A stretch of DNA of 64,000 nt from Blautia sp. Its GTDB lineage: Bacteria; Bacillota; Clostridia; Lachnospirales; Lachnospiraceae. The notes beneath the pieces are model-generated. The model searched no databases. It was not told where the DNA came from and saw only the letters and a list, made by a program, of their open reading frames with translations. The first letter of the stretch is position 1. Each line of letters starts with the position of its first letter. Made by a program: the position numbers and the translations under genes. Positions 1 through 64,000 of the stretch are shown here, piece after piece. The DNA is taken from NCBI GenBank assembly GCA_017475035.1, contig JAFVGK010000066.1, positions 1 through 64,000 of the forward strand. Direction: 5' to 3'.

Positions 1-767
1 ATATGATTGTAGTTCTGCCGCATCAGGGCGAGCTCCACCGTCTTCTCCGCGCTCCTGGCCTTAAATACAGAGAGGTTGATGGTGCAGTAGAACGTGAAGA
101 TCAGCAGGACGGATAGAAACAGGGAAAAGGGTATATAGTACGAAAAACCAAGCTGGAGCGTGTCCCTGAGCTGGACCCAGAGCGCTGAATACAGCACATT
201 CAGGATCAGATACAGCATGAGAACCGCCGCCAGGAAAATAAGCTCAAACCGGGAACCGGAGGCAGAATCAAGTGTGCCAAGGTACTGCTTCAGCCTGCCA
301 CGCATGAAAAGCGCCGTGGGCGGCAGGATTACGGCGGTTACGATCAGGTAAGCGGCAAGCGTGGTATCGTTATAGATCATGGCCTGTCTGGCGAGGGGGA
401 GGAACTCCATCAGCATATTGGAGAGGAAATACTGGACGGCGGCATAACTGATCACGACAAACAGGACAGTGAATTTGCGCACAAGGCTCTCTTGCGTAAT
501 CCAGACAAAAAGGATCGTGCAGCCGGCACCCGCCAGAAGCATAAAAAGATTGTCATCCAGATTTCTGTCCGGCGCATACATGTTCCACCAGAAAAGCAGC
601 ATATAGCACAGGGAAAAGCCGATAGAAAGTGCCGTAAGATACACAACGGCTCTGTGTTTTCCCTTTATAAAAGCCTCCTCCCGGAAAGGGAGCAAAAGGA
701 GCAGAACGCAGGGAACCAGCTGCAGGGCAAAGCCACAGAAGCTGCGTAAATAGAATCCGAATGTCAT
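1..767 (-). CDS. membrane sensor histidine kinase, N-terminal part (runs off the window)
   Basis: An open frame of 255 codons starts at ATG 767 and continues past position 1. The protein is strongly hydrophobic, with about six predicted membrane segments, and ends in the window with a charged coiled-coil stretch that begins after the last segment (around residue 235 on). That layout, a polytopic sensor followed by a helical linker, is typical of AgrC/LytS/GHKL-type kinases, but the catalytic part is outside the window, so the kinase assignment is inference. It is divergent from the Sel1-repeat gene, and the 178-bp gap carries two direct repeats that look like a LytTR-type response-regulator site. 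It could also be another multi-pass membrane protein. Confidence 0.6.
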   Translation of the reverse strand, partial: MTFGFYLRSFCGFALQLVPCVLLLLLPFREEAFIKGKHRAVVYLTALSIGFSLCYMLLFWWNMYAPDRNLDDNLFMLLAGAGCTILFVWITQESLVRKFTVLFVVISYAAVQYFLSNMLMEFLPLARQAMIYNDTTLAAYLIVTAVILPPTALFMRGRLKQYLGTLDSASGSRFELIFLAAVLMLYLILNVLYSALWVQLRDTLQLGFSYYIPFSLFLSVLLIFTFYCTINLSVFKARSAEKTVELALMRQNYNH

Positions 768-838
768 GATGGTATCGTCCCTTCCATTTTTTCTACACAT
801 TATACACATACACGCAAGATATTTTCCATTATGATAAC

Positions 839-874
839 ATACCACTCGTGCCAAAAACAATACCACTCGTGCCA
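839..874 (+). promoter_or_regulatory. pair of 15-bp direct repeats upstream of the Sel1 gene promoter
   Basis: ATACCACTCGTGCCA occurs at 839-853 and again, unchanged, at 860-874. The 21-bp period is two turns of the helix. The second copy ends six bases before a -35 box. Repeats of this spacing just upstream of -35 are typical of LytTR-family response-regulator sites; the regulator itself is not in the window. Confidence 0.6.
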
Positions 875-880
875 CCAGGC

Positions 881-909
881 TTGAAACAGGGGGCCATTGG
901 TTCTATTTT
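881..909 (+). promoter_or_regulatory. predicted sigma-A promoter of the Sel1-repeat gene
   Basis: TTGAAA (881-886), 17-bp spacer, TATTTT (904-909), about 37 bp before the start codon. It lies directly downstream of the direct repeats at 839-874. Confidence 0.5.
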
Positions 910-945
910 GGAAAGGACGAAATCTTTGAAAGGAAGGATATGCAT

Positions 946-2268
946 ATGAAAAAAATATTGTTGTTTACACTGTGTCTGGTTCTGGCAACGCTGCCCGTGA
1001 TGGCCGAAGAGAGCAGTGATGCGGCAGCGCTGGTGGAACAAGCGCAGGCGCTTTTAGAGGCTGAGGATTACGAGGCCGCTGTTCCGATCCTCCGGCAGGC
1101 TGCAGACCTGGGCGACGCTTATGCTCTGAACGCTTTGGGAAACTGTTACGGATATGGGCTGGGCGTGGAGCAGGACGATCAGGAAGCGCTGAAATGCTAC
1201 CAACTCGCCGCTGATCAGGGCTATATCTCTGCGACCTTCAACCTGGGCTTAACGTATCTGTATGGTATGGGTGTGGAACAGGATACCGAAAAGGCCTTTG
1301 AATACTTCAGAGCCTGCGCTGACCAGGGCGATACCGAAGCACAGTTTGCCCTTGGCAATCTGTATTTTGGCATGGAGGGCATAGAGCCGGATTATGAAGA
1401 AGCCTTCAAATACTTTAAGCTGGCAGCCGACCAGGAATACACTCCGGCCTATCTCTATCTGGGGCAGTGCTATGAAGGCGGAAAAGGCACAGACCAGGAT
1501 TATGACAAGGCGTTTGAGTATTACAGCCTCGCAGCTGCCGAGGAAAACGAGAGTACTGCATTTGCGTTGTTCAGGCTTGGTCTCTATTATGATTTCGGCT
1601 GGTCTGTTGAGCAGGACTATGAGAAAGCGGCTCAGTATTACAAGCAGGCGGCCGATCGGGGCTTCGACGCTGCGCAGTTCAATCTTGGCAATCTGTATCT
1701 GACCGGAAAAGGTGTGGAGCAAAATGATGAGAAGGTGTTTGAATACTACAGCCTTGCCGCAGAACAGGATTTTACGGATGCATTGACAGGATTGGGCTAT
1801 TGCTACGGAAACGGCGTGGGCGTAGAGACAGATTACGATCAGATGATAAAATATTACAGCATGGCTGCAGAGCGCGATGAACCGATGGCGCTGTTTAACC
1901 TTGGCTGCTGTTATCGCGATGGCTGGGGGGTTGAGCAGGACGATAAAGAAATGCTGGAGTATTTCCAGCGGGCTGCAGATCTGGGAAACGCAAACGCACA
2001 GTTTAACCTTGGTTTCTGCTATTATATCGCACAGGGTGTGGCGCAGGATTATGACAAGGCTTTTACACTCTTTGAGCAGTCGGCGAAACAGGGCTTCCCT
2101 GACGGCATGTTTGCATATGGCGACTGCTACTGCCTGGGAACCGGCGTGGAAAAAAACCTGAAGACCGCGGCGGAATGGTATCAGAAAGCCCTCGATGCAG
2201 GTTATGAACCGGATGACACCGACAGGGAGCACCTGGATGATGTGCTGGGAGAAGGCTGGGAAGAATGA
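946..2268 (+). CDS. secreted Sel1-like repeat (SLR) protein
   Basis: The 440-residue product has an N-terminal signal peptide (MKK, hydrophobic core, cleavage near AMA-E/VMAEE) and then eleven tandem Sel1-like repeats of about 36 residues, each with the A-x2-YY-x2-AA-x2-G and LG-x2-Y-x2-G-x-GV pattern; the last is partial. Sel1 repeats form alpha-alpha solenoids that act as protein-binding scaffolds. The start at 946 is preferred over the in-frame ATG at 940 because AGGAAGG at 931-937 lies eight bases before 946 but only two before 940. It is divergent from the sensor kinase and may be its regulatory target. Its specific partner is unknown. Confidence 0.85.
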   Translation: MKKILLFTLCLVLATLPVMAEESSDAAALVEQAQALLEAEDYEAAVPILRQAADLGDAYALNALGNCYGYGLGVEQDDQEALKCYQLAADQGYISATFNLGLTYLYGMGVEQDTEKAFEYFRACADQGDTEAQFALGNLYFGMEGIEPDYEEAFKYFKLAADQEYTPAYLYLGQCYEGGKGTDQDYDKAFEYYSLAAAEENESTAFALFRLGLYYDFGWSVEQDYEKAAQYYKQAADRGFDAAQFNLGNLYLTGKGVEQNDEKVFEYYSLAAEQDFTDALTGLGYCYGNGVGVETDYDQMIKYYSMAAERDEPMALFNLGCCYRDGWGVEQDDKEMLEYFQRAADLGNANAQFNLGFCYYIAQGVAQDYDKAFTLFEQSAKQGFPDGMFAYGDCYCLGTGVEKNLKTAAEWYQKALDAGYEPDDTDREHLDDVLGEGWEE

Positions 2269-2390
2269 AACAACAGGGCTTTTCCATTCTATTTCTCCGG
2301 AACACTTTTATAGTCCTGAACATCGACCATCCAAATCTTCATAGTATATTTATCATACCCATCCTTCGTGGTTTTTTCTGCCTTCAACCG

Positions 2391-2426
2391 AAAAAAAGGC
2401 GCTTCACCTCCGAAGAAGTGAAGCGC
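2391..2426 (-). terminator. intrinsic terminator, minus strand
   Basis: A 9-bp perfect stem (2399-2407 with 2418-2426, GCGCTTCAC) and 10-base loop are followed in the minus direction by seven T. No intact minus-strand gene ends just upstream; it probably served a gene now reduced to the debris at 2450-2742. Confidence 0.75.
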
Positions 2427-2453
2427 AAGTTCTCAACCCCCATTAAGCCTTAG

Positions 2454-2650
2454 CCTCCTTTGAATAACTCGTGTACCGGGGCTGAAAGCCCCGGAAACAC
2501 TGCATTCTCTTCCGGCGTGCCTCCCCTCAGATCACTTTTTTCACAGCTTTCCATACCGAAATCCTCCGGCTTGATTGTATAAGTCTTATACCAGCCATCT
2601 TTTGATGCCTCATCCAGAGTTGGCTTTCCTGAAGTGGAAAACATCCCCGA
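2454..2650 (-). pseudogene. trpD fragment (partial duplication)
   Basis: Positions 2500-2596 are identical over 97 bases to 20280-20376 inside the intact trpD. After a single mismatch at 2597 identity continues to 2603, and weaker similarity extends into codons for a P-T-L...K-D-G-W-Y stretch. The matching piece encodes an internal segment of anthranilate phosphoribosyltransferase; the reading frame then runs into unrelated sequence and stops at 2450. Both catalytic ends of the enzyme are missing, so it cannot be functional. A perfect 8-bp inverted repeat (2476-2494) lies just beyond the duplicated part. The rest of 2604-2814 contains no recognisable gene. Confidence 0.8.
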
Positions 2651-2814
2651 TAGCACCTATGGGCATCTATTACCGCAAAGGAGCTTTGAAAGAAAACCGG
2701 GGCATGTTGGATTACGCAAAACAAGCCAGAACCATATATCATTCTGGCGATAGATCATTTTCAGGTTCTTGACCGGTTTTGTCTGCAGGATACTCCGTGA
2801 GCTTCCGCAATGTT

Positions 2815-3576
2815 TCATTTTTTCAGCAGGTATGGAAACAACAGTTCAGGATCGGATGATTTTTTCAGTGAAACGCCGAAGGTTTCCCGGAGTGTCTGTT
2901 CTTCCTGCATGAGGGCCTGCGTTGTGAGGAAGTGCTTCATGGTGCGGTTCTGAACCAGGGCGATCGTGTCGCTGAAAGAAAAGCTTTGCTCCAGATCGTG
3001 GCAGACCATCAGGATTCCTTTTCCCTGCGAAGCCAGTTCCCGCAGGATTTTATAAAACAGAGATTGATAAGTCAGATCCATATAGGTGGTCGGTTCGTCC
3101 AGAAGCAGCATGGGAGTATCCTGAGCGATGGCCATTGCAAGCCAGGCACGTCTGAGTTCTCCGCCGGACAGCTGGGAAAGATTGCGTTTTCTGAAGCTTT
3201 CGAGCCGTGTGAGCGTCAGCGCGTAGTCGATCCGTTCCAGATCCTTCCGCGTTCTCCCACCATGGCTGCCATGATAGGGAAACCGCCCGTGGGAGACCAG
3301 GGTTTCGACATCCATATTTACGGTTTTGACCAGCTGGGGCAGGTAGGCGACCTTTCTGGCTCTCTCCATCCCTGTATAGTCCCTGGATTCCTTTTCACAG
3401 ATCCGGATACTTCCACGGTAAGAGGAAAGGCCGGCGATGGTACGCAGGAGTGTCGTTTTCCCGCTGCCGTTTGGACCTATAACGCTGGCGATCTTTCCCT
3501 GTTCAAAGAGCGCTTCTCCGATGGTAAAGCTTTTTTCGGATCCATATCCCGTCTGCATTTCTCTGATTTCAATCAC
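2815..3576 (-). CDS. ABC transporter ATP-binding protein, iron-siderophore/heme/B12 type (FecE/BtuD-like)
   Basis: The 253-residue protein has the full set of ABC ATPase motifs: Walker A (GPNGSGKTT, about residue 34), Q-loop, signature LSGGELRRAW and Walker B LLLDEPTTYMDL followed by the switch His. Similarity is to the ATPases of FecCD-type importers. It is the last gene of the sulfur operon, 169 bp after the permease; that gap is largely filled by a dispersed repeat. Together with the permease (3746-4726) and binding protein (4723-5664) it forms a complete importer. The substrate cannot be read from the sequence; iron chelates, heme or corrinoids are the usual family substrates, and iron would suit the Fe-S and siroheme demand of its neighbours. 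Confidence 0.88.
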   Translation of the reverse strand: MIEIREMQTGYGSEKSFTIGEALFEQGKIASVIGPNGSGKTTLLRTIAGLSSYRGSIRICEKESRDYTGMERARKVAYLPQLVKTVNMDVETLVSHGRFPYHGSHGGRTRKDLERIDYALTLTRLESFRKRNLSQLSGGELRRAWLAMAIAQDTPMLLLDEPTTYMDLTYQSLFYKILRELASQGKGILMVCHDLEQSFSFSDTIALVQNRTMKHFLTTQALMQEEQTLRETFGVSLKKSSDPELLFPYLLKK

Positions 3577-3663
3577 AATGTTCTATGCCTCTGCTTAATA
3601 CTAAATTCCGATTAACGGGTGCTCAAAGCGTCGTATGCTGCGTTATTCATCAATCTGCGCAGG

Positions 3664-3741
3664 ACTTGTTGCTGCAGCGACTGGCAACAACACAGCCTGG
3701 ACGGATTCAGACACACCAGATGTAAAGGTTCTTTAGCACAG
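3664..3741 (-). repeat. partial copy of the 143-bp dispersed repeat seen at 48502-48644
   Basis: Read on the minus strand from 3741 it aligns with 48502-48575 with roughly three quarters of bases shared, including the stretches AACCTTTAC and AATCCG-CCAGGCT. It fills the gap between the permease and ATPase genes. The right half of the element is not recognisable here. Confidence 0.65.
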
Positions 3742-3745
3742 ATCC

Positions 3746-4726
3746 TTACCGTGTGCCAAGTCTTCTTTTCTTCGTCAGGAGAATCCAGATCAGAAACGGT
3801 GTTCCCACAAGGCTCAGAATCAGCCCGCAGGGCAGCTCGTAGGGAAAGGCCAGCAGCCGTGCGGCGGTATCGCACAAAAGCAGGAAGGCGGCTCCGGACA
3901 ACATATTCAGTATCAGATCTTCACGGCTTTTACCGGGGCAAACCATACGCAGCACATTCGGAACGATCAGCCCCACGAAGCTGATCTGGCCGCAGATACC
4001 GACGGCGGCTCCGGACAGGAGGGCAGCGCTTACGATACTGAACCCCCTGTACCGGTGGACATTCAGGCCCAGACCCAAAGCCGCCTCATCTCCCAGCGCC
4101 ATCACGTCCAGGGCCGGCGCGATCCAGACTGCCGCGGACAGCACGACTGCTGCTACCGGGAGCCCGATATACAGGGAAGTTCTGGAGACAGCAGAAAAAC
4201 CACCAAGCAAAAAGGCCGTCTTGTCGGCAACAGTCTCCGGTTTCAGAGATATCAGCACGTCAGTGACAGAGCTGCACAAGGCAGAGATCGCCACACCGGC
4301 CAGGATCACCGCTGTTTTGGACATTCCGGCCCCGTAGGCCAGCAGGCCCACAATCCCGGTAACCACCAGGGCACCCAAAAAGGCCATCAGGCCTTTCATC
4401 CTGATCTGATAAGGAAAAAGAATGGCACTGATCAGCACAAAAACGCCGGCACCGTGGTTGATTCCCAGAATGCCGGGAGACGCCAGTACATTATCCAGGC
4501 TGTTTTGCAAAAGATAGCCGGCTGCGGAAAGCGCAGCCCCCGTGGTCATGGCGGCGAGAATCCTGGGCAGCCGGATCTGAAAAACGATCAGCCGGGCGGC
4601 CGCGGTTCCTCCCCCAGCCAGCACACGCAGAATCTGAGATGTACCGATCGCCTTATTTCCGGCAAACAAGGAGACAGCTGCCGCCAACACCAGGATCCCA
4701 AAAGCCGCCGCATATCTGCGTTTCAT
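3746..4726 (-). CDS. FecCD-family ABC transporter permease
   Basis: A 326-residue, very hydrophobic protein with about nine to ten membrane segments and the family landmarks: an early LRLPRIL-type motif (here IRLPRILAAM near residue 54) and a late RMVCPGKSREDL-type loop that contacts the ATPase. Length matches BtuC/FhuB-half permeases. The start is placed at 4726 because TCAT at 4723-4726 makes a four-base ATGA overlap with the stop codon of the upstream binding protein, a standard translational-coupling arrangement; the longer frame from 4774 would lie inside that gene. It forms the membrane channel of the importer encoded at 2815-5664. Confidence 0.9.
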   Translation of the reverse strand: MKRRYAAAFGILVLAAAVSLFAGNKAIGTSQILRVLAGGGTAAARLIVFQIRLPRILAAMTTGAALSAAGYLLQNSLDNVLASPGILGINHGAGVFVLISAILFPYQIRMKGLMAFLGALVVTGIVGLLAYGAGMSKTAVILAGVAISALCSSVTDVLISLKPETVADKTAFLLGGFSAVSRTSLYIGLPVAAVVLSAAVWIAPALDVMALGDEAALGLGLNVHRYRGFSIVSAALLSGAAVGICGQISFVGLIVPNVLRMVCPGKSREDLILNMLSGAAFLLLCDTAARLLAFPYELPCGLILSLVGTPFLIWILLTKKRRLGTR

Positions 4727-5664
4727 GATAATTCCTGCAGCCAAATGACCGCCTGCCTGTAGGCTTCTCCCCAACGGGCATTGGGCTTCAGGCCAAAAAG
4801 TTCTTTGGATAGCAGGACATAATGTCCGTCTCTTACCGCTGACAAGGATTCCCAGGCCGGCTCTGAACTGAATAAGGTTTTAAAGCTCTCCAGGGCCTTC
4901 TCCTCATCTCCTCTCGGCACGACAAAAATATAATCCGGGTCCACCGCCACGATTGCCTCGAGCGATAAATCATTCAGGGAGCTGTCATCGTCCGCGATAT
5001 TGACCAGACCCAGGTCACTGAAAATCTCACTGGCAAAATAATCGTTTTTCTCCACCTTGCTCTTGGTGGCAGAGACATGCAGCAACAGGAAGGTTTTTCC
5101 TTTCAATTCTCCTGGAGCCGTACGGATGGCTTCCCCGATTTCATCCCGGACATTTTCCACATGCTTCTGATAGAGATCCTCCCGGCCGGTAAGCCCGGTA
5201 AAGAACCGCATCGCGGCAGCGTAATCCTCAAAATCATCGATATTCTGACCGGAGACCGGAATCCCGATTCCCTCTGCCGCTTCCCCCAAGGCTTTCTGAG
5301 CCGGCTCCGTGGAAAACAGGATCAGCAGCTCCGGCTCCAGGGCTGCTACTGCCTCCAGGCTCACATGATCCATATCCCCCAGGTTCTGCACATCCGGATT
5401 CATTCCCTCAACCCCCATCGCATCGTCGGAGGCTGCGATCAATGTTCCGCCGGCGAGAATCCAGAGCTCGGCATTTGATTTTGAAAGGGCAATGACTCTT
5501 TCCGGCCTTTCAGCCACAACAGACTCCTCTGCCGCAGTCTCCTTTAAAGACAAATCCTCGCCGGCTGCCCATACGTCGACTGAGCAGGCCAGCGTAACCA
5601 GGAAATAAAACAACAGCCCTTTCCATCTATGCTTCACCTTTGAAGGCACGCCAAATACATGCAT
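4723..5664 (-). CDS. ABC transporter substrate-binding lipoprotein (FecB/BtuF type)
   Basis: A 313-residue periplasmic-binding-protein fold of the helical-backbone class: RPERVIALS near the start of the mature part, a LGDMDHVSLEAVAALEPELLI lobe-1 signature, and a second-lobe DPDYIFVVPRG motif. The N-terminus has a basic region, a hydrophobic core and a possible lipobox ending in LACS. ATG 5664 is preferred because GGAAGGGAG lies seven bases upstream; the frame stays open to 5895 but that part reads through the sulfite reductase gene. The 38-bp overlap with the sulfite reductase gene (ending 5627) ties the importer to the sulfur operon. Substrate unknown. Confidence 0.85.
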   Translation of the reverse strand: MHVFGVPSKVKHRWKGLLFYFLVTLACSVDVWAAGEDLSLKETAAEESVVAERPERVIALSKSNAELWILAGGTLIAASDDAMGVEGMNPDVQNLGDMDHVSLEAVAALEPELLILFSTEPAQKALGEAAEGIGIPVSGQNIDDFEDYAAAMRFFTGLTGREDLYQKHVENVRDEIGEAIRTAPGELKGKTFLLLHVSATKSKVEKNDYFASEIFSDLGLVNIADDDSSLNDLSLEAIVAVDPDYIFVVPRGDEEKALESFKTLFSSEPAWESLSAVRDGHYVLLSKELFGLKPNARWGEAYRQAVIWLQELS

Positions 5665-6493
5665 CCAGTTTCTCCCTTCCGACCCGTTCAATCGTAAATT
5701 TAAACCGCTCCCCAGGTCTGGCGTTCTGACGGAAAAAATCCAGCGCCGCATCGCAAATCCTGAAAAGCGCCTCCTTATCCTCAACAAAGGGAACGATAGC
5801 TTCCCCCTTACTGATCCGGTTGCCGAACAGCCCGCCGAAGCTGAGCAGATAGCCCGGCACTGTCTCATAGGCATCCGTAGGACAGCTGAGGGCACATCGG
5901 CCGCAGTAATTGCATTTTTCCCGGTCTATGGTCACCCTCCCGTCTTCGATCCTGACGGCTTGCCCACGGCAGACCTTTTCACAGACCCCACACCGGATAC
6001 AGTCCGTTTCCTTCCAGGTTACCTTCAGGCCTCCTTTGATTCCCAGATCATTCTCTTCTGCTTTCAGACAGTTGTTCTGACAACCGGTAATTCCGAATTT
6101 GAATTTGTGCGGAAGCTCCTGTCCGAAATAACGGTCATTCAGCTCCTGTGCCAGGCCTTCGGTCTCGATGCAGCCATTCGGACATACCTCGGATCCCTGA
6201 CAGGCCGTGATAGTCCGTACCCTTGGACCACATACTCCAGGCAATGCGTCTCCCTCTGCCAGCGCCTCTTTGACCTGATCAATGTCCTCCAGACGTATGA
6301 AAGGGATTTCCACGCCTTGTCTCGAGGTCAGATGGATATAGCCATGCCCGTACGTCTGCGCGACCTTCGTGATGGCTGCCAGCTGTCTGGCATTGAGCTG
6401 TCCGCCTACCACAGCCAGACGGAGAGAAAAATGATTCTTCTGCTTCTGGCGCATGAAACCGCCTTTTTTTAAGGCTGCGTAATCTGTTCCCAT
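5627..6493 (-). CDS. siroheme sulfite (nitrite) reductase with two [4Fe-4S] ferredoxin domains
   Basis: A 288-residue protein. Residues 98-142 carry the siroheme/[4Fe-4S] site C-x5-C...C-x3-C (C98, C104, C138, C142). Residues 165-175 and 194-204 hold two C-x2-C-x2-C-x3-C ferredoxin clusters. The size and domain order match the small anaerobic sulfite reductases of clostridia and archaea, rather than the 570-residue CysI. It would reduce sulfite from APS reductase to sulfide in the cytoplasm. ATG 6493 follows GGGGAG and sits two bases after the stop of the JAMM protease gene. A nitrite substrate cannot be excluded from sequence, but the operon strongly favours sulfite. Confidence 0.85.
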   Translation of the reverse strand: MGTDYAALKKGGFMRQKQKNHFSLRLAVVGGQLNARQLAAITKVAQTYGHGYIHLTSRQGVEIPFIRLEDIDQVKEALAEGDALPGVCGPRVRTITACQGSEVCPNGCIETEGLAQELNDRYFGQELPHKFKFGITGCQNNCLKAEENDLGIKGGLKVTWKETDCIRCGVCEKVCRGQAVRIEDGRVTIDREKCNYCGRCALSCPTDAYETVPGYLLSFGGLFGNRISKGEAIVPFVEDKEALFRICDAALDFFRQNARPGERFKFTIERVGREKLDACIWRAFKGEA

Positions 6494-6495
6494 CT

Positions 6496-7173
6496 TCAGT
6501 CTCCCCGCTTTCTGATATACAGCTCATAGGTACCGTCATCATTCTTGTTCAGTTTCAGCACCTGGTGACCTTCATCCTTTATGCTTCGCGGTACATTTTG
6601 TACCGATTCCCCATCGTTTAAGTGTACCTGTAGGATCTGACCGTCCTCCAGCTCTTCCAGCGCCACCTTTGTCTTCACAAAGGTAACCGGACATACCACG
6701 TCCGTAATATCCACCCTTTCATCTACCTGAAAATCCATGGCTTCCTCCATCCTTTCCAGCTCTTCTTTTCTGACCTTCCGCGCATGCGCCGGTCCCTCGA
6801 TATGAAAAGCGTGTAATATCGGTTTCCCGGGATCTGCCAGGGACAGGATCAGGTAGCTTGCCTGACTGTCGTTTGCCAGACGCTGATCCTCTATAGACGG
6901 CCTTGCCGGGGACTGGGGGTGAGAATGCCAGTTCCCCAGAGGCTTCAGCCCGTTGGCGCGCATATCCCTGATGGCGTTCAGCTGTTCCCTGGGATCGATT
7001 GTAAAATGTTCCCGGGCATGATCCATATTGGTCAGCAGATAGACCTTCCGGATCTGCCTGACCCCGTCAGGCCGGTCTTCTCCGGCGATCAGCCCGCAGG
7101 CCTCCTCGGGCGCCAGGGTGACCGCAAATGCGATAATCCTTTCAACATCCGACTGATTGATGATGATCCTCAT
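6496..7173 (-). CDS. JAMM metalloprotease fused to a TusA-like domain (HcyD-like)
   Basis: A 225-residue two-domain protein. Residues 1-130 are a JAMM/MPN+ domain with its zinc site intact: E24, H83-x-H85 and S93-x2-D96 in NWHSHPQSPARPSIED. Residues about 150-225 resemble the TusA/SirA sulfur-transfer fold, with C161-P162-V-T replacing the family's C-P-x-P. JAMM proteases of this branch (Wolinella HcyD, mycobacterial Mec+) cut after the di-glycine of ThiS-like carriers. The neighbour at 7969-8205 is a carrier whose Gly motif is followed by a tail, so it is the obvious substrate. Its start overlaps the E1 gene stop by four bases (7170-7173). Confidence 0.85.
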   Translation of the reverse strand: MRIIINQSDVERIIAFAVTLAPEEACGLIAGEDRPDGVRQIRKVYLLTNMDHAREHFTIDPREQLNAIRDMRANGLKPLGNWHSHPQSPARPSIEDQRLANDSQASYLILSLADPGKPILHAFHIEGPAHARKVRKEELERMEEAMDFQVDERVDITDVVCPVTFVKTKVALEELEDGQILQVHLNDGESVQNVPRSIKDEGHQVLKLNKNDDGTYELYIRKRGD

Positions 7174-7985
7174 TGTTTTTTCCTCAATTCACAGGCTGCC
7201 TGCTCATAGTCGATGAGGGTCGTAATAGAAGGTGTATCCGAGCATACCGCGCAGCCTTTTCCTCTGGGGGGCAGCTTGATCCGGCGAAATTCCATCGTCA
7301 GCGCGTCAAAGGTCAACAGATAGCCGGCCAGCAGGTCTCCGGCACCTGTGAGATACTTTACGGCTTCCATCGCCTGCAGGGAGCCGATCACCCCGCCCAT
7401 GGCTCCGATCACGCCTGCCTGTTTACAGGTAGGGACCGCATCCTTCGGCGGTGGGTTTTTGAAAATACACCGATAACAGGGACTGACGCCTGGAATAACT
7501 GTTGTCAGCTGTCCTTTGAACCGGATGATCCCGGCATGCGAAAAGGGCTTTTTTTCCATAACACAGGCATCATTGATCAGGAATTTGGCAGGAAAGTTGT
7601 CTGTTCCGTCCAGAACGAAGTCATATTCTCTGATCATTTCCGCGATATTTGCACTGCTGACAAAGGTATCATAGGTGCGGACCTCCACCTCCGGGTTGAT
7701 CCTGCGCATGGTATCCGCAGCCGAATCCACCTTTCTGCGGCCGATGTCTGCGGTCGTGTGGATAACCTGCCGCTGCAGATTGGAAAGATCCACGGCATCC
7801 GCGTCGGCGATTCCGATGGTTCCGACACCCGCTGCTGTCAGATACAGGGCCGCCGGCGCACCCAGGCCGCCAGCCCCGATGATCAGCACCTTTGCGTTCA
7901 TCAGCTTTTTCTGTCCCTTGACACCGATCTCTTTTAAAATAATATGCCTGGAGTATCTTTCCAGCTGCTCATTCGTAAATGCCAC
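7170..7985 (-). CDS. E1-like carrier-activating enzyme (ThiF/MoeB/HcyF family)
   Basis: A 271-residue adenylyltransferase. Visible features are the nucleotide-binding GAGGLGAPAALYL motif, D-x-D-x-V-D-x-SNLQRQ, the LDGTDNF strand, two zinc CxxC pairs (CYRC and CAVC) and the PTCKQAGV segment that holds the usual active-site Cys. It should adenylate the C-terminal glycine of the ThiS-like carrier so that sulfide can convert it to a thiocarboxylate. GTG 7985 is chosen because AGGAAGGAGG lies just before it; the open frame to 8093 crosses the carrier gene. The gene overlaps the carrier gene by 17 bp and the protease by 4 bp, suggesting tightly coupled translation. Confidence 0.88.
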   Translation of the reverse strand: MAFTNEQLERYSRHIILKEIGVKGQKKLMNAKVLIIGAGGLGAPAALYLTAAGVGTIGIADADAVDLSNLQRQVIHTTADIGRRKVDSAADTMRRINPEVEVRTYDTFVSSANIAEMIREYDFVLDGTDNFPAKFLINDACVMEKKPFSHAGIIRFKGQLTTVIPGVSPCYRCIFKNPPPKDAVPTCKQAGVIGAMGGVIGSLQAMEAVKYLTGAGDLLAGYLLTFDALTMEFRRIKLPPRGKGCAVCSDTPSITTLIDYEQAACELRKKQ

Positions 7986-8205
7986 GGATTTCCTCCTTCC
8001 TGCTGCCTCCACCCATAAAATACAGAAACTCCACTTCATCCCCATCCTGAAGGATAAGTCCTGCAAAGTCTCCCTGATCGATGAAATTTTCATTCACAGA
8101 AACGGTCACATATTGCGGGTTTTCCACCTTTTCAAGCCAGATCAGCTCCTCCACGGTCAGACCATCCTGAAACTCCTTTTTCTCTCCTGCTACGGTAATA
8201 ATCAT
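7969..8205 (-). CDS. ThiS/MoaD-like sulfur carrier precursor with C-terminal tail (HcyS-like)
   Basis: A 78-residue beta-grasp protein that starts like ThiS (MIITVAGEKKEF...GLTVEELI) and has the DGDEVEFLYFMGGG end strand. In ordinary ThiS the Gly-Gly is the last pair of residues. Here GGG (65-67) is followed by eleven more residues, SRKEEIRGIYE, so the carrier must be trimmed before use. A JAMM protease and an E1 enzyme are encoded immediately downstream, and O-acetylhomoserine sulfhydrylase immediately upstream, as in the Wolinella homocysteine system. It begins at ATG 8205 after AGGAGG, eleven bases past the metY stop. Confidence 0.88.
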   Translation of the reverse strand: MIITVAGEKKEFQDGLTVEELIWLEKVENPQYVTVSVNENFIDQGDFAGLILQDGDEVEFLYFMGGGSRKEEIRGIYE

Positions 8206-8216
8206 CGTATCCTCCT

Positions 8217-9461
8217 TCAGGTTCCGTCATACTGTTCCGCTTTTTTCACGGCACAGATAAAATCCTCCACCAGATCCTCCGCATCTTCAATGCCCACACT
8301 GACACGGATCATATCTTCATAGACTCCGGCTGCTTCCCTTTCCTCCTTTGCGTTGTGGATATACAGAGTAGAGGCCGGATGGATCACCAGTGTCCGTACA
8401 TCTCCAATGTTGCTGGCAATGAGGCCATATTTCAGTTCATTCAAAATCCGGAAAGCCTTTTCTTTTGTTCCGGCCCTGAAATTCAGGATGCCGCCGCCCA
8501 GGCCGTTCAGCTGGCTTTCCACAAAGCTGTGGTAAGGATGAGCAGGTAAGGTCAGATAATTCACCTCCAGCTGCGGCAGCTCATTCAACGCATGGGCCAG
8601 TACATCCGCATTATGGCAGATTCTTTCCATGCGCAGCCCCAGTGTATCCAGCCCAATATAATTCAGGAAAGCATTCATCGGCGCCATGCAGCCTCCAAGG
8701 TTTTCCCATAGATCGGTCCGCAGCCTGACAGAAAAGGCCATCGATCCGTATCGGGCAAACTCCTCAAGTGCCGGATACCGCTCAGGATCCCACCGGATAT
8801 GTCCTCCGTCCACAATGATGCCGCCAATCGAGTTTCCGCCGCCGTTCAGATACTTGGAGGTAGAATGGATCACCACATCCGCACCAAGTGTCAGAGGCCG
8901 TACCAGGCAGGGGGTGGCGGTCGTGGCATCCACAAACAGCGGTATGCCTCTGGCATGTGCGTAAGCTGCCGTCCCGGCAATATCCAGGACCTTCAGAGAC
9001 GGATTGGAAATCACCTCGGCAAAAATCAGTTTTGTCCGCTCCGTCACCAGTCCATCCAGTTCCTCCTCTGTCATCTGCTCGGCAGAAACCGTATGGATGC
9101 CCAGCTTTTCCAGGTCATGAAACAAACCGATCGTTCCGCCATACAAGCCGCTCCCGGCCACGATTTCATCTCCCCCGGCCAGAACCGTGAGCAGAGAAGC
9201 TGTAATCGCCGACATCCCGCTGCTGCAGCATATGGCATCCGCTCCGCCCTCCAGCTCCTTTACCCGCTGTTCAAAGGCCGAAAGCGTAGGATTCCCGATT
9301 CGTGTATAGGCATAGCCCATACGTTTGTGCTGAAAAATCTTTTCCAGTTCTTCCATGCTTTCGTAGCGAAAGGCACTGACCTGAGAGATCGGAGGAAGGA
9401 TTTCTCCTTTGCTGTTCTTCTGTATGGCCTTGCCATGCAGAAGTCTGGTATTGAATTTCAT
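8217..9461 (-). CDS. metY: O-acetylhomoserine sulfhydrylase (PLP-dependent)
   Basis: A 414-residue member of the Cys/Met-metabolism PLP family. It shows the SSGMSAI cofactor loop, the VDATTATP strand with the PLP-ring Asp, and the Schiff-base lysine in HSTSKYLNG. It makes homocysteine from O-acetylhomoserine and sulfide; the adjacent carrier genes suggest that the sulfur arrives as a protein thiocarboxylate. Cystathionine gamma-synthase-like activity is possible by sequence alone, but gene context favours sulfhydrylation. It follows cysN after a 121-bp gap that is filled by a dispersed leader element. Confidence 0.88.
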   Translation of the reverse strand: MKFNTRLLHGKAIQKNSKGEILPPISQVSAFRYESMEELEKIFQHKRMGYAYTRIGNPTLSAFEQRVKELEGGADAICCSSGMSAITASLLTVLAGGDEIVAGSGLYGGTIGLFHDLEKLGIHTVSAEQMTEEELDGLVTERTKLIFAEVISNPSLKVLDIAGTAAYAHARGIPLFVDATTATPCLVRPLTLGADVVIHSTSKYLNGGGNSIGGIIVDGGHIRWDPERYPALEEFARYGSMAFSVRLRTDLWENLGGCMAPMNAFLNYIGLDTLGLRMERICHNADVLAHALNELPQLEVNYLTLPAHPYHSFVESQLNGLGGGILNFRAGTKEKAFRILNELKYGLIASNIGDVRTLVIHPASTLYIHNAKEEREAAGVYEDMIRVSVGIEDAEDLVEDFICAVKKAEQYDGT

Positions 9462-9483
9462 CGCAATTCCTCCTCCCTAAACG

Positions 9484-9570
9484 AGATTTTGTACGCTGAC
9501 TCAATAGCCACAGATGACTATTTTGCAGCCACACCTGCAAAAAGCGCAGCCATGGGCAAAATATGTCTCT
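9484..9570 (-). repeat. dispersed leader element, copy A (before metY)
   Basis: In the minus direction it reads GAGACATATTTTGC, an internal hairpin, GCAAAATAGTC, then a GTACAAAATC end just before the metY ribosome site. The outer stem pairs 9556-9567 with 9516-9526. Very similar sequence recurs at 12500, 16393, 17365, 56332 and 57124. Confidence 0.85.
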
Positions 9571-9582
9571 TTACGACGGCGC

Positions 9583-11226
9583 TCAGATATACTGCGCCGC
9601 ATTGGAAACCTCGTAATCGTAGGAGGATATCTTCTTTACGAAGGATACGATCCGTCCCACCTCCTGATCCTCCACGGAATAATTGACCAGACGGGAGAAG
9701 CCATCATAGGTTTTTTCGGAGCCTCCCCCGGATTCCGTCAGAAGCAGTACAATGATGCCCGCCTGGTTCAGATGGCTGGTTATCGGCCACAGCAGCCCGC
9801 CGGTACAATCCGCGTCCGCCTCCAGAAGGTACGTATGTCTTCCTTCCATGACCAGTTCCTTTTCCGTGCGTTCCAGAAGCTCTCGGGTAAAGCCCCTGTC
9901 CCGCCGAAAAATTACCGTCACGGCCCGCTGACCCATCAACGCGCTCCGGGTCTTCGGACTGATCTTCTGCTCCAGCAGACTGTCGTTCACATCGTACTGA
10001 TCCACCACTCCGCAGCCGCTGGTCATGAAGCTGATCCGGTCGATCAGGATCAGTTCCCCCAGGCTCCTGTGACTTTTGAACCGATCCAGCACGATCCGTC
10101 CTGTAAGGGACAGTCTGCAGACCGCAATTTCATTTTTATTTACTCTTTTTCCATTCCTGAAAGCCCCGGAATTAATGTCGATGGTGTACAGAATCCGGGA
10201 TACGACGCCAGAAATCATCCTCGTGCCAAGCTTGATGTAATAGTTTCCGCCCTCGCTTAAGGGTTTGTCGTCCATCCAGATCAGCGTGGCTGTTATGGAG
10301 TCCGCCGTATTCAGACCGGCCTCCCTGGTCAGAACAGAACCCCTGGATATATCGATCTCCCTGTCCAGCGAAAGGGTCACCGCCTGACCGGCCACAGCCG
10401 TCTCCAGGTTTTTTTCTCCGGACAGGATTTTTTTCACCCTGGCTTTTTCCGAACCAGGAAGCACGGTTATTTCCTCTCCCACGGAAACCGTTCCGCTTTC
10501 AATCTGTCCCTGAAAGCCACGGAAGCTGTGATCAGGCCTGCAAACCCGCTGGACTGGCAGATAAAAGCCTTTTTCTCCCCGTTCATCCTGCACCTCCACC
10601 TGCTCCAGCCAGGTCAGCAGCGCTGTTCCTTCATACCAGGGCATATGGGGGGATTTATAGGTGACATTATCTCCCTCTGTAGCCGAAACCGGGATGACAA
10701 CCAGCTCCTCCAGCTCCAGCTCACGGCCAAGCTCAATGATCTGCCGTCTGATCTTTCCGAAAATCTCCTGGCTGTAATTGACCAGATCCATCTTGTTGAC
10801 GGCAAACACGAAGTGACGGATGCCCATGATGGCACAGATTCTGGCATGACGTCTGGTCTGGGTCAGTACGCCTTTGCTTACATCCACGAGAATCACGGAC
10901 AGATCCGCAAAGGAGGCGCCGACCGCCATATTTCTGGTATATTCCTCATGTCCGGGCGTATCAGCCACGATGAAGCTTCTGGCCTCCGTGGTGAAATAAC
11001 GGTAGGCCACATCGATGGTGATTCCCTGTTCCCTCTCCTCTGTAAGGCCGTCCAACAGAAGGGAATAGTCAATTTCCCCACCCCTGCTGCCAATCTTTGA
11101 TTCCAGTGCCAGCGCTCTTTTCTGATCCGTGTACAATAGCTTGGCGTCATATAAAATGTGGCCGATCAGCGTAGATTTTCCATCATCCACACTTCCGCAG
11201 GTAATAAACTTCAGAAGATCTCTCAT
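9583..11226 (-). CDS. cysN: sulfate adenylyltransferase subunit 1 (GTPase) with a degenerate APS-kinase-like tail
   Basis: A 547-residue protein. Residues 1-220 form the GTPase domain with G1 GSVDDGKST, G3 DTPGHEEY and G4 NKMD; the following beta-barrel domains match elongation-factor-like CysN. The last ~115 residues resemble APS kinase (REL...GRHTYLL, LNQAGIIVLLL) but lack its P-loop, so they cannot bind ATP in the normal way. With CysD it makes APS from ATP and sulfate, driven by GTP. A dead kinase tail fits a pathway that reduces APS directly. ATG 11226 lies one base after the cysD stop; the frame open to 11286 overlaps cysD. Confidence 0.9.
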   Translation of the reverse strand: MRDLLKFITCGSVDDGKSTLIGHILYDAKLLYTDQKRALALESKIGSRGGEIDYSLLLDGLTEEREQGITIDVAYRYFTTEARSFIVADTPGHEEYTRNMAVGASFADLSVILVDVSKGVLTQTRRHARICAIMGIRHFVFAVNKMDLVNYSQEIFGKIRRQIIELGRELELEELVVIPVSATEGDNVTYKSPHMPWYEGTALLTWLEQVEVQDERGEKGFYLPVQRVCRPDHSFRGFQGQIESGTVSVGEEITVLPGSEKARVKKILSGEKNLETAVAGQAVTLSLDREIDISRGSVLTREAGLNTADSITATLIWMDDKPLSEGGNYYIKLGTRMISGVVSRILYTIDINSGAFRNGKRVNKNEIAVCRLSLTGRIVLDRFKSHRSLGELILIDRISFMTSGCGVVDQYDVNDSLLEQKISPKTRSALMGQRAVTVIFRRDRGFTRELLERTEKELVMEGRHTYLLEADADCTGGLLWPITSHLNQAGIIVLLLTESGGGSEKTYDGFSRLVNYSVEDQEVGRIVSFVKKISSYDYEVSNAAQYI

Positions 11227-11227
11227 G

Positions 11228-12133
11228 TCAAAAATAACCTTCCTTCTTCCTTCGTTCCATGCTGCCTGTTCCGCTGTCCGAGTCAATCACACGGGTCGTC
11301 CGTTCAGACTCCACCGCACTGAGTGTCTCCTCGATGATCTCATCCAGGGTCGTGGCCTCCGATTCAAAACCTCCTGTCAGGGGATAGCAGCCCAGGGTTC
11401 TGAAACGCAGCTTTTTCATCCGAACCTTTTCGCCAGGTTTCAGCCGCATACGGTCGTCGTCCACCATGATCAGCTGATTGTCCCGCTCCACACAAGGTCT
11501 TACATCCGCGAAATAGAGGGGTACGATATCGATCTGCTCCTGCCTGATATATTGCCAGATATCCTTCTCTGTCCAGTTGGAAAGCGGAAAAACCCGGATG
11601 CTTTCTCCCTTGTGTATTCTGGTGTTATAAAGCTTCCACATTTCAGGCCGCTGGTTTTTCGGATCCCAGGCCTGTGCTTCGTTCCGGAAGGAAAAAATTC
11701 TTTCCTTGGCCCGGGATTTTTCCTCGTCCCTGCGGCCACCCCCGAAGGCAGCGGTAAAACCGCCTTCCTTCAGCGCCTCTTTCAGCGCCTGTGTCTTCAT
11801 GATGTCCGTGTAAGAGGAGCCGTGGTCAAAAGGATTGATCCCGTTTTGAACCCCTTCCTCGTTCCGGTGTACCAGCATCGTGAGACCGTACTTCCTGGCA
11901 ATCTCATCCCGGAAACGGATCATCTCCTTGAATTTCCAGGTGGTATCTATATGAAGGAAGGGGAAGGGCGGTTTTTCGGGATAGAAAGCCTTTAAAGCCA
12001 GATGAAGCATGACGGAGCTGTCTTTCCCGATGGAATACAACATCACCGGTTTTTCGCACTCCGCGGCCACTTCACGCATGATATAAATCGCCTCTGCCTC
12101 CAGAACATCCAAATGTGTAAGTTTATGATTCAT
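11228..12133 (-). CDS. cysD: sulfate adenylyltransferase subunit 2 (PP-loop)
   Basis: A 301-residue PP-loop ATP pyrophosphatase with [11 protein letters not shown] (about residues 33-43), the [16 protein letters not shown] stretch and the NWTEKDIW motif, all standard in CysD. It is the catalytic half of ATP sulfurylase and acts with the CysN GTPase encoded one base downstream. A GGGAG ribosome site precedes ATG 12133, and the gene follows the AprB-like ferredoxin after 27 bp. Confidence 0.95.
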
Positions 12134-12160
12134 CCGCCTGATCTCCCACTATCTAATACC

Positions 12161-12472
12161 CTAATACCTGTTTGCCTCTTTTGTATCTGTGATAAGCACC
12201 CTTTGCCACTGTCCCTTCCGGATCACCCACCCGGTCTGCCCGGGTGTGTAATTCACCGACAGCCTGGCCCCTCTGCCGCCCATCTGCGGAGAAAGCGTAT
12301 AGGATATCGCCTGCCTGCGGCAGGCTTTCATACAGGCGAGACAGCTCCAGCAGTCGGAGGGTCTTCTCAGAAGGGCATGCCTGTTCTCATCCAGCCGGAT
12401 CAGATTACCCGGGCAAATCCTTGCGCAGCTTCCGCACCCTGTACATTCCGTCTGTTCGATGATAATCCCCAT
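12161..12472 (-). CDS. APS reductase beta subunit-like ferredoxin (AprB-like)
   Basis: A 103-residue protein with two [4Fe-4S] clusters in C-x2-C-x2-C-x3-C form: CTGCGSCARIC and CWSCLACMKAC. The rest (to the C-terminus, with basic and aromatic residues) matches the tail of AprB-type subunits. It should carry electrons to the flavin subunit encoded at 12612-14396. ATG 12472 is chosen because AAGGAAGG is ten bases upstream and the protein then starts MGIIIEQTEC; the longer frame to 12526 enters the dispersed repeat. Confidence 0.85.
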   Translation of the reverse strand: MGIIIEQTECTGCGSCARICPGNLIRLDENRHALLRRPSDCWSCLACMKACRRQAISYTLSPQMGGRGARLSVNYTPGQTGWVIRKGQWQRVLITDTKEANRY

Positions 12473-12499
12473 GGCTGTATGACCTTCCTTTAAAAACGC

Positions 12500-12585
12500 A
12501 ATTTTGTACTTTGACTCAATGATCACGGATGACTATTTTGCAGTCACGCCTGCAAAAAACGCAGCCGTGGGCAAAATATGTCTCC
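12500..12585 (-). repeat. dispersed leader element, copy B (before the AprB-like gene)
   Basis: Same architecture as copy A. The outer stem pairs GCAAAATATGTC (12571-12582) with GACTATTTTGC (12531-12541). It occupies most of the 139-bp gap between the aprA-like stop and the aprB-like start. Confidence 0.85.
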
Positions 12586-12611
12586 TTTCACGCAATGAAT
12601 CTGTTTCTCTG

Positions 12612-14396
12612 TCAGTCTCTGGTCCGGTCAGCAGGCTGATCGCTCCAGAATCCGGACTGAGCCTTCTGTTCATCATCAGCGGGAACACTTGGGACAAGCT
12701 CCCGCCGGATCATCCGGATCCGTCCGTTCTCCATCACGGAATTCACAAAACGCCGGTATTCCGGTTTTATTCCCGGGTAATCCGCGTTCTCCTGAAATCC
12801 GCGCCAACGGGTCTCCTTTCTCTCCTGCAGATGATGAATCAGCACCAGTGATACGAACAGCCGCTCACGCACCTCATAGACCGCCAGCAGATCATAAAGA
12901 TCCTTTGCCTTTACCCTCGGCAGCAGCCCGATCAGCTCCTCGATCCTGTGCCTGGCAATTCTCAGGCCTGCCTCATGGTATCTGTAATCTGTCCGGATCC
13001 CGCCTGCATATTCGTCCATCACGGCCTGCATGGCTGTCTCCAACTCATAGGGGGTATAAACCGTCTCATTTTCCTTCTGAGCTGCTGCCTGCAGATATTT
13101 TTCATATTCTGCTTTCTTTTCTGCCGCCTGCCGGTCCAGCCCGTATGATGGCTCACCATTCACTGCAGGCGGGACGTTTCCGGTCTCCCTTTTGCCGGCT
13201 GAAGCCGCTGCCAGATAGCGCTGTATGCTTTCGGCCGCGATTTCTCCCTCCGCCAGGGCACCCGTCACATATTTCTGGGGGGATCCGCCGGCCACATCCC
13301 CTGCCGCAAACAGACCGTCCAAGGTGGTTTTCCTCCCCTGGTCTACCCAATAGCCGCTGGCCGCATGGCCGCCCACAATATAGGGTTCTGTCCCCTCAAT
13401 CTCCACGTCCTGTATGGCCGGTCCCCGGCCGGAATCGATCCATCTCAGGGTCTGTACAGGCGCCATGTTCAGATAAGCCTTGTACAGCTCCTCCTCGCTG
13501 GCCGGACTGATCCCTCTGGTTCTGAGATAGCAGGGACCCCGGCCTTCGCGGTTTTCGGTGACCGTTCCCCATAGCCGGCCTGCTGTCGTATGATCATATC
13601 TGTCCTCATAATCCTCACCCACGGCATTGACCTGGCGGGCACCGATTCCCTGGGCAATGGTTCCGACAGGTGCAATGGTATCCTTACATCGGAGTGCGAT
13701 AAAACGCATCTCAAAGGTCGTCATTTCCGCTCCGGCCAGAATGCCCATACAGTAACCGGCACCTGTATTGAAGGGCGGATACCACAGCTGATGGGACTGC
13801 AGCCCTGTATGGTTCGGGCGGTACAGACCAGCAGCGCCGCCTGTCGAGATCAGGATGGCACCGGCTCTGAATTCATAAAACACGCCATCCGTCATTCCGA
13901 AGCCGTAGGCTCCCCGGACTTTCTGATCCATCCTGAAGTCCGTGATGTTCACGTGCTCATATACCTGAACATTTTTCTGTTTTCTGACCTCTGACGCCAG
14001 AATGGGTTTGATATTTTCCCCGTTGATCTTCAGGTTCCGCCATCCTCTGGAAACATATCTGCCCTGCGAATCTTTCAGAATGGTCAGTCCCCTTCTTTCC
14101 ATGTCATGGGTCACACGGTTAAATCTGCAGGCCAGATCCAGAAGCAGATCCTCCCGTGCGATTCCCTGCGCGTCCGACATGGCGTAGCGTACATAATCCT
14201 CCGGCTGACAGCCTTCGGGAATATAAGCATTCAGTGCATTGACGCCTGCAGCCAGACAGCCGCTCCTGCGGATATCCGCTTTATCCACCAGCGCCACCCG
14301 AAGTCCTGAATTCTCTCCCAGCCGGATGGCCGCGTAGCAGCCTGCGGTTCCGCCCCCTATGATCAATACATCCGATTCGACCGTTCTGTGTTCCAA
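12612..14396 (-). CDS. APS reductase alpha subunit-like flavoprotein (AprA-like)
   Basis: A 594-residue FAD-dependent protein of the fumarate reductase/AprA family. It opens with the dinucleotide motif VLIIGGGTAGCYAAIRL and has the GGAAGLYRPNH, NTGAGYCMG and GLFAAGDVAGG segments typical of AprA. With the adjacent two-cluster ferredoxin it should reduce adenylylsulfate to sulfite and AMP. The presence of sulfate importer, CysDN, a small sulfite reductase and MetY in the same operon points to an assimilatory role despite the dissimilatory-type enzyme. The likely start is TTG 14396 with GAGAGG upstream. Other fumarate-reductase-like roles are less likely in this context. Confidence 0.85.
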   Translation of the reverse strand: MEHRTVESDVLIIGGGTAGCYAAIRLGENSGLRVALVDKADIRRSGCLAAGVNALNAYIPEGCQPEDYVRYAMSDAQGIAREDLLLDLACRFNRVTHDMERRGLTILKDSQGRYVSRGWRNLKINGENIKPILASEVRKQKNVQVYEHVNITDFRMDQKVRGAYGFGMTDGVFYEFRAGAILISTGGAAGLYRPNHTGLQSHQLWYPPFNTGAGYCMGILAGAEMTTFEMRFIALRCKDTIAPVGTIAQGIGARQVNAVGEDYEDRYDHTTAGRLWGTVTENREGRGPCYLRTRGISPASEEELYKAYLNMAPVQTLRWIDSGRGPAIQDVEIEGTEPYIVGGHAASGYWVDQGRKTTLDGLFAAGDVAGGSPQKYVTGALAEGEIAAESIQRYLAAASAGKRETGNVPPAVNGEPSYGLDRQAAEKKAEYEKYLQAAAQKENETVYTPYELETAMQAVMDEYAGGIRTDYRYHEAGLRIARHRIEELIGLLPRVKAKDLYDLLAVYEVRERLFVSLVLIHHLQERKETRWRGFQENADYPGIKPEYRRFVNSVMENGRIRMIRRELVPSVPADDEQKAQSGFWSDQPADRTRD

Positions 14397-14436
14397 CTTC
14401 CATTCCTCTCCACTTTTCGTCTCTGTCCGGGCTGCT

Positions 14437-15522
14437 TCAGATAACCACGGATTCCTGTTTCAGTGTCAGATTAGGTACCAGAGATATCTGATCCTCCTGA
14501 ATCACAAACAATCTGTGGATAAAAACATCGACCGTTTCTCCGATTTCAATCCGTGGATCATTGATACTGCGGATGGATGAAATCAGGTTATCGTGCAGCC
14601 GGACCCGGATCTCCAGGCTGCTTCCGCGGAAAATGATGTCCTCCACGACAGCCTCCTCCGCTGATCTGGAATACTGGACCTTTTCTCCTTTTTTGAAAAC
14701 GCTCACAAATTCAGGTCGGAGGATTGCCGTAACATCCTCGCCGCTCTTCTCAAAAAACCGGAACCGGTCGAAATTTCTGACCGGAATGGAATTTCCGATG
14801 AACCGCGCCACGAAGGGTGTCGCCGGATTTGTGTACAGCTCCTGAGGCGTACCGGTCTGCTCCACCCGTCCGAGATTGGTGACGATAATGTCATCCGCAA
14901 CTTCGATGGCTTCATCTTGATCATGGGTCACGAAGATACTGGTAATCTTCAGCCGGGTGATCATCTCCTTCAGCCAGGTTCTCAGCTCCAGTCTCACCTT
15001 CGCGTCGATCGCCGCAAAGGGTTCATCCAGCAGCAGGATCTGGGGATCCGGAGCCAGAGCTCTGGCAAAGGCGACCCGTTGCCGCTGCCCGCCTGACAGC
15101 TGGCTCGGATACCTTTTTTCCAGTCCGTCGCACCCGATAAGACTCAGGAGTTCCGACACCTTTTCCCGGATCTTTTTTTCCGGCATTTTTTTTACCCTCA
15201 GCCCAAAGGCGATGTTGTCATATACCGTCATATACCGGAACAGGGCGTAGCTCTGGAAAACAAAACCAATCCCCCGTTCGCTGCCCGGTACATTGTTCAC
15301 AACCTTATGATCGATCAGGATTTCACCGGAATCCGGCTGCTCCAGGCCGGCGATCATACGCAGGATTGTGGTTTTTCCGCTTCCGGACGGACCGAGCAGA
15401 GCCACCAGCTTGCCCTTTGGGATGGTCAGATTTACATCCCTTGAGGCATGAAAATCCTTGAAGTGTTTGTTGATTCCTCTCAGCTCCACATAGGAATCCA
15501 TCTTCGTCTTTGTTTCACTCAT
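14437..15522 (-). CDS. cysA: sulfate ABC transporter ATP-binding protein
   Basis: A 361-residue ABC ATPase with Walker A GPSGSGKTT, signature LSGGQRQRVAFARAL, Walker B LLLDEPFAAID and switch His in VTHDQDEA, followed by a C-terminal TOBE-like regulatory domain of about 110 residues. This layout and its position beside CysT/CysW identify the sulfate/thiosulfate importer. ATG 15522 follows GGAAGGGGAG; an upstream GTG at 15543 overlaps the cysW stop and has no such site. Confidence 0.92.
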   Translation of the reverse strand: MSETKTKMDSYVELRGINKHFKDFHASRDVNLTIPKGKLVALLGPSGSGKTTILRMIAGLEQPDSGEILIDHKVVNNVPGSERGIGFVFQSYALFRYMTVYDNIAFGLRVKKMPEKKIREKVSELLSLIGCDGLEKRYPSQLSGGQRQRVAFARALAPDPQILLLDEPFAAIDAKVRLELRTWLKEMITRLKITSIFVTHDQDEAIEVADDIIVTNLGRVEQTGTPQELYTNPATPFVARFIGNSIPVRNFDRFRFFEKSGEDVTAILRPEFVSVFKKGEKVQYSRSAEEAVVEDIIFRGSSLEIRVRLHDNLISSIRSINDPRIEIGETVDVFIHRLFVIQEDQISLVPNLTLKQESVVI

Positions 15523-15539
15523 CTCTGGCTCCCCTTCCG

Positions 15540-16370
15540 TCACTTATCCATATCTGCTTCTTTTTTTCCTCTTTTTTCCAGCAGCAGGCGGAGGATCAGA
15601 ATAACCACCGCCATGACCACCAGGATCGAGGAGGCTGCAAATGCCCCGGTAAAATCATAGCCCTGATAAAGAAGCTCGATATATAACGGCAGGGTATTGG
15701 TCTTTCCTCTCAGATGTCCCGAGAGTACGGATACGGCTCCGAATTCTCCCATGGCCCTGGCGCTGCAAAGCACAACCCCATACAGGAAAGCCCACTTGAT
15801 ATGGGGAAAGGTCACTTTCCGTAAAATGGTCAGGGTACCGGCACCCATCAGGGCCGCTGCTTCCTCCTCATCCGTCCCCTGGGCATTCAGCACAGGAATC
15901 AGTTCTCTTGAAATAAAGGGGAAGGTGACAAATATGGTCGCCAGAATGATCCCGGGGACAGCGAAAATCACCTGAATCCCATGGCTGTCCAGGAAAGGAT
16001 ACAGCGCGCTCTGCCGGCCAAAGGTCAGGACATAGATCAGACCGGCAATAATCGGAGAAACCGTCACCGGCAGATCGATAAAAGTTGAAAGGATTTTTTT
16101 TCCTTTAAAAGCATATTTCGTCAGACACCAGGCCGCGGCAAGACCGAAGATGGAATTGATGATCACCGCCCAGAAGGCTGCTTTTACCGTCAGCAAGACG
16201 GCTTTGAGCGCGTATTCGTCCGTGATCGCCTGCACATAGACCCCAAGTCCTTCCCTGAGCGCTGTCGAGATGATATAGATCAGGGGCAGAAGCAGGAAAA
16301 CCGACAGAAAAGCAAAGCAAAGCAGGATCAGCATCCATTTTAATGGTCCGCTGTCTTTTCGGATGTTCAT
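15540..16370 (-). CDS. cysW: sulfate ABC transporter permease CysW
   Basis: A 276-residue permease with six predicted membrane helices and the binding-protein-dependent transport motif EEEAAALMGAG...ILRKVTFP (EAA loop, about residues 166-185) that docks CysA. It pairs with CysT (16485-17324). ATG 16370 follows GGAGGG. A dispersed leader element lies just upstream. Confidence 0.92.
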   Translation of the reverse strand: MNIRKDSGPLKWMLILLCFAFLSVFLLLPLIYIISTALREGLGVYVQAITDEYALKAVLLTVKAAFWAVIINSIFGLAAAWCLTKYAFKGKKILSTFIDLPVTVSPIIAGLIYVLTFGRQSALYPFLDSHGIQVIFAVPGIILATIFVTFPFISRELIPVLNAQGTDEEEAAALMGAGTLTILRKVTFPHIKWAFLYGVVLCSARAMGEFGAVSVLSGHLRGKTNTLPLYIELLYQGYDFTGAFAASSILVVMAVVILILRLLLEKRGKKEADMDK

Positions 16371-16392
16371 AGCTTACCCTCCTCCCAAAAAG

Positions 16393-16482
16393 AAGTTTTG
16401 TACGCTGATTCAATGGCTACGGATGATTATTTTGCAGCCACTCCTGCAAAAAAGCGCCGCCATGGGCAAAATATGTCTCCGT
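16393..16482 (-). repeat. dispersed leader element, copy C (before cysW)
   Basis: Outer stem GCAAAATATGTC (16466-16477) with GATTATTTTGC (16425-16435). Compared with copies A and B it has an extra base in the inner loop, which would shift any reading frame, so the conserved unit is nucleotide structure rather than a peptide. Confidence 0.85.
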
Positions 16483-16484
16483 TT

Positions 16485-17324
16485 TCAGCTCAAACCGCTG
16501 ATCCTGCGGGAAACCATGCTTTGAAGGTAACCGTTGACGGACAGGATTACAAAGGACAGCGCCAGCAGCACAAGGGCGATCGAGGTTGCAGCGGCATAAT
16601 CAAATTCCTGCAGCTGGGACATGATGAGCAAAGGCGCAATTTCTGTTTTGTATGGGGTATTGCCTGCGATAAACACTACGCTCCCATATTCTCCGATACA
16701 TCTGGCAAAAGCCAGGGTAAAGCCGGAGATCAGGGATGGCAGAATCTCAGGAAAGATCACTCTTCGAAACACCATTTTTCCGTCTGCCCCCAGGAGCATC
16801 GCCGCCTCTTCATATTGCAGATCGATCTTTTCCAGAACAGGCTGTACGGAGCGTACGACAAAGGGGATCCCGATAAAGATCAGCGCGACGGTGATGCCCA
16901 GTCTCGTATAGGCGATCCGGATGCCGAAACGGTCAAAAAAGAATTTTCCCACCCATCCGTTGGGTGTCGTCATATGCGTCAGGGAAATACCCGCTACAGC
17001 TGTAGGAAGGGCGAAGGGCAGTTCGATGATCCCATCCAGGAACCGTTTCCCGGGAAATTGGTACCGGACCAGCACCCAGGCCAGGATCAGACCCATCACC
17101 GCATTCACGACCGAAGCGATGAAGGCTGTCGAGATACTGACGAAGTAACCGGACAGGTTCCTGGGGCGTGTCACCGTGTGCCAGAACTGGGCAGGTGACA
17201 GCCTGGCGGAAAATATGACCAGAGAACAGAGGGGAATGAGCACCACGATACTGAGCGTTGTCAGTGTGATCCCCAGGGATATTCCAAAACCGGGTATGAT
17301 GCTTTTTCTTCTGGCTTTTCTCAT
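16485..17324 (-). CDS. cysT: sulfate ABC transporter permease CysT (CysU)
   Basis: A 279-residue permease with six membrane helices and the EAA loop QYEEAAMLLGADGKMVFRRV (about residues 172-190). It forms the CysT-CysW channel of the sulfate importer. ATG 17324 follows GGAGGAGGGGAAGG. The sulfate-binding protein gene ends 155 bp upstream, with a leader element between. Confidence 0.92.
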   Translation of the reverse strand: MRKARRKSIIPGFGISLGITLTTLSIVVLIPLCSLVIFSARLSPAQFWHTVTRPRNLSGYFVSISTAFIASVVNAVMGLILAWVLVRYQFPGKRFLDGIIELPFALPTAVAGISLTHMTTPNGWVGKFFFDRFGIRIAYTRLGITVALIFIGIPFVVRSVQPVLEKIDLQYEEAAMLLGADGKMVFRRVIFPEILPSLISGFTLAFARCIGEYGSVVFIAGNTPYKTEIAPLLIMSQLQEFDYAAATSIALVLLALSFVILSVNGYLQSMVSRRISGLS

Positions 17325-17364
17325 GTCTGCCTTCCCCTCCTCCTATAACGCATGTTATAGATTC

Positions 17365-17450
17365 TGACTTTATTTTGTTATCTATCGCGCTTCGCGCTCT
17401 AGGACAAAATATGTCTCCTCTCAAAACGAAGTTTAGTACTTTGACTTTTT
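17365..17450 (-). repeat. dispersed leader element, copy D with a second partial end (before cysT)
   Basis: Outer stem ACAAAATATGTC (17404-17415) with GACTTTATTTTGT (17365-17377). The inner hairpin is replaced by GCGCGAAGCGC, which pairs well although its sequence differs from copies A-C. A detached right-end module (GTCAAAGTACTAAACTTCG on the minus strand) lies at 17424-17445. Confidence 0.75.
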
Positions 17451-17479
17451 GTATTTTCTAAAGTGTCTGAGACAAAGCT

Positions 17480-18520
17480 TTACTGCTCGTAAATCCGGTC
17501 AAAATTGGCTCCGTCCGCAAAATGGACAGCCCTGGCTTCTTCCCAGCCGCCAAAGTGAGTGATATCGGTCAGATTGATGTTGTCGTTGATCCATCTGCCA
17601 TCCTCCGGGATTTCCGTTATGGTATTGGAATCCGCGGTAAAGACATATTTGTCATAGACAGTCTTGCTGCTGGGGCGATAGAAATTCTGCGCTTCGATCT
17701 CCTGGGCCTCTTCGGAATACAGATAGCTTAGATATTCCCTGGCTACCTCTTCCGTCTTGTGCTTCCTGGCCACCTCATCCACGACTGCCACCGTCGGCTG
17801 GCACAGGATGGAAATAGAAGGAACCACAATCTCATATTCTCCGGGATACTCTTTCAGGGAAAGGAAGGCTTCGTTTTCCCATGCCAGCAGAACATCGCCC
17901 TGCTTGTTTTCCACAAAGGAGGTTGTAGAGCCCCGGGCACCGGAATCCAGGACCACCACGTTGCTGTAAAGCTTGCTGATGGCATCAAGGATTTCTTCTT
18001 CACTCAGCCCCTGCTGTTCAAAATAGTACCAGGCAGCAAGATAATTCCACATTGCGCCGCCGGAGGTCTTCGGATTCGGGGTGATGATGCCCACATCATC
18101 CCGAACCAGGTCGTCCCAGTCGTAAATCTCCTTCGGGTTGCCGGACCGGACGAGAAATACGATGGTCGAGGTGTAGGGTGAGCTGTCCAGGTCAAATTCC
18201 GAGGTAAAGCCTTCGTCGATCAGTCCGGCGTTTGCCACCACCTGTACGTCTCCCTCCAGGGCCAGGGTCACCACATCAGCCTCCAGGCCATTGGCTACCT
18301 CCAGGGCCTGCTTGCCGGAGCCGCCGTGAGACTGGGTGATCGAGACCTCCTGTCCGAATTCTTCTTCATAATGTTCTTCAAAAAGCTTATTGTAGGATGC
18401 ATACAATTCTCTGGTCGGATCATAGGATACATTTGTCAGTTCAATGGTGTCGGCATGGCTGACCGCCGTTATACTTAAGGTGAGAATGGATGAGACCAGG
18501 AATATTACTGTTTTTTTCAT
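17480..18520 (-). CDS. sbp: sulfate-binding protein (Sbp/CysP family)
   Basis: A 346-residue secreted solute-binding protein. The signal peptide (MKKTVIFLVSSILTLSITA...SHA) is followed by the family opening LTNVSYDPTRELY, a QSHGGSGKQALEV anion-binding loop, and NPKTSGGAMWNYLAAW. These are the hallmark sulfate-site segments of Sbp/CysP. It delivers sulfate to CysTW-A and is the first gene of the long sulfur operon. ATG 18520 follows GGGAGG. Confidence 0.93.
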   Translation of the reverse strand: MKKTVIFLVSSILTLSITAVSHADTIELTNVSYDPTRELYASYNKLFEEHYEEEFGQEVSITQSHGGSGKQALEVANGLEADVVTLALEGDVQVVANAGLIDEGFTSEFDLDSSPYTSTIVFLVRSGNPKEIYDWDDLVRDDVGIITPNPKTSGGAMWNYLAAWYYFEQQGLSEEEILDAISKLYSNVVVLDSGARGSTTSFVENKQGDVLLAWENEAFLSLKEYPGEYEIVVPSISILCQPTVAVVDEVARKHKTEEVAREYLSYLYSEEAQEIEAQNFYRPSSKTVYDKYVFTADSNTITEIPEDGRWINDNINLTDITHFGGWEEARAVHFADGANFDRIYEQ

Positions 18521-18552
18521 TTATGTTTCCTCCCTGTGTTTTTGATTGTTCA

Positions 18553-18581
18553 AGAATAATCGATTTTTCCCTGTACGTAAA
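18553..18581 (-). promoter_or_regulatory. predicted promoter of the sulfur operon
   Basis: TTTACG (18581-18576), 17-bp spacer, TATTCT (18558-18553), read on the minus strand, about 33 bp before the sbp start codon. The weak -35 suits an activated promoter. Confidence 0.45.
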
Positions 18582-18590
18582 ATACCGGGA

Positions 18591-18610
18591 ATTGAGATTC
18601 ATTCATCAAT
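18591..18610 (-). promoter_or_regulatory. candidate LysR-type activator site
   Basis: The dyad ATTGA-N10-TCAAT fits the T-N11-A pattern of LysR-family sites. It is centred about 20 bp upstream of the predicted -35 of the sulfur operon, and a LysR gene lies next door at 18723-19649. Confidence 0.5.
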
Positions 18611-18633
18611 TTTTTTTATGACTCTTTTTTCAC

Positions 18634-18673
18634 GCAAAACAGGACCGTGGATACTCTCTTCCACGGTCCTGTT
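18634..18673 (-). terminator. intrinsic terminator of the LysR gene
   Basis: A perfect 14-bp stem (18638-18651 with 18660-18673, AACAGGACCGTGGA) and 8-base loop are followed by TTTT on the minus strand, 50 bp after the LysR stop. Confidence 0.75.
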
Positions 18674-18722
18674 CATTCTTTCATCTCAGTCGTAAACCGG
18701 AGCTTTGTTGATACATGGGGTG

Positions 18723-19649
18723 TCATTCTTCACAGACAGTATCCAGGAATTTCTTTAATTCCTCGATATAGATTTTGCCTGTTTTACTCAGGACACAGTT
18801 CTTTTTTGTGATATAACCGATCTCCATGATACTGTTGGGATTTTCTTCGTCCTCATGGAAGGGGATGGCCACATATCCGTCTCCATTCAGGTCACTGGAA
18901 ATAATGCCGGAGCACAGAGTATAGCCGTTCAGTCCCACCATGAGATTGAGCATGGTGGAACGGTCGCTCACCTTCACGGTCTGGGGATAGATGTTCTCAC
19001 TGAGGATCTCTTCAGAAAAGAAAAAATCGTTTTCTCCCTGTTCAAAGGACAGACACGGATAAGGCTCCAGCTGGTCGAAGCGAATCGACTGCTCGCCCGC
19101 AAGCGGATGCTGTCCCCAGAGATAAACATAAGCACGGCATTTAATCAGTGGATGAAAGTCCAGTTCCTGCTCAGTCAGGATTTTTTTCAGAACCTTCCGG
19201 TTCAGGCTGCTCAGGTAAAGAATCCCGATCTCGCTTTTCAGACTTCCCACATCTGTGATCACCTGTCGGGTCTGGGTTTCCCGGATCGAAAAATCAAAGG
19301 CGGCCATATCATATTGACGGGCCATCTCCACAAAGGCTTTCACAGCAAAGGAATAATGCTGGGTCGATACGCCGAATTTTCTTTTATAGTTTCCCTCTTT
19401 GGCATATTTATGAAGGATTTCCTGGTATTGCTGGTAAAAGCTCCGGAGATCCTTCAGGATTTCGCTGCCCTCGGATGTCGGGATAATCCCTTTGTGTGTC
19501 CGCAGAAAGATCGGAATTCCAAGCTCATTCTCCAGTTCCCGTATGGCGCTGGTGAGCGTCGGCTGTACAATAAAGAGTTTTTCTGAAGCTTTGTTCATGG
19601 AACCGCATTCTTCGATTGTAATTGCATAAAGCACCTGCTGAAGAGTCAT
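18723..19649 (-). CDS. LysR-family transcriptional regulator of the sulfur operon
   Basis: A 308-residue LysR-type protein. The first 65 residues are the winged helix (LQQVLYAITIEECGSMNKASEKL...QPTLTSAIRELENELG), and the rest is the inducer-binding domain. Its position directly upstream of the sulfate operon, with a LysR-like dyad between, suggests a CysB/CysL-like activator sensing a sulfur metabolite; the ligand is not visible in the sequence. ATG 19649 is preferred over GTG 19658 because AGGTGA is correctly spaced. Confidence 0.88.
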   Translation of the reverse strand: MTLQQVLYAITIEECGSMNKASEKLFIVQPTLTSAIRELENELGIPIFLRTHKGIIPTSEGSEILKDLRSFYQQYQEILHKYAKEGNYKRKFGVSTQHYSFAVKAFVEMARQYDMAAFDFSIRETQTRQVITDVGSLKSEIGILYLSSLNRKVLKKILTEQELDFHPLIKCRAYVYLWGQHPLAGEQSIRFDQLEPYPCLSFEQGENDFFFSEEILSENIYPQTVKVSDRSTMLNLMVGLNGYTLCSGIISSDLNGDGYVAIPFHEDEENPNSIMEIGYITKKNCVLSKTGKIYIEELKKFLDTVCEE

Positions 19650-19751
19650 ACCTATCACCTGATTTTACTTGATCTCGTTTCATGCTGTCAAAACCGGTTA
19701 TCATACCCGCGAACGAAACTGACTGCCGGTTGTATACTCGCTGAAACAATT

Positions 19752-19900
19752 AAATGATTGCATCGACAAAAGCCTGATTCTACGGATTGCTTCGCAGCGG
19801 AGCTGTTCTCGTGTCTGTGGGCGACCCAATCTCATGCAAAAATGAGCGACTTCATTTTTGCATGACCTTTTGTCGCCTGAATCATTAAATCATTTCGCTA
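19752..19900. repeat. MITE-like inverted-repeat element, copy 1
   Basis: About 20-bp imperfect terminal inverted repeats (AATGATTGCATCGACAAAAG and CTTTTGTCGCCTGAATCATT) flank an inner perfect 13-bp hairpin (19833-19845 with 19852-19864). Copy 2 is at 26856-26962. No coding sequence is present. A wider match TATACTCGCT / AGCGAGTATA borders the element. The rest of 19650-20018 holds nothing recognisable. Confidence 0.75.
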
Positions 19901-20018
19901 GCGAGTATAATAGGGATGATAGCATCTAATACCAAGTATGTCAATAGGTATTATATGTTTTTATTCACCTTCTGTTTCTATTCACGACCTTGACCGGGCT
20001 CATATTCTTAACTTCCTG

Positions 20019-20067
20019 AAAAAAGATCCCGTCTGCCGGTCATCATCACCGGCAGACGGGATCTTTT
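20019..20067 (-). terminator. intrinsic terminator of trpD
   Basis: A perfect 20-bp stem (20021-20040 with 20048-20067) and 7-base loop, with TTTTTT at its minus-strand end, 13 bp after the trpD stop. Four T follow on the plus side as well, so it may work in both directions. Confidence 0.9.
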
Positions 20068-20079
20068 CATTTTATTGCT

Positions 20080-21102
20080 TTACTCCGGCTTGTTGCTTAC
20101 TTCTATCAAACACTCTAAGGTCTGAAGCGCTTTCCCGCTGTCAATCAGATCCGCCGCCAATGCAATGCCGTCCTGCATGCTGTCAGCTTTACCGGCTATA
20201 TAAAGGGCTGCCCCGGCGTTCAAAAGAACAGCATTGCGTTTGTGCCCTTTTTCTCCTTTGAGAATACTGCGGGTAATCTCTGCATTCTCTTCCGGCGTGC
20301 CTCCCCTCAGATCACTTTTTTCACAGCTTTCCATACCGAAATCCTCCGGCTTGATTGTATAAGTCTTATACCAGCCGTCTTTTATCTCGCAAACCAGGGT
20401 CGGCGCACTTAAGGAAATTTCATCCAGTTTCTCTGTGCCGTAAACCACCATGCCCCTTTTCACGCCAAGTTCTGCCAGAACCTGTGCCAGCGGCTCCACG
20501 AGATAAGCGTCGTAGACGCCCAGCAGCTGCATGGATGGCCTGGCCGGGTTCGTCAAAGGACCAAGGATATTAAAAACCGTACGAAATCCAAGCTCTTTAC
20601 GGATCGGACCGACATATTTCATGGAAGTGTGATATTTCTGGGCAAAGAAGAAGCACATTCCCGCTTCTTTTAACAACTCCACACACCTTTCCGGACTTTG
20701 CTGAATATTTACTCCCAGAGCTTCCAGACAGTCTGCCGTCCCGCAGCTGGAAGATGCCGCCCGGTTTCCGTGCTTCGCTATCTTGACACCTCCTGCCGCG
20801 GCAACCAATGCCGAAGTCGTCGAGATATTAAAGCTATGGGCATTGTCACCGCCGGTACCGACGATCTCTAATACCTCCATCCCGGTGTCCACACGAATGG
20901 CATGATCCCTCATCGCTGCCGCGCAGCCGGCAATTTCGTCCTTCGTCTCCGCACGGGCGCTCTTCGTCGCCAGCGACGCAAGGAACGCCGCGTTTTGCGT
21001 CGGAGTACTCTCCCCGCTCATGATCTCATTCATGACAGCATATGCTTCCTGATATGTGAGATCCATTTTATTGGTTATTTTTTCGATCGCTTCTTTAATC
21101 AT
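20080..21102 (-). CDS. trpD: anthranilate phosphoribosyltransferase
   Basis: A 340-residue enzyme with the PRPP site [14 protein letters not shown] and the anthranilate-site stretches [21 protein letters not shown] and [29 protein letters not shown]. It joins anthranilate to PRPP in tryptophan synthesis. No other trp gene is in the window and it has its own promoter and terminator, so it is a lone copy. ATG 21102 with GAGGAGG upstream is preferred; the frame open to 21201 starts before the predicted transcription start. An exact 97-bp copy of its 20280-20376 segment lies at 2500-2596. Confidence 0.93.
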
Positions 21103-21191
21103 AGTCCCTGGTGCCTCCTCTTTGATGTAAGGTAAAACCAAATGGGAAAATCTTTCCCGCATTACCGTTTTAGTGTGGTAAACTGTGAAAG

Positions 21192-21220
21192 AGATTATCA
21201 CATTACACCTACCCTGTCAA
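21192..21220 (-). promoter_or_regulatory. predicted sigma-A promoter of trpD
   Basis: TTGACA (21220-21215), 17-bp spacer, TAATCT (21197-21192), minus strand. It leaves a leader of about 80 bases with a small GGGAAA/TTTCCC hairpin but no clear T-box. Confidence 0.6.
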
Positions 21221-21337
21221 GAGGAATGTCGCACCATTTATTATTAACAAAAGAAGCGGTTAACATTCACGACGCATCATCCATGAACAACAACAGGCAG
21301 AACAACAGCAAAAATACCAACAGCAGAAAGAGCAGTG

Positions 21338-24300
21338 TCACGCCAGCAGTCTCGCGAGTGTCTCATACAGATACTCCGGTTCAATCGGTTTAGAGAGATG
21401 GGCGTTCATGCCTGCCTGCAGGGATCGCTCCACATCCTCGTCAAAGACATTCGCGGTCATGGCAATGATCGGTATCGTCTTTGCTCTTTCATGGTCCAGC
21501 GCCCGGATCGCGCGGGTTGCCGCCAGGCCATCCATCACAGGCATCCTCACGTCCATCAGAATGGCGTCATAATACCCCGGCTCACTCTCGGCAAACATTT
21601 TTACGGCGATTTCTCCGTTTTGGGCATGCTCGGAGCTGATATCCTCCAGATCCAGAAGGTCGGCAAGAATCTCGGCATTCTGCTCCACATCCTCCGCCAT
21701 CAGGACTCTGCGCCCCGCTAACCGGAACTCTCTTTCTTCGCTGTCTTCACTGACATCCGCGGCATACTCTGTTTCACCTTTGTTCAGCAAAACGGCATGG
21801 ATTTTTCTCAGCAGACTGTCAGAGAAAAGAGGCTTTACCATGATCCCATCGATGCCTGCCTGATCTGCGTCATCCGCGATTTCATCCCAATTATATCCCG
21901 TGAGCATGATGACGGCTGCCTCTCCATGATCAAAAAGACGAACCTGACGGGTGAGATCCAGTCCATCCATTTCCGGCATCTTATAGTCCGTGATCAGCAA
22001 ACGGTAAGGTTTTGACTGCGCATATGCTTCCCGCATAAGATCCAGGGCCTGCTTCGAATCCATGACAATATCAGGCTCTATCCCGATGGCACGCAGAACA
22101 GCCTGCGCATGTTCACAGGCGATGCCGTCATCATCGACCACAAGCGTCCGAAGCTCCTTCGGCAGATGAAGCCCCTGATCCTGTGAGACACTGCGCCCGG
22201 ATACCCTGAGGGTCACCGTAACCGTAAAGACAGATCCTTCTCCTTTCCTGCTTTCCACCTGGATATCGCCATTCATCATTTCCACATAGTTTTTGGTGAT
22301 TGCCATACCCAGCCCGCTGCCGCCATACCTGTTTGTCGTCGTCGTATTCTCCTGCGAAAAAGCTTCAAACAGCCTTGGAATATACTCCGGATCCATACCC
22401 ACGCCGGTATCCCGCATGATAAACCGAAGCGTACACATTCCTTCAAACTGTGTCATCTGTTCCACGGTAAGCGTCACGGTTCCCGGCGCATCTGTAAATT
22501 TCACGGAATTACCCAGGATATTGATGAGAACCTGCTTCAGCTTCAGGTCGTCACCATAATAATATTCCCCGACCTTCCCCACGATATGACATTCATAGCA
22601 AAGCCCTTTATCCAGGCATTGACCATTAATCATGATATTGATCTGGTCAAGAAATTCCCGGAAGGAAAACTCCTCGTTTTTTACAGAAATCCTGCCGGAC
22701 TCAATCCGGCTCATATCCAGAATATCATTGATCAGACCGAGGAGGTGCTTGGCGCTGGAACCGATTTTCTCCAGCTGCTCCCTGGTTTTCGGCGAAATAT
22801 CAGGATCTCTCAGGGCAATATTATCCAGTCCGATAATCGCATTCATCGGCGTCCGGATCTCATGACTCATGTTTGACAAAAAACTGGTCTTGGCGCGGCT
22901 GTTTTCTTCGGCAAGCGCTTTTTCAACCTCCACCTGGCGTTCCCTTTGCTGCATCACGGAATACATGTCAAAGAGGATCAGAAGCGACAGCACTATCAAC
23001 CCGATCTGTACCAGGCTGCTGAAGCCCAGATCGTCATTGATTTTATCCAGGATATCCCTCAGATAAGAATATGTGGATCTGGTCGCGCCGCTGGCAACGT
23101 CAACCCCTTCATTCTGAAGCTTTTCCGTATAATACTCCTGGATCGGCGTAACCGCCTTCTCGATAGAAGCCTCCGTTGTCTGCCGCATCCACACACTGGA
23201 GGTAAAAATGATCAGTCCCAGCAAAACCACCCATGCCACGATCGAGCGGCCCAGACGCCTTTCTTTATCTTCGTGAAGGATGTGCCGGAAATATATAAAT
23301 CCCAGAATACCCCAGGCAGCCAGGATCAGATAGGATTCCGTAGAAAGCGTTTTTACCGCGATGATATTCGGGATCAGAAATTCCAGCGCAAAAAGAAGCG
23401 AAACACAAACCCCTGCGATTCCCAGCCTGTACATCCACCGGTGATTGTTCTTTCGGGCCGTTTTTGCCGCCGATCCGGCTGCAAAGGCATAGGCAATGGT
23501 AGCTCCTACCGTCGTTACATCCACGATCCAGCCGATCGCAGTCCGGCCAAAGAATGGAAAAATCACGGATATCGCCAGAATACAAAATATAGCATGCTTT
23601 GGCACATGATTTTCATCCAGTTCGCCGACCCAGCCGGGAACCATGTTATCTTCAGCTAACGCCGCGATCAGTCGGCTCAAGGCAATATAGTTTCCGATCA
23701 GTCCGGTAAAGATGGCGCACAGGGCAGCGATCCCGAGGACGGCAGAGCCTGCGGTTCCCATAGCGGCATGAGCAGAAAAGAATGTCGGCTGAGAGGCAAT
23801 TCCATGATATTTCCCAAGGCTGAAAATATAGTCTGTCCAGGATGCGCAGTTCTCCGGCAAAGCCGTTACTGCCAGCAGTCCGAGAAAAATATAGGCGATG
23901 GCGCCTGCAGCCAGCGCAGCTGCCATGACGGCAAAAGAACGTTTCAAAGGAAAACGGGCTTCTCCGGCAGAATGTGAGATCGATTCAAAGCCGACATAGG
24001 CCCAGGGAGCCAGAGAGAAAATCGTAAATGTTTCACCAAAGGCTCCGCTTCCCGGCATAAATGGAGGTGTAAAAGACTCCGCGCCCGCCTGATGTCTCAT
24101 TGCAAAGAAAAAACAGACAACGATGCCGCCAAACAACAGCACAGCCATCACGATCTGCGTTATTTCCGCCTGCTTTCTATGTGTACAGATCAACGCCGAC
24201 AGCAGAAGCGAAAACACTGCCAGCAGGATTTCCCCCATATAGACATGAAACCCTGCAATCACATAATCAAACCCAAATTGGAATGTACTCCCGAGCAATG

Positions 24301-24673
24301 TCCTGGCGATCAGCGGCAATGCGGAAGCATTGGCCCAGATGATTGCAACATAGGTCAGTACCAGAAACCATGCACTAAGAAATCCCTGGTCATACCCAAA
24401 GCAATATTTTGTGTAAGTATATGTTCCTCCTCCATCCGGAAACTGATTCATCAGATAATGAAAATTGACCGCCAGAATCATCATCACGATTCCGCCGATC
24501 CCCAGACCTAGCGCTGTACCCGCAGGACCCGCCACCGGCAGAAAAGTAGTTCCGGGCATGACGAAGGATCCCCAGCCCACACTGCAGCCAAACGCAAGTG
24601 CCCAGGCCCCTGCAATAGTCAGATATGGTGCCGACGACGATGTATTCATACTATGTTTTTTTTCTTGTGTCAT
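21338..24673 (-). CDS. amino-acid permease-histidine kinase-REC-REC fusion (hybrid sensor kinase)
   Basis: A 1111-residue protein. Residues ~15-500 are an APC-superfamily permease with about 12 membrane helices (GWGSFVMPG motif, FPDGGGTYTYTKYCFG, GFESISHSAGE). A periplasmic-like loop and extra helix (~500-575) lead to a HisKA domain with H604 (NMSHEIRTPM), HATPase motifs (N722 region, DTGVGMD, GGSGLGMAI) and two receiver domains with acceptors D896 and D1041. The architecture recalls CbrA-like kinases that carry a transporter as sensor, but with an APC rather than an SSS module. It is the third gene of a phosphorelay operon. Whether it still transports, or only senses an amino acid, cannot be told. 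Confidence 0.9.
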   Translation of the reverse strand: MTQEKKHSMNTSSSAPYLTIAGAWALAFGCSVGWGSFVMPGTTFLPVAGPAGTALGLGIGGIVMMILAVNFHYLMNQFPDGGGTYTYTKYCFGYDQGFLSAWFLVLTYVAIIWANASALPLIARTLLGSTFQFGFDYVIAGFHVYMGEILLAVFSLLLSALICTHRKQAEITQIVMAVLLFGGIVVCFFFAMRHQAGAESFTPPFMPGSGAFGETFTIFSLAPWAYVGFESISHSAGEARFPLKRSFAVMAAALAAGAIAYIFLGLLAVTALPENCASWTDYIFSLGKYHGIASQPTFFSAHAAMGTAGSAVLGIAALCAIFTGLIGNYIALSRLIAALAEDNMVPGWVGELDENHVPKHAIFCILAISVIFPFFGRTAIGWIVDVTTVGATIAYAFAAGSAAKTARKNNHRWMYRLGIAGVCVSLLFALEFLIPNIIAVKTLSTESYLILAAWGILGFIYFRHILHEDKERRLGRSIVAWVVLLGLIIFTSSVWMRQTTEASIEKAVTPIQEYYTEKLQNEGVDVASGATRSTYSYLRDILDKINDDLGFSSLVQIGLIVLSLLILFDMYSVMQQRERQVEVEKALAEENSRAKTSFLSNMSHEIRTPMNAIIGLDNIALRDPDISPKTREQLEKIGSSAKHLLGLINDILDMSRIESGRISVKNEEFSFREFLDQINIMINGQCLDKGLCYECHIVGKVGEYYYGDDLKLKQVLINILGNSVKFTDAPGTVTLTVEQMTQFEGMCTLRFIMRDTGVGMDPEYIPRLFEAFSQENTTTTNRYGGSGLGMAITKNYVEMMNGDIQVESRKGEGSVFTVTVTLRVSGRSVSQDQGLHLPKELRTLVVDDDGIACEHAQAVLRAIGIEPDIVMDSKQALDLMREAYAQSKPYRLLITDYKMPEMDGLDLTRQVRLFDHGEAAVIMLTGYNWDEIADDADQAGIDGIMVKPLFSDSLLRKIHAVLLNKGETEYAADVSEDSEEREFRLAGRRVLMAEDVEQNAEILADLLDLEDISSEHAQNGEIAVKMFAESEPGYYDAILMDVRMPVMDGLAATRAIRALDHERAKTIPIIAMTANVFDEDVERSLQAGMNAHLSKPIEPEYLYETLARLLA

Positions 24674-24735
24674 ACTTTCCTCTGTTTCCGGCTCAAGAGT
24701 ACGGCCCTGCTTTCGTGTCTGTGATCCGTACAGAC

Positions 24736-25101
24736 TCAGCCCTCATACAAGCGAATCCCTTCCTTGGCTTTTTCATAAAGGCTTCGAAGTTCTGTTACCT
24801 TTTGTGCAACTTCCTCTTCCGACAGCTTCCGATTGCTGCCCGGGCGGTACTCTTCAGACAGTACGTCCGCAATCGCCGCTAAATTTAACAGACCCAGGTT
24901 CGAGCAGATTCCTTTTAAGGCATGGGCGCTTTCGAACATCTGTGCCGCATCCATATGGTCTGCTGCCGAGAATAACTGTTCCACAACACCGTTTTTTGCC
25001 AGTTTGCGAATATGTTTGTCTACCAGCTTTTCCATCCTCATAACACGGATTGCCGCATCATAATCTCCACCAATATACTGATACAATTCCTGCAAAGTCA
25101 T
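24736..25101 (-). CDS. histidine phosphotransfer (Hpt) protein
   Basis: A 121-residue all-helical protein with the Hpt motif AHALKGICSNLG; the phosphorylated His is about residue 60. It should shuttle phosphate between the receivers of the downstream kinase and the receiver of the upstream EAL protein. Its ATG overlaps the stop of the EAL gene by four bases (25098-25101), and it ends 62 bp before the kinase start. Confidence 0.88.
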   Translation of the reverse strand: MTLQELYQYIGGDYDAAIRVMRMEKLVDKHIRKLAKNGVVEQLFSAADHMDAAQMFESAHALKGICSNLGLLNLAAIADVLSEEYRPGSNRKLSEEEVAQKVTELRSLYEKAKEGIRLYEG

Positions 25102-26804
25102 AATACCGGCCCCCTTCTCCTATCCAGCTCCTTCTGGATTAAAATCTCAAATTCCTCCGGCGGCAAAGGCTTTGAAAAATAAAATCCCTGCACCAGGTCA
25201 CAGCCCGCCTCCTTCAGAAGTGCCAACTGGCTTTCTTTTTCCACTCCTTCGGCAACGACACGAAGCTTCAGGTATTTCGCGATATCAAGGATCAACTTTA
25301 CGAGGCGTCTGTCTGTCTCGCTCTTCTCAATGTTCCCGACAAATTTCATATCCATCTTTAACACATCAATCGGCATAGAAGAGAGCATATTCAGGGAAGA
25401 ATAGCCTGATCCAAAATCATCCATCTCTATTTCAAAACCGATCTCCCGAAGATTTTCGACCAGCGAAACAACCTGCTTGACGTTTTCCGTACATGCGGAT
25501 TCCGTAATTTCCAGCTTCATTTCGTCAAAGTCCAGATGATTCTCCTTCATGATCTGAAGCAGCCTGTCCGTCAATGTCAGATCAAAGATGTCTGCCCGGG
25601 ATACATTAACGGAAACAGGCATCGTAAAATGGTATTTTTCTTTCCATTTTGCGACCTGTCTTGCCGCTTCCTGCCATACAAAATTGTCCACCACTCTGAT
25701 CAGGCCATTGCTCTCAAACAGGAAAACAAAATCCACAGGATTGATCAGCCCCAGCTCCGGATGTATCCACCGTATCAAAGCTTCCGCGCTGCAAAGCCTG
25801 GGCGGATCACATTGTATATCATACTTCGGCTGATAATACACCCTGAAATGCCCTTCTCCCGGAGCTACCCGCAAATCATTGAGAAGCTTCTGGTTCAGCA
25901 GTTCACGAAGCAGCATTTCCTCATCATATATCATCAGAGAATTCTGATAATCTCCCCGCACCATATTGCAGGCTGCTCTCGCCCTGTCAAAGAGGATGAC
26001 CGGTTCTATGCCCTCACGCCAGGGCTCTACCCCCATCCGAAGATGAATGTTGACGTTTGGCGCCAATCCATCCAGCTTTTTCTGAAATCGTTCCAGGATG
26101 CTGCGGTACTCCTGGTGATACGTGCAGAAAATCTCAAAACGATCCGCTTCAAAACGGCACGCGATCCCATCGGTCTCCTTCAGAAAGTCCCGGATCTCCG
26201 CACCCAGCAGTCTTAAAACCTTATTTCCGAAGTCCCGGCCATTCAGCGCATTCACAGAATGAAACTGATCGATGTTAAGAACAATCGCATCCATATGAAG
26301 GTCCGGATGATAGCGAAAAAGACGGTTCGCGTATTCATAAAAAAAATTCCGGTTATACAGCATGGTCAGCGGATCGTGTTCTGCTGCCGAAATCAGGTTT
26401 CTGCCTTCGTTCAGTTCAATAATCCTGTTGACACGCGCAAGGACCACCTCATGAAGATCAAAGGGTTTCGTGATAAAATCTGACGCGCCAAGCTGAAGAG
26501 CTTCCAGTTCCGCGCTTTTGTCCGCGGTCAATACAATGATCGGGATGCGTTTCATAGCCTCATCCGTACGCACGTATTTCAGAACCTCAATTCCATTCAT
26601 AACCGGCATCATCAAGTCAAGAAGAACAATCGTCAGATCTTCTATATGCTCCCTCATGATTTCCAGCGCTTCAACCCCGTTCTCAGCATACAGAACCTCA
26701 TAATCTTCCGTCTCCAGAATTACGCCGAGGGCGTCACGGTTGATCTCCTGGTCGTCGACTACCAGCACCAGCTGCGGGCGTTGGATCTGTCTGGATCTGA
26801 TCAT
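25098..26804 (-). CDS. REC-GGDEF(degenerate)-EAL response regulator, probable c-di-GMP phosphodiesterase
   Basis: A 568-residue protein. Residues 1-130 are a receiver (VVDDQE, acceptor D63 in LLDLMMP). Residues ~140-300 are a GGDEF-type fold in which the signature is EADRF, so cyclase activity is unlikely. Residues ~310-560 are an EAL domain with the catalytic set visible: EALIRW, SVNVSR, KLEITES, DDFGSGYSS, KMDMKF, VAEGVE and the final VQGFYFSKP. It should hydrolyse c-di-GMP when phosphorylated. ATG 26804 follows AGGAGGGAG. First gene of the signalling operon. Confidence 0.9.
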   Translation of the reverse strand: MIRSRQIQRPQLVLVVDDQEINRDALGVILETEDYEVLYAENGVEALEIMREHIEDLTIVLLDLMMPVMNGIEVLKYVRTDEAMKRIPIIVLTADKSAELEALQLGASDFITKPFDLHEVVLARVNRIIELNEGRNLISAAEHDPLTMLYNRNFFYEYANRLFRYHPDLHMDAIVLNIDQFHSVNALNGRDFGNKVLRLLGAEIRDFLKETDGIACRFEADRFEIFCTYHQEYRSILERFQKKLDGLAPNVNIHLRMGVEPWREGIEPVILFDRARAACNMVRGDYQNSLMIYDEEMLLRELLNQKLLNDLRVAPGEGHFRVYYQPKYDIQCDPPRLCSAEALIRWIHPELGLINPVDFVFLFESNGLIRVVDNFVWQEAARQVAKWKEKYHFTMPVSVNVSRADIFDLTLTDRLLQIMKENHLDFDEMKLEITESACTENVKQVVSLVENLREIGFEIEMDDFGSGYSSLNMLSSMPIDVLKMDMKFVGNIEKSETDRRLVKLILDIAKYLKLRVVAEGVEKESQLALLKEAGCDLVQGFYFSKPLPPEEFEILIQKELDRRRGPVL

Positions 26805-26855
26805 GATACTCCCTCCTTTTTTCCTCCCCCTCGCACGTTGCCTCATCACGTTATG

Positions 26856-26962
26856 ATAATTGCATCGCCAAAAACCCGATTCTACGGATCCGATCTCATG
26901 CAAAAAAGAGCGAGTTTCATATTGCATGACCTTTTGCCGCCTGAATCATATGATTATTTCGC
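26856..26962. repeat. MITE-like inverted-repeat element, copy 2
   Basis: Shares ATTGCATCG-CAAAA, CGATTCTACGGAT, CTCATGCAAAAA, TTGCATGACCTTTTG and CGCCTGAATCAT with copy 1 (19752-19900) in the same order, but lacks about 40 bp of the middle. It lies in the leader of the signalling operon. Confidence 0.75.
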
Positions 26963-27053
26963 CAAAAGCCGGATTCCATCCGAACCCTTATTGAAATAAA
27001 GAATTTGTACAATCTTTACAGGATTAACCAGGATTATAACAAGATTCACAAAT

Positions 27054-27082
27054 ATTATAGACAATCCGTATAAGAAATGCAA
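27054..27082 (-). promoter_or_regulatory. predicted sigma-A promoter of the signalling operon
   Basis: TTGCAT (27082-27077), 17-bp spacer, TATAAT (27059-27054), minus strand. It leaves a leader of about 245 bases containing the MITE-like copy 2. Confidence 0.6.
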
Positions 27083-27105
27083 GTGAAACGGAATGATATA
27101 AGACT

Positions 27106-27645
27106 TCAGATATATCTTTTTCCCAATTCCTTCAGGCGTTTTTTGCGTTCCGGATAATCGGGAAAGACAGATGCAACAATTGCCCAAAAACGGGGTGAGT
27201 GATTCATTTCCTTAAGATGCGCGAGTTCATGAACCACAACGTAATCCAGAAGCTCCTCCGGCATCAGGACAAGTTTCCAGTTAAAGTTCAGATTGCCCTT
27301 CGAACTGCAGCTTCCCCAGCGGGTCTTCTGTTCACGAATAGTGATGCGGCCAGGATTCACGCCCATGATTTCGGAATAATACGCTGTCTTTTGAGGGAAA
27401 ATGCTTTTTGCCTTCAAAATGCCTTCCTTCCTCATCTGTTCCGTGATTTCGATCCGGTCTTTTTTCCGGTGCCGCATCTGTTCCTGACATTTTTTTATCC
27501 ATTCATAGTGCTTTCTTATTAACGCTTCAATTTCTTTCTTTTCCGTTCTATAAGGCGCCTTGACGACAAGAACTCCATCCGAATCGATGGATAGCGATAT
27601 GGTTTTTCTCCTGGAAAAAATCAAAGTATAATACATGGATTCCAC
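27106..27645 (-). CDS. YgjP-like (DUF45) zinc metallopeptidase
   Basis: A protein of about 179 residues ending in the zinc motif VVHELAHLKEMNHSPRFW (HExxH plus a downstream His), preceded by the family segment TRWGSCSSKGNLNFNWKL. DUF45 proteins are predicted cytoplasmic metallopeptidases of unclear substrate. The start is uncertain: TTG 27651 is only two bases from AGAAGG, GTG 27645 is eight bases away and is used here, and ATG 27636 is also possible. The gene stands alone between the signalling operon and tRNA-Lys. Confidence 0.8.
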   Translation of the reverse strand: MESMYYTLIFSRRKTISLSIDSDGVLVVKAPYRTEKKEIEALIRKHYEWIKKCQEQMRHRKKDRIEITEQMRKEGILKAKSIFPQKTAYYSEIMGVNPGRITIREQKTRWGSCSSKGNLNFNWKLVLMPEELLDYVVVHELAHLKEMNHSPRFWAIVASVFPDYPERKKRLKELGKRYI

Positions 27646-27788
27646 AGGCAATCCCTTCTTTCCTTTTCATCCATCTGTCGCAGCAGCTTTTCAGGTTCCG
27701 GCCTGGTCTGCCCGGTATTTCGCCGCCAGAGGAAAAAGATCCGTTTCTTTCTGCCGGATTCATTTTTGACAGTTCCTTTGGGCAACGC

Positions 27789-27836
27789 AAAAAAAATCAC
27801 CGCCCCCACAGCTTACAGCTGCAAAAACAGTGATTT
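27789..27836 (-). terminator. intrinsic terminator after tRNA-Lys
   Basis: Outer stem AAATCAC/GTGATTT (27794-27800 with 27830-27836), inner CAGCT/AGCTG, then eight T on the minus strand, a few bases after the tRNA 3' end. Confidence 0.75.
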
Positions 27837-27839
27837 AAG

Positions 27840-27912
27840 TGCGCCCTCAGGGGCTCGAACCCTGGACACCCTGATTAAGAGTCAGGTGCTCTACCAACTG
27901 AGCTAAGGGCGC
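27840..27912 (-). tRNA. tRNA-Lys (anticodon CTT)
   Basis: A 73-base cloverleaf on the minus strand. The acceptor stem is GCGCCCT with AGGGCGC, the D-arm is TAGCTCAGTTGGTAGAGCA, and the anticodon stem CCTGA/TCAGG holds the loop CTCTTAA, giving anticodon CTT. The T-arm has GGTTCGAGCCC. The discriminator is A and CCA is not encoded. Confidence 0.95.
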
Positions 27913-27950
27913 TCTTCATATGATTCCGATGTGCTTTCGGAACATGATGT

Positions 27951-27979
27951 ATTATACTCAAATGAATCTCTTCTGTCAA
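27951..27979 (-). promoter_or_regulatory. consensus sigma-A promoter of tRNA-Lys
   Basis: Perfect TTGACA (27979-27974), 17-bp spacer, perfect TATAAT (27956-27951), minus strand, ending about 38 bp before the tRNA. Confidence 0.85.
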
Positions 27980-28183
27980 GAAAAATATAAAAAAATATTG
28001 CACATTTTTCTGTGGAGTATAATTGTCTGATTTGTTTATCCTGTATATATTTTAGATGAGAAACAACTAATAACAGATCGGCCAAGCCTCACCTGTTCCT
28101 TTGGAATGAATCCAAAAGGATCCACACCCAAAGCCGGCCTTGCAATGGAAGGAGGACGTAAGGCAAGCCCTCCTCCCCCCATT

Positions 28184-28246
28184 GTGAAGTTTTGTACGCT
28201 AAATCAAAGACCATGGATGACTATATTTAGCAGCCGTGCCTGATTC
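28184..28246 (-). repeat. partial dispersed leader element, copy G
   Basis: On the minus strand it reads GGCTGCTAAATATAGTCATCC...GCGTACAAAACTTC, the right two thirds of the element, followed by a GGGGGGAGGAGGG ribosome-site-like run but no convincing gene. It lies just after the stop of the antiporter operon's last gene. The remaining 27980-28183 sequence contains only a small hairpin and no recognisable gene. Confidence 0.65.
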
Positions 28247-28251
28247 CTTCT

Positions 28252-30435
28252 TCAAAAGCAAAAGATAATCACACCGAGGATAACCAGAATACCGATGCAG
28301 GTCATCATCAATGCAAAAGAGAAATTCCGCAGAATCGGCGTTGCCGCGTCATTGACTTCTTCCTGCAGGATCATCCAGCCGGAGACTTTCACATCGTCAT
28401 CCGTACGTATTTTTTTCTCTCTCGCAACAGTGCGGCGGATCAACACAATCAACGCATCCAGACTGGTCGTAAATACCCTGCCGATAAAGTTCGACGCCCA
28501 CATGACTGCTTTGGAAAGCGGAATCAGCACTCTGTTTTCTCCAAAGAAAGAAGCGATTGCTTTACCTCCGGTCAGACTCCCCTTGCAAGCCGTGATCAAA
28601 AGCTTCTGTTCTGCCGCCACCGAAGCAAATTTCTTTCCGGCTGCCAGAACAGCTTTGCAGACGGGAATCAAAACCGTATGCTCCGCATAAATCGCGACCA
28701 CATCTCCAAAGAAATCCGGGAGATAACGCGTCAGCACCGGTCTGTAAACCAGATCCTCCAGATCCAGCTTTTCAGGCCAGAGATTGACATAGGAACCGTT
28801 TCGGAAGAGAACCCTGCGAACAAACAGCACATAAACAGCTCCGCCGATAGCCAGCGATATCGCGCTGCCGGACAGATTGACCAGTGAAAAGGCATGAAAA
28901 TGAGCGATCTCATGATATGGGATCTCCAGGATCGGAACGCCGGTATAGTTCATCATGAAAGCAGCCAGCTTCTTCATCACAAACGGATTTCCCAGAATCA
29001 CCATAAGCAAAGAAGAACCGAAGATCGCCGCGGTACTTGCCGTATTCATGCATCGGGCATCCGAATCAAATTCTGCCTGTCTGGTGGGATGCTTCTGTAT
29101 AAAGACCGCAATGAAAAGCTTCAGCATATAGGCAAAGGTCATCCCGCCCGTAAAGAGGAAAACCCACTCTGCCACATGTAAAAATACTGCAAGCCGGGCA
29201 AGATGATGTGCGCCTTCCACAATTCCTTCATGCAGAAGTGTTTTACTGATATAACCGTTAAAAAGAGGAACACCACTGATGCCCAGCGCGCCAAGGGCAA
29301 ATGCGATCTTTAAAAACAGCTTATTGCGCCCGTAGCCCCGGATATCATCCAACGTCAGAGTCTCAAGATTCATTACCACAACGCCTGCTGCCATAAAGAG
29401 CACCAGCTTGATCAGGGAATGATTCACCATATGCAGCATCGTACCTGCCAGCGCCAGCACGACGCCTTCTTCATTGACCTCAAACAAAAGAACCGTCATA
29501 CCGATCCCTGTCAGGATGAACCCGATCTGTGACATGGACGAACAGGCCAGGGTACGTTTCAGATTTACGGAAAACAATGCCAGCAAGGCACCCAGAAACA
29601 TTGTAATCAACCCCAGAATCAACACCAGAAGGCCAAATTCCCTGATTTCCAGCATTGCCTCAAGGGTAGTCATCAAAATTCCGTAAATACCTACTTTCGT
29701 CAAAACACCGGACAACAGCGCGGAACCCGGAGAAGGCGCCACCGGATGCGCCTTTGGCAGCCATACATGAACCGGGAACATTCCTGCCTTACATCCGAAG
29801 CCAAATAAAATGCAGATGCCTGCGGCAAGAATCACGCCTTCATTCCCCGTCACCTTTACATAATCCTCTACAGACGGCGGAAGCTCCGCAAACTCCAGGG
29901 TGCCCGCAGCGTGATACAGTAAAGCCAGCCCCATAAAAAGAACCAGGCCGCCGATCACCGCAATGAACAGATAAGTATACCCGGCTTTAATCGCTCCGGG
30001 GTTCTGTTCATGGATGACCCAGGTAAAGGAGGTAAAGGACAGAATTTCGAAAAAGACAAATGTCGTCATCAGGTCTGCCGACAGCATCACGCCCTCGGTG
30101 GCTCCAAGGGTCATCAGTACAAACATATAATACCGGTTCAGTCCGTCCCTCTCATGCAGGAAATACTCCCTGGAAAAAAGAGTCGTCCCCGCCCACATCA
30201 AAGCCGTGATAATTGCGTAAACCGACCGGAATCCATCTGTGATGAAATGCAGACCGCTGCCAAATACATAAGGAATATCCAGGGACGGCTTCAGGAACGG
30301 CAGGCATAGGCTAAGCGCCAGCTCAATCGCCGTAATCGCCAGGATAAACATATCCCTGGATTTCTCTGACTCCCTCCCGGCGATATACGACGCGATCGCC
30401 GCCGCAAAGGGTAGGAATACAATCAAAATGAGCAT
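28252..30435 (-). CDS. NuoL/MrpA-like proton antiporter subunit with long C-terminal extension
   Basis: A 727-residue membrane protein. Residues 1-~520 are the antiporter core with the conserved CKAGMFPVHVWLPKAHPVAPSPGSALLSG segment and the VNHSLIKLVLFMAAG helix lysine region. The C-terminal 200 residues include a segment of three successive ~24-residue repeats (586-657) and a last membrane helix, reminiscent of the lateral helix of NuoL. It is the last of four antiporter-like subunits in this operon. It should conduct H+ or Na+ as part of an Mrp/Mbh-type complex. ATG 30435 follows GGGAGG. Confidence 0.85.
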   Translation of the reverse strand: MLILIVFLPFAAAIASYIAGRESEKSRDMFILAITAIELALSLCLPFLKPSLDIPYVFGSGLHFITDGFRSVYAIITALMWAGTTLFSREYFLHERDGLNRYYMFVLMTLGATEGVMLSADLMTTFVFFEILSFTSFTWVIHEQNPGAIKAGYTYLFIAVIGGLVLFMGLALLYHAAGTLEFAELPPSVEDYVKVTGNEGVILAAGICILFGFGCKAGMFPVHVWLPKAHPVAPSPGSALLSGVLTKVGIYGILMTTLEAMLEIREFGLLVLILGLITMFLGALLALFSVNLKRTLACSSMSQIGFILTGIGMTVLLFEVNEEGVVLALAGTMLHMVNHSLIKLVLFMAAGVVVMNLETLTLDDIRGYGRNKLFLKIAFALGALGISGVPLFNGYISKTLLHEGIVEGAHHLARLAVFLHVAEWVFLFTGGMTFAYMLKLFIAVFIQKHPTRQAEFDSDARCMNTASTAAIFGSSLLMVILGNPFVMKKLAAFMMNYTGVPILEIPYHEIAHFHAFSLVNLSGSAISLAIGGAVYVLFVRRVLFRNGSYVNLWPEKLDLEDLVYRPVLTRYLPDFFGDVVAIYAEHTVLIPVCKAVLAAGKKFASVAAEQKLLITACKGSLTGGKAIASFFGENRVLIPLSKAVMWASNFIGRVFTTSLDALIVLIRRTVAREKKIRTDDDVKVSGWMILQEEVNDAATPILRNFSFALMMTCIGILVILGVIIFCF

Positions 30436-30564
30436 GAATCAGCCTCCCATTATTCGTGATACCAGAACATCTTCCCGTCCGGTACGGATATATCGTATTA
30501 TTTCCTGTTCATGCCCCGCGTGTCCCGGCACGGCAGTCACGGAAACAGATCCGGGCATCAGGTG

Positions 30565-32037
30565 TCATGGATTTACAACCCCCACAACGGAACCGATCAG
30601 CCGCAGGACACCGCCCGGCCACATACCGAAAGCATAGGTAAAAAACACAAACAGGCCCATCGGAACAAGCATGAGGAGTCCCGGCTCACTGATCTTTTCC
30701 CCATGGGCAAATCTGTCCTGTCCCTTGGGCGGGAAAAACGCTCTCACACTGATGGTCAACGTATAGATCGAGCACAAAACGGCAGAAATAATCAGGCAGA
30801 CCACTCCAACAACGCCAAAACCGGTCCCTTGCTCAAGACCTGCCATGACCAGATGATATTTTGACACAAAGCCACTCGTCATCGGAAAACCGATCAATCC
30901 GATGGCGGACAGGGTGAATAATCCGAAAACCCATGGCATCTTTCTGCCCGCGCCATTTACCTCGTAAATATATGCCTTGCCCGTCTGCGTCATAAATGCG
31001 CCGGCGCACATAAAGAGCACCATTTTGATCATCCCGTGAAACAGAAGATGAGACAGTCCTCCTATAAAGCCCTGAGCTGTCATGCAGGAAAAGCCAAAAA
31101 GCATGTATGACAGATTGCTTGAAGTCGAAAACGCAAGTCTCCTCTTAAAATGTCTCTCGCGGAGGGCCTGCAAAGCGGAAAAAGCGATGGTAAAGGCCGA
31201 AAACAGTAATGCGATATTCTGCTCCCACGTTCCGGCTAACAGTTCGGTTCCACAGCTGTAATAAATCAGCCGCATCACAGCAAACGCCCCGGAGTTTACG
31301 ACTGCCACAGCATGCAGCAGGGAGGTCACCGGAGTCGGGGCAATAGAAGCAGTCGGCAGCCAGTCATACAAGGGAAATACGGCGGCCTTCGTACCAAAGC
31401 CAAAAAAGCCACAGAGAAAAGCCAGCCTCAGCAGATCCTTGTCATAGTTTCCCGCAAGGCTTCCGCCGAGGATAAAGACGCCCTCATTTCCATTCAGCGT
31501 AACTAAAATGACAGCCACAAAGGCAAGCGCCGCTCCGACCAGAAGATAAGCCGCATATTTCTGGGCAGCATAAATGCTGTCACGATCCCGGTAATGAATC
31601 ACTAAAGGCAGCGTAACAAGCGTCAGCATCTCATAGAAAACAAACATGGTGACGATGCTGGCAGAAAAGGCAAGCCCAAGGGTAATGCCGTAGGTCATCA
31701 GGTAAAAAGAAAAGAAGGAATTTTTATGATGCTCATGCTCCATATAGGCATAACCATACAGAAGCAGAAAGGGCCACATGACCGAAACCATCCCGGCAAA
31801 AATCATAGCCGGAACGTCCACGCAAAAGTCGATCGAAAAGCCCTGCACAAAGCGGTACAGAGTATATACCCCTGTCGGCCCGTGCAAAAGGATTACCCAC
31901 ACGTAGATGCTGGTCACGCAGGCCGAGGCAAGCAAAAAAATGCGCCTCGTCCGCTCCTCCATTTCATGCTGGGAATACAAAAGCAGTCCGCAGGCAATGG
32001 GGAGCAGAATCGGGATCAAAACCATCTGCGGATTCAA
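30565..32037 (-). CDS. NuoM/MrpD-like proton antiporter subunit
   Basis: A 490-residue protein with about 13-14 membrane helices and the antiporter core GTKAAVFPLYDWLPTASIAPTPVTSLLHA plus HLLFHGMIKMVLFMCAG. TTG 32037 is the likely start: GGAGG lies six bases upstream, and it overlaps the stop of the preceding subunit (32034); ATG 32025 is an alternative. The gap to the next gene (130 bp) holds no recognisable feature. Confidence 0.85.
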   Translation of the reverse strand: MNPQMVLIPILLPIACGLLLYSQHEMEERTRRIFLLASACVTSIYVWVILLHGPTGVYTLYRFVQGFSIDFCVDVPAMIFAGMVSVMWPFLLLYGYAYMEHEHHKNSFFSFYLMTYGITLGLAFSASIVTMFVFYEMLTLVTLPLVIHYRDRDSIYAAQKYAAYLLVGAALAFVAVILVTLNGNEGVFILGGSLAGNYDKDLLRLAFLCGFFGFGTKAAVFPLYDWLPTASIAPTPVTSLLHAVAVVNSGAFAVMRLIYYSCGTELLAGTWEQNIALLFSAFTIAFSALQALRERHFKRRLAFSTSSNLSYMLFGFSCMTAQGFIGGLSHLLFHGMIKMVLFMCAGAFMTQTGKAYIYEVNGAGRKMPWVFGLFTLSAIGLIGFPMTSGFVSKYHLVMAGLEQGTGFGVVGVVCLIISAVLCSIYTLTISVRAFFPPKGQDRFAHGEKISEPGLLMLVPMGLFVFFTYAFGMWPGGVLRLIGSVVGVVNP

Positions 32038-33476
32038 AACAGCACCTCCACAATACTGCCGCCAAAGACACCGACGAGCAGAGAAACGGTACACAGACAA
32101 ATCATCGGAATCGTCATCAGACGGGTCGGTTCTGCAGGCTCCAACGCGGATCCGTCAAAATCCTTCCCGGGGAAGAAGGCGTCAATCACAATCGGAAGCA
32201 GATAACCTGCCGTCAGAAGGGCTGAGATAAGCAGCATAACCGGAGCGGCAATCGCGAACCCACCCGGCGCGTTTCCGATCGCCGCGCCTGCGATCAGCCA
32301 TTTACTTGTGAATCCGCCCAGCGGCGGTATGCCTACCAGGGAAAGACCTGCAATCAAAAAGCACCACATTGTTACCGGCATCTGTCTGCCGATCCCCTTC
32401 AGGCTGTCCACGTCCCGGACTCCCAGCTTATAGATAAAGATACCGGCGACAAGGAAGAGCGTTCCCTTTGCGCTCGCGTGAGCCATCATATGGACAAGCC
32501 CGCCGCGAAGACCGTCCAGGGAAAGCGTAGACAGTGCCAGCATAATATAAGAAATCTGGCTGACTGTGGAATATGCCAGCCTTTTTTTCAGAATCTTTTC
32601 CTTAAAAGCCATCATGGATCCCATGAAGATCGTCAGCATCGCCAGACACATCCACAAGGTCTGTACCCACGTTCCACGTAAGGCATCCACGCCAACGGAA
32701 AAATAAATCAGGCGAATAACGGCAACGATGCCGGCCTTGGCAATGACGCCTGACAGCAATGCGGATGCCGGTGCCGGCGCAATCGGATGTGCAGCCGGAA
32801 GCCAGCCATGCATCGGATACATACCGGCTTTGGTGCCAAAACCAATCAGCGCCGCAAAAATGGCAAACAGAAAAGCCCCTTCATGGCCGGCCAATGCCGT
32901 TCGATCCAGAAAGCCTCCCAGGACAAAAGCTCTTTCGCCGCTGCCGTAATAATATGTAAAGAACACTCCCAATAAGCCAAGCAAAGCACCTGCGATGGAG
33001 TAAAACAGATATTTTACGGCAGCCTTGATGGATTCCTCTGTCTTTTCGTGCAAAACCAGCGGAACCGAAGTCAAAGTAGCCAGTTCAAAGCACAGATACA
33101 AGGTGACAAGATTTCCGGAAGCGCAGACGGCAATCATGGCTCCCATTGACAGGAAATAAAAGGCAAAGAACGAATCAACCTCCTCTTCCATCGTCATATA
33201 TTCATAGGCATAAAATGTCACCGCCGTATAAAGGATCAGCACTGCTGCCGCGGCAAAACGTCCGACGCCGTCGAAGGCAAACAGAAACGTAACATTCTTT
33301 GAAAACACAAAAAGGGTTAAGGGACGGCTGAAGGCAATCGCGAGAATGCCGAAAAAATCAGTCAGCATGACAACCAGCGTATAGGCGTCATTGCGCTTCT
33401 TCCCCTCCGGAAATTTCTTCAGGGCTACATACACTCCCGCAACAGCGGGAAATAAGACAGCCAGCATCGTCAACAT
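32034..33476 (-). CDS. NuoM/MrpD-like proton antiporter subunit
   Basis: A 480-residue membrane protein with the core segment GTKAGMYPMHGWLPAAHPIAPAPASALLSGVIAKAG and HMMAHASAKGTLFLVAG. It is third in the run of four antiporter-like subunits, distinct in sequence from its neighbours, so not a recent duplicate. ATG 33476 follows AAAGGAG. Confidence 0.85.
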   Translation of the reverse strand: MLTMLAVLFPAVAGVYVALKKFPEGKKRNDAYTLVVMLTDFFGILAIAFSRPLTLFVFSKNVTFLFAFDGVGRFAAAAVLILYTAVTFYAYEYMTMEEEVDSFFAFYFLSMGAMIAVCASGNLVTLYLCFELATLTSVPLVLHEKTEESIKAAVKYLFYSIAGALLGLLGVFFTYYYGSGERAFVLGGFLDRTALAGHEGAFLFAIFAALIGFGTKAGMYPMHGWLPAAHPIAPAPASALLSGVIAKAGIVAVIRLIYFSVGVDALRGTWVQTLWMCLAMLTIFMGSMMAFKEKILKKRLAYSTVSQISYIMLALSTLSLDGLRGGLVHMMAHASAKGTLFLVAGIFIYKLGVRDVDSLKGIGRQMPVTMWCFLIAGLSLVGIPPLGGFTSKWLIAGAAIGNAPGGFAIAAPVMLLISALLTAGYLLPIVIDAFFPGKDFDGSALEPAEPTRLMTIPMICLCTVSLLVGVFGGSIVEVLF

Positions 33477-33536
33477 CGTGGAACTCCTTTCTCTATGTCA
33501 GGCATCGGCTTAAGAGGTTTACAGATCCGCATCAGC

Positions 33537-35054
33537 TCATCCCAGCATTGCGAGACCTGCCTGAATCCATCCTACTGCAGCCCAGGAAAATACTCCCAGG
33601 AAAAAGTTCATCAGACTGAGTACAATCATCGGAAGAAGATAATCCATGTGATGGAATGTTCTTGTCTTAAAGGCGCCCGGCAAAGCCGCCTTTTGTTCTT
33701 CTGACGGTTCTATGTATATCAGAAGCAAGGTCCGGATAAAATAGAGCGCATTCAGCAGGGAACTGACTGCCAGAACAAGAAGCACCGCAAAAACAATATC
33801 TTTTTGTCCCGTATCCACAGCTGCCACGCCAAAAAGAATTTTGGATGCAAACCCCGCGAAAATCGGCAGTCCGACCATGGACAATGCGCCAATACCAAAA
33901 GCCTTGCCGGCATCCCGGTCACGCAGCGCGCTCCCCCGGAGATTTCTGAACAAAAGACTGCCGCCGGATACTTCAGCCAGGCGCGGCGTCGTCAAAAAAA
34001 TCTGCGATTTCGTCACGGCATGAGCCAGGATATGGAAGACCGCCGCTGTATATCCGGCTGTGCCTCCGATGCCGATTCCCATAAAAATATATCCGATCTG
34101 CGCCGCAGAAGAAAAAGCAGCCATCCTGTTGATATTGTCGGCACGGATCGCAGCTACGGATCCAAAGACAATCCCGCACATTCCCAGGATCATCAAAACC
34201 CTGCCAAGCGGAAGCCTTTCCAATACATCCCATCCCGCCACACGGCAATAAATCTTGATCAGAAGAAATATATAGGCCTTGGAAACCAATGCGGACAGCA
34301 GGGAGGCCGATGTTGGGGTCGCCCTTCCGTAGGTGTCCGGCATCCAGTAGTGAAATGGGAACAGACCGCTTTTGATGGAAAGGCCGATTGTCACGATGCC
34401 AAGGGCAACGGAAAGCACAGGAATATTCCGCGAATCCAGAATAAGCTCCGCAATCGCGTCATGCATCGGTACCATCAGGAGATTTCCCGTGATATTATAT
34501 AATAACACAACTCCCAGAAGGAACAGACCGGATCCCAGCAGATTCAGAATCATATATCGCATTGCCGCCAGGGTCGTCCGGCCGATTTCCCTGACAATCA
34601 ATACGCCGATACTGCTCAGCGTCAGAATTTCCACAAAAACATAGCCTGTAAAAATATCATTTGTGTAGATGAGAGCCAACAGCGCAGCCGTCATCAGATT
34701 TACCAGACCGTAATACAGATTCACCTTGCTTTCATCCAGATCTTCCTTCACAAAACGTCCGCCGGCGAGGATGGAGCAAAGCATCACGATCAGAAAAACC
34801 AGGGCAAGAAGAGCCTCCAGGACGCCCATACGGATTTCGTTTCCCCAGGGCGCGGGAAATTCCCCCATCACATAGGTAAATGCCTGTCCTGCCCGCAATG
34901 TCATCCGCAGCACCGCAGCGGAAAAGACAATCAGAATCCCTTCCAGAATTATAGTGTACAGCTTAGCCGTCTTTCCCGAAAGCAGCATGCACAGTGCTCC
35001 GGAAAACAGGCTTAACATGATCGCAAAAAGCGGAAAATTCCACACAAATCCCAA
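33537..35054 (-). CDS. MrpD/MbhH-like cation antiporter subunit
   Basis: A 505-residue membrane protein with the D-subunit core SIKSGLFPFHYWMPDTYGRATPTSASLLSALVSKAY and HILAHAVTKSQIFL. By position, directly after the MrpC subunit, it is the MrpD/MbhH equivalent. TTG 35054 is the likely start because GGAGG precedes it and it follows the MrpC stop (35056); the frame open to 35099 overlaps mrpC. Confidence 0.87.
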   Translation of the reverse strand: MGFVWNFPLFAIMLSLFSGALCMLLSGKTAKLYTIILEGILIVFSAAVLRMTLRAGQAFTYVMGEFPAPWGNEIRMGVLEALLALVFLIVMLCSILAGGRFVKEDLDESKVNLYYGLVNLMTAALLALIYTNDIFTGYVFVEILTLSSIGVLIVREIGRTTLAAMRYMILNLLGSGLFLLGVVLLYNITGNLLMVPMHDAIAELILDSRNIPVLSVALGIVTIGLSIKSGLFPFHYWMPDTYGRATPTSASLLSALVSKAYIFLLIKIYCRVAGWDVLERLPLGRVLMILGMCGIVFGSVAAIRADNINRMAAFSSAAQIGYIFMGIGIGGTAGYTAAVFHILAHAVTKSQIFLTTPRLAEVSGGSLLFRNLRGSALRDRDAGKAFGIGALSMVGLPIFAGFASKILFGVAAVDTGQKDIVFAVLLVLAVSSLLNALYFIRTLLLIYIEPSEEQKAALPGAFKTRTFHHMDYLLPMIVLSLMNFFLGVFSWAAVGWIQAGLAMLG

Positions 35055-35055
35055 T

Positions 35056-35436
35056 TTACCTATCCTCCGTCTCATGCTTGGAGATCGCGTAAATCTCATC
35101 GATGTCCAAGGTGTGATATCGCTTGTACAGCCTCACCGTCAATGACAGGGAAAGGGCAGTCACAGACACGGAAACCACAATCCCGGTCAGAATCAGACCT
35201 GCGGGTATCGGATTGATATAAGAAGAAGCCTCATAGACGCCGTCCGTCATGATCGGCGCCTTACGCCCATAGATATATCCCATCGAAGCGAGGAATAAAA
35301 ATGTGCCTGTATCCATGATATTCAGCCCGATCAGCTTCTTAAAAAGGTTGCGGTGGAATAACAGCATCGAAAAACCTATGCCGAAAAGTATGACCGCGCT
35401 CGCCTCTACATAATTATTCAGCAATGCATCAAGCAT
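35056..35436 (-). CDS. MrpC/MbhG-like subunit (NuoK family)
   Basis: A 126-residue protein with three membrane helices and the NuoK-like run GLNIMDTGTFLFLASMGY...PIPAGLILTGIVVSVSVTALSL. ATG 35436 with AGGAGACAGG upstream is preferred over the ORF start at 35511, which lies in the previous gene. It corresponds to MrpC/MnhC. Confidence 0.87.
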   Translation of the reverse strand: MLDALLNNYVEASAVILFGIGFSMLLFHRNLFKKLIGLNIMDTGTFLFLASMGYIYGRKAPIMTDGVYEASSYINPIPAGLILTGIVVSVSVTALSLSLTVRLYKRYHTLDIDEIYAISKHETEDR

Positions 35437-35450
35437 AATGACCTGTCTCC

Positions 35451-36395
35451 TCACTTTCCCCCGATACTTCCTCTGCGGTACAGACTGTAGAAGCCAAACA
35501 TCGTACAGCACACAACCAGACCCACGGCGATATCAAGCGGGAGAATCAGTCCCCCGCTCAGGATCGTGCCCGGCCAGCCCTTCGGAATATGGTTTTCCAG
35601 CCCGTTCGCTCCCATAAAAAAGACATAGCCTTTTGCAAAGCTGTAAAAAGCAAGAGCCACGAGACTCAGCCACGAAAACAGACGCCTGGTAAAAAACCCG
35701 TCAACCCGGTCAAACCCAAATACGGCTGACATCAGGATCAGGCCCGCTCCCATGATCGCGCCGCCGGAAAAGCCGCCTCCGGGAGAATTCTGGCCGTTCA
35801 GCAGAACATACATGCCGAAAAGAAAAATAGCGGGAATCAGAACCGTACCGACCCGGTACAGAATCGGATCCCGGTACAGATCATGGTAGCGGTCATTCGC
35901 TATTTTATAATAGTCCTCATAATCCCTGCGCATATTTTTCCTGTCTCTGCCAAGGAGAACCATGACACAAAGCAGAGCCGTAAAGAGGACGTGGGATTCT
36001 CCCAGGGTATCAAACGCACGATAATCCAGAATCATCCCTGCTACGGCATTTATCGCGCCGGTCTCTTCCACTCCCTTTTCGATATATCTTGTATATACCT
36101 TTGATGCCCTCGGATTTTCCTTTCCGTAATAAGGCAGGTTTCCCACCGTATACAAGAGAACGCCGATCAGCATCACACAGCTTATAACCGCAACGATATT
36201 ATAAAGCTTCCGGAAACCTTTGTCCGTGGACCGGATAAAGCTTTTTGTCTTCTCATCCTCATCAATCTGCCGGTTGATCTCCTGCCGCTTCTGCTCCACC
36301 TTTTCGATCGGGACATCATATCCTTCGGCGGCATCCGGCATCAGGTCATAAACCTCAAAGCCGCCGTCCAGCCATTTTCGAAATCGCTCGCTCAC
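35451..36395 (-). CDS. MrpB/MbhF-type subunit fused to an MbhE-like N-terminal domain
   Basis: A 314-residue protein. The first ~60 residues are cytoplasmic and charged; a membrane pair around 75-160 includes the FDTLGESHVLFTALLCVMVLLG segment found in MbhE/MrpA C-terminal domains; the last ~140 residues are MrpB-like (YVLLNGQNSPGGGFSGGAIMGAG). GTG 36395 overlaps the preceding stop by four bases and has AAGGAGG seven bases upstream. In Mbh-type clusters these two parts are separate genes. Confidence 0.8.
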   Translation of the reverse strand: MSERFRKWLDGGFEVYDLMPDAAEGYDVPIEKVEQKRQEINRQIDEDEKTKSFIRSTDKGFRKLYNIVAVISCVMLIGVLLYTVGNLPYYGKENPRASKVYTRYIEKGVEETGAINAVAGMILDYRAFDTLGESHVLFTALLCVMVLLGRDRKNMRRDYEDYYKIANDRYHDLYRDPILYRVGTVLIPAIFLFGMYVLLNGQNSPGGGFSGGAIMGAGLILMSAVFGFDRVDGFFTRRLFSWLSLVALAFYSFAKGYVFFMGANGLENHIPKGWPGTILSGGLILPLDIAVGLVVCCTMFGFYSLYRRGSIGGK

Positions 36396-36676
36396 TCCTC
36401 GGCCTCCTTTTCCTCCTCGCCGGGAAGAACCGCGTCTCCGGCATCCTCGGCCTCGATCCTGCGCAATGTCATCAAAAACAGAATCCCGCTCACGCCGGCG
36501 CCGACAGCAGCCTCCGTAATAGCCAGATCCGGAGACTGCAGGAGTATCCAGACCAGACACATCATCGAGCTGTACGCCAGAAATATGACGACCGCTCTCA
36601 GAAGGTTTCCGGTCAGGTTGACACAGACCGCGCAGAAAATGAGTAGAATCAACAATACAATAATCACAGCCTCCAT
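36392..36676 (-). CDS. MbhD-like subunit (DUF4040; MrpA C-terminal equivalent)
   Basis: A 94-residue protein with three membrane helices and the family motif LAYSSMMCLVWILLQSPDLAITEAAVGAGVSG, ending in an acidic tail. It matches the stand-alone MbhD subunit, equivalent to part of the MrpA C-terminus. Its stop overlaps the next gene's GTG start. Confidence 0.82.
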   Translation of the reverse strand: MEAVIIVLLILLIFCAVCVNLTGNLLRAVVIFLAYSSMMCLVWILLQSPDLAITEAAVGAGVSGILFLMTLRRIEAEDAGDAVLPGEEEKEAEE

Positions 36677-36717
36677 AGCTCAACCTCCGCACCCGAATAC
36701 GCTTTCCTTACCATTCC

Positions 36718-37059
36718 TCACTCAAGATCCGCACTCTCCGCCCGATCCACATGATCATAGAGATCCGGATTTGTGAAATACTCGATCTGGCTCAGAAAAT
36801 GCGTGGAAACCGGAGATGAGAACCACATGAAAAGACACAAAAGCACCAGCTTCAAAGTATCCATGTGAAAACCGGAGCTGAATGCCAGGGAAAGCATAAC
36901 CAAAAACAGGGCAAGCGTATCTCCGATCCCGGCGGAATGTATGCGGTTCAGGATAAAATCAAATCTCCATACGCCCAAAACAGCCGCAGTAAAACAGGCA
37001 AGGCCGCCAACGAGAATGACAGCGGTCAAAGCAAAGCGTATCCATCCAAGAACAATCAT
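36718..37059 (-). CDS. MrpG-like antiporter subunit
   Basis: A 113-residue protein with three membrane helices and the MrpG run VLGVWRFDFILNRIHSAGIGDTLAL. ATG 37059 overlaps the MrpF stop by four bases. Confidence 0.88.
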   Translation of the reverse strand: MIVLGWIRFALTAVILVGGLACFTAAVLGVWRFDFILNRIHSAGIGDTLALFLVMLSLAFSSGFHMDTLKLVLLCLFMWFSSPVSTHFLSQIEYFTNPDLYDHVDRAESADLE

Positions 37060-37463
37060 GATGCCTCGCCTCCTCCCTCACATGCATGCTGCTGCAGTTC
37101 TACATTCCCTTGTTCAGCACCATCGTCCGTCTCAAGAAGTTTTTTCTCTCTGCGTTTTCCCGGATCATAGTACATGTCCCGTTTCGGTTTTGAAGGAATA
37201 TAGACCATAGCAAAGACCAGCACCGTAACAAAACTGATCAGGGCGTAGATCAGGGCAACATCCAGAAGATATCCTTCACCGAGAAGCTGAGAGAAAATCG
37301 CGATGCTGCAGATCACCATTGTGCCGATCATATTAATCGACAGGATGCGATCCGTAACACGAGGGCCGATCACCGCGCGCACAAGCATAACCCCGATCAG
37401 GATCGCCAGAACGATCAGCGCAACATTATACAGCACGCGGTAGGCATTATCCAAAGCCGTCAT
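37056..37463 (-). CDS. MrpF-like antiporter subunit
   Basis: A 135-residue protein with three membrane helices and the MrpF run VRAVIGPRVTDRILSINMIGTMVI, followed by a longer-than-usual cytoplasmic tail of about 45 charged residues. ATG 37463 has AAAGGGG upstream. Confidence 0.87.
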   Translation of the reverse strand: MTALDNAYRVLYNVALIVLAILIGVMLVRAVIGPRVTDRILSINMIGTMVICSIAIFSQLLGEGYLLDVALIYALISFVTVLVFAMVYIPSKPKRDMYYDPGKRREKKLLETDDGAEQGNVELQQHACEGGGEAS

Positions 37464-37514
37464 ATGTTCCCCTTTCCCGACATGTCTGCAGCATGTCAAT
37501 CACGGTAGATGATT

Positions 37515-38063
37515 CTACCTGCCACTTTTTCTCTTCACCGCGCTGCCCAGCTCTGCCGCGCGGTTCTTTATGGATGAAAGATCCGGTTTTTTCCACTGGG
37601 ATCCCGGAGCAGAAAGCTCATCCAGGAGTCTCACAAAGGAAGATTCTTCAAGTCCGTCAGCATACTCACGCCGCAGACAATGAACAACAAAAAAATCTCC
37701 CTCCTGAAACATGGTATATGTTCCGGGCGTCAGCGTGATGGAATTTGCCAGCAGCACATTTTTAAACTGTTCCGCAAAGCCGGAATGAAATTCCACAATA
37801 ACCGGATCCGGGTGCTCTGTAAGGCTGAATACCAGTGAAGCCACATTAAGAGCCGCTTTGATGATCTCCATAAGCAGATTTCCCACATATCTGACCGCCC
37901 ACGGCAGATATCTGACCAGCAAATGATCAGATCCTTCGCCAAATCCCAGCACCTTCCTGGCAAACCAGCACAAAGCTCCCGAGATCAGAAGTCCGATCAG
38001 AACCGTCTGTATGCTGAAGCTGCCATTTAATATAATCCAGAGCAAAAAAATCAGAATAAACAT
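37515..38063 (-). CDS. MrpE-like antiporter subunit
   Basis: A 182-residue protein. Two to three N-terminal membrane helices (LIFLLWIILNGSFSIQTVLIGLLISG) are followed by the conserved NSITLTPGTYTMFQEGDFFVVHCL segment of MrpE, then a basic tail. First gene of the antiporter operon, in the order E-F-G-MbhD-B-C-D used by Mbh/Mrp clusters. Confidence 0.87.
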   Translation of the reverse strand: MFILIFLLWIILNGSFSIQTVLIGLLISGALCWFARKVLGFGEGSDHLLVRYLPWAVRYVGNLLMEIIKAALNVASLVFSLTEHPDPVIVEFHSGFAEQFKNVLLANSITLTPGTYTMFQEGDFFVVHCLRREYADGLEESSFVRLLDELSAPGSQWKKPDLSSIKNRAAELGSAVKRKSGR

Positions 38064-38131
38064 ATGCCCTCGCCTTTACAATCAGAGATTTATAAGGATC
38101 ATGTCCGTTGAAATGCCAAAAATACCATTCA

Positions 38132-38160
38132 AATGTATCATCTTATTCGGTAAAAGTCAA
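38132..38160 (-). promoter_or_regulatory. predicted promoter of the Mrp/Mbh-type operon
   Basis: TTGACT (38160-38155), 17-bp spacer, TACATT (38137-38132), minus strand. It overlaps the last codons of trmB. Confidence 0.55.
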
Positions 38161-38828
38161 CGAGGACATGCGATCAATTTGCAGATAGGATTCCCCAGGG
38201 AGGAAAATTTTTCTTCATACTCCGTCATGATATTCCCCTTATTCAGGACAGGATCCGTATGAAGCTCCCAGGTCCGTGCAAGAAGCCGCCAACCGGCCGC
38301 CTCAACCTCTTCCAGAGAAAACCGGAAAAGCTCCCTGTTATCTGTCTTGAACTCGATTTGTCCATCCGGCGGCAATACTTTTTCATATCTTTTCAAAAAC
38401 CGCTGTGACGTAAGACGACGGTCCGTATGTCGGGCCTTCGGCCACGGATCCGAAAAATTCAGATAAATACGGTCCGTCTCCCCATAAGCAAAAACATCCG
38501 CCAGATCCCTGGCGTCCATACGCAGAAAAGTAAGGTTTGCAAGCCCCGCCTGACCTTTTTCCGAAAGCTCTTTTTCCAGCTTCTGCCTTCTTTGCAAAGC
38601 GCGCAGCAGAACGCTGCTGTACATCTCAATCCCGATAAAATTGATCTCGGGATGGATCTGAGCCATTTTCATCAAAAACTGCCCTTTTCCCATGCCGATC
38701 TCTATCCGGATCGGATTATCATTTTCAAAATAGTCCTTCCACCTTCCCTTCCAGGCAAAGGGATCCGGAACAACATAAGGGCTGATTCCGATCTCCTCCC
38801 TTGCCCCGGGAATATTACGAAGACGCAT
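38157..38828 (-). CDS. trmB: tRNA (guanine-N7-)-methyltransferase
   Basis: A 223-residue SAM-dependent methyltransferase with EIGMGKGQFL (SAM site), GIEMYSSVLLRAL, and the catalytic/substrate loop LNFSDPWPKARHTDRRLTSQRFL that defines TrmB. It methylates G46 of tRNA. ATG 38828 follows GAGGAGGAG. It appears monocistronic, with the Mrp-type operon just downstream. Confidence 0.95.
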   Translation of the reverse strand: MRLRNIPGAREEIGISPYVVPDPFAWKGRWKDYFENDNPIRIEIGMGKGQFLMKMAQIHPEINFIGIEMYSSVLLRALQRRQKLEKELSEKGQAGLANLTFLRMDARDLADVFAYGETDRIYLNFSDPWPKARHTDRRLTSQRFLKRYEKVLPPDGQIEFKTDNRELFRFSLEEVEAAGWRLLARTWELHTDPVLNKGNIMTEYEEKFSSLGNPICKLIACPR

Positions 38829-38933
38829 AACGCCTCTCCTCCTCTCATATCATAACGAAGTATTATGCTTTATACCGACATACAGTTTCGACGCGCCGCG
38901 GTACAGGCATTCCATAGGGCGCTCTTCGATAAT

Positions 38934-38996
38934 AAGAGGGGGACCGTCCCTTGTGTTCCTCAGAGAAACACCAAGAACCGTCCCCCTTAGTTTAAA
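38934..38996 (-). terminator. imperfect hairpin of the GGGGGACGGTTC family
   Basis: Arms with AGGGGGAC and GTCCCCCT and a partly matched GGTTCTTGGTGTTTC interior, after the CapA-like gene. The same GGGGACGGTTCC motif forms the perfect hairpin at 52446-52488, so this is a repeat family as well as a likely terminator. Nothing else is recognisable between 38829 and 39123. Confidence 0.5.
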
Positions 38997-39123
38997 ACCG
39001 TTCTCCGTCTTTAAGGACTATGCCTGACGATTACGACAGACATCGCCGGAGACCGCCGATGTCAGTTACAGATAAACCTGAACAAAAGACAGACCGATAC
39101 GACAGATTCGAGCGGATCCTCGA

Positions 39124-40755
39124 TTATGTTGAATATTCTTCATCGTAATCGTAGTCCTCTTCATAATCATAGTCTTCCTCATAATAGGTATCTTCGTAGT
39201 CGTAGTCTTCCTCATAATAGGTATCTTCGTAGTCGTAGTCTTCCTCATAATAGGTATCTTCGTAGTCGTAGTTTTCCTCATAATCGGTATCTTCGTAGTC
39301 GTAATCTTCCTCATAGTCATAATCATAGTCTTCATCGCCCTCCGCGTTATCTTCAGACGCGGAATTTCCCGCCGCGGCAGTTCCGAGCTGGGCGAAATAC
39401 TGATCTGCCGAGACTGAATCACGATCCTGTACACGAATGCCGGCGCCGTCATACATGTTGCCTTCACTGTCAAACGTAAAATCCAGCATCGTGTTTTTTT
39501 CCGTGGCAGTCCATTGCAGGAGCTGCGTCTGAGCAGCTTTGTCCTTCAAAGCACGGACCGTAAAATCATTGCCATACGTCGCCGCAAGCGTATGCGACAT
39601 AGCCAGCGTGTCTGTATAATCAGAAAGCTTATAGACCGCATGGTCTCCGTTGCTGATATTATAATGCATCACCAGAGGCTCCAGATCCGGATTGATAATC
39701 TGAATCTGTGAATTTTCCCCGCTTCCGGTCTTCTGGATGGTAAACCGCGCCAGACCGCCAAGCATAGCCTTGTCTGACGACTGGCCGGAGACAAAATTGC
39801 CCAGTCCGTAATAAATCAGCATCTTATGTCCCTGCTGATCCGTCATGGTACAATATGGCGACAAAACATGGGAGAAGGTACCGATCGTAACGTCAACGCC
39901 CTGGGAAAGCAGGTAATTCGCCCACTCCTTTTGATATTCCGTGGGCATCGACTCCTGGTCTTTGCCAAAGTGGATGCAGAAAATCACACAGTCGCTGATC
40001 TCCTTTGCCTGCGCAATCATCTGAGCCACTTCCGCAGTCTGCAGAGTAAACAGGCTGTATCCTGCGGCAGTGTCCGAGCGCACTGTCACGCTCTGGATCG
40101 GCATACTGTAATCCAGGACCGCAATCCGGATCCCGTTGACCTCTCTCACAATGATCTGTGCCGAGGCATTTGCTTCCCTGATGCCTGCAAGAGACACGCC
40201 CGGCTGAGAGTTTTTCATAAAATCCATGGTCTGGGCCACGAATTCATCTCCTGCCGAGAGCATGTGCTCGGTAGAAGCGGTAAAAACGTCAAATCCTGCC
40301 GCCGCCAGGGCATCAGCCACCTCAACCGGCGTAACATAGGGCACATATCCGCTGGCCGAGGTATGATCCGTGGTGAAAGGGGTCTCCTGATTGACAATCG
40401 CAAGATCCGCCGCCTGAATATCTGCTTTCACATGTTCATATAAGTGATCATAGCTGTAAATCCCGTTGTCCCTCTGTCCTGAAGTCAGAAGAGAGCCTTC
40501 TACGATATTATCCCCGACAGCCACAATCGAAGCGGTTCCTGTCACGGCTCCGCCGCTGCCTGCATCTGTCCCTTGTATCGCCTCAAGGGCAGCAGCTGTT
40601 TTCTCCGCCTCCATCGCCGGCCTTTGTACCATATTATAATCGATCCGGTTAAACAACACGCAGATCAGAACCAGAACAACAGCAGATACGATCATGCTGA
40701 TCCGGCTATTCATCTTTTCTACCAGATTTAATGGAAGATTATCATTTCGTTTCAT
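39124..40755 (-). CDS. CapA/PgsA-like metallophosphatase-fold protein with an acidic Tyr-rich repeat tail
   Basis: A 543-residue protein with one N-terminal membrane anchor (~20-40) and a CapA/PgsA-type calcineurin-like domain (~75-400: AVGDNIVEGSLL, LAIVNQETPF, IHFGKDQESMPTEYQ, GTFSHVLSP). Several canonical metal-site positions differ: the usual N-N-H is TASTEH and the usual GHHPH is GTFSH, so catalytic activity is doubtful. The last ~75 residues are almost only D, E and Y, built from 11-residue units. It probably faces outside the membrane. PgsA-type proteins export poly-gamma-glutamate, but no PgsBC is in the window. Confidence 0.8.
   Translation of the reverse strand: MKRNDNLPLNLVEKMNSRISMIVSAVVLVLICVLFNRIDYNMVQRPAMEAEKTAAALEAIQGTDAGSGGAVTGTASIVAVGDNIVEGSLLTSGQRDNGIYSYDHLYEHVKADIQAADLAIVNQETPFTTDHTSASGYVPYVTPVEVADALAAAGFDVFTASTEHMLSAGDEFVAQTMDFMKNSQPGVSLAGIREANASAQIIVREVNGIRIAVLDYSMPIQSVTVRSDTAAGYSLFTLQTAEVAQMIAQAKEISDCVIFCIHFGKDQESMPTEYQKEWANYLLSQGVDVTIGTFSHVLSPYCTMTDQQGHKMLIYYGLGNFVSGQSSDKAMLGGLARFTIQKTGSGENSQIQIINPDLEPLVMHYNISNGDHAVYKLSDYTDTLAMSHTLAATYGNDFTVRALKDKAAQTQLLQWTATEKNTMLDFTFDSEGNMYDGAGIRVQDRDSVSADQYFAQLGTAAAGNSASEDNAEGDEDYDYDYEEDYDYEDTDYEENYDYEDTYYEEDYDYEDTYYEEDYDYEDTYYEEDYDYEEDYDYDEEYST
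39174..39305. repeat. 33-bp coding minisatellite, four units
   Basis: Three identical 33-bp units (39174-39206, 39207-39239, 39240-39272) and one diverged unit (39273-39305), each encoding eleven residues of a YEEDYDYEDTY pattern in the tail of the CapA-like protein. Confidence 0.9.
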
Positions 40756-40974
40756 AATCTTTTTCCCTTGCTTTTTTATTTCGACGAGCAGTTCTTAAAA
40801 TCCACATCTCTCAAAGATTAAATGCGGTATTTTTCAGAAATTTCCAGCATACCTCTGATACTGTATTTATTACAAAATTTTTTCTGCTTCGTGTTTCCGA
40901 TTATACCAAAGACGGCGTAACCTGAATAGATGGCAAATTGCACAAAGGTTAACGAAACATTTCGCAGTTATCCT

Positions 40975-41090
40975 CTTTCCACATTCGCTATCCACTTTTC
41001 GTGTGGAGAAAAACAGCCCCGAAAATAAGTTATTCACAAAGTTATCCACATTTTCCACATTTATTCGGGGTGGAAAATAAGTTTTCCACA
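40975..41090. promoter_or_regulatory. cluster of DnaA-box-like sequences
   Basis: One perfect DnaA box TTATCCACA (41042-41050) with TTATTCACA (41030-41038), two TTTTCCACA (41051-41059, 41082-41090), CTTTCCACA (40975-40983), CTATCCACT (40988-40996) and, on the other strand, TTCTCCACA (41010-41002). They lie in the AT-rich 558-bp gap between the CapA-like gene and tatD. No other feature is recognised in 40756-41313. Confidence 0.45.
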
Positions 41091-41313
41091 TTTTCACAGA
41101 ATGGACAAACTTTGTAAAAAACTCCCAAATCGATCAAATTCGGAAGAAAATCCGAGAAACCTCTTGACATTTTTGTCGTCAAACAGTTACAGCTTGAAAA
41201 CTGGATTTAACATTTCTGTAATATTTGTGCCTGAATAGTCTGACTTTTTTTACCAAAAACTTCCTTTGCCCGATTCCGCGGTCAAAGGACGGAAAGAAGC
41301 GCCGTCCCCGGAA

Positions 41314-42090
41314 TCATGCTATTTCGAATAATCTCTTCGCATTCTCCTCTGTCACCGCAATCACCGTTTCTTCATCTATATTCTTCAGTTTTGCCATGGT
41401 TTCCACGACATGCGGCAGATATTTAGATGAATTTCGTTTCCCGCGATAGGGAACCGGGGACAGATACGGGCAATCTGTCTCCAGAACCAGCTGACTTATG
41501 GGAGCCTTTTCTACGACCTCCACCAGTCTGCGCGCATTTTTATACGTAAGTACACCGCCGATTCCAAGGTACAGTCCCATCTCCAGATACTCCCTGGCAA
41601 TCTCCCAGGAATAAGAAAAGCAGTGAATAATGCCGCCGTGCATGCCTTTCCGGCAATACTCCTTCACAATGTCCAGGGTATCCTTTGCCGCCTCACGGCT
41701 GTGAACGATAAAAGGCTTGCCTGTCTGTCCGGCGATTTCCATCTGATCACGGAAAACCTTTTGCTGGAGCTCATGTTCGCCGGCATCCTTGTGCCAGTAA
41801 TAATCCAGGCCGATCTCGCCGATCGCGACGGTCTTCGGATCTCTCGTGAGATTACGGATCGTTTCGGCTGCCTGCCCGTCATATTTTCCGGCATCATCCG
41901 GATGCAGGCCTACAGCCGCGTATACATGGGGAAATTTCTCCGCCAGGGCAGGCGTCGTCTGCAGACTCTCAACGGAAGCGCAGACATTTACCACCGTCCC
42001 GACTCCAAAAGCAGGCAGGGAGGAGACAAGCTCCTCCCTGTCCGCGTCAAACGCGTCATCATCATAATGAGCGTGCGTATCAAAAATCAT
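41314..42090 (-). CDS. tatD: TatD-family metal-dependent DNase
   Basis: A 258-residue TIM-barrel hydrolase with THAHYDDDAFD at the start, GLHPDDAG, AIGEIGLDYYW, VHSREA and ETDCPYLSPVPYRGKRNSS, the metal- and substrate-binding landmarks of TatD/YabD. It starts with no gap after metG, an arrangement common in Firmicutes. Confidence 0.93.
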   Translation of the reverse strand: MIFDTHAHYDDDAFDADREELVSSLPAFGVGTVVNVCASVESLQTTPALAEKFPHVYAAVGLHPDDAGKYDGQAAETIRNLTRDPKTVAIGEIGLDYYWHKDAGEHELQQKVFRDQMEIAGQTGKPFIVHSREAAKDTLDIVKEYCRKGMHGGIIHCFSYSWEIAREYLEMGLYLGIGGVLTYKNARRLVEVVEKAPISQLVLETDCPYLSPVPYRGKRNSSKYLPHVVETMAKLKNIDEETVIAVTEENAKRLFEIA

Positions 42091-44058
42091 TCAGCAGACC
42101 TCCGCCCCGGCAGGCATCTCACGGTCCGGCACCATCAGGGAAAGATTTCCCTCTCCGTCCTCGGCGCAAAGGATCATTCCTTCACTGTCAAGTCCGGCGA
42201 TCCTGGCTGGCTTTAGGTTTGTCACAACCATGACCTTCTTTCCCACCATCTCCTCCGGGCTGTACCCGGATTTGATGCCGGAAAGAATCTGCCGCACCTG
42301 GCTGCCGATCTTCACTTTGGAGCAAAGAAGTTTTTTCGACTTCTTCACCGCTTCGCAGGCAATGATCTCACCGATCTGAAACTGCAGCTTCGCAAAGTCA
42401 TCATATGTAATCTCCGGCTTTGCATCGATATCGATCCCGCCCGCTTCTTTCTTCTCTTCTCCGGCATCCGCAGCCGAAGGAGCTGCAGGATGCAGCTTTT
42501 CCACCTTTTCCATGACTTCCTTGAGATCCTGGCGGGCAAAGAGAATTTCCGGTTTTTCTGTCACCTTATTTCCGGAAGGATAGCCGCCAAAAACGGACAG
42601 CTGCTCTAAGCCGCGCTTTGATACGCACAGCTGGGCAAGAATTCTCTCGCTGGTCTCAGGCATAAAGGGCTCGAGAAGCTCCGCGCCGATGGTGATGCCT
42701 TCCGCGAGATTGTAAAGCACGGTGGCAAGACGGTCTTTTTTGGCCTCGTCTTTTGCCAGCACCCAGGGCGCGGTTTCATCGATATATTTATTGCAGCGCT
42801 TAAACAGGGTAAAGATCTCCGTAATCGCGTCGGCGACACGAAGCCGGCTCATCTTCTCACTGACCTTTGCGCTCGTTCCCGCAACCACCGCCGCCAGCTC
42901 ATCATCCACGGGCTCGTTGACCTGTTTGTTCTCCACAATGCCGCCAAAGTACTTATTGGACATGGAGATCGTCCGGTTGACCAGGTTCCCCAGGACATTT
43001 GCCAGATCGGAATTCATGCGTTCCACCATCAGTTCCCAGGTGATCACACCGTCATTTTCAAAGGGCATCTCATGCAGGACAAAGTAGCGTACCGCGTCAA
43101 CACCGAAAAGATCCACCAGCTCATCCGCGTAGATGACATTTCCTTTGGATTTGCTCATCTTGCCGTCCCCCTGCAAAAGCCAGGGATGACCGAAGACCTG
43201 TTTCGGCAGCGGCTGCTCCAGAGACATTAAGAAGATCGGCCAGTAAATCGTATGGAAGCGGATAATGTCCTTTCCGATCAGATGAAGATCAGCCGGCCAG
43301 TATTTTTTATATTGGTCTGTGTGATTCCCATCGCCGTCGTAGCCGATCCCGGTGATGTAGTTTGTCAGGGCATCCAGCCAGACATAAACAACGTGATTGG
43401 GATCAAAATCCACAGGGATTCCCCACTTAAAAGAAGTACGGGAAACACACAGATCCTGGAGGCCCGGGAGCAGGAAGTTATTCATCATCTCGTTCTTCCT
43501 GGATTCCGGCTGGATAAACTCCGGATGCGTATTGATATAATCGATCAGCCGGTCAGCGTATTTGCTCATTCTGAAGAAATATGCCTCCTCGCTGGCCCTC
43601 GTAACCGTTCTGCCGCAGTCCGGGCACTTGCCGTCCGCAAGCTGGGTCTCGGTCCAGAAGGATTCGCAGGGAGTACAGTACCAGCCCTCATATGCGCCTT
43701 TGTAGATATCACCCTTGGCATACATTTTCTTAAATATCTTCTGTACCTGGCGCTCATGATCTTCGTCCGTCGTGCGGATGAACTTATCATAGGACGTATT
43801 CATCATATTCCAGATATCTTTAATCTGCCCTGCTACGTCGTCTACGAACTGCTTCGGCGTCACCTGCTTTTCCGCGGCCTTCTGCTCGATCTTCTGCCCG
43901 TGCTCGTCCGTCCCGGTCTGGAAGAAGACGTCATAGCCCTCTGCCCTCTTATATCTGGCAATCGCGTCCGCCAGGACGATCTCATAAGTATTTCCGATAT
44001 GCGGCTTGCCTGATGTGTAGGCAATCGCCGTGGTAATATAATATTTTGGTTTTTCCAT
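42091..44058 (-). CDS. metG: methionyl-tRNA synthetase
   Basis: A 655-residue class I synthetase with AYTSGKPHIGNTYE (HIGH equivalent), a zinc knuckle (CTPCESFW...CPDCGR), KMSKSKGN near residue 305, and a C-terminal tRNA-binding (EMAP/Trbp111-like) domain from about 545. Full length for the dimeric bacterial type. The proximal sequence has no clear T-box. Confidence 0.96.
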   Translation of the reverse strand: MEKPKYYITTAIAYTSGKPHIGNTYEIVLADAIARYKRAEGYDVFFQTGTDEHGQKIEQKAAEKQVTPKQFVDDVAGQIKDIWNMMNTSYDKFIRTTDEDHERQVQKIFKKMYAKGDIYKGAYEGWYCTPCESFWTETQLADGKCPDCGRTVTRASEEAYFFRMSKYADRLIDYINTHPEFIQPESRKNEMMNNFLLPGLQDLCVSRTSFKWGIPVDFDPNHVVYVWLDALTNYITGIGYDGDGNHTDQYKKYWPADLHLIGKDIIRFHTIYWPIFLMSLEQPLPKQVFGHPWLLQGDGKMSKSKGNVIYADELVDLFGVDAVRYFVLHEMPFENDGVITWELMVERMNSDLANVLGNLVNRTISMSNKYFGGIVENKQVNEPVDDELAAVVAGTSAKVSEKMSRLRVADAITEIFTLFKRCNKYIDETAPWVLAKDEAKKDRLATVLYNLAEGITIGAELLEPFMPETSERILAQLCVSKRGLEQLSVFGGYPSGNKVTEKPEILFARQDLKEVMEKVEKLHPAAPSAADAGEEKKEAGGIDIDAKPEITYDDFAKLQFQIGEIIACEAVKKSKKLLCSKVKIGSQVRQILSGIKSGYSPEEMVGKKVMVVTNLKPARIAGLDSEGMILCAEDGEGNLSLMVPDREMPAGAEVC

Positions 44059-44093
44059 GAATTCCTATTACCTCCACTAGATATTTATTATGT

Positions 44094-44122
44094 AGTATAT
44101 CAGCCTTGAAAAGATTTGTCCA
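44094..44122 (-). promoter_or_regulatory. predicted promoter of metG-tatD
   Basis: TGGACA (44122-44117), 17-bp spacer, TATACT (44099-44094), minus strand, about 36 bp before the metG start. Confidence 0.55.
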
Positions 44123-44177
44123 GAATGCAGGGAGCTGTTATCACGGATGTTTCGCAAATTGAGTACCCTTTCAAGCA

Positions 44178-44208
44178 GACCTTGACGCTCGGCTTCAAGG
44201 TCTGCACC
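44178..44208. other. perfect inverted repeat in the divergent metG-rubrerythrin gap
   Basis: GCAGACCTTGA (44178-44188) and TCAAGGTCTGC (44198-44208) form an 11-bp stem with a 9-base loop, between the two divergent promoters. No T-tract follows on either strand; it may be an operator or an isolated terminator relic. Confidence 0.5.
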
Positions 44209-44246
44209 GGCTCCCGGAGATTCTACCAACAGTCTAAAGAATAGTC

Positions 44247-44276
44247 TTGACTAACTATCCGGAATTCTTTTATAAT
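44247..44276 (+). promoter_or_regulatory. predicted sigma-A promoter of the rubrerythrin gene
   Basis: TTGACT (44247-44252), 18-bp spacer, TATAAT (44271-44276), leaving a leader of about 100 bases. Confidence 0.75.
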
Positions 44277-44385
44277 TTACCCATGCAGCTTAGTTAACAG
44301 AACAGTTTTCAGAGGATGCGCACGAATTACTGCGAAAGCGGTAAACGAAGTGGTATGCCTTTTATGCATCAGAAAGGAGATCCAT

Positions 44386-44931
44386 ATGGCAAAATGGGTA
44401 TGTAATGTTTGTGGTTATGTTTATGAAGGTGATGCTGCTCCGGAGCAGTGCCCGGTATGTAAGGCTCCCGCTTCCAAGTTCACGAAACAGGGCGACGAGA
44501 TGACATGGGCGGCAGAGCATGTTGTCGGCGTGGCTCAGGGTGTAAGTGAGGATATCCTTGCTGATCTCCGCGCTAATTTCCAGGGTGAGTGCTCTGAGGT
44601 AGGTATGTATCTTGCCATGGCACGCGTTGCCTTCCGCGAGGGTTATCCGGAAGTCGGCCTGTATTATGAGAAGGCTGCCTATGAGGAGGCAGAGCATGCG
44701 GCTAAATTCGCAGAGCTGCTCGGCGAAGTCGTCACCGATTCCACCAAGAAGAACCTTGAAATGCGTGTGGAAGCAGAGAACGGCGCTACCGCAGGAAAGA
44801 CTGACCTTGCCAAGAGAGCAAAGGCAGCGAATCTTGACGCGATCCATGACACGGTACATGAGATGGCCCGTGATGAGGCAAGACACGGCAAAGCGTTCAA
44901 GGGACTGCTGGACAGATACTTCGGGAAATAA
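44386..44931 (+). CDS. reverse rubrerythrin (rubredoxin domain first)
   Basis: A 181-residue protein. Residues 1-35 are a rubredoxin-like domain with CNVCGYVY and CPVCKAP; residues ~45-181 are a four-helix di-iron domain with the E-x2-H pairs EAEH and EARH and further Glu ligands. This N-terminal rubredoxin order defines reverse rubrerythrins, peroxide-reducing enzymes of clostridia. ATG 44386 has AGAAAGGAG upstream; the frame open to 44350 has no ribosome site. Confidence 0.92.
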
Positions 44932-44944
44932 AAGCAGCGCACAA

Positions 44945-45139
44945 ATGTAGAAATATGAATATGTCACAATCAATACAGTGAACGGCCTTTTCAGCAGCAA
45001 AAATCAGGGCTGCCGCGGAGTCTTCGATGCATATGCGTCTAAAGGATACCGCTGTGCCGGCTGGTTTCCCGTTAAAACCGGCAATATCTTTGAAGACGCA
45101 TCCCGGAAAGCAGATCTGATCTTTGAAACTGATGGATAA
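44945..45139 (+). pseudogene. DUF4177-like small protein gene with an amber stop at codon 2
   Basis: After ATG 44945 comes TAG, then an open frame of 62 sense codons with the pattern KYEYVTINT...FDAYASKGYRCAGWFPV...ADLIFETDG, which resembles DUF4177 proteins. The family usually starts MKKYEYV, so TAG looks like a point change from AAG. GTG 44978 is in frame but would remove the conserved start. It lies 13 bp after rubrerythrin and ends before an intrinsic terminator, so the two were probably co-transcribed. Confidence 0.6.
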
Positions 45140-45171
45140 GAGCGTCATGCTAAGTTGATAAAGCTTTTCTG

Positions 45172-45203
45172 AAGGAGCAGGAATTATCCTGCTCCTTCTT
45201 TTT
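45172..45203 (+). terminator. intrinsic terminator after the rubrerythrin/DUF4177 unit
   Basis: An 11-bp perfect stem AAGGAGCAGGA/TCCTGCTCCTT (45172-45182, 45187-45197), 4-base loop, then CTTTTT. Confidence 0.9.
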
Positions 45204-45254
45204 ATCCCCGGCCGCCCAAAGGAGGAACCGCCTCTGCATATCGTTTATCTGTTA

Positions 45255-45283
45255 TTGATATATCTGTCAGTTTGGTTTATACT
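45255..45283 (+). promoter_or_regulatory. predicted promoter of the beta-propeller phosphatase gene
   Basis: TTGATA (45255-45260), 17-bp spacer, TATACT (45278-45283). Confidence 0.6.
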
Positions 45284-45361
45284 TTATAATACAGGGGTTT
45301 CATCCTGCAATATTTGACAAAGCGCCTCCGTTCCAACGGCTTCATGAGAGGATGGATTAAA

Positions 45362-48300
45362 ATGCGTAAAAGGATCTGTTCTTTATTTATTTTAATACTG
45401 GCATTTCTGATCTCCCCGGGTTTGTTCCGGATCATAGTCAGAGCCGAAACATCCAATGAGGATCAAAGCTGGAGCTTTGTGCTGTACAACAACAATAACG
45501 GCATGCCTTTTTCAGAAGCGAACGCTCTGCAGCAAACCTCTGAAGGGTTTATCTATATCGGATGTTATGGAGGGCTTCTGCGTTTTGACGGAGAGTCCTT
45601 CTATCGCTTCGAAGATTCCAGGCTGGTCAATGTGATCAGTCTCTTTGTAGACAGCCGGAACCGGCTCTGGATCGGAACCAACAGCAACGGTTTCAGCATC
45701 ATGGAAAATGGCGGTTTCTCTTTTTATGATAAAGAAAACGGATTGGATTCCAGAAATATCCGCTGCTTTGCGGAAGACGGGAACGGCAATGTCCTGATCG
45801 GAACCAGGCGCGGTCTCTATTATTTTAATGCTGAGGGAAATATCGTCCGGCTTATGGATCCGCGCCTGAAAGATGTCAGTGTAGACGCGATGGATTCTGA
45901 TCAACACGGAACCATCTATGCGCTCACCGCGAATAGCGAAGTGTTCGCCATAGACGATCTGGAAATCAGTTTATGGCTCAGCGGAACGGAAATATCGAAA
46001 GATATCATATCCAATATTTACCCGGATCCGGAAAGGAAAGGATATGTCTATTTCGGCCTGGATGTGGAAGGGCTTCTGTACGGGAATCCCTGGGCCGGGA
46101 AGGAAAATCTCCGGCATATCGATACCCCCGGTCTTTCTTTTATAACCGACATGCTGTATTCCGACGGCAGACTTTGGATCGCCTCTGACAAGGGAATCGG
46201 TTTTATCAATGAAAATCAGGAGTTTATCCGTCCCGATAAGATGCAGCGGAGCAATGCCGCTCAGTCCCTGATGGCAGACATGGAGGGGAATATCTGGGTT
46301 GCTTCCTATCGGCTGGGCGTCATCAAGATGAGTCCCAGCATCTTTACCAACATCAACAGCATGGCAAATCTCGCTCCCCGTGTAGTCAACACAACCCATA
46401 TCAAAGACGGCATCCTTTACATCGGCTCGGATACCGGGCTGGTCTGTCTGGATCAGGACTACAACAGGGCAGAAACACCCGTTTCCACTCTGCTTGCAAA
46501 AGAAAGAATCCGCTGCATCACCCAAGACCGGAATGGCAGTCTGTGGTTCTGTACGTTCGGAGAGCAAGGTCTGGTCTGTCTGGATCAGGACGGAACCATT
46601 ACGCAATATACGAAAGAAAACGCCTTTTTTTCCAATTATGTCCGTGATATCCTTGAGATGAACGATGGTACGCTGGCTGTCAGTGTCAAGTCCGGACTCT
46701 ATTTTATAAAGGATAAAGAAATCGTCAGCTCTCTGGAGGACAGGAAGCTGCCAAATCCCGAAATCCTGTGCATGTATGAGGACAGACCCGGAAGACTGCT
46801 GCTGGGTACGAATGGGAACGGCGTCTATACCCTTGAGAACGGAAAGCTGCATCCTTTGCCCGGTGCAAACGCACTGTCCACCAGTCCGATTCTGCGAATC
46901 AGCAGCAAGCCGGGAAGCAAAGGACTGTGGATCCTGTCAAGCACCTCCCTGTTTATACTGGCAAACGGGCAGCTCAGGGAAGTTTCGGATATTCCTAATC
47001 TGCACAATTATGATATTGTATTTGATCAGAACGACAATGCCTGGATCCTGGCCGCTGACGGAATCTATATCGGAAATGCGGACGACATCCTTGCCGGGGA
47101 AACGATCCGCTATACACACTATGACTACAAAAGCGGCCTGCCCTTTGTCGTCACGCCCCATTGCAGAAATTATCTTTCCGGCGAAGGACTGCTCTATATG
47201 TCCGGCAACGACGGAGTGGTACGGATCAATATCAATCAGGCCTCCGAAGACCACTCTAATGTGCAGCTGACCGTGCCCTATATTGAAATCGACAACGATA
47301 CCGTCTATCTGACCCCCGGAGAAAAAGTCATTCTCTCCCCCCGAGTCAAAAGATTATGGGTCCATCCCTTTGCGCTTTCTTATTCTCTGAATGAACCGAT
47401 TCTTTCCTATCAGCTCGATGGCTTTGATGAAGAAATGATCACTGCAGGCAGAAGTGAACTTCCTTCTTTTATTTATACCAATCTGAAAGGCGGATCTTAC
47501 ACCTTCCGTTTTGCTTTGATTGATCCCTCCACGGGATCCGTGAAGAAGAAAATAGAAATTCCGATCATCAAACAAAAAGCTTATCATGAACAGATTTCGT
47601 TCTGGCTTTTCTGCATCGCCATGACTGCCGGGATCATCGTTCTGTGTGTGAAGCTTTATCTCGTGAAAGAAACACGTAAGCTCGAAGAGAAGCATGAACA
47701 GAACCGGATCCGGACTGAGCTTTCCGTAGCCAGGGATATTCAGGCTTCCGTGCTTCCCAGGGTGTTCCCGGCTTTCCCGGACAGGACAGAAATTGACCTT
47801 TACGCTTCCATGGATCCGGCGTTGGAAGTAGCCGGGGATTTTTACGACTTCTTCTTTATCGACAGGGATCATCTGGCTCTGGTCATTGCGGATGTATCCG
47901 GAAAAGGCGTCGGAGCCGCTCTTTTCATGATGGTTGCAAAAAACGCGATCAAGAACGTCGCTTTATCCGGCAATTATTCCAGCCCTGGCGAGATCCTCGG
48001 AAATGTCAACAACAAGCTTTGCGAAGACAATGAAGCAAATCTCTTTGTCACGGTCTGGCTGGGCATTCTTACTCTTTCCACCGGAAAGCTTGTATCGGCG
48101 AACGCCGGTCATGAGTATCCGGTTCTGTTCTCCGTCGAAACCGGTTTCTCTCTTGTAAAGGATAAGCACGGTCCTGCTTTGGGCGTAGTGGAAGGAGTGC
48201 GTTACAAGGAGTTCGAATCGACTCTCAGACGGGGCGATGGGATCTTCGTCTATACAGACGGGGTGCCGGAGGCAACAAACGCCTATGAAGAAATGTTCGG

Positions 48301-48493
48301 AAATGAAAGAATGGTTGAAGCTCTGAACCGGAACACAGACAAGGACCCTGAGGGGCTTCTTCGGGGAATCCGCAAAGCTGTCGATCTTTTTGTCGGAGAC
48401 GCTCCGCAGTTCGACGACCTGACAATGCTGGCTGTAAAATATTTCGGAGCTCCCGCCCCTGATATTTCGATGGTTTCTTACAACGATGACTGA
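45362..48493 (+). CDS. beta-propeller sensor with SpoIIE/RsbU-type serine phosphatase
   Basis: A 1043-residue membrane protein. A signal-anchor opens the protein; ~35-690 are two-component-regulator propeller blades (repeats such as LWIGT-N-GFSIMENGGFSFYDKENGL), then a Y_Y_Y-like domain to ~760, one membrane helix (~775-795), a coiled coil, and a PP2C/SpoIIE domain (~820-1030) with the metal-site motifs VAGDFYDFF, VIADVSGKGVGAALFM, GHEYPVLF and FDDLTMLAVKY. In most homologs the propeller feeds a histidine kinase; here the output is a phosphatase, suggesting control of an anti-anti-sigma partner. ATG 45362 after GAGAGGATGG is preferred over 45314. Confidence 0.87.
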   Translation: MRKRICSLFILILAFLISPGLFRIIVRAETSNEDQSWSFVLYNNNNGMPFSEANALQQTSEGFIYIGCYGGLLRFDGESFYRFEDSRLVNVISLFVDSRNRLWIGTNSNGFSIMENGGFSFYDKENGLDSRNIRCFAEDGNGNVLIGTRRGLYYFNAEGNIVRLMDPRLKDVSVDAMDSDQHGTIYALTANSEVFAIDDLEISLWLSGTEISKDIISNIYPDPERKGYVYFGLDVEGLLYGNPWAGKENLRHIDTPGLSFITDMLYSDGRLWIASDKGIGFINENQEFIRPDKMQRSNAAQSLMADMEGNIWVASYRLGVIKMSPSIFTNINSMANLAPRVVNTTHIKDGILYIGSDTGLVCLDQDYNRAETPVSTLLAKERIRCITQDRNGSLWFCTFGEQGLVCLDQDGTITQYTKENAFFSNYVRDILEMNDGTLAVSVKSGLYFIKDKEIVSSLEDRKLPNPEILCMYEDRPGRLLLGTNGNGVYTLENGKLHPLPGANALSTSPILRISSKPGSKGLWILSSTSLFILANGQLREVSDIPNLHNYDIVFDQNDNAWILAADGIYIGNADDILAGETIRYTHYDYKSGLPFVVTPHCRNYLSGEGLLYMSGNDGVVRININQASEDHSNVQLTVPYIEIDNDTVYLTPGEKVILSPRVKRLWVHPFALSYSLNEPILSYQLDGFDEEMITAGRSELPSFIYTNLKGGSYTFRFALIDPSTGSVKKKIEIPIIKQKAYHEQISFWLFCIAMTAGIIVLCVKLYLVKETRKLEEKHEQNRIRTELSVARDIQASVLPRVFPAFPDRTEIDLYASMDPALEVAGDFYDFFFIDRDHLALVIADVSGKGVGAALFMMVAKNAIKNVALSGNYSSPGEILGNVNNKLCEDNEANLFVTVWLGILTLSTGKLVSANAGHEYPVLFSVETGFSLVKDKHGPALGVVEGVRYKEFESTLRRGDGIFVYTDGVPEATNAYEEMFGNERMVEALNRNTDKDPEGLLRGIRKAVDLFVGDAPQFDDLTMLAVKYFGAPAPDISMVSYNDD

Positions 48494-48501
48494 CTGGAAA
48501 G

Positions 48502-48644
48502 TGTGCATAAATAACCTTTACGTCCGGTGCGTCTAAATCCGCCCAGGCTTCGTTGCTGTCACTCACCGCTGCCCGCTGCGGCTCCTTCCGCCGTCTTCCC
48601 GGACGAATTTATCCTTCACCATCTGTACAGGTTATTTCTGCACA
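48502..48644. repeat. 143-bp inverted-repeat element (MITE-like)
   Basis: Terminal 16-bp inverted repeats TGTGCATAAATAACCT (48502-48517) and AGGTTATTTCTGCACA (48629-48644) pair with one mismatch. A partial copy of the left half is at 3664-3741. It fills the gap between the phosphatase gene and the histidine phosphatase gene. Confidence 0.75.
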
Positions 48645-48674
48645 GCTCCTAAGAATCGAATGATAGAGGTTCTC

Positions 48675-49304
48675 ATGATAATTTGGTTAACCAGACATGG
48701 ACAGACAAAACTGAATAAGGCTCATCTGATGCAGGGACGCACCGATGAGCCTCTGAACGAAACAGGTATCCGGCAGGCGCAGGAAATGCGGCAGCTGCTT
48801 CTGGCGCGTCACAGCGGCATTACTTTTGACGCCGTATACGCCAGCCCCCTTAACCGCGCCATCGTAACCGGATCGATCATCGGAGGCGTTCCTCTGAATG
48901 AAGTCATGATTGATGAGAGGCTGATCGAAGCGGATTTCGGCCGGTTTGAAAAGAAAAAATACTATCTGATGGGACCGAAGATGTCTCTGTACTGGGCGGT
49001 TCCCGAAATCTTCCCCGCGCCGGAAGGCGTAGAGACGATTTCTTCCCTGGTTTCCCGAAGTCATTCCTTCCTGAAGGACCTGGAGAAAAAAAATTACGAA
49101 AATGTCCTGGTTGCCTGCCACGGAGGTATTCTCCGTGCCCTGTGCGGATATATGGAAGATCGGCCGGACGGGATCAGATGGCGGCCCAAGCCTCACAATT
49201 GCGAAATCCGCGTCTATGAATCCTCCGGCGGAAAACATCGTCTGCTGGATACTATGACAGGCAATACTTCTGGATCAGGCGACAGCCGGGATAATAAAAC
49301 CTGA
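48675..49304 (+). CDS. histidine phosphatase family protein (phosphoglycerate mutase-like)
   Basis: A 209-residue protein with the catalytic LTRHGQTKLN motif at the start, a central Glu-containing segment (RLIEADFG) and ACHGG near residue 155. Length and motifs fit the broad-specificity phosphatases of this superfamily; the substrate is not evident. ATG 48675 follows AGAGGTTCTC; ATG 48660 has no ribosome site. Confidence 0.87.
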   Translation: MIIWLTRHGQTKLNKAHLMQGRTDEPLNETGIRQAQEMRQLLLARHSGITFDAVYASPLNRAIVTGSIIGGVPLNEVMIDERLIEADFGRFEKKKYYLMGPKMSLYWAVPEIFPAPEGVETISSLVSRSHSFLKDLEKKNYENVLVACHGGILRALCGYMEDRPDGIRWRPKPHNCEIRVYESSGGKHRLLDTMTGNTSGSGDSRDNKT

Positions 49305-49317
49305 TTACCAAAGATTT

Positions 49318-49346
49318 TCGACCTGTGCGGTGACCGCACAGGTCGA
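49318..49346. terminator. near-perfect palindrome between convergent genes
   Basis: TCGACCTGTGCGGT and ACCGCACAGGTCGA flank one base, giving a 13-bp stem with a 3-base loop. It lies between the plus-strand phosphatase and the minus-strand kinase; no long T-tract follows, so termination is inferred. Confidence 0.55.
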
Positions 49347-49414
49347 ATTGATTTACGCATAGAAACACCGTCGTTTTCACAAAGCACGTAAAGGCAACGT
49401 CCGAACACACAGAT

Positions 49415-49927
49415 TCATTCTTTTAAGTTCCCCTGGAACTCATCCAGCTGCCTCTGATTTTTCAATACCACAACCTTTTCCGGATACTTTTTCTTAAGAT
49501 CATCAAATCTTTTCCGATCTGTCTTTTTTCTTCCTTCCCATAAAATCCAGGCGACAAATTCCCGGTCCAGCTTTTCACTGCATCCCTCCGCCATATCCGG
49601 ACGCGTCGTGTTTTGATATCTGCGAAAGCGTTTTGAAACACGCCACAGACAATCCAGGCGCCGAAACAGCATCATGATAATCATGTCAGCCTCTTTCATC
49701 CTTCGCTCAAAAGACAGTTTCGAATAATTCCCGTCAATCACCCAGGCATCATGGCCGGCCAAAAAATCATTCACAATCCGCTGCTCGTCTTCCGGGCTTC
49801 TCTCCTGCCAGTCCGGAAGAAAATGAACGCTGTCGAGGTGAAGGACAGGCAGTCCATAGAGCTCGCCAAGTTTATGAGCCAACGTCGACTTCCCGCTGCC
49901 GCTGTAACCAATGACCGCTATTTTCAT
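49415..49927 (-). CDS. P-loop kinase-like protein (FlaR/adenylate-kinase-related)
   Basis: A 170-residue protein with Walker A GYSGSGKST at residues 7-15, LPVLHLDSVHFLPDW, WVIDGNYS and a late ERR...RRLDCLWRV region, all usual in the 'DNA topology modulation protein FlaR' family of small nucleotide-kinase-like enzymes. Its substrate is unknown. ATG 49927 with GGGAAAGGC upstream is chosen; the frame open to 50041 contains no similar sequence. Confidence 0.8.
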   Translation of the reverse strand: MKIAVIGYSGSGKSTLAHKLGELYGLPVLHLDSVHFLPDWQERSPEDEQRIVNDFLAGHDAWVIDGNYSKLSFERRMKEADMIIMMLFRRLDCLWRVSKRFRRYQNTTRPDMAEGCSEKLDREFVAWILWEGRKKTDRKRFDDLKKKYPEKVVVLKNQRQLDEFQGNLKE

Positions 49928-50214
49928 GCCTTTCCCACAATGATTCTGCGCGGTTCCGGTTGAATCTCCGATGCGGTCAGCCGCCTCACCGGTATGGTAT
50001 GCCAGCTTGTCAGACTCAGATTTCTTAAACAAAAAAAACACCTTCCTTCTGTAAGAGTTTTCCCCCCGCCTTTAACCTCAATATCCTGTGTTAGCATAGT
50101 ACCATCGAAGACAGAAAAACACACAACCTGTAGTACGTGAAGAAATCAGGAAACGCTTTTCAAAATGAAAACCCACTGCTTAAACTCACTGCTTTCAAGA
50201 AAGGAAAACCGCTT

Positions 50215-52371
50215 ATGAAAAAGAAATTATGGAACATCTGTCTGCTTTGCCTGTTTCTCATTTTTGTCTTTGGCGTCAGTGCATCCGCGAGCGCCGCATC
50301 CTTCAGAGTTTATACCATCTCATCAGGAAACACCCGTGTCTACGGCAACGCCGCATTGTCCAGCGCATCCGGATGGATTTACGGTTCGGATGAAGTGACG
50401 GTACTTGAATTCGGAAGCAATTATTGTAAAGTCAATTATCCGATCTCCGGCAACAGAACGAAAAACGGCTACGTGCCCTTTCATACCTTATTCACATCCC
50501 CAACCGGAACCTTCTACACATCCCGGGCCAAGATCACGACGTATCGCAGGCCAAACGGTTCCGCCTACGGTTATATCGCAAAGAATGATTCCGTTCTTGT
50601 AATGGGAACCAACGGTTCTTATACGCAGGTCCGGTATCCGGCAGGATCAGACACTTACAAATTCGCTTTTATCAAGACTTCGGACTGCAATAACTACATC
50701 AAGCCTGCGCCTGCGCCCGTTCCTCCTTCAGGCGGCTCAGCAGGATCCCATGTTATTCCGGATGGCTGGTACATGATTGTCAGCGGAAACAGCGACAACC
50801 GGGTGCTGGATATCAATAACTGGAATCAGAACAACGGCGGAAATCTGGAGACCTATGCCAAAAACAACAGCACAAATCAGCGGTTCCAGCTGGTTTATCT
50901 GAATAACGGATATTATGCGATCAAGGTGCTTCATTCCGGAAGATATCTTCATGTAGCAGACGGAAACAATAAGACGTCCAACGTTCACCAATGGCAGGGT
51001 TATAACACCAGCAATGCGCAATGGGCTCTGAAATCCGCCGGAAACGGCTATTACTATCTGCAGAACCGTGCGAACGGCAGTTACCTTGACAACAGCAACG
51101 CCAGTACATCCCTCGGCAATAACGTCATCACTTATCCGTACAACGGTTCCTATGCCCAGAAGTGGAAATTCCTCTCTACAAGCGACGGTTACGACGAAAG
51201 AAGAACCCTTCCCGACGGGTGGTATGAGATCCGGTCCGCAAATAACAACAGCTACGTCTGGGATATCAATGCCGGCGTAAACAGCGGACTTAACGACGGC
51301 GCGAATCTTGAGATTTATCCGAGACACGGCGGTAATAACCAGAAGTTTTATCTCAGGTATCTGAATAACGGTTATTACGCCATCATGGCAGGACATTCCA
51401 ATAAATATCTGCACAAGGAAAACTCCGGTTACAAAGAGAACGTTCTGCAATGGACCTCCTACAGCACTTCCGCCATTCAGACACAGTGGGCGATCGCGTC
51501 CGCAGGCAGCGGTTATTATGTTGTAAGGGCAAAAGCAGGCAACTATGTGGACAACAGCGGCGGCACCGTCCGAAACGGCAACAATGTGATCACCTATATG
51601 TGGAACGGTTCCAACGCCCAGAAATGGAAGTTCGTCTCCACCGGCGCGCCTTCTCCTGCTCCACAGCCATCCTCCAATGTCCTGGTTGCGGAAAGTGAAA
51701 TCAATAATGCGGCAGGCAGATACGGAATCAGTTCCGGATCAAACGCCTACAAAGCGTTAACAATGATAAATTCAAAATACTATTCCAGATTATCAGGCAA
51801 TAAGAACGGAATCAACATTTTCCTGTTCGAAGGCGTCGGTAATAATGCTTCTGCCGGAGCAAGAATGAATGCCATGTGCGTCGTTGTTTCCGGTGGAAAA
51901 ATAGTATACATCAATCGCAACAGCAGCACAATCCCCGATTATCCTTTTAATCCTTCCAAGAACGACGGCACGCCGATGCCTACCCTGAAAGACGGCATTT
52001 ATGGCTTTACAACCGTCAATCACAGAGGAAAATACGCTGCTTTAAATGTATCCGGAGCGAAGGTTGTCCGGTTTAAGAGCAGATCAGATTATTATAATGA
52101 TTCAAGCTCTGCAATCAATGTCCATCGAAGAAGCACAGATTATATCGCCCCGTCGGACGCCGGCTGGGTAAACTCTTCCGGCTGTCAGCTGATCGGCAGA
52201 AATTCGGAATATCTTTCTTTCATCAAGGCTGTCGGCATCGTTTCCGGCAATTCCGTAACGAAATACACAAGATCCGTTACCGGAAAAATAATCATTGACC
52301 GAAGCTTCGCTTCCACCTACCTGTCCAATGTCGGTTATTACGCAAATGCAATCAATATGATCCGTGGTTAA
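50215..52371 (+). CDS. secreted double ricin-type lectin protein with C-terminal His/SxGC domain
   Basis: A 718-residue exported protein. The signal peptide ends near SASAASF; ~30-180 contain two SH3-like repeats; ~200-330 and ~345-495 are two ricin B-type (RICIN) beta-trefoils with repeated Q-x-W-type blades (NAQWAL, AQKWKF); a Pro-rich linker (~500) leads to a C-terminal domain with INVHRRS and WVNSSGCQLIG, a His plus S-x-GC arrangement that recalls L,D-transpeptidase-like folds. It probably binds glycans outside the cell; the C-terminal activity is unproven. ATG 50215 follows AGAAAGGA. Confidence 0.82.
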   Translation: MKKKLWNICLLCLFLIFVFGVSASASAASFRVYTISSGNTRVYGNAALSSASGWIYGSDEVTVLEFGSNYCKVNYPISGNRTKNGYVPFHTLFTSPTGTFYTSRAKITTYRRPNGSAYGYIAKNDSVLVMGTNGSYTQVRYPAGSDTYKFAFIKTSDCNNYIKPAPAPVPPSGGSAGSHVIPDGWYMIVSGNSDNRVLDINNWNQNNGGNLETYAKNNSTNQRFQLVYLNNGYYAIKVLHSGRYLHVADGNNKTSNVHQWQGYNTSNAQWALKSAGNGYYYLQNRANGSYLDNSNASTSLGNNVITYPYNGSYAQKWKFLSTSDGYDERRTLPDGWYEIRSANNNSYVWDINAGVNSGLNDGANLEIYPRHGGNNQKFYLRYLNNGYYAIMAGHSNKYLHKENSGYKENVLQWTSYSTSAIQTQWAIASAGSGYYVVRAKAGNYVDNSGGTVRNGNNVITYMWNGSNAQKWKFVSTGAPSPAPQPSSNVLVAESEINNAAGRYGISSGSNAYKALTMINSKYYSRLSGNKNGINIFLFEGVGNNASAGARMNAMCVVVSGGKIVYINRNSSTIPDYPFNPSKNDGTPMPTLKDGIYGFTTVNHRGKYAALNVSGAKVVRFKSRSDYYNDSSSAINVHRRSTDYIAPSDAGWVNSSGCQLIGRNSEYLSFIKAVGIVSGNSVTKYTRSVTGKIIIDRSFASTYLSNVGYYANAINMIRG

Positions 52372-52445
52372 TGCCGAATACAAGGCTGCCGCCACCTTAA
52401 GCTTCTCGGAGACATCTTCCTTTGAGCGGCCCGGGGATAATGAAA

Positions 52446-52488
52446 AAGCAGGGGGGACGGTTCCTTCGAGGAACCGTCCCCCCTGCTT
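52446..52488. terminator. bidirectional hairpin of the GGGGGACGGTTCC family
   Basis: A perfect 19-bp stem (52446-52464 with 52470-52488) and 5-base loop between the convergent lectin gene and hydG. The same motif recurs at 38934-38996. Confidence 0.8.
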
Positions 52489-52502
52489 GATTCCATGTAT
52501 TT

Positions 52503-53951
52503 TCAGAATCTGAAATCTCTCCGGTTGGAGGAACGGATTGCTTCGATATTCTCTTCGGCGATTTTCCTCACCGTTTCCTTCGGTATCCGTTCCAGTTCCT
52601 GACGGATCATTTCCCAGCCCACCTGTTTCGTGCCGTCCGAAGCATAATCCACCAGATATTCCGCCAGAGTCATCAAAGCATTCGGATGACAGCAATTCAG
52701 GATCTGTCCGCTCTTGCAAAGGCTCATAAAGCGATCGCCGGTACGGCCGGCACGGTAACAGGCCGTACAGAAGGAGGGTATATGCCCGGTCTCCATCAGC
52801 CAGCGCACCACTTCATCCAGGGTCCGCTGATCGGAAACATCGAACTGTTCGGTATCATGCGGGCGTTCTTTTTCGGTATAGCCGCCTACGGATGTTCTGG
52901 AGCCGCCGCTGACCTGGGAAATACCCACGCGAAGCATTCTCTTCCTCACTGCTTCCGTCTCCCGGGTGGATATGATCATGCCCGTATAAGGAACCGCAAG
53001 GCGGATGCACGCGGCAATCTTCGTAAAGGTTTCATCGTCAATCCCGTTATCAAACATATCGGGATCAATGTCATCCGCCTTTTTTACCCGGGGAACGCTG
53101 ATCGTGTGCGGTCCCACGCCATGAACCGCCTCCAGATGTTCCGCATGCATGATCAGACCTGCGAACTCGTACCTGTACATTTCCAGTCCGAACAATACGC
53201 CCAGCCCTACATCATCGATTCCTCCTTCCATCGCGCGGTCCATAGCCTCCGTATGATAGGCATAATCATGCTTCGGTCCTGTCGGATGCAGTTCTTCATA
53301 GCTCTTTTTGTGATAAGTTTCCTGGAAGAGGATGTAGGTGCCGATCCCGGCGTCCTTCAGTTTACGATAATTTTCCACTGTCGTTGCGGCAATATTGACA
53401 TTCACCCGGCGGATATCCCCATTTTTGTGATGCACGTTATAAATCGTATCGATACACTCCAGGATATACTCAATCGGATTGTTCACCGGGTCTTCCCCCG
53501 ATTCAATCGCCAGCCGTTTATGGCCCATATCCTGCAAGGCAATGACCTCTGCCCTCACTTCCTCCTGGGTCAGCTTCTTACGTACAATATGTTTGTTTTT
53601 CAGATGATAAGGGCAATACACACATCCATTCACGCAATAATTGGAAAGATACAGCGGCGCAAAAATGACAATCCGGTTGCCGTAAAAAGCCAGTTTGATT
53701 TCCTCTGCGATCTCATACATCCTCTCGATTTTTTCCGGGATCTCGCAGGCGAGAAGCACCGAAGCCTCCCTGTGGGTCAGTCCTGCACAGGTGCATCCGT
53801 TTCCGGCTTTTCTCGGACGAGCCTTCTCAAGGATCTCGTCAATCAGCGCAATATTGTCCTTATTAGCCTCCGCGTAAGCCAAAGTGGCCCGGATCTCTTC
53901 GTCGTTGATAAACTCCTCTGCTTTCAAGGATTTCGGGTCATAAACAGCCAT
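52503..53951 (-). CDS. hydG: [FeFe]-hydrogenase H-cluster maturase HydG
   Basis: A 482-residue radical SAM tyrosine lyase. It has the N-terminal SAM cluster motif C-x3-C-x2-C (CVNGCVYC), a ThiH-like barrel (ESGEDPVNNP, ETYHKKSYEELHPTGPKHDY), and the HydG-specific C-terminal cluster C-x2-C-x22-C (CTACYRAGRTGDRF...CCHPNAL). It makes CO and cyanide from tyrosine for the H-cluster. ATG 53951 follows GAGGAGG. It is the last gene of hydF-hydE-hydG; no hydrogenase gene is in the window. Confidence 0.93.
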   Translation of the reverse strand: MAVYDPKSLKAEEFINDEEIRATLAYAEANKDNIALIDEILEKARPRKAGNGCTCAGLTHREASVLLACEIPEKIERMYEIAEEIKLAFYGNRIVIFAPLYLSNYCVNGCVYCPYHLKNKHIVRKKLTQEEVRAEVIALQDMGHKRLAIESGEDPVNNPIEYILECIDTIYNVHHKNGDIRRVNVNIAATTVENYRKLKDAGIGTYILFQETYHKKSYEELHPTGPKHDYAYHTEAMDRAMEGGIDDVGLGVLFGLEMYRYEFAGLIMHAEHLEAVHGVGPHTISVPRVKKADDIDPDMFDNGIDDETFTKIAACIRLAVPYTGMIISTRETEAVRKRMLRVGISQVSGGSRTSVGGYTEKERPHDTEQFDVSDQRTLDEVVRWLMETGHIPSFCTACYRAGRTGDRFMSLCKSGQILNCCHPNALMTLAEYLVDYASDGTKQVGWEMIRQELERIPKETVRKIAEENIEAIRSSNRRDFRF

Positions 53952-54059
53952 TTGATTTTTCCTCCTCATATAACTCGGTTTTATACTGACATACTTTATC
54001 TGATGAAAATTCTGTTTCTCAGGCAGCCGGCGCTGCCGAAGCAGCAAAATCCGTCTCCC

Positions 54060-55109
54060 TTATTTTTTGATATCTCCCCGATCCACAGCCAGGTAATAGC
54101 CGATCGCCCGCATTCTCTGGTCGAGGCAGGTTCTGCACTGGGCGGATTCGTCTCCGGTACAGATTTTATTATCATACAGTTCATATTTCTTACGTACGCC
54201 TGTCGGTGAAAGGTTCGGCATGACAACATTCGCCCCGGCTAAAATCCCAAGCTCCCTTCCCTTTGGGTGAATGGTGCCCAATGCGGTTGTAGCCGGCAGA
54301 AGTACCTGCGGATAAATCAGCCGTATCATGGACAGCAGAAACAGGGTCAGCTCCAGGGTTCCCGCCGCCATGCTGCCAAAGGGCGTGTCATGATGCGGGA
54401 TAAACGGGCCGATTCCACACATATCCGGGTGAAATTCTTCTACAAATTTCAGATCCTTTGCCAGTGTCTGTGCGGTCTGAAAAGGTGAGCCGACCATAAA
54501 GCCGCAGCCTGTCTGATATCCTGTCTCTTTCAGATGATACAGACAGCGGATCCGGTTCTCAAAAGACATCCGGGGCGGATGGAGTTTTGCGTAATGAATG
54601 GCATCCGCCGTCTCATGTCGGAGCAGATATCGATCCGCCCCGGCATCATGGAGAAAGCGATAGCTTTCAAGGCTGCGTTCTCCCATGGAAAGAGTCACCG
54701 CGCAATCCGGAAATTCCGTTTTGATCAGGGACACGATATCTCCCAGTACCTCGTCCGAATAAAATCCGTCCTCTCCGCCCTGAAGCACAAACGTACGGAA
54801 TCCCAGTCCATATCCTTCCCTGACGCAGGCGAGAATATCCTCCCGGGACAGGCGGTATCTCTGCACATTCGTATTACTGCGGCGAATTCCGCAATACAGA
54901 CAATCGTTCCGGCAGATATTGCTGATCTCAATCAGGCCTCTTGTATATACGGCGCTTCCGTAAATCGATTTGCGGACCTCCACAGCACGCTCTGCCAAAA
55001 GAGCGGCCGCTTCCTCATCTCTGTTCTCAATCAGCCGGGCATATTCTTTCTCTGATAAACAGTGATTTTCAGCCAGACATTCGATCAGTTCATGTATTTC
55101 CCCTGTCAT
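54060..55109 (-). CDS. hydE: [FeFe]-hydrogenase H-cluster maturase HydE
   Basis: A 349-residue radical SAM enzyme with C-x3-C-x2-C (CRNDCLYCGIR), RYRLSREDI, TFVLQGGED and LRHETAD landmarks of HydE. ATG 55109 overlaps the hydF stop by four bases (55106-55109), so it is used instead of the longer frame that enters hydF. It probably builds the dithiolate bridge of the H-cluster. Confidence 0.92.
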   Translation of the reverse strand: MTGEIHELIECLAENHCLSEKEYARLIENRDEEAAALLAERAVEVRKSIYGSAVYTRGLIEISNICRNDCLYCGIRRSNTNVQRYRLSREDILACVREGYGLGFRTFVLQGGEDGFYSDEVLGDIVSLIKTEFPDCAVTLSMGERSLESYRFLHDAGADRYLLRHETADAIHYAKLHPPRMSFENRIRCLYHLKETGYQTGCGFMVGSPFQTAQTLAKDLKFVEEFHPDMCGIGPFIPHHDTPFGSMAAGTLELTLFLLSMIRLIYPQVLLPATTALGTIHPKGRELGILAGANVVMPNLSPTGVRKKYELYDNKICTGDESAQCRTCLDQRMRAIGYYLAVDRGDIKK

Positions 55110-56302
55110 TCCTTTCTCCATTTCAGCTCCGGAAACATCTTCGTGCTTCGTTCCAGGATTCCCGTCATACGCGCGATGGCGATCCCATAATTCGTAAAAG
55201 GTATACCCTGGCTTACCGCAAGCTTCATGCGGTATTGCACAACGGTTTCCGTGAGCATACAGCCGCCGCAATGGATCACCAGGCTATAGGGAGAAAGATC
55301 CTCCGGGAAATCTCTGCCGGTACAGGTTTCGATCTGAATATCTTTTCCTGTATAACTGCGCAGCCAATTCGGAATCTTTACCGTACCGATATCGTTGCAC
55401 TGACGATGGTGCGTACATCCCTCCGCCATCAGCACACGATCCCGGTCCTTCAGCCGATCCACAGCTAAAGCGCCTTCCAGAGCGGGGCCAAGAAACCCTT
55501 TATACCTGGCCATCAGAATAGAAAATGAGGTCAGCGGGATTTCCTCCGGGACCATGGCATCCACTTTTCGAAACACCTGACTGTCGGTGACAACGACAGC
55601 AGGGGGCTGCGCCAGCTTTTTCAGTGCCTGCTCCAGTTCCGTCTCCCTTGTAACAAGGGGCAGCGCGCCGGCATCCAGAAGATCCCGGATCGTTTGCTGC
55701 TGGGGCAGGATCAGACGTCCTTTCGGCGCGGACTCATCCATGGGACATACCAGAACCGCCACATCGCCTTCCTTAACCAGATCCCCCACCAGTTTTCGTG
55801 TATTTCTCTCCGGAACAATCCTGGCCAGACGCTCCTTCAATTCTCCGATATTTGCCCCTGTACGGGCGCTTACAGGAAAACCGCCTTCCCGGGGAGGCAT
55901 GGCTTCGGGAGAATCCGCTTTGTTCCAGGCTATCAGATACGGCAAAGACCGTTCCCTCATTTTCTCAAGCAATTCCCGGTCTTCCTGCCGCAGCCCCACT
56001 GTCCCGTCCACAACCAGAACGGCAATATCACAGCGGTTCAAAGCATCCATCGTACGCCGGATCCGCAGTTCACCCAAAGCTCCTTCATCGTCAAAGCCAG
56101 GCGTATCAATCATCACCACCGGTCCCAGAGGCAAAAGCTCCATCGCTTTCAGAACAGGGTCCGTGGTCGTACCCTGGATTTCTGACACAATTGATAGCGA
56201 TTGACCGGTCACCGCATTCACCAGGCTTGATTTTCCCGCATTCCGGCAGCCAAAAAAACCGATGTGCGTCCGCTGCCCTGAAGGGGTTTCATTTAAACTC
56301 AT
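55106..56302 (-). CDS. hydF: [FeFe]-hydrogenase maturation GTPase HydF
   Basis: A 398-residue protein. Residues 1-170 are a GTPase domain (GCRNAGKSSLVN, DTPGFDDEG, NKAD); the C-terminal half carries the [4Fe-4S] ligands CTHH and HCGGC of HydF. It is the scaffold on which the H-cluster precursor is assembled. ATG 56302 follows AGGAG. A leader element (copy E) lies directly upstream. Confidence 0.93.
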   Translation of the reverse strand: MSLNETPSGQRTHIGFFGCRNAGKSSLVNAVTGQSLSIVSEIQGTTTDPVLKAMELLPLGPVVMIDTPGFDDEGALGELRIRRTMDALNRCDIAVLVVDGTVGLRQEDRELLEKMRERSLPYLIAWNKADSPEAMPPREGGFPVSARTGANIGELKERLARIVPERNTRKLVGDLVKEGDVAVLVCPMDESAPKGRLILPQQQTIRDLLDAGALPLVTRETELEQALKKLAQPPAVVVTDSQVFRKVDAMVPEEIPLTSFSILMARYKGFLGPALEGALAVDRLKDRDRVLMAEGCTHHRQCNDIGTVKIPNWLRSYTGKDIQIETCTGRDFPEDLSPYSLVIHCGGCMLTETVVQYRMKLAVSQGIPFTNYGIAIARMTGILERSTKMFPELKWRKE

Positions 56303-56331
56303 CTCTATTTCTCCTCATACAATGCTGATTG

Positions 56332-56398
56332 TAAAACGAAATACCGACCGGATGACTATTTTGCTGCCTGTCACGCTCCGGAACAAAATATGTCCCCC
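56332..56398 (-). repeat. dispersed leader element, copy E (before hydF)
   Basis: Outer stem CAAAATATGTC (56384-56394) with GACTATTTTG (56354-56363), with a different inner loop from copies A-C. It ends about 25 bp before hydF. Confidence 0.75.
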
Positions 56399-56418
56399 GA
56401 AAGTCATTCCTCAGATAC

Positions 56419-56457
56419 AAAAAAGCCGCCATATCTCCTGGTTAAGATACGGCGGCT
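56419..56457 (-). terminator. intrinsic terminator after the candidate small RNA
   Basis: A 12-bp stem with one mismatch on the DNA (a G-U pair in minus-strand RNA), AGCCGCC-TATC, followed by TTTTTT on the minus strand. Confidence 0.75.
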
Positions 56458-56646
56458 GCTTAAGCATACCTATAGAAGCGCACGGACAGCATCGCTCCTT
56501 TTCCGGATCAGACACTTGCTCTCTGACACACGGAACGCGAAAATCAAAGCTTACGTATGCGTGCGCGACTTACATCGCAATCTTTCATCTCAAGCCAAAA
56601 GCAGGAGGCATCCATCCACCTCTTCCGGATTTTGACGTCAGGATAT
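56419..56646 (-). ncRNA. candidate structured small RNA upstream of hydF
   Basis: A promoter-like TTGTAA-18-TACTAT (56682-56653, minus) is followed by ~225 bases with no good ORF, several possible hairpins (TTCCG-TCAGA...TCTGA-CGGAA; GCATAC with GTATGC) and a strong intrinsic terminator at 56419-56457. Two near-identical 14-bp direct repeats (56687-56700 and 56706-56719) lie just upstream of the -35. I could not match it to a known RNA family. Confidence 0.4.
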
Positions 56647-56768
56647 ATCAATATAGTATTTTTAATATTATTTGAATTACAAAAATTTATAGTATGCGCA
56701 CAAACTTATAGCATGCGTATGAATTTACTACGGAATCATGCCGCTTGCAGCGGCGTAAATCCGGCGCA

Positions 56769-56805
56769 GTAAACGAATCAAAAGGCAGGCATTTTATTCG
56801 TTTAC
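56769..56805. other. inverted repeat after the TM1266-like gene
   Basis: GTAAACGAAT (56769-56778) and ATTCGTTTAC (56796-56805), a 10-bp stem with a 17-base loop, 35 bp after the stop of the regulator gene. Possible terminator without T-tract. The rest of 56458-56839 apart from the RNA promoter region holds no recognisable gene. Confidence 0.4.
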
Positions 56806-56839
56806 CATAAATGTTTCCGCATGCCCGGGCACAGCTGCC

Positions 56840-57085
56840 TTAAGCCTTTGAATAAGTCGCTTTTGCGCTGATGCCATCCAGACGGCCCAAAGCTCCCGTC
56901 AGGGCATTAATTTCATCATTCGGCGCATCGATCGCTACACAGATGATATTCATATTTTTCTTGCGGTAAGGAATGCCCATACGCCCGATAATGTACTGTC
57001 CATATTGATGAAGTAGTTCATTCAGTGCGCCTGCTGCCTCTTCGTTTTCTACAATAATACTGATCACTGCAACTCTATCATTCAT
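56840..57085 (-). CDS. TM1266-type iron-only hydrogenase system regulator
   Basis: An 81-residue ACT/NikR-like protein with VAVISIIVEN, LLHQYGQYIIGRMGIPYRKKNMNIICVAIDA and LTGALGRLDGI segments typical of the family found beside hydrogenase maturation genes. It likely acts as a small regulatory protein of that system; no DNA-binding domain is visible. ATG 57085 follows GAGGAGG. A leader element (copy F) is directly upstream. Confidence 0.85.
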   Translation of the reverse strand: MNDRVAVISIIVENEEAAGALNELLHQYGQYIIGRMGIPYRKKNMNIICVAIDAPNDEINALTGALGRLDGISAKATYSKA

Positions 57086-57123
57086 CTTGATCCTCCTCTT
57101 TCAGAGCTTTCCTTCCATAACAC

Positions 57124-57206
57124 GGTTTTGTACGTTTCACCATTGTCTCCGGATCCTGATTTTATCGCTTCGGCAATTGAACTGCCAAAAACAAAATCAG
57201 TCTCCT
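57124..57206 (-). repeat. dispersed leader element, copy F (before the TM1266-like gene)
   Basis: The outer stem is now ACAAAATCAG with CTGATTTTATC (57191-57200, 57156-57166) and the inner hairpin GGCA/TGCC, both altered compared with copies A-C but still pairing. It ends in the usual GTACAAAAC. Confidence 0.7.
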
Positions 57207-57369
57207 TTTCTTTTGGAGTTTTTCTATCGTAACATATCCCCGGGGCGAATGCAAGAAAAACAAATCAAAACCATCTATCCATTCCATTTTATATTCAGAT
57301 GCCTGTCTTTCACCAACGGTTTATGCGCATACTCTGATTCAGTGATTCGTCAAAGCAGACTGCCGCACC

Positions 57370-57471
57370 TTATACATCCGTGATATAGTGGAATTCATCG
57401 ATGAGCCTGCGTCCGCCGCCCCACATCCGGGGCTCGTAACAGGGATTAACCTTAACAATCTGCTTTTTCAT
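57370..57471 (-). pseudogene. N-terminal stub of a mannose-6-phosphate isomerase
   Basis: A 33-codon frame starting at ATG 57471 with AAGGAG upstream, reading MKKQIVKVNPCYEPRMWGGG and ending after ITDV. The WGG segment matches the start of class I phosphomannose isomerases, which are some 300 residues long. The remainder is missing, so it is a remnant. Confidence 0.55.
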
Positions 57472-57490
57472 AATTCTCCTTGATATCACC

Positions 57491-58438
57491 TTATTTCTCT
57501 GCAAAGGAATCAAAAGGCAGACATGTCTGCCCGTCAATCCATGATTTTTGAGGAACGTCGTGGATTTTATCGCCATCCATATAATTGCCGATCAAGAACG
57601 GTGATCCGGGATCGTGCAGGCTGCTTTGCGCCAGCACCTTTTCCGATTCCGCATTTGCGTAGCAGTATCTGCACAGATGCCTGCAGGTGTTGTAAGCGCC
57701 GATGTCACAGGCAAGGTAACATGCGCATTCCGCTCTTGCGCCTTTTCTTTTCGGTACGTTTAACCGCCTGCCGATCGCCTTCTCATAGTCACTGATCCGC
57801 ATACAGCCGCCGCAATCGGCTCCGAAGGATGCAAGCCCGTCACCCTCGGCGCAGGGCTTAACCGTCATTCCGTGGTCAGAAGCGATCATTATAAGCTCCT
57901 TGCCCAGCGCCAGCCGCTGTTCTTTCGTGACCTCCCGTGCTTCCGGGAAGTTTCGCCTGACCTTCGGATAAAGATCGATGAAGCTGATAACCGCTGTTTC
58001 TGTACATCCGTCCAGTGCAGAAGAGATCCGCTCAAAAGCGCGAATATGATAGTCCATCGTGTACCGCTCTGAAATGAAGATCGGATCGTACCGCCAGCCT
58101 ATGGAATTCAGACCAACTATTACCGAAAGCCTTTTGAAATCGTCAAGAAGACGATGCTTGTCGGGCACATTCGGTTCAATGTCCCGTCCATAGGGCGTGA
58201 TGGTAACGAACCAGTACTGCCCATAAGCCTTCAGCAGATCCATGTACGGAAACATTGGAGAGGGATTCTTTGTGCAAAAGCCGATGACATCCACCACGGA
58301 CGGATCAAGACGATAACGGCTGACCTGATTTGGATTATAGGGATTGCGGACACAGACAAAGCCTTCCTTCAGCCTGTTTGCAAACCATTCCGCATAGAAG
58401 GCAGGGATGTCGGTTCTCTGCCCGGTATTGATAATCAT
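57491..58438 (-). CDS. DUF1848 family protein
   Basis: A 315-residue protein with the family opening MIINTGQRTDIPAFYAEW and FCTKNPSPM, and a Cys-rich C-terminal part (CGGC, CACYLACDIGAYNTC, CRYCYAN) suggestive of an iron-sulfur or metal site. Function unknown. Its start overlaps the stop of the upstream 70-residue gene by four bases. Confidence 0.85.
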   Translation of the reverse strand: MIINTGQRTDIPAFYAEWFANRLKEGFVCVRNPYNPNQVSRYRLDPSVVDVIGFCTKNPSPMFPYMDLLKAYGQYWFVTITPYGRDIEPNVPDKHRLLDDFKRLSVIVGLNSIGWRYDPIFISERYTMDYHIRAFERISSALDGCTETAVISFIDLYPKVRRNFPEAREVTKEQRLALGKELIMIASDHGMTVKPCAEGDGLASFGADCGGCMRISDYEKAIGRRLNVPKRKGARAECACYLACDIGAYNTCRHLCRYCYANAESEKVLAQSSLHDPGSPFLIGNYMDGDKIHDVPQKSWIDGQTCLPFDSFAEK

Positions 58439-58647
58439 TTCTTCTCACCGTCCTGGTAACTGATCGTAATGCTTGCCGGCTTCTTATATGCCGAAAACTT
58501 ATTCAACCGCTTCTTCGATGCGCGGAAAGTCACGCAGATCTGAACCACACCTTCACGAACAACATCCCTCTGTGTAGTTCCGGCTTCCGCAGCACCTCCG
58601 CTGTCTGCCTCCACATCCGATAAACTCACAGAATAAGAGGCAGGCAT
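58435..58647 (-). CDS. short phage-tail-like protein fragment (DUF6711-like)
   Basis: A 70-residue protein with MPASYSVSLSDVEADSGG, a central TQRDVVREGVVQICVTF and PASITISYQDG, which resemble small prophage tail-region proteins that are normally longer (about 110-120 residues). No other phage gene is nearby, so it looks like a leftover joined to the DUF1848 gene. It has a good consensus promoter at 58736-58765 and ATGA coupling to the next gene, so it may still be expressed. Confidence 0.5.
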   Translation of the reverse strand: MPASYSVSLSDVEADSGGAAEAGTTQRDVVREGVVQICVTFRASKKRLNKFSAYKKPASITISYQDGEKK

Positions 58648-58735
58648 CGGGATATTCTCATAATAAAAACAAGATACTGCAGATGAGCCATCTTACCTGC
58701 CTCCAAAACAAGCTGTTTTTCTTTTGTCTGATTGA

Positions 58736-58765
58736 ATTATACAAAATGTCTCTTACAATGTCCAA
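58736..58765 (-). promoter_or_regulatory. predicted promoter of the 58647-57491 gene pair
   Basis: TTGGAC (58765-58760), 18-bp spacer, TATAAT (58741-58736), minus strand, about 88 bp before ATG 58647. Confidence 0.6.
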
Positions 58766-58877
58766 TCGAAATATTCTATACTTAATTTAATAAAATAGCG
58801 AGGTTTTTTTCATCCCATTTGCTTTTTCTTACATTGACAATATCCCTATGGGTCTCCAATATCATAATATCGTCGGT

Positions 58878-60143
58878 TCATACCTGCTGTTTCTTCTTAC
58901 GAATACGATATTGATAATCCGGTATTCCCCGTATTCCATCATTAAGGATTTTATTTCCCAGGTACTTAAAGCTTCCATCCTCCGCAAAACGTACTGTCAG
59001 TTCGTGAGTTATGACTGCATCATCGCAGATAACCATGTCACAAACTGCCTCAACCGTTAATGTCACCGTTCCATCACCATTTTCTTTAATATCAGTAACT
59101 TCCGGCAAAGCAGTTCCAAAAAATGTGGGAGCATAATTGAAGCACCCGAGTCTCACCCAGAAGTAAGTCTGATTTTCCTCATCAAACGATGCATATTCCC
59201 GTATCTGCTCCACTGTTATTGGCAGATACTCCATAATCAGACTTTCAAATTCCTTCTTTGGAATTCCAACCGGGTAATCCTCCGGATCGAGCTTAACTCC
59301 ATATTTCATTGCATACAGATATTCATACACCCCGTTGAAGTCTATTTCGTTCATATGGTCTGCGTCCCAATTCGAACATAAAAGATTATTTCCCTGATAG
59401 CCAAGACCCCTCACGCATCTTTCAGACATTTCACGCTGTTCTTCTGTCATTGGCTTTACTCTGATCAGGCAGCTTCCATCCATGATCTCATTGACCGCCG
59501 GAGGCTCCGGCACGCATAACTCATAACAGAACCAACCTTTATTCGTATATTTCCAGGTCTTTATTCTGGTGTGGGATATGCAGGACATTTCCGGCTTACC
59601 CTTCTTACTCCATATGCTTCTTGAACTTACAACATACATATCTGTACCATCAAAACAGAATTTCATTCTGCCTATGCCACCATCATCATGTATCTCGTAA
59701 ATTACCACAGAACCGCTTTCTCCGGCTATGCAATTTACAAGAAAAGTATTCACGCTTTCATAATTTTCCATATTTGAGTATGTCACCAATACAGCAACAG
59801 GATATCCTGTTTCCTTCAGTTTTTTCTGTAATTCAAAAATAATATCATCTGTTAAAACGACATTGGATGCAGTTCCTTTATCTGCTGCGTTGTATATCTC
59901 ATAAATATGTTCCATCATCGCGCTGCAGTCATTCTCAGCTTCTTTCCTTTCCTGCTCGTCTATCGGAAGGTCATAGCCTTTTTCCCATTGTTCTTCAGCC
60001 TCTTTTTCGCCAGCTTTTGTTTCCACTATGGAAGATACTTCTTCCGTGGATGCATCACCGCACCTGAAAATGCTAAATATCAGTACAAAATTAATTACTG
60101 CCAAACCGCCTTTCCAGAACCAGGCTGTCCTTCCCGACAACAT
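58878..60143 (-). CDS. uncharacterised exported protein beside the PBP
   Basis: A 421-residue protein with an N-terminal hydrophobic segment (AVINFVLIFSIFRCGD) that could be a lipobox-type signal (C at residue 28), and no recognised domain. It overlaps the end of the PBP2a-like gene by 53 bp, so the two are co-translated. I do not recognise its function; its position suggests an accessory surface protein to the penicillin-binding protein. Confidence 0.7.
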   Translation of the reverse strand: MLSGRTAWFWKGGLAVINFVLIFSIFRCGDASTEEVSSIVETKAGEKEAEEQWEKGYDLPIDEQERKEAENDCSAMMEHIYEIYNAADKGTASNVVLTDDIIFELQKKLKETGYPVAVLVTYSNMENYESVNTFLVNCIAGESGSVVIYEIHDDGGIGRMKFCFDGTDMYVVSSRSIWSKKGKPEMSCISHTRIKTWKYTNKGWFCYELCVPEPPAVNEIMDGSCLIRVKPMTEEQREMSERCVRGLGYQGNNLLCSNWDADHMNEIDFNGVYEYLYAMKYGVKLDPEDYPVGIPKKEFESLIMEYLPITVEQIREYASFDEENQTYFWVRLGCFNYAPTFFGTALPEVTDIKENGDGTVTLTVEAVCDMVICDDAVITHELTVRFAEDGSFKYLGNKILNDGIRGIPDYQYRIRKKKQQV

Positions 60144-62199
60144 ATCCGCTTCCCCCTTTTTCTTTTACATCTTCTACCATACTAATGATCAATGTAGGAT
60201 ATTTTACATCTTTCTGTGCTGTGCAGATAGCAAACCATCCTAATTCTGTGCCGGACATATCCTCTTTCGATGCCTTAATCTCTGCTGTTCCTGTCTTTCC
60301 TGCCAGCACTATATCGTCTCGATGGGCTCCATATCCGGTTCCGTCAGGATCATTTACAACCTTCTTTGTTCCTTCCAGAACAAGATTCGCTGTTTTTTCT
60401 GAAAATGCTTCTGCAATCCAGTATTCAGGCATTACCTCTTTTTGATAAACCAGATACGGTTTTATGATGTTTCCATCATTACAGAAGGCAGAATAGATGC
60501 AGGCCATATGTAGCGGGTTCACCAGAACCTGGCCCTGCCCGTAACCGCTGTCAGCTAACTGTATTTCTGTTTCAATGCCCTCTGTATTAGAATACTGAGA
60601 TACTGACATTTTAATCTCAAAAGGGAGTTCCTCATTAAAACCAAGCCGGCTCAAAAAACTTTCAAGTACATCCGAACCGATTTTTAATGCTGCTTTCGCA
60701 AAATAAATATTGTCAGAATAAATCAAAGCATTCTCTAAAATAACCGGCTCATATGCATGAAGCGTTGTTACATAATAGGAACCCCACGAAGCATCATTCT
60801 GCCAGCTCATGCCTGCGTTCCCATAATCTTCCATCGGATCGATTGCTCCCGATTCCAGGCCGACCGCCGCGATAACAGGTTTGAATGTTGATCCCGGGCA
60901 CCACACTTGTCGGAATCGATTATACATTGGCTTATTCTCATCTTCATTAAGCGCAGTCCACTGTTCACTCGACAATCCGATAATAAAAACGTTATTATCA
61001 TAAGATGGCGTGCTGACCAAAGCCAATACCTCGCCGGTATATGGATTCATGGCTACTGAGCAGCTTTTATCTTCCTTAAACTGTTCATACAGGGAAACCT
61101 GCAAGCCGGCATCAATCGTAAGCTGAATATCCCGCCCATGCTGCACCGGAATATATGCCAGTTCTTCCTTTTCTTTCCCCTCCGGATTCACAATATAAAT
61201 TCTGCAGCCATTTTGACCTTTCAGCTCGTTCTCGAACAATCCCTCCATTCCACTTCTCCCGATTACACTATCAGCTGTATATCCTTCCCCTCCATGTTCC
61301 TCTAAATCCTCCGCGGTAACACTCTGAACATATCCGATCAGATGTGCAGCAGCTTCCTTTAATGGGTATTCACGCACTTCAACATCAGATATCATTACTC
61401 CCGGAATCTCCAGCAGTTTTTCATGCCTTTCATTCTCCCTTAGAGTTTCTTCATCCGGGCAGAAAGACATTAAGGCAATTTCTTCTACTTTTGGAATCGT
61501 CTTAACAGGAACGAAGTAATCATCCTTTACCCACTTTGCAGTCAGTTTCTTTTCTATCACTTCCGGTTCGGTTTCCAGCAGCTCGGCAATCTGTACTATT
61601 GATACCTCTTTGTTTACCAGCTTGCCTGGAACGATTCCAACCGAAGACGCTGTACCCTTTCCTGCAAGAACACGTCCATTCCTGTCCAGAATTTCTCCCC
61701 GCTCTGCCTGTGTAGTAGAAACCCGTACTTTATCAGACGAAGTCAGATTCGGAAAAATCAAGGAATCATCCCAGATCAGCTTATATCCTTCTTTGCTCTC
61801 CATAAAAGCTGCCTTGTTCTCAAAGCTGATATTTCCTGCTATTGTATCGAAGGAGGTCTGATAGGTTACCGTCTTTTTTTTCTTATCAAATGCAAGAATA
61901 TCAATCATTATATCGTTCACCTCAATGCCTTCATAAATCCCTGAGTTACGTTTTATAAAATCCTCCAGGCTGATGTTGTCAAAATCCTCAGTGTATATAA
62001 TTTCATACATCTTCCCATATTCCTTTTCCGGGATATAATTCATATACTCAACCAGTAATTCCTCCGGTGTTTTTCGATTATCTTCTTTTTTTAATATCCC
62101 TGCAGCCAAAAGCAATAAAAAAAACAATCCAATAACACTGATCGTGATTCTGAGAAAGATTCCTTTTATTCTCCTTCTCCTATATCTGTGATTTCTCAT
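60091..62199 (-). CDS. PBP2a-like penicillin-binding protein (class B3, low-affinity type)
   Basis: A 702-residue membrane-anchored transpeptidase. After one N-terminal membrane helix comes an NTF2-like MecA N-terminal domain (~45-150), a dimerisation region (AERGEILDRNGRVLA, GRSGMEGLFE), and the transpeptidase with S-x-x-K at S437-K440 (CPGSTFK), S-x-N at 495-497 (SDN) and KTG at 635-637. The MecA-type N-terminus places it among low-affinity PBPs of Firmicutes; resistance cannot be inferred from sequence alone. Two BlaI/MecI-type dyads overlap its promoter and leader, but no blaI/blaR1 is in the window. Confidence 0.88.
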   Translation of the reverse strand: MRNHRYRRRRIKGIFLRITISVIGLFFLLLLAAGILKKEDNRKTPEELLVEYMNYIPEKEYGKMYEIIYTEDFDNISLEDFIKRNSGIYEGIEVNDIMIDILAFDKKKKTVTYQTSFDTIAGNISFENKAAFMESKEGYKLIWDDSLIFPNLTSSDKVRVSTTQAERGEILDRNGRVLAGKGTASSVGIVPGKLVNKEVSIVQIAELLETEPEVIEKKLTAKWVKDDYFVPVKTIPKVEEIALMSFCPDEETLRENERHEKLLEIPGVMISDVEVREYPLKEAAAHLIGYVQSVTAEDLEEHGGEGYTADSVIGRSGMEGLFENELKGQNGCRIYIVNPEGKEKEELAYIPVQHGRDIQLTIDAGLQVSLYEQFKEDKSCSVAMNPYTGEVLALVSTPSYDNNVFIIGLSSEQWTALNEDENKPMYNRFRQVWCPGSTFKPVIAAVGLESGAIDPMEDYGNAGMSWQNDASWGSYYVTTLHAYEPVILENALIYSDNIYFAKAALKIGSDVLESFLSRLGFNEELPFEIKMSVSQYSNTEGIETEIQLADSGYGQGQVLVNPLHMACIYSAFCNDGNIIKPYLVYQKEVMPEYWIAEAFSEKTANLVLEGTKKVVNDPDGTGYGAHRDDIVLAGKTGTAEIKASKEDMSGTELGWFAICTAQKDVKYPTLIISMVEDVKEKGGSGYVVGKDSLVLERRFGSN

Positions 62200-62240
62200 A
62201 GCGTGTCTCCATTTTTTCTGATTGCAGCTGTATTTTAATT

Positions 62241-62256
62241 ATTACATGCGTAAGAT
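62241..62256. promoter_or_regulatory. BlaI/MecI-type operator, site 1
   Basis: ATTACATGCGTAAGAT, a TTACA-type dyad in the leader of the PBP gene. Confidence 0.55.
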
Positions 62257-62294
62257 ATCTGGATAAAAAAAATTCCCGCATCCCGTTCAGTTAT

Positions 62295-62323
62295 ATATTA
62301 CATCTGTAAGATATAAAAATCAA
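62295..62323 (-). promoter_or_regulatory. predicted promoter of the PBP2a-like gene
   Basis: TTGATT (62323-62318), 17-bp spacer, TAATAT (62300-62295), minus strand. Operator site 2 lies across its spacer and -10. Confidence 0.6.
62297..62312. promoter_or_regulatory. BlaI/MecI-type operator, site 2
   Basis: ATTACATCTGTAAGAT contains the perfect dyad TTACA-TC-TGTAA used by BlaI/MecI repressors and matches site 1 at 14 of 16 positions, 56 bp away. The surrounding 62200-62663 gap contains only these sites, one unrecognised open frame (62291-62521, minus) that overlaps the promoter, and an inverted repeat AAGCCTGCAG/CTGCAGGCTT (62570-62610). Confidence 0.65.
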
Positions 62324-62663
62324 GTACATTCTTCGCTTTTCACGTCCGCAAACATGAACGAAAAGGTTTTCGGCAGTACAGCCAAAATCCTGTGAAACGG
62401 TTTCCGGTTCCCTCTGACAGGTTAAGAAAAACTGCGCCAGTTGATCCCGGTCATCATAGACCTCGAGAATCCTGACAGTATCGGCAAGTGAAATGCCTAT
62501 ATGTGGAGACTGTTTTATCACTTATTGTAAGTTCTACCGCAAGTGTTTTTTTCTGTGCTGCCACGAAATAAGCCTGCAGGCATCAGGTTTTTTCCCAATT
62601 CTGCAGGCTTGGTAACTATTCGTTATTCAGTTTATAGTCTCTTGCAGAAATCTCCGAACCAGA

Positions 62664-62807
62664 TCAATAACCATGGTTACTATTCCCGCACCATGTGTTG
62701 ATTTTTTCGATCTCATCCGGCTCCGGGAGCTGCTCAATGTTTCTTGTGATCCACTTGCTCAGCCTGTAATCGACATCACGGCTTTCTGCCAGCTGTACTT
62801 TTTTCAT
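62664..62807 (-). CDS. small uncharacterised protein (47 residues)
   Basis: ATG 62807 is preceded by a near-ideal GAAAGGAGG site. The product reads MKKVQLAESRDVDYRLSKW..., is charged, and ends in TWCGNSNHGY with a single Cys. No family is recognised. It is too short for many gene finders; the strong ribosome site and independent position between the PBP and acetyltransferase genes argue that it is real. Confidence 0.6.
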   Translation of the reverse strand: MKKVQLAESRDVDYRLSKWITRNIEQLPEPDEIEKINTWCGNSNHGY

Positions 62808-62881
62808 GAGTGATTCCTCCTTTCGCTGTAAGTACGTAGGATATTACCGTACTATTGAAAGAATATCCACTCATTTAGTCA

Positions 62882-63400
62882 TCAACCCCCCAGATTCTTT
62901 TCCAGAAGAACAAGGTCGACACCGGGGATCCCATTGAATGTAGTCGGGATGATTCCGATTTCTTTATAACCCAGTTTGCGATACATGGTTCTCGCTGTCG
63001 TATTCCTGGCATTCGTATCAATCCTGAGTTCCGGAAGGTTATGTTCTTTTGCCCACCATTCATAAAACTCCACAAAGGCCCTTCCATATCCTCTCCCGGA
63101 AGCACCTGGTGATATGACAAGTGTATGAAGAACACAGACGAGATCTGTATCATGTTCCCATGGAGCGCCAAAATAGACATCTACCTGGGTCCTGTTTATG
63201 ATCCCAGCTCCGAGGACCTTCCCATCTTCCAGCACAAACATATCACCGCGCAGAATGGATTCTTCCGCTGTTTTTCTTGTCGGATAAACGCCTCTTATCC
63301 AGCCAATAGTCTGACATCCGTTTTCTTCCGAAAGGTGGATATCATCGTAAATTTCCTCAATGGAATCGAGATCTGTAAGATTTGCCTCTCTGATATTCAC
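62882..63400 (-). CDS. GNAT-family N-acetyltransferase
   Basis: A 172-residue protein with the acetyl-CoA loop ISPGASGRGYGRAFV (about residues 95-110) and the downstream RIDTNARNTTARTMYRKLGYKEIG strand-helix, standard for GNAT enzymes. The acceptor substrate is unknown. The start is GTG 63400 with AGGAGATAAATT upstream. Confidence 0.85.
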   Translation of the reverse strand: MNIREANLTDLDSIEEIYDDIHLSEENGCQTIGWIRGVYPTRKTAEESILRGDMFVLEDGKVLGAGIINRTQVDVYFGAPWEHDTDLVCVLHTLVISPGASGRGYGRAFVEFYEWWAKEHNLPELRIDTNARNTTARTMYRKLGYKEIGIIPTTFNGIPGVDLVLLEKNLGG

Positions 63401-63700
63401 AATTTATCTCCTGAATACTCGAATCAACCGTACATGTCAAACCCGCATTGTACCTGATCAGAAACTGCATTCCTGTCTCCTTCAAATCTGTTTATACCGT
63501 GCTGATCCCGCCAATACTCTTCACTTTCATATATCCCATCAACACCATGCAGGAAAGGGTGCGGGAATTGTTGAGCAGACACTACATAATGGAGAGCTCT
63601 GATAATCCAGACAAGAATTCCTGTCTGAGAACAAGATGCGCTCCACCAGACAAGTCAGGTCAACTGGATTGATACTTAAGATTCGTTTTATCCTCTGATC
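63401..63700. other. intergenic region without recognisable genes
   Basis: Between the two acetyltransferase genes I see no convincing start codon with ribosome site, RNA or repeat. An unstarted minus-strand frame (about 63425-63640) with residues HGVDGIYESEEYWRDQHG may be a relic of a protein but cannot be identified. Confidence 0.4.
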
Positions 63701-64000
63701 TCATCCGAATATCTGCCCCGGCAGTTTCTTTTTTTCCTTTGCCGGGAATTCTTTGTCAAACTGTTCCACATCTTCATCCTTCACATAGTAGCCCTGTGGT
63801 GTCTGATATATACCGGTTATATCATCAAGGTATCCGGGGATCAGTTCCCTGCAGAGAAAAAATGAATCGTCCGCATCCTCAGGCAGATCATGATAGCGGA
63901 TGCCAAAGTTACGGGCAAAAGTAAAACCGCACCTGCTGTAGAAACCGATATTACCTTCAAACAGAACTGCGCCATAACCAAGGATCGCCGCTTTCTCCAG
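63701..64000 (-). CDS. GNAT-family N-acetyltransferase, C-terminal part (runs off the window)
   Basis: Ninety-nine residues are visible, ending at TGA 63701. The segment AAILGYGAVLFEGNIGFYSRCGFTFARNFGIRY matches the C-terminal half of GNAT enzymes (G-x-x-FY-x-R-x-GF), and the end is a charged tail (EQFDKEFPAKEKKK). The N-terminal half lies beyond 64000. It is a different member from the gene at 62882-63400. Confidence 0.75.
   Translation of the reverse strand: MEKAAILGYGAVLFEGNIGFYSRCGFTFARNFGIRYHDLPEDADDSFFLCRELIPGYLDDITGIYQTPQGYYVKDEDVEQFDKEFPAKEKKKLPGQIFG

Follow-up and report, generated by a model that had tools for sequence, protein, structure and literature searches.

Copies in the window

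The window, that is, the whole 64-kb stretch of Blautia DNA that was analysed, contains genes for CysW, CysT, HydF, HydG, HydE and a TM1266-family protein, all scoring over the NCBIfam cut-off. The name metY given to a further gene in an earlier note on this DNA agrees with its best NCBIfam match, which is of MetY type but lies below the cut-off. The name aprB held less well, AprB being only second among many weak ferredoxin matches. Copies of a palindromic repeat family are distributed among these genes (Table 1), and the six copies and one partial copy listed earlier were all found at their places on the minus strand.

Table 1. Members of the repeat family in the window
Feature	Coordinates	Strand	Detection
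Type A copy, 101 nt including its left tetranucleotide (here AGAG)	9470..9570	-	stem match 9503-9570
Type A copy ahead of ferredoxin-like gene (start 12472)	12485..12585	-	stem match 12518-12585, E 4e-17
Type A copy in cysT/cysW gap	16379..16480	-	stem match 16412-16480
Type B copy ahead of cysT	17337..17418	-	stem match 17356-17418, E 1.5e-6
Right-end remnant of a copy stacked ahead of the type B copy	17415..17439	-	module scan
Copy truncated on the left, with tail, right end and GGAGGAG kept	28170..28240	-	
Worn type C copy ahead of hydG	53962..54058	-	stem match 53992-54058, E 1.6e-4
Worn type B-like copy ahead of hydF	56311..56397	-	stem match 56341-56397, E 5e-9
Worn type C-like copy upstream of TM1266-family gene	57109..57205	-	stem match 57142-57205, E 6e-10

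A search of the window with a covariance model of the left stem gave seven matches with E ≤ 1.6e-4, whose scores are not independent because the 43 rows of the model include 56341-56397 and relatives of the remaining window copies. An extra weak stem match lies on the plus strand at 28381-28411 (E 0.0034). What had been taken for a detached right-end module before hydG is in fact a whole, worn copy, while a second such module before trmB was not confirmed, two module scans giving only modules at copies of Table 1 and the remnant at 17415-17439.

A distance of 8 nt separates the right end of the first copy, GGGAGGAG, from the metY-like ATG at 9461, and the ribosome site of cysW is the terminal GGGAGGAG of the copy in the cysT/cysW gap. 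The type B copy ahead of cysT has the right hairpin CTATAACatgcGTTATAG followed by GAGGAG. The inner hairpin of the hydF copy is shortened, and the TM1266-family gene has its own ribosome site further downstream than the copy. In the window, tRNA was the only Rfam 15 family to exceed its gathering score, and a relaxed Rfam scan covering 9400-17600 added three matches of the kind expected by chance, all away from the copies.

Structure and spread of the family

The copies are laid out as GGAG, a long imperfect stem-loop, a short tail, a weaker right hairpin and GGGAGGAG. With the left GGAG excluded and the right one included, the usual lengths are 97 nt for type A, 90–93 nt for type B and 93 nt for type C; these subfamily labels come from a simple pattern test that mislabels some worn copies. 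Type A copies have a median nearest-neighbour identity of 92%. The GGAG at the ends is conserved at 88–97% per base on the left and 93–99% on the right, in copies and right ends that were chosen by motif, and a terminal [GA]2AGGAG (one mismatch allowed, 50-nt search window) is present in 149 of the 150 listed copies described below. Where copies are stacked, they run head to tail with one GGAG common to both neighbours. Inspection of the copies by eye showed neither terminal inverted repeats nor a separate target duplication; the GGAG might itself be a 4-base duplication, and the sequences do not distinguish insertion behind GGAG from such a target duplication.

One covarying long stem is common to all three subfamilies. 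In 43 diverse copies (43 of 51 de-duplicated rows, with 8 worn or odd rows dropped) it comprises 22 pairs, and 105 cells were changed on both sides, compared with 39.8 ± 5.9 in shuffled and 12–22 in slid controls, which supports the covarying stem proposed earlier. Because the aligned copies were picked by patterns already demanding most of the outer stem, the structure was drawn from the same alignment used for counting, and 8 rows were dropped, it is the inner pairs that carry the weight of this evidence. A mobile palindrome obliged to fold as DNA would be just as likely to show such covariation. The right hairpin reached a score of at least 5 in 72% of type A copies versus 38% when shuffled, and in 54% versus 37% for type C, where its support is weak. 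An alternative helix, in which the inner 5′ arm pairs with the segment behind GTCATCC, was 70.1% paired versus 64.0 ± 1.3% in shuffled sequences. As a riboswitch-like element this helix was rejected, being strong in single subfamilies, weak across all and not kept in every one. The RNAalifold structure (model R1) blended stem and alternative helix and was dropped.

At least 150 copies, each with E ≤ 2.2e-8, are present in the 5.08 Mb genome to which the window belongs, a lower bound; worn copies are missing from this list. The 14-base 5′ end GGAGACATATTTTG occurs 86 times in the genome with at most one mismatch, a few of these not being elements, versus once for a reversed control pattern. Within the genus the distribution is patchy: 7 of 64 members carry the element under filters stricter than those of the own-genome search, with loss of weak matches, and every one of the carriers is an incomplete or slightly contaminated assembly. 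Phages searched with an exact pattern, and plasmids and viral contigs searched with one type A copy, gave no match. Among the listed titles and abstract openings of open PMC papers, a literature search found no description of this family.

The corresponding sites examined in relatives were empty. Among loci fetched from relatives in the same genus, 29/29 secY-adk and 7/7 cysT-cysW junctions lack the element. One relative, G062, also lacks it at the corresponding place of nine further junctions, of which C41, C26 and, less closely, C101 were anchored on both sides and six on one side. G062 does have a worn match (E 0.001) some 226 nt ahead of an argC-type gene; a copy in the window's genome occupies that gap too, but at a different place within it. 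The names secY, adk and argC-type were assigned on inspection or by Pfam domain only. The relatives are 62–70% identical in CysW and at best 90% in Adk, and no empty site therefore matches base for base.

Positions relative to genes

Of the 150 listed copies, 118 have behind their terminal GGGAGGAG either a start codon at ribosome-binding distance or a further copy; the same test at random same-strand positions was positive in 651 of 3000, a background of 21.7%. A start codon lies 2–17 nt behind the end of 107 listed copies, most often at 8 nt (scored mechanically on open reading frames of at least 60 codons, with no gene caller), the next element lies directly behind 13, and 32 have neither. 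When only ATG was counted, 87/150 listed copies were positive, versus 945/7195 GGAG sites outside elements and 300/1520 of the longer AGGAGG, GGGAGG or AGGAGA sites there. The sequence ahead of GGAG is A-rich in the 116 copies without a visible preceding copy. The base next after copies without a following element is G in 57%. Native GGAG sites (n = 300) resemble this pattern, with G in 44%, in keeping with a ribosome site split by the element. RNA folding predicted an unpaired level of 0.22 for the old GGAG and 0.43 for the new site (n = 105), the new site being the more open in 83 cases; 80 sampled native sites gave 0.35.

The genes behind the copies were sampled outside the window by drawing 20 at random from those directly behind a copy, with an ATG start and at least 150 codons. 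Pfam matches at 1e-10 were obtained for 16 of these genes, one match being doubtful, and the functions were mixed: Uma2 nuclease, UDP-sugar dehydrogenase, amino-acid kinase, semialdehyde dehydrogenase, histidine kinase, AIR synthase, Hsp33, FtsW/RodA, ABC-transporter parts (3), RNA ligase, GH28, Sir2 and GFO/IDH. On this gene list a sulfur/hydrogenase regulon was rejected, and the earlier suggestion that a cis-acting RNA connects sulfur with Fe-S/hydrogenase genes finds no support in it; the sulfur and hydrogenase neighbours are simply the gene content of this window.

Nine copies are sense in-frame insertions in six genes, namely those for AddA, a HelD-like helicase, an ABC permease, an HGD-D/BadF protein (2), CbiA (3) and CitG. 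This count is made up of 8 of the 12 listed copies in long same-strand frames plus the first CbiA copy, which is outside the 150; three were left out for a start codon right behind them (C120:9453, C49:4909 and C143:24284) and one for want of a recognisable protein (C90:17653). Two genes, one with a Pfam match and one without, carry antisense in-frame copies, these being the only two kept, as having no start codon behind, from 15 rows for 14 copies. They speak for a step at the DNA level. The in-frame copies belong to the 93-nt type C, which amounts to 31 codons without a stop in two frames of either strand and encodes TDFVFGSPTAEAAKSSSEDIESTYKTSFWEE and variants; for copies inside AddA or CbiA a peptide such as TDFVFGSPTAEAAK is predicted. 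No type A copy, which at 97 nt would shift the frame, was seen within a long open reading frame. The AddA, HelD-like and CbiA proteins of relatives (3 of the 6 genes were compared) lack the insert. Where the insert lies, AddA of G062 carries a different linker, unrelated and longer, so this position tolerates a change of length anyway.

The dispersed copies, their stacking, the patchy presence in the genus and the absence at orthologous sites support the mobile part of the earlier proposal of a mobile intergenic repeat; the intergenic part does not hold throughout, one subfamily lying inside genes.

Origin and significance

We put at roughly 80% the probability that the family consists of small palindromic mobile DNA elements that are non-autonomous, are targeted to GGAG and rebuild the Shine-Dalgarno site that they enter. 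Insertion would take place directly 3′ of GGAG, on either strand. With a Shine-Dalgarno GGAG as target, the element would part GGAG from its start codon and fold the old GGAG into its stem, while its own right end, GGGAGGAG, would provide a new Shine-Dalgarno sequence at unchanged spacing; the proposal is that the gene hit would therefore still be translatable. Inside genes, the 31 codons of type C could survive as an extra peptide. Chances are about even for the more far-reaching reading that the transposition system targets the ribosome-binding site itself, recognising GGAG, entering Shine-Dalgarno sequences, hiding the old site in a hairpin and rebuilding it with its own terminus, that at least about 100 genes are translated in this way, and that the 31-codon form also resides within proteins.

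By analogy, the end geometry would fit single-strand transposition by an HUH enzyme of IS200/IS605 or RAYT type. IS200/IS605 elements have a target tetranucleotide at the left flank, a tetranucleotide closing the right end, and subterminal hairpins (PMC6006769). The present elements resemble that description in all three respects and in the lack of any visible terminal inverted repeat, but no TnpA gene with element ends accompanies them, making this a candidate likeness from end geometry. REP repeats with RAYT tyrosine transposases are described as short tetranucleotide-tagged palindromes, in arrays and with some copies in genes, including those of replication and repair (PMC3733652, PMC6006769). 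The tag, the arrays and the copies within genes are shared; however, the tag differs (GGAG versus GTAG/GTGG at the foot of the REP hairpin), as does the unit (about 95 nt versus 20–65), and REPs lie mainly behind genes, whereas the copies here lie ahead of them as a ribosome site.

No RAYT was found in the window's own genome (93.6% complete) at E 0.001, a further difference from REP/RAYT systems, and its one partial Y1 transposase (TnpA) has an end unrelated to the elements. A TnpA gene sharing the element ends was not found, the 26 Y1 loci scanned giving one stem match. At E 0.001 the element-bearing G062, G091, G092 and G096 had no Y1 genes, while the element-free G004 and G061 had 14 and 13. 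An IS200/RAYT partner was rejected, there being no correlation of Y1 genes with elements across 30 genomes and one partial Y1 in the own genome. RAYT-like genes occur in G032, G081 and G088, with best matches below the NCBIfam cut-off, and only in G088 is there a copy upstream. A longer, autonomous copy with element ends was not seen in the sequences examined.

Many small non-autonomous copies near genes, with hybrids between subfamilies, are also typical of prokaryotic MITEs and of the pneumococcal BOX and RUP repeats, of which BOX is modular; unlike in these, no terminal inverted repeats or separate target duplication were seen in the copies here. REP and BOX repeats are thought to tune translation or mRNA ends within operons. 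By analogy, elements of mobile origin may have been retained here for such a role, the stem-loop shielding the upstream message and the element's ribosome site setting the level of the next gene. The 118 copies that end as a gene's ribosome site or in another copy, the more open prediction for the terminal site and the good preservation of type A are all compatible with this. The same position, however, is expected from GGAG-directed insertion and loss of harmful insertions, and no examined site is common to a relative, hence there is no sign of long-term keeping. We regard such retention as possible but doubtful.

A conserved RNA that regulates in cis, as a leader or riboswitch-like element, and controls a sulfur and Fe-S/hydrogenase regulon would account for the strong stem covariation, the copies directly ahead of start codons, the above-shuffled pairing of the alternative helix and the sulfur and hydrogenase neighbours in the window. 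It is nevertheless very improbable given at least 150 copies ahead of genes of mixed function, copies within coding genes (antisense included), head-to-tail stacking, an alternative helix missing from some subfamilies and the Rfam result for the window. Nor are copies kept at the orthologous sites examined, as those of a cis-regulatory RNA would be: 0/29, 0/7 and, in the G062 junctions, 0/9. Also very improbable is spread via RNA, whereby a piece of transcript would enter mRNAs at their ribosome sites and return to DNA by retrotransposition or reverse splicing: most copies are sense-oriented at ribosome sites, and inside genes 9 are sense and 2 antisense, but GGAG polarity alone yields a sense bias at ribosome sites and two in-frame antisense insertions are not expected from mRNA targeting.

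The proposed GGAG-targeted mobile element also resembles, in kind and not in clade, the Rickettsia palindromic elements (RPEs), with which it is compared by description only. RPEs are about 150 bp long, form ten families, and lie both between genes and in frame within unrelated genes, where they encode a recurring peptide (PMC10969869). The palindromes here are likewise short, in several families, intergenic and in frame, with a recurring peptide; they differ in length (90–100 nt), in a host of another phylum, in GGAG at both ends, and in that most copies sit at and renew ribosome-binding sites. If this reading is correct, avoidance of harm would be built into a mobile repeat, the most sensitive bases of the leader being both entered and replaced. 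There would then be a natural set of about 100 genes with a swapped ribosome site, testable by simple reporters, and RPE-like in-frame palindromes would be brought to the gut Firmicutes.

Element plan, stem and spread

Re-reading of the window upheld every copy that an earlier note had assigned to a leader-like repeat family with a covarying stem, each in its place and all on the minus strand. One copy, used as query against the genome that contains the window (the own genome; 5.08 Mb, 200 contigs), produced 42 matches, and the 14-base 5' end of the element was found 86 times with at most one mismatch, against once for a reversed control pattern. With R2, a covariance model built on the left stem, at least 150 copies were detected in this genome, and all 150 listed had E-values of 2.2e-8 or better. 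Subfamilies were defined by reading the copies and their surroundings side by side. The three main ones follow a common plan of GGAGAC, one base, (T/G)ATTTTG, an inner hairpin, CAAAAT(A/C), GTCATCC, a tail, a right hairpin and GGGAGGAG, and it is the sequence of the inner hairpin that separates types A, B and C. The right hairpin varies (CAAAAC/GTTTTG, TTACAAT/ATTGTAA or CTATAAC/GTTATAG; GTGAAC/GTTCAC in another genome), and hybrid copies join the left half of one kind to the right half of another. One type A copy (C90, see table) looks as if replication had switched strands within the hairpin.

For the stem alignment, 190 candidate copies were reduced to 51 by de-duplication and to 43 after eight worn or odd rows were omitted by hand. 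In these 43 copies, 90.3% of the cells of a 22-pair stem are paired, and 105 cells are changed on both sides, compared with 39.8 ± 5.9 after shuffling, a control that ignores the kinship of copies. Sliding the pairing by 1–3 columns, which accounts for kinship, gave 12–22 such cells, in a comparison biased toward a structure derived from the same alignment, as the 22-pair stem was. The patterns by which the copies had been chosen already demanded the greater part of the outer stem and left the inner pairs unconstrained; the latter show as many as six types per pair. Support for a possible alternative helix is weaker than for the 22-pair stem. At the right hairpin, types A and B and the copies of other genomes exceed shuffles, and type C does so just slightly.

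Under filters stricter than in the own-genome run, R2 matched 7 of 64 genomes of the genus (the own genome, G018 with 1 match, G032 with 7, G062 with 14, G072 with 42, G074 with 7 and G081 with 10) and none of 24 order-level genomes. An exact-pattern search of public genome contigs found at least 92 stretches. The 80 listed public loci belong to 13 assemblies whose titles give Clostridia, Clostridiales, Lachnospiraceae or Blautia; goat, sheep or cattle gut is the named source of some. Through them, seven further genomes with 8 to 127 matches each and two with a single match were reached; four more genome handles duplicate genus members, with equal counts and, where listed, equal places. The worn copy common to C132 and record L111 is either an old insertion held in common or a stray contig.

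Other features in the window and related genomes (C, own-genome contigs; L, locus records)
Feature	Location	Observation
Rearranged type A copy	C90:12071-12171 (L040:3072-3172)	Middle replaced by inverted copy of own 5' arm
Worn type A copy	C132:164043	Same copy, with same flanks, in named record L111, whose assembly has only this one match
GACCCAATCTCATGCAAAAATGAGCG... repeat	window 19823-19898, 26887-26962	Another hairpin repeat family
Interrupted type B copy	C75:294	Interrupted by sequence similar to the GACCCAATCTCATGCAAAAATGAGCG repeat
Adjoined copies	C145:36292, C182:8483	Adjoined by stretches related to the GACCCAATCTCATGCAAAAATGAGCG repeat
130-nt repeat	window 2495-2624, 20275-20404	Two copies, 90% identical, 17.8 kb apart
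33-nt tandem repeat	window 39107-39355	Within minus-strand ORF 39124-40755; product, by eye, acidic, tyrosine-rich repeats
Weak stem-model match	window 28381-28411, plus strand	E 0.0034; 31 bases only
RAYT-like transposase gene	L438:805-1548 (genome G088)	NCBIfam best match, below cut-off; one element ~180 nt upstream

The GACCCAATCTCATGCAAAAATGAGCG repeat may be a second mobile palindrome, since similar sequence interrupts one copy and related stretches adjoin others.

Position at ribosome sites

A terminal [GA]2AGGAG, with one mismatch allowed, was present in 149 of the 150 listed copies. The start codon of a frame of at least 60 codons lies 2–17 nt behind the end in 107 (87 ATG, 12 GTG, 8 TTG), most commonly at 8 nt (33 copies), and in 13 the next element begins directly at the terminal end. 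Either a start codon or another element follows in 118 of 150, against 651 of 3000 positions picked at random on the same strand of that DNA. ATG stands at that spacing behind 87 of 150 element ends, compared with 945 of 7195 GGAG sites outside elements and 300 of 1520 longer sites of this type. Upstream of the left GGAG, the 116 copies without visible stacking have an A-rich flank. Among copies with no next element, 57% have a G directly after the terminal GGAG. A set of 300 native GGAG ribosome sites resembles the copies in both respects. Fold predictions, with flank lengths differing somewhat between the compared sets, put the left GGAG mostly in the stem (0.22 unpaired), the terminal site at 0.43 and 80 sampled native ribosome sites at 0.35; the terminal site exceeded the left GGAG in predicted openness in 83 of 105 copies.

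Empty sites and copies inside genes

The own genome carries a copy between secY and adk (both genes identified by eye); the 29 same-genus loci examined lack the element there and have a ribosome site of the ordinary kind. Likewise, at cysT-cysW the seven relatives with a close CysW have an ordinary site and lack the element; their site is located at the cysT end. Relative G062, itself a carrier, has no element at the corresponding place in nine further junctions; seven of the own copies there lie at ribosome sites and two (C26, C182) do not. By similarity, C41 and C26 were anchored closely on both sides, C101 on both sides across a wide gap, and six on one side only; the compared relatives are too distant for base-exact empty sites. 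At the C101 junction, a worn match (E 0.001) lies ~226 nt upstream of the argC-type gene in G062.

Type C copies are most commonly 93 nt long (38 of 89), and their consensus is stop-free in two frames on each strand. Nine sense, in-frame copies occur in six genes: one each in AddA, a HelD/UvrD-like helicase, an ABC permease and CitG, two, in different frames, in an HGD-D/BadF-type protein, and three in tandem in CbiA. Antisense in-frame copies were found in a class I/II aminotransferase and in a protein without a Pfam match. The HelD-like insert is absent from six relatives, and their lengths match that of the insert-bearing protein once 31 residues are removed from the latter (counted manually on the alignment). 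Relatives of AddA and CbiA have short linkers at the insert place, except for G062 AddA, with its own unrelated longer linker. Among the matches listed, 28 of the 47 type A copies are 97 nt long, not a multiple of three, and none of the 47 lies inside a frame that stays open for 50 codons in both directions.

A probable mobile palindrome

Copies are dispersed and patchily present, stack through a common GGAG, are missing from the corresponding sites in relatives and also lie within genes; taken together, these traits point to a mobile palindrome. No description of it was found among open-access papers searched by title and abstract opening. In the available text of the respective sources, Rickettsia RPEs insert in frame into unrelated genes (PMC10969869), REPs have GTAG tags and lie mostly behind genes, at times within repair genes (PMC3733652), and PARCELs are palindromic coding repeats of a different sort (PMC2996958); targeting and rebuilding of ribosome sites is not described there for any of the three. 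The end geometry agrees with IS200/IS605 transposition as described in PMC6006769. No mobilising enzyme was found: the single Y1 match in the own genome is partial, with ends unrelated to the element, and Y1 genes did not track elements across 30 genomes.

The antisense in-gene copies speak for a step at the DNA level in the spread of the family. Insertion would occur 3' of a GGAG. Because GGAG stands at both ends and a ribosome site has polarity, an element so entering must point with the gene, which would explain the constant orientation before genes. From position and spacing, we infer that the ribosome site supplied by the element works; genes would tolerate the element because it brings its own GGGAGGAG.
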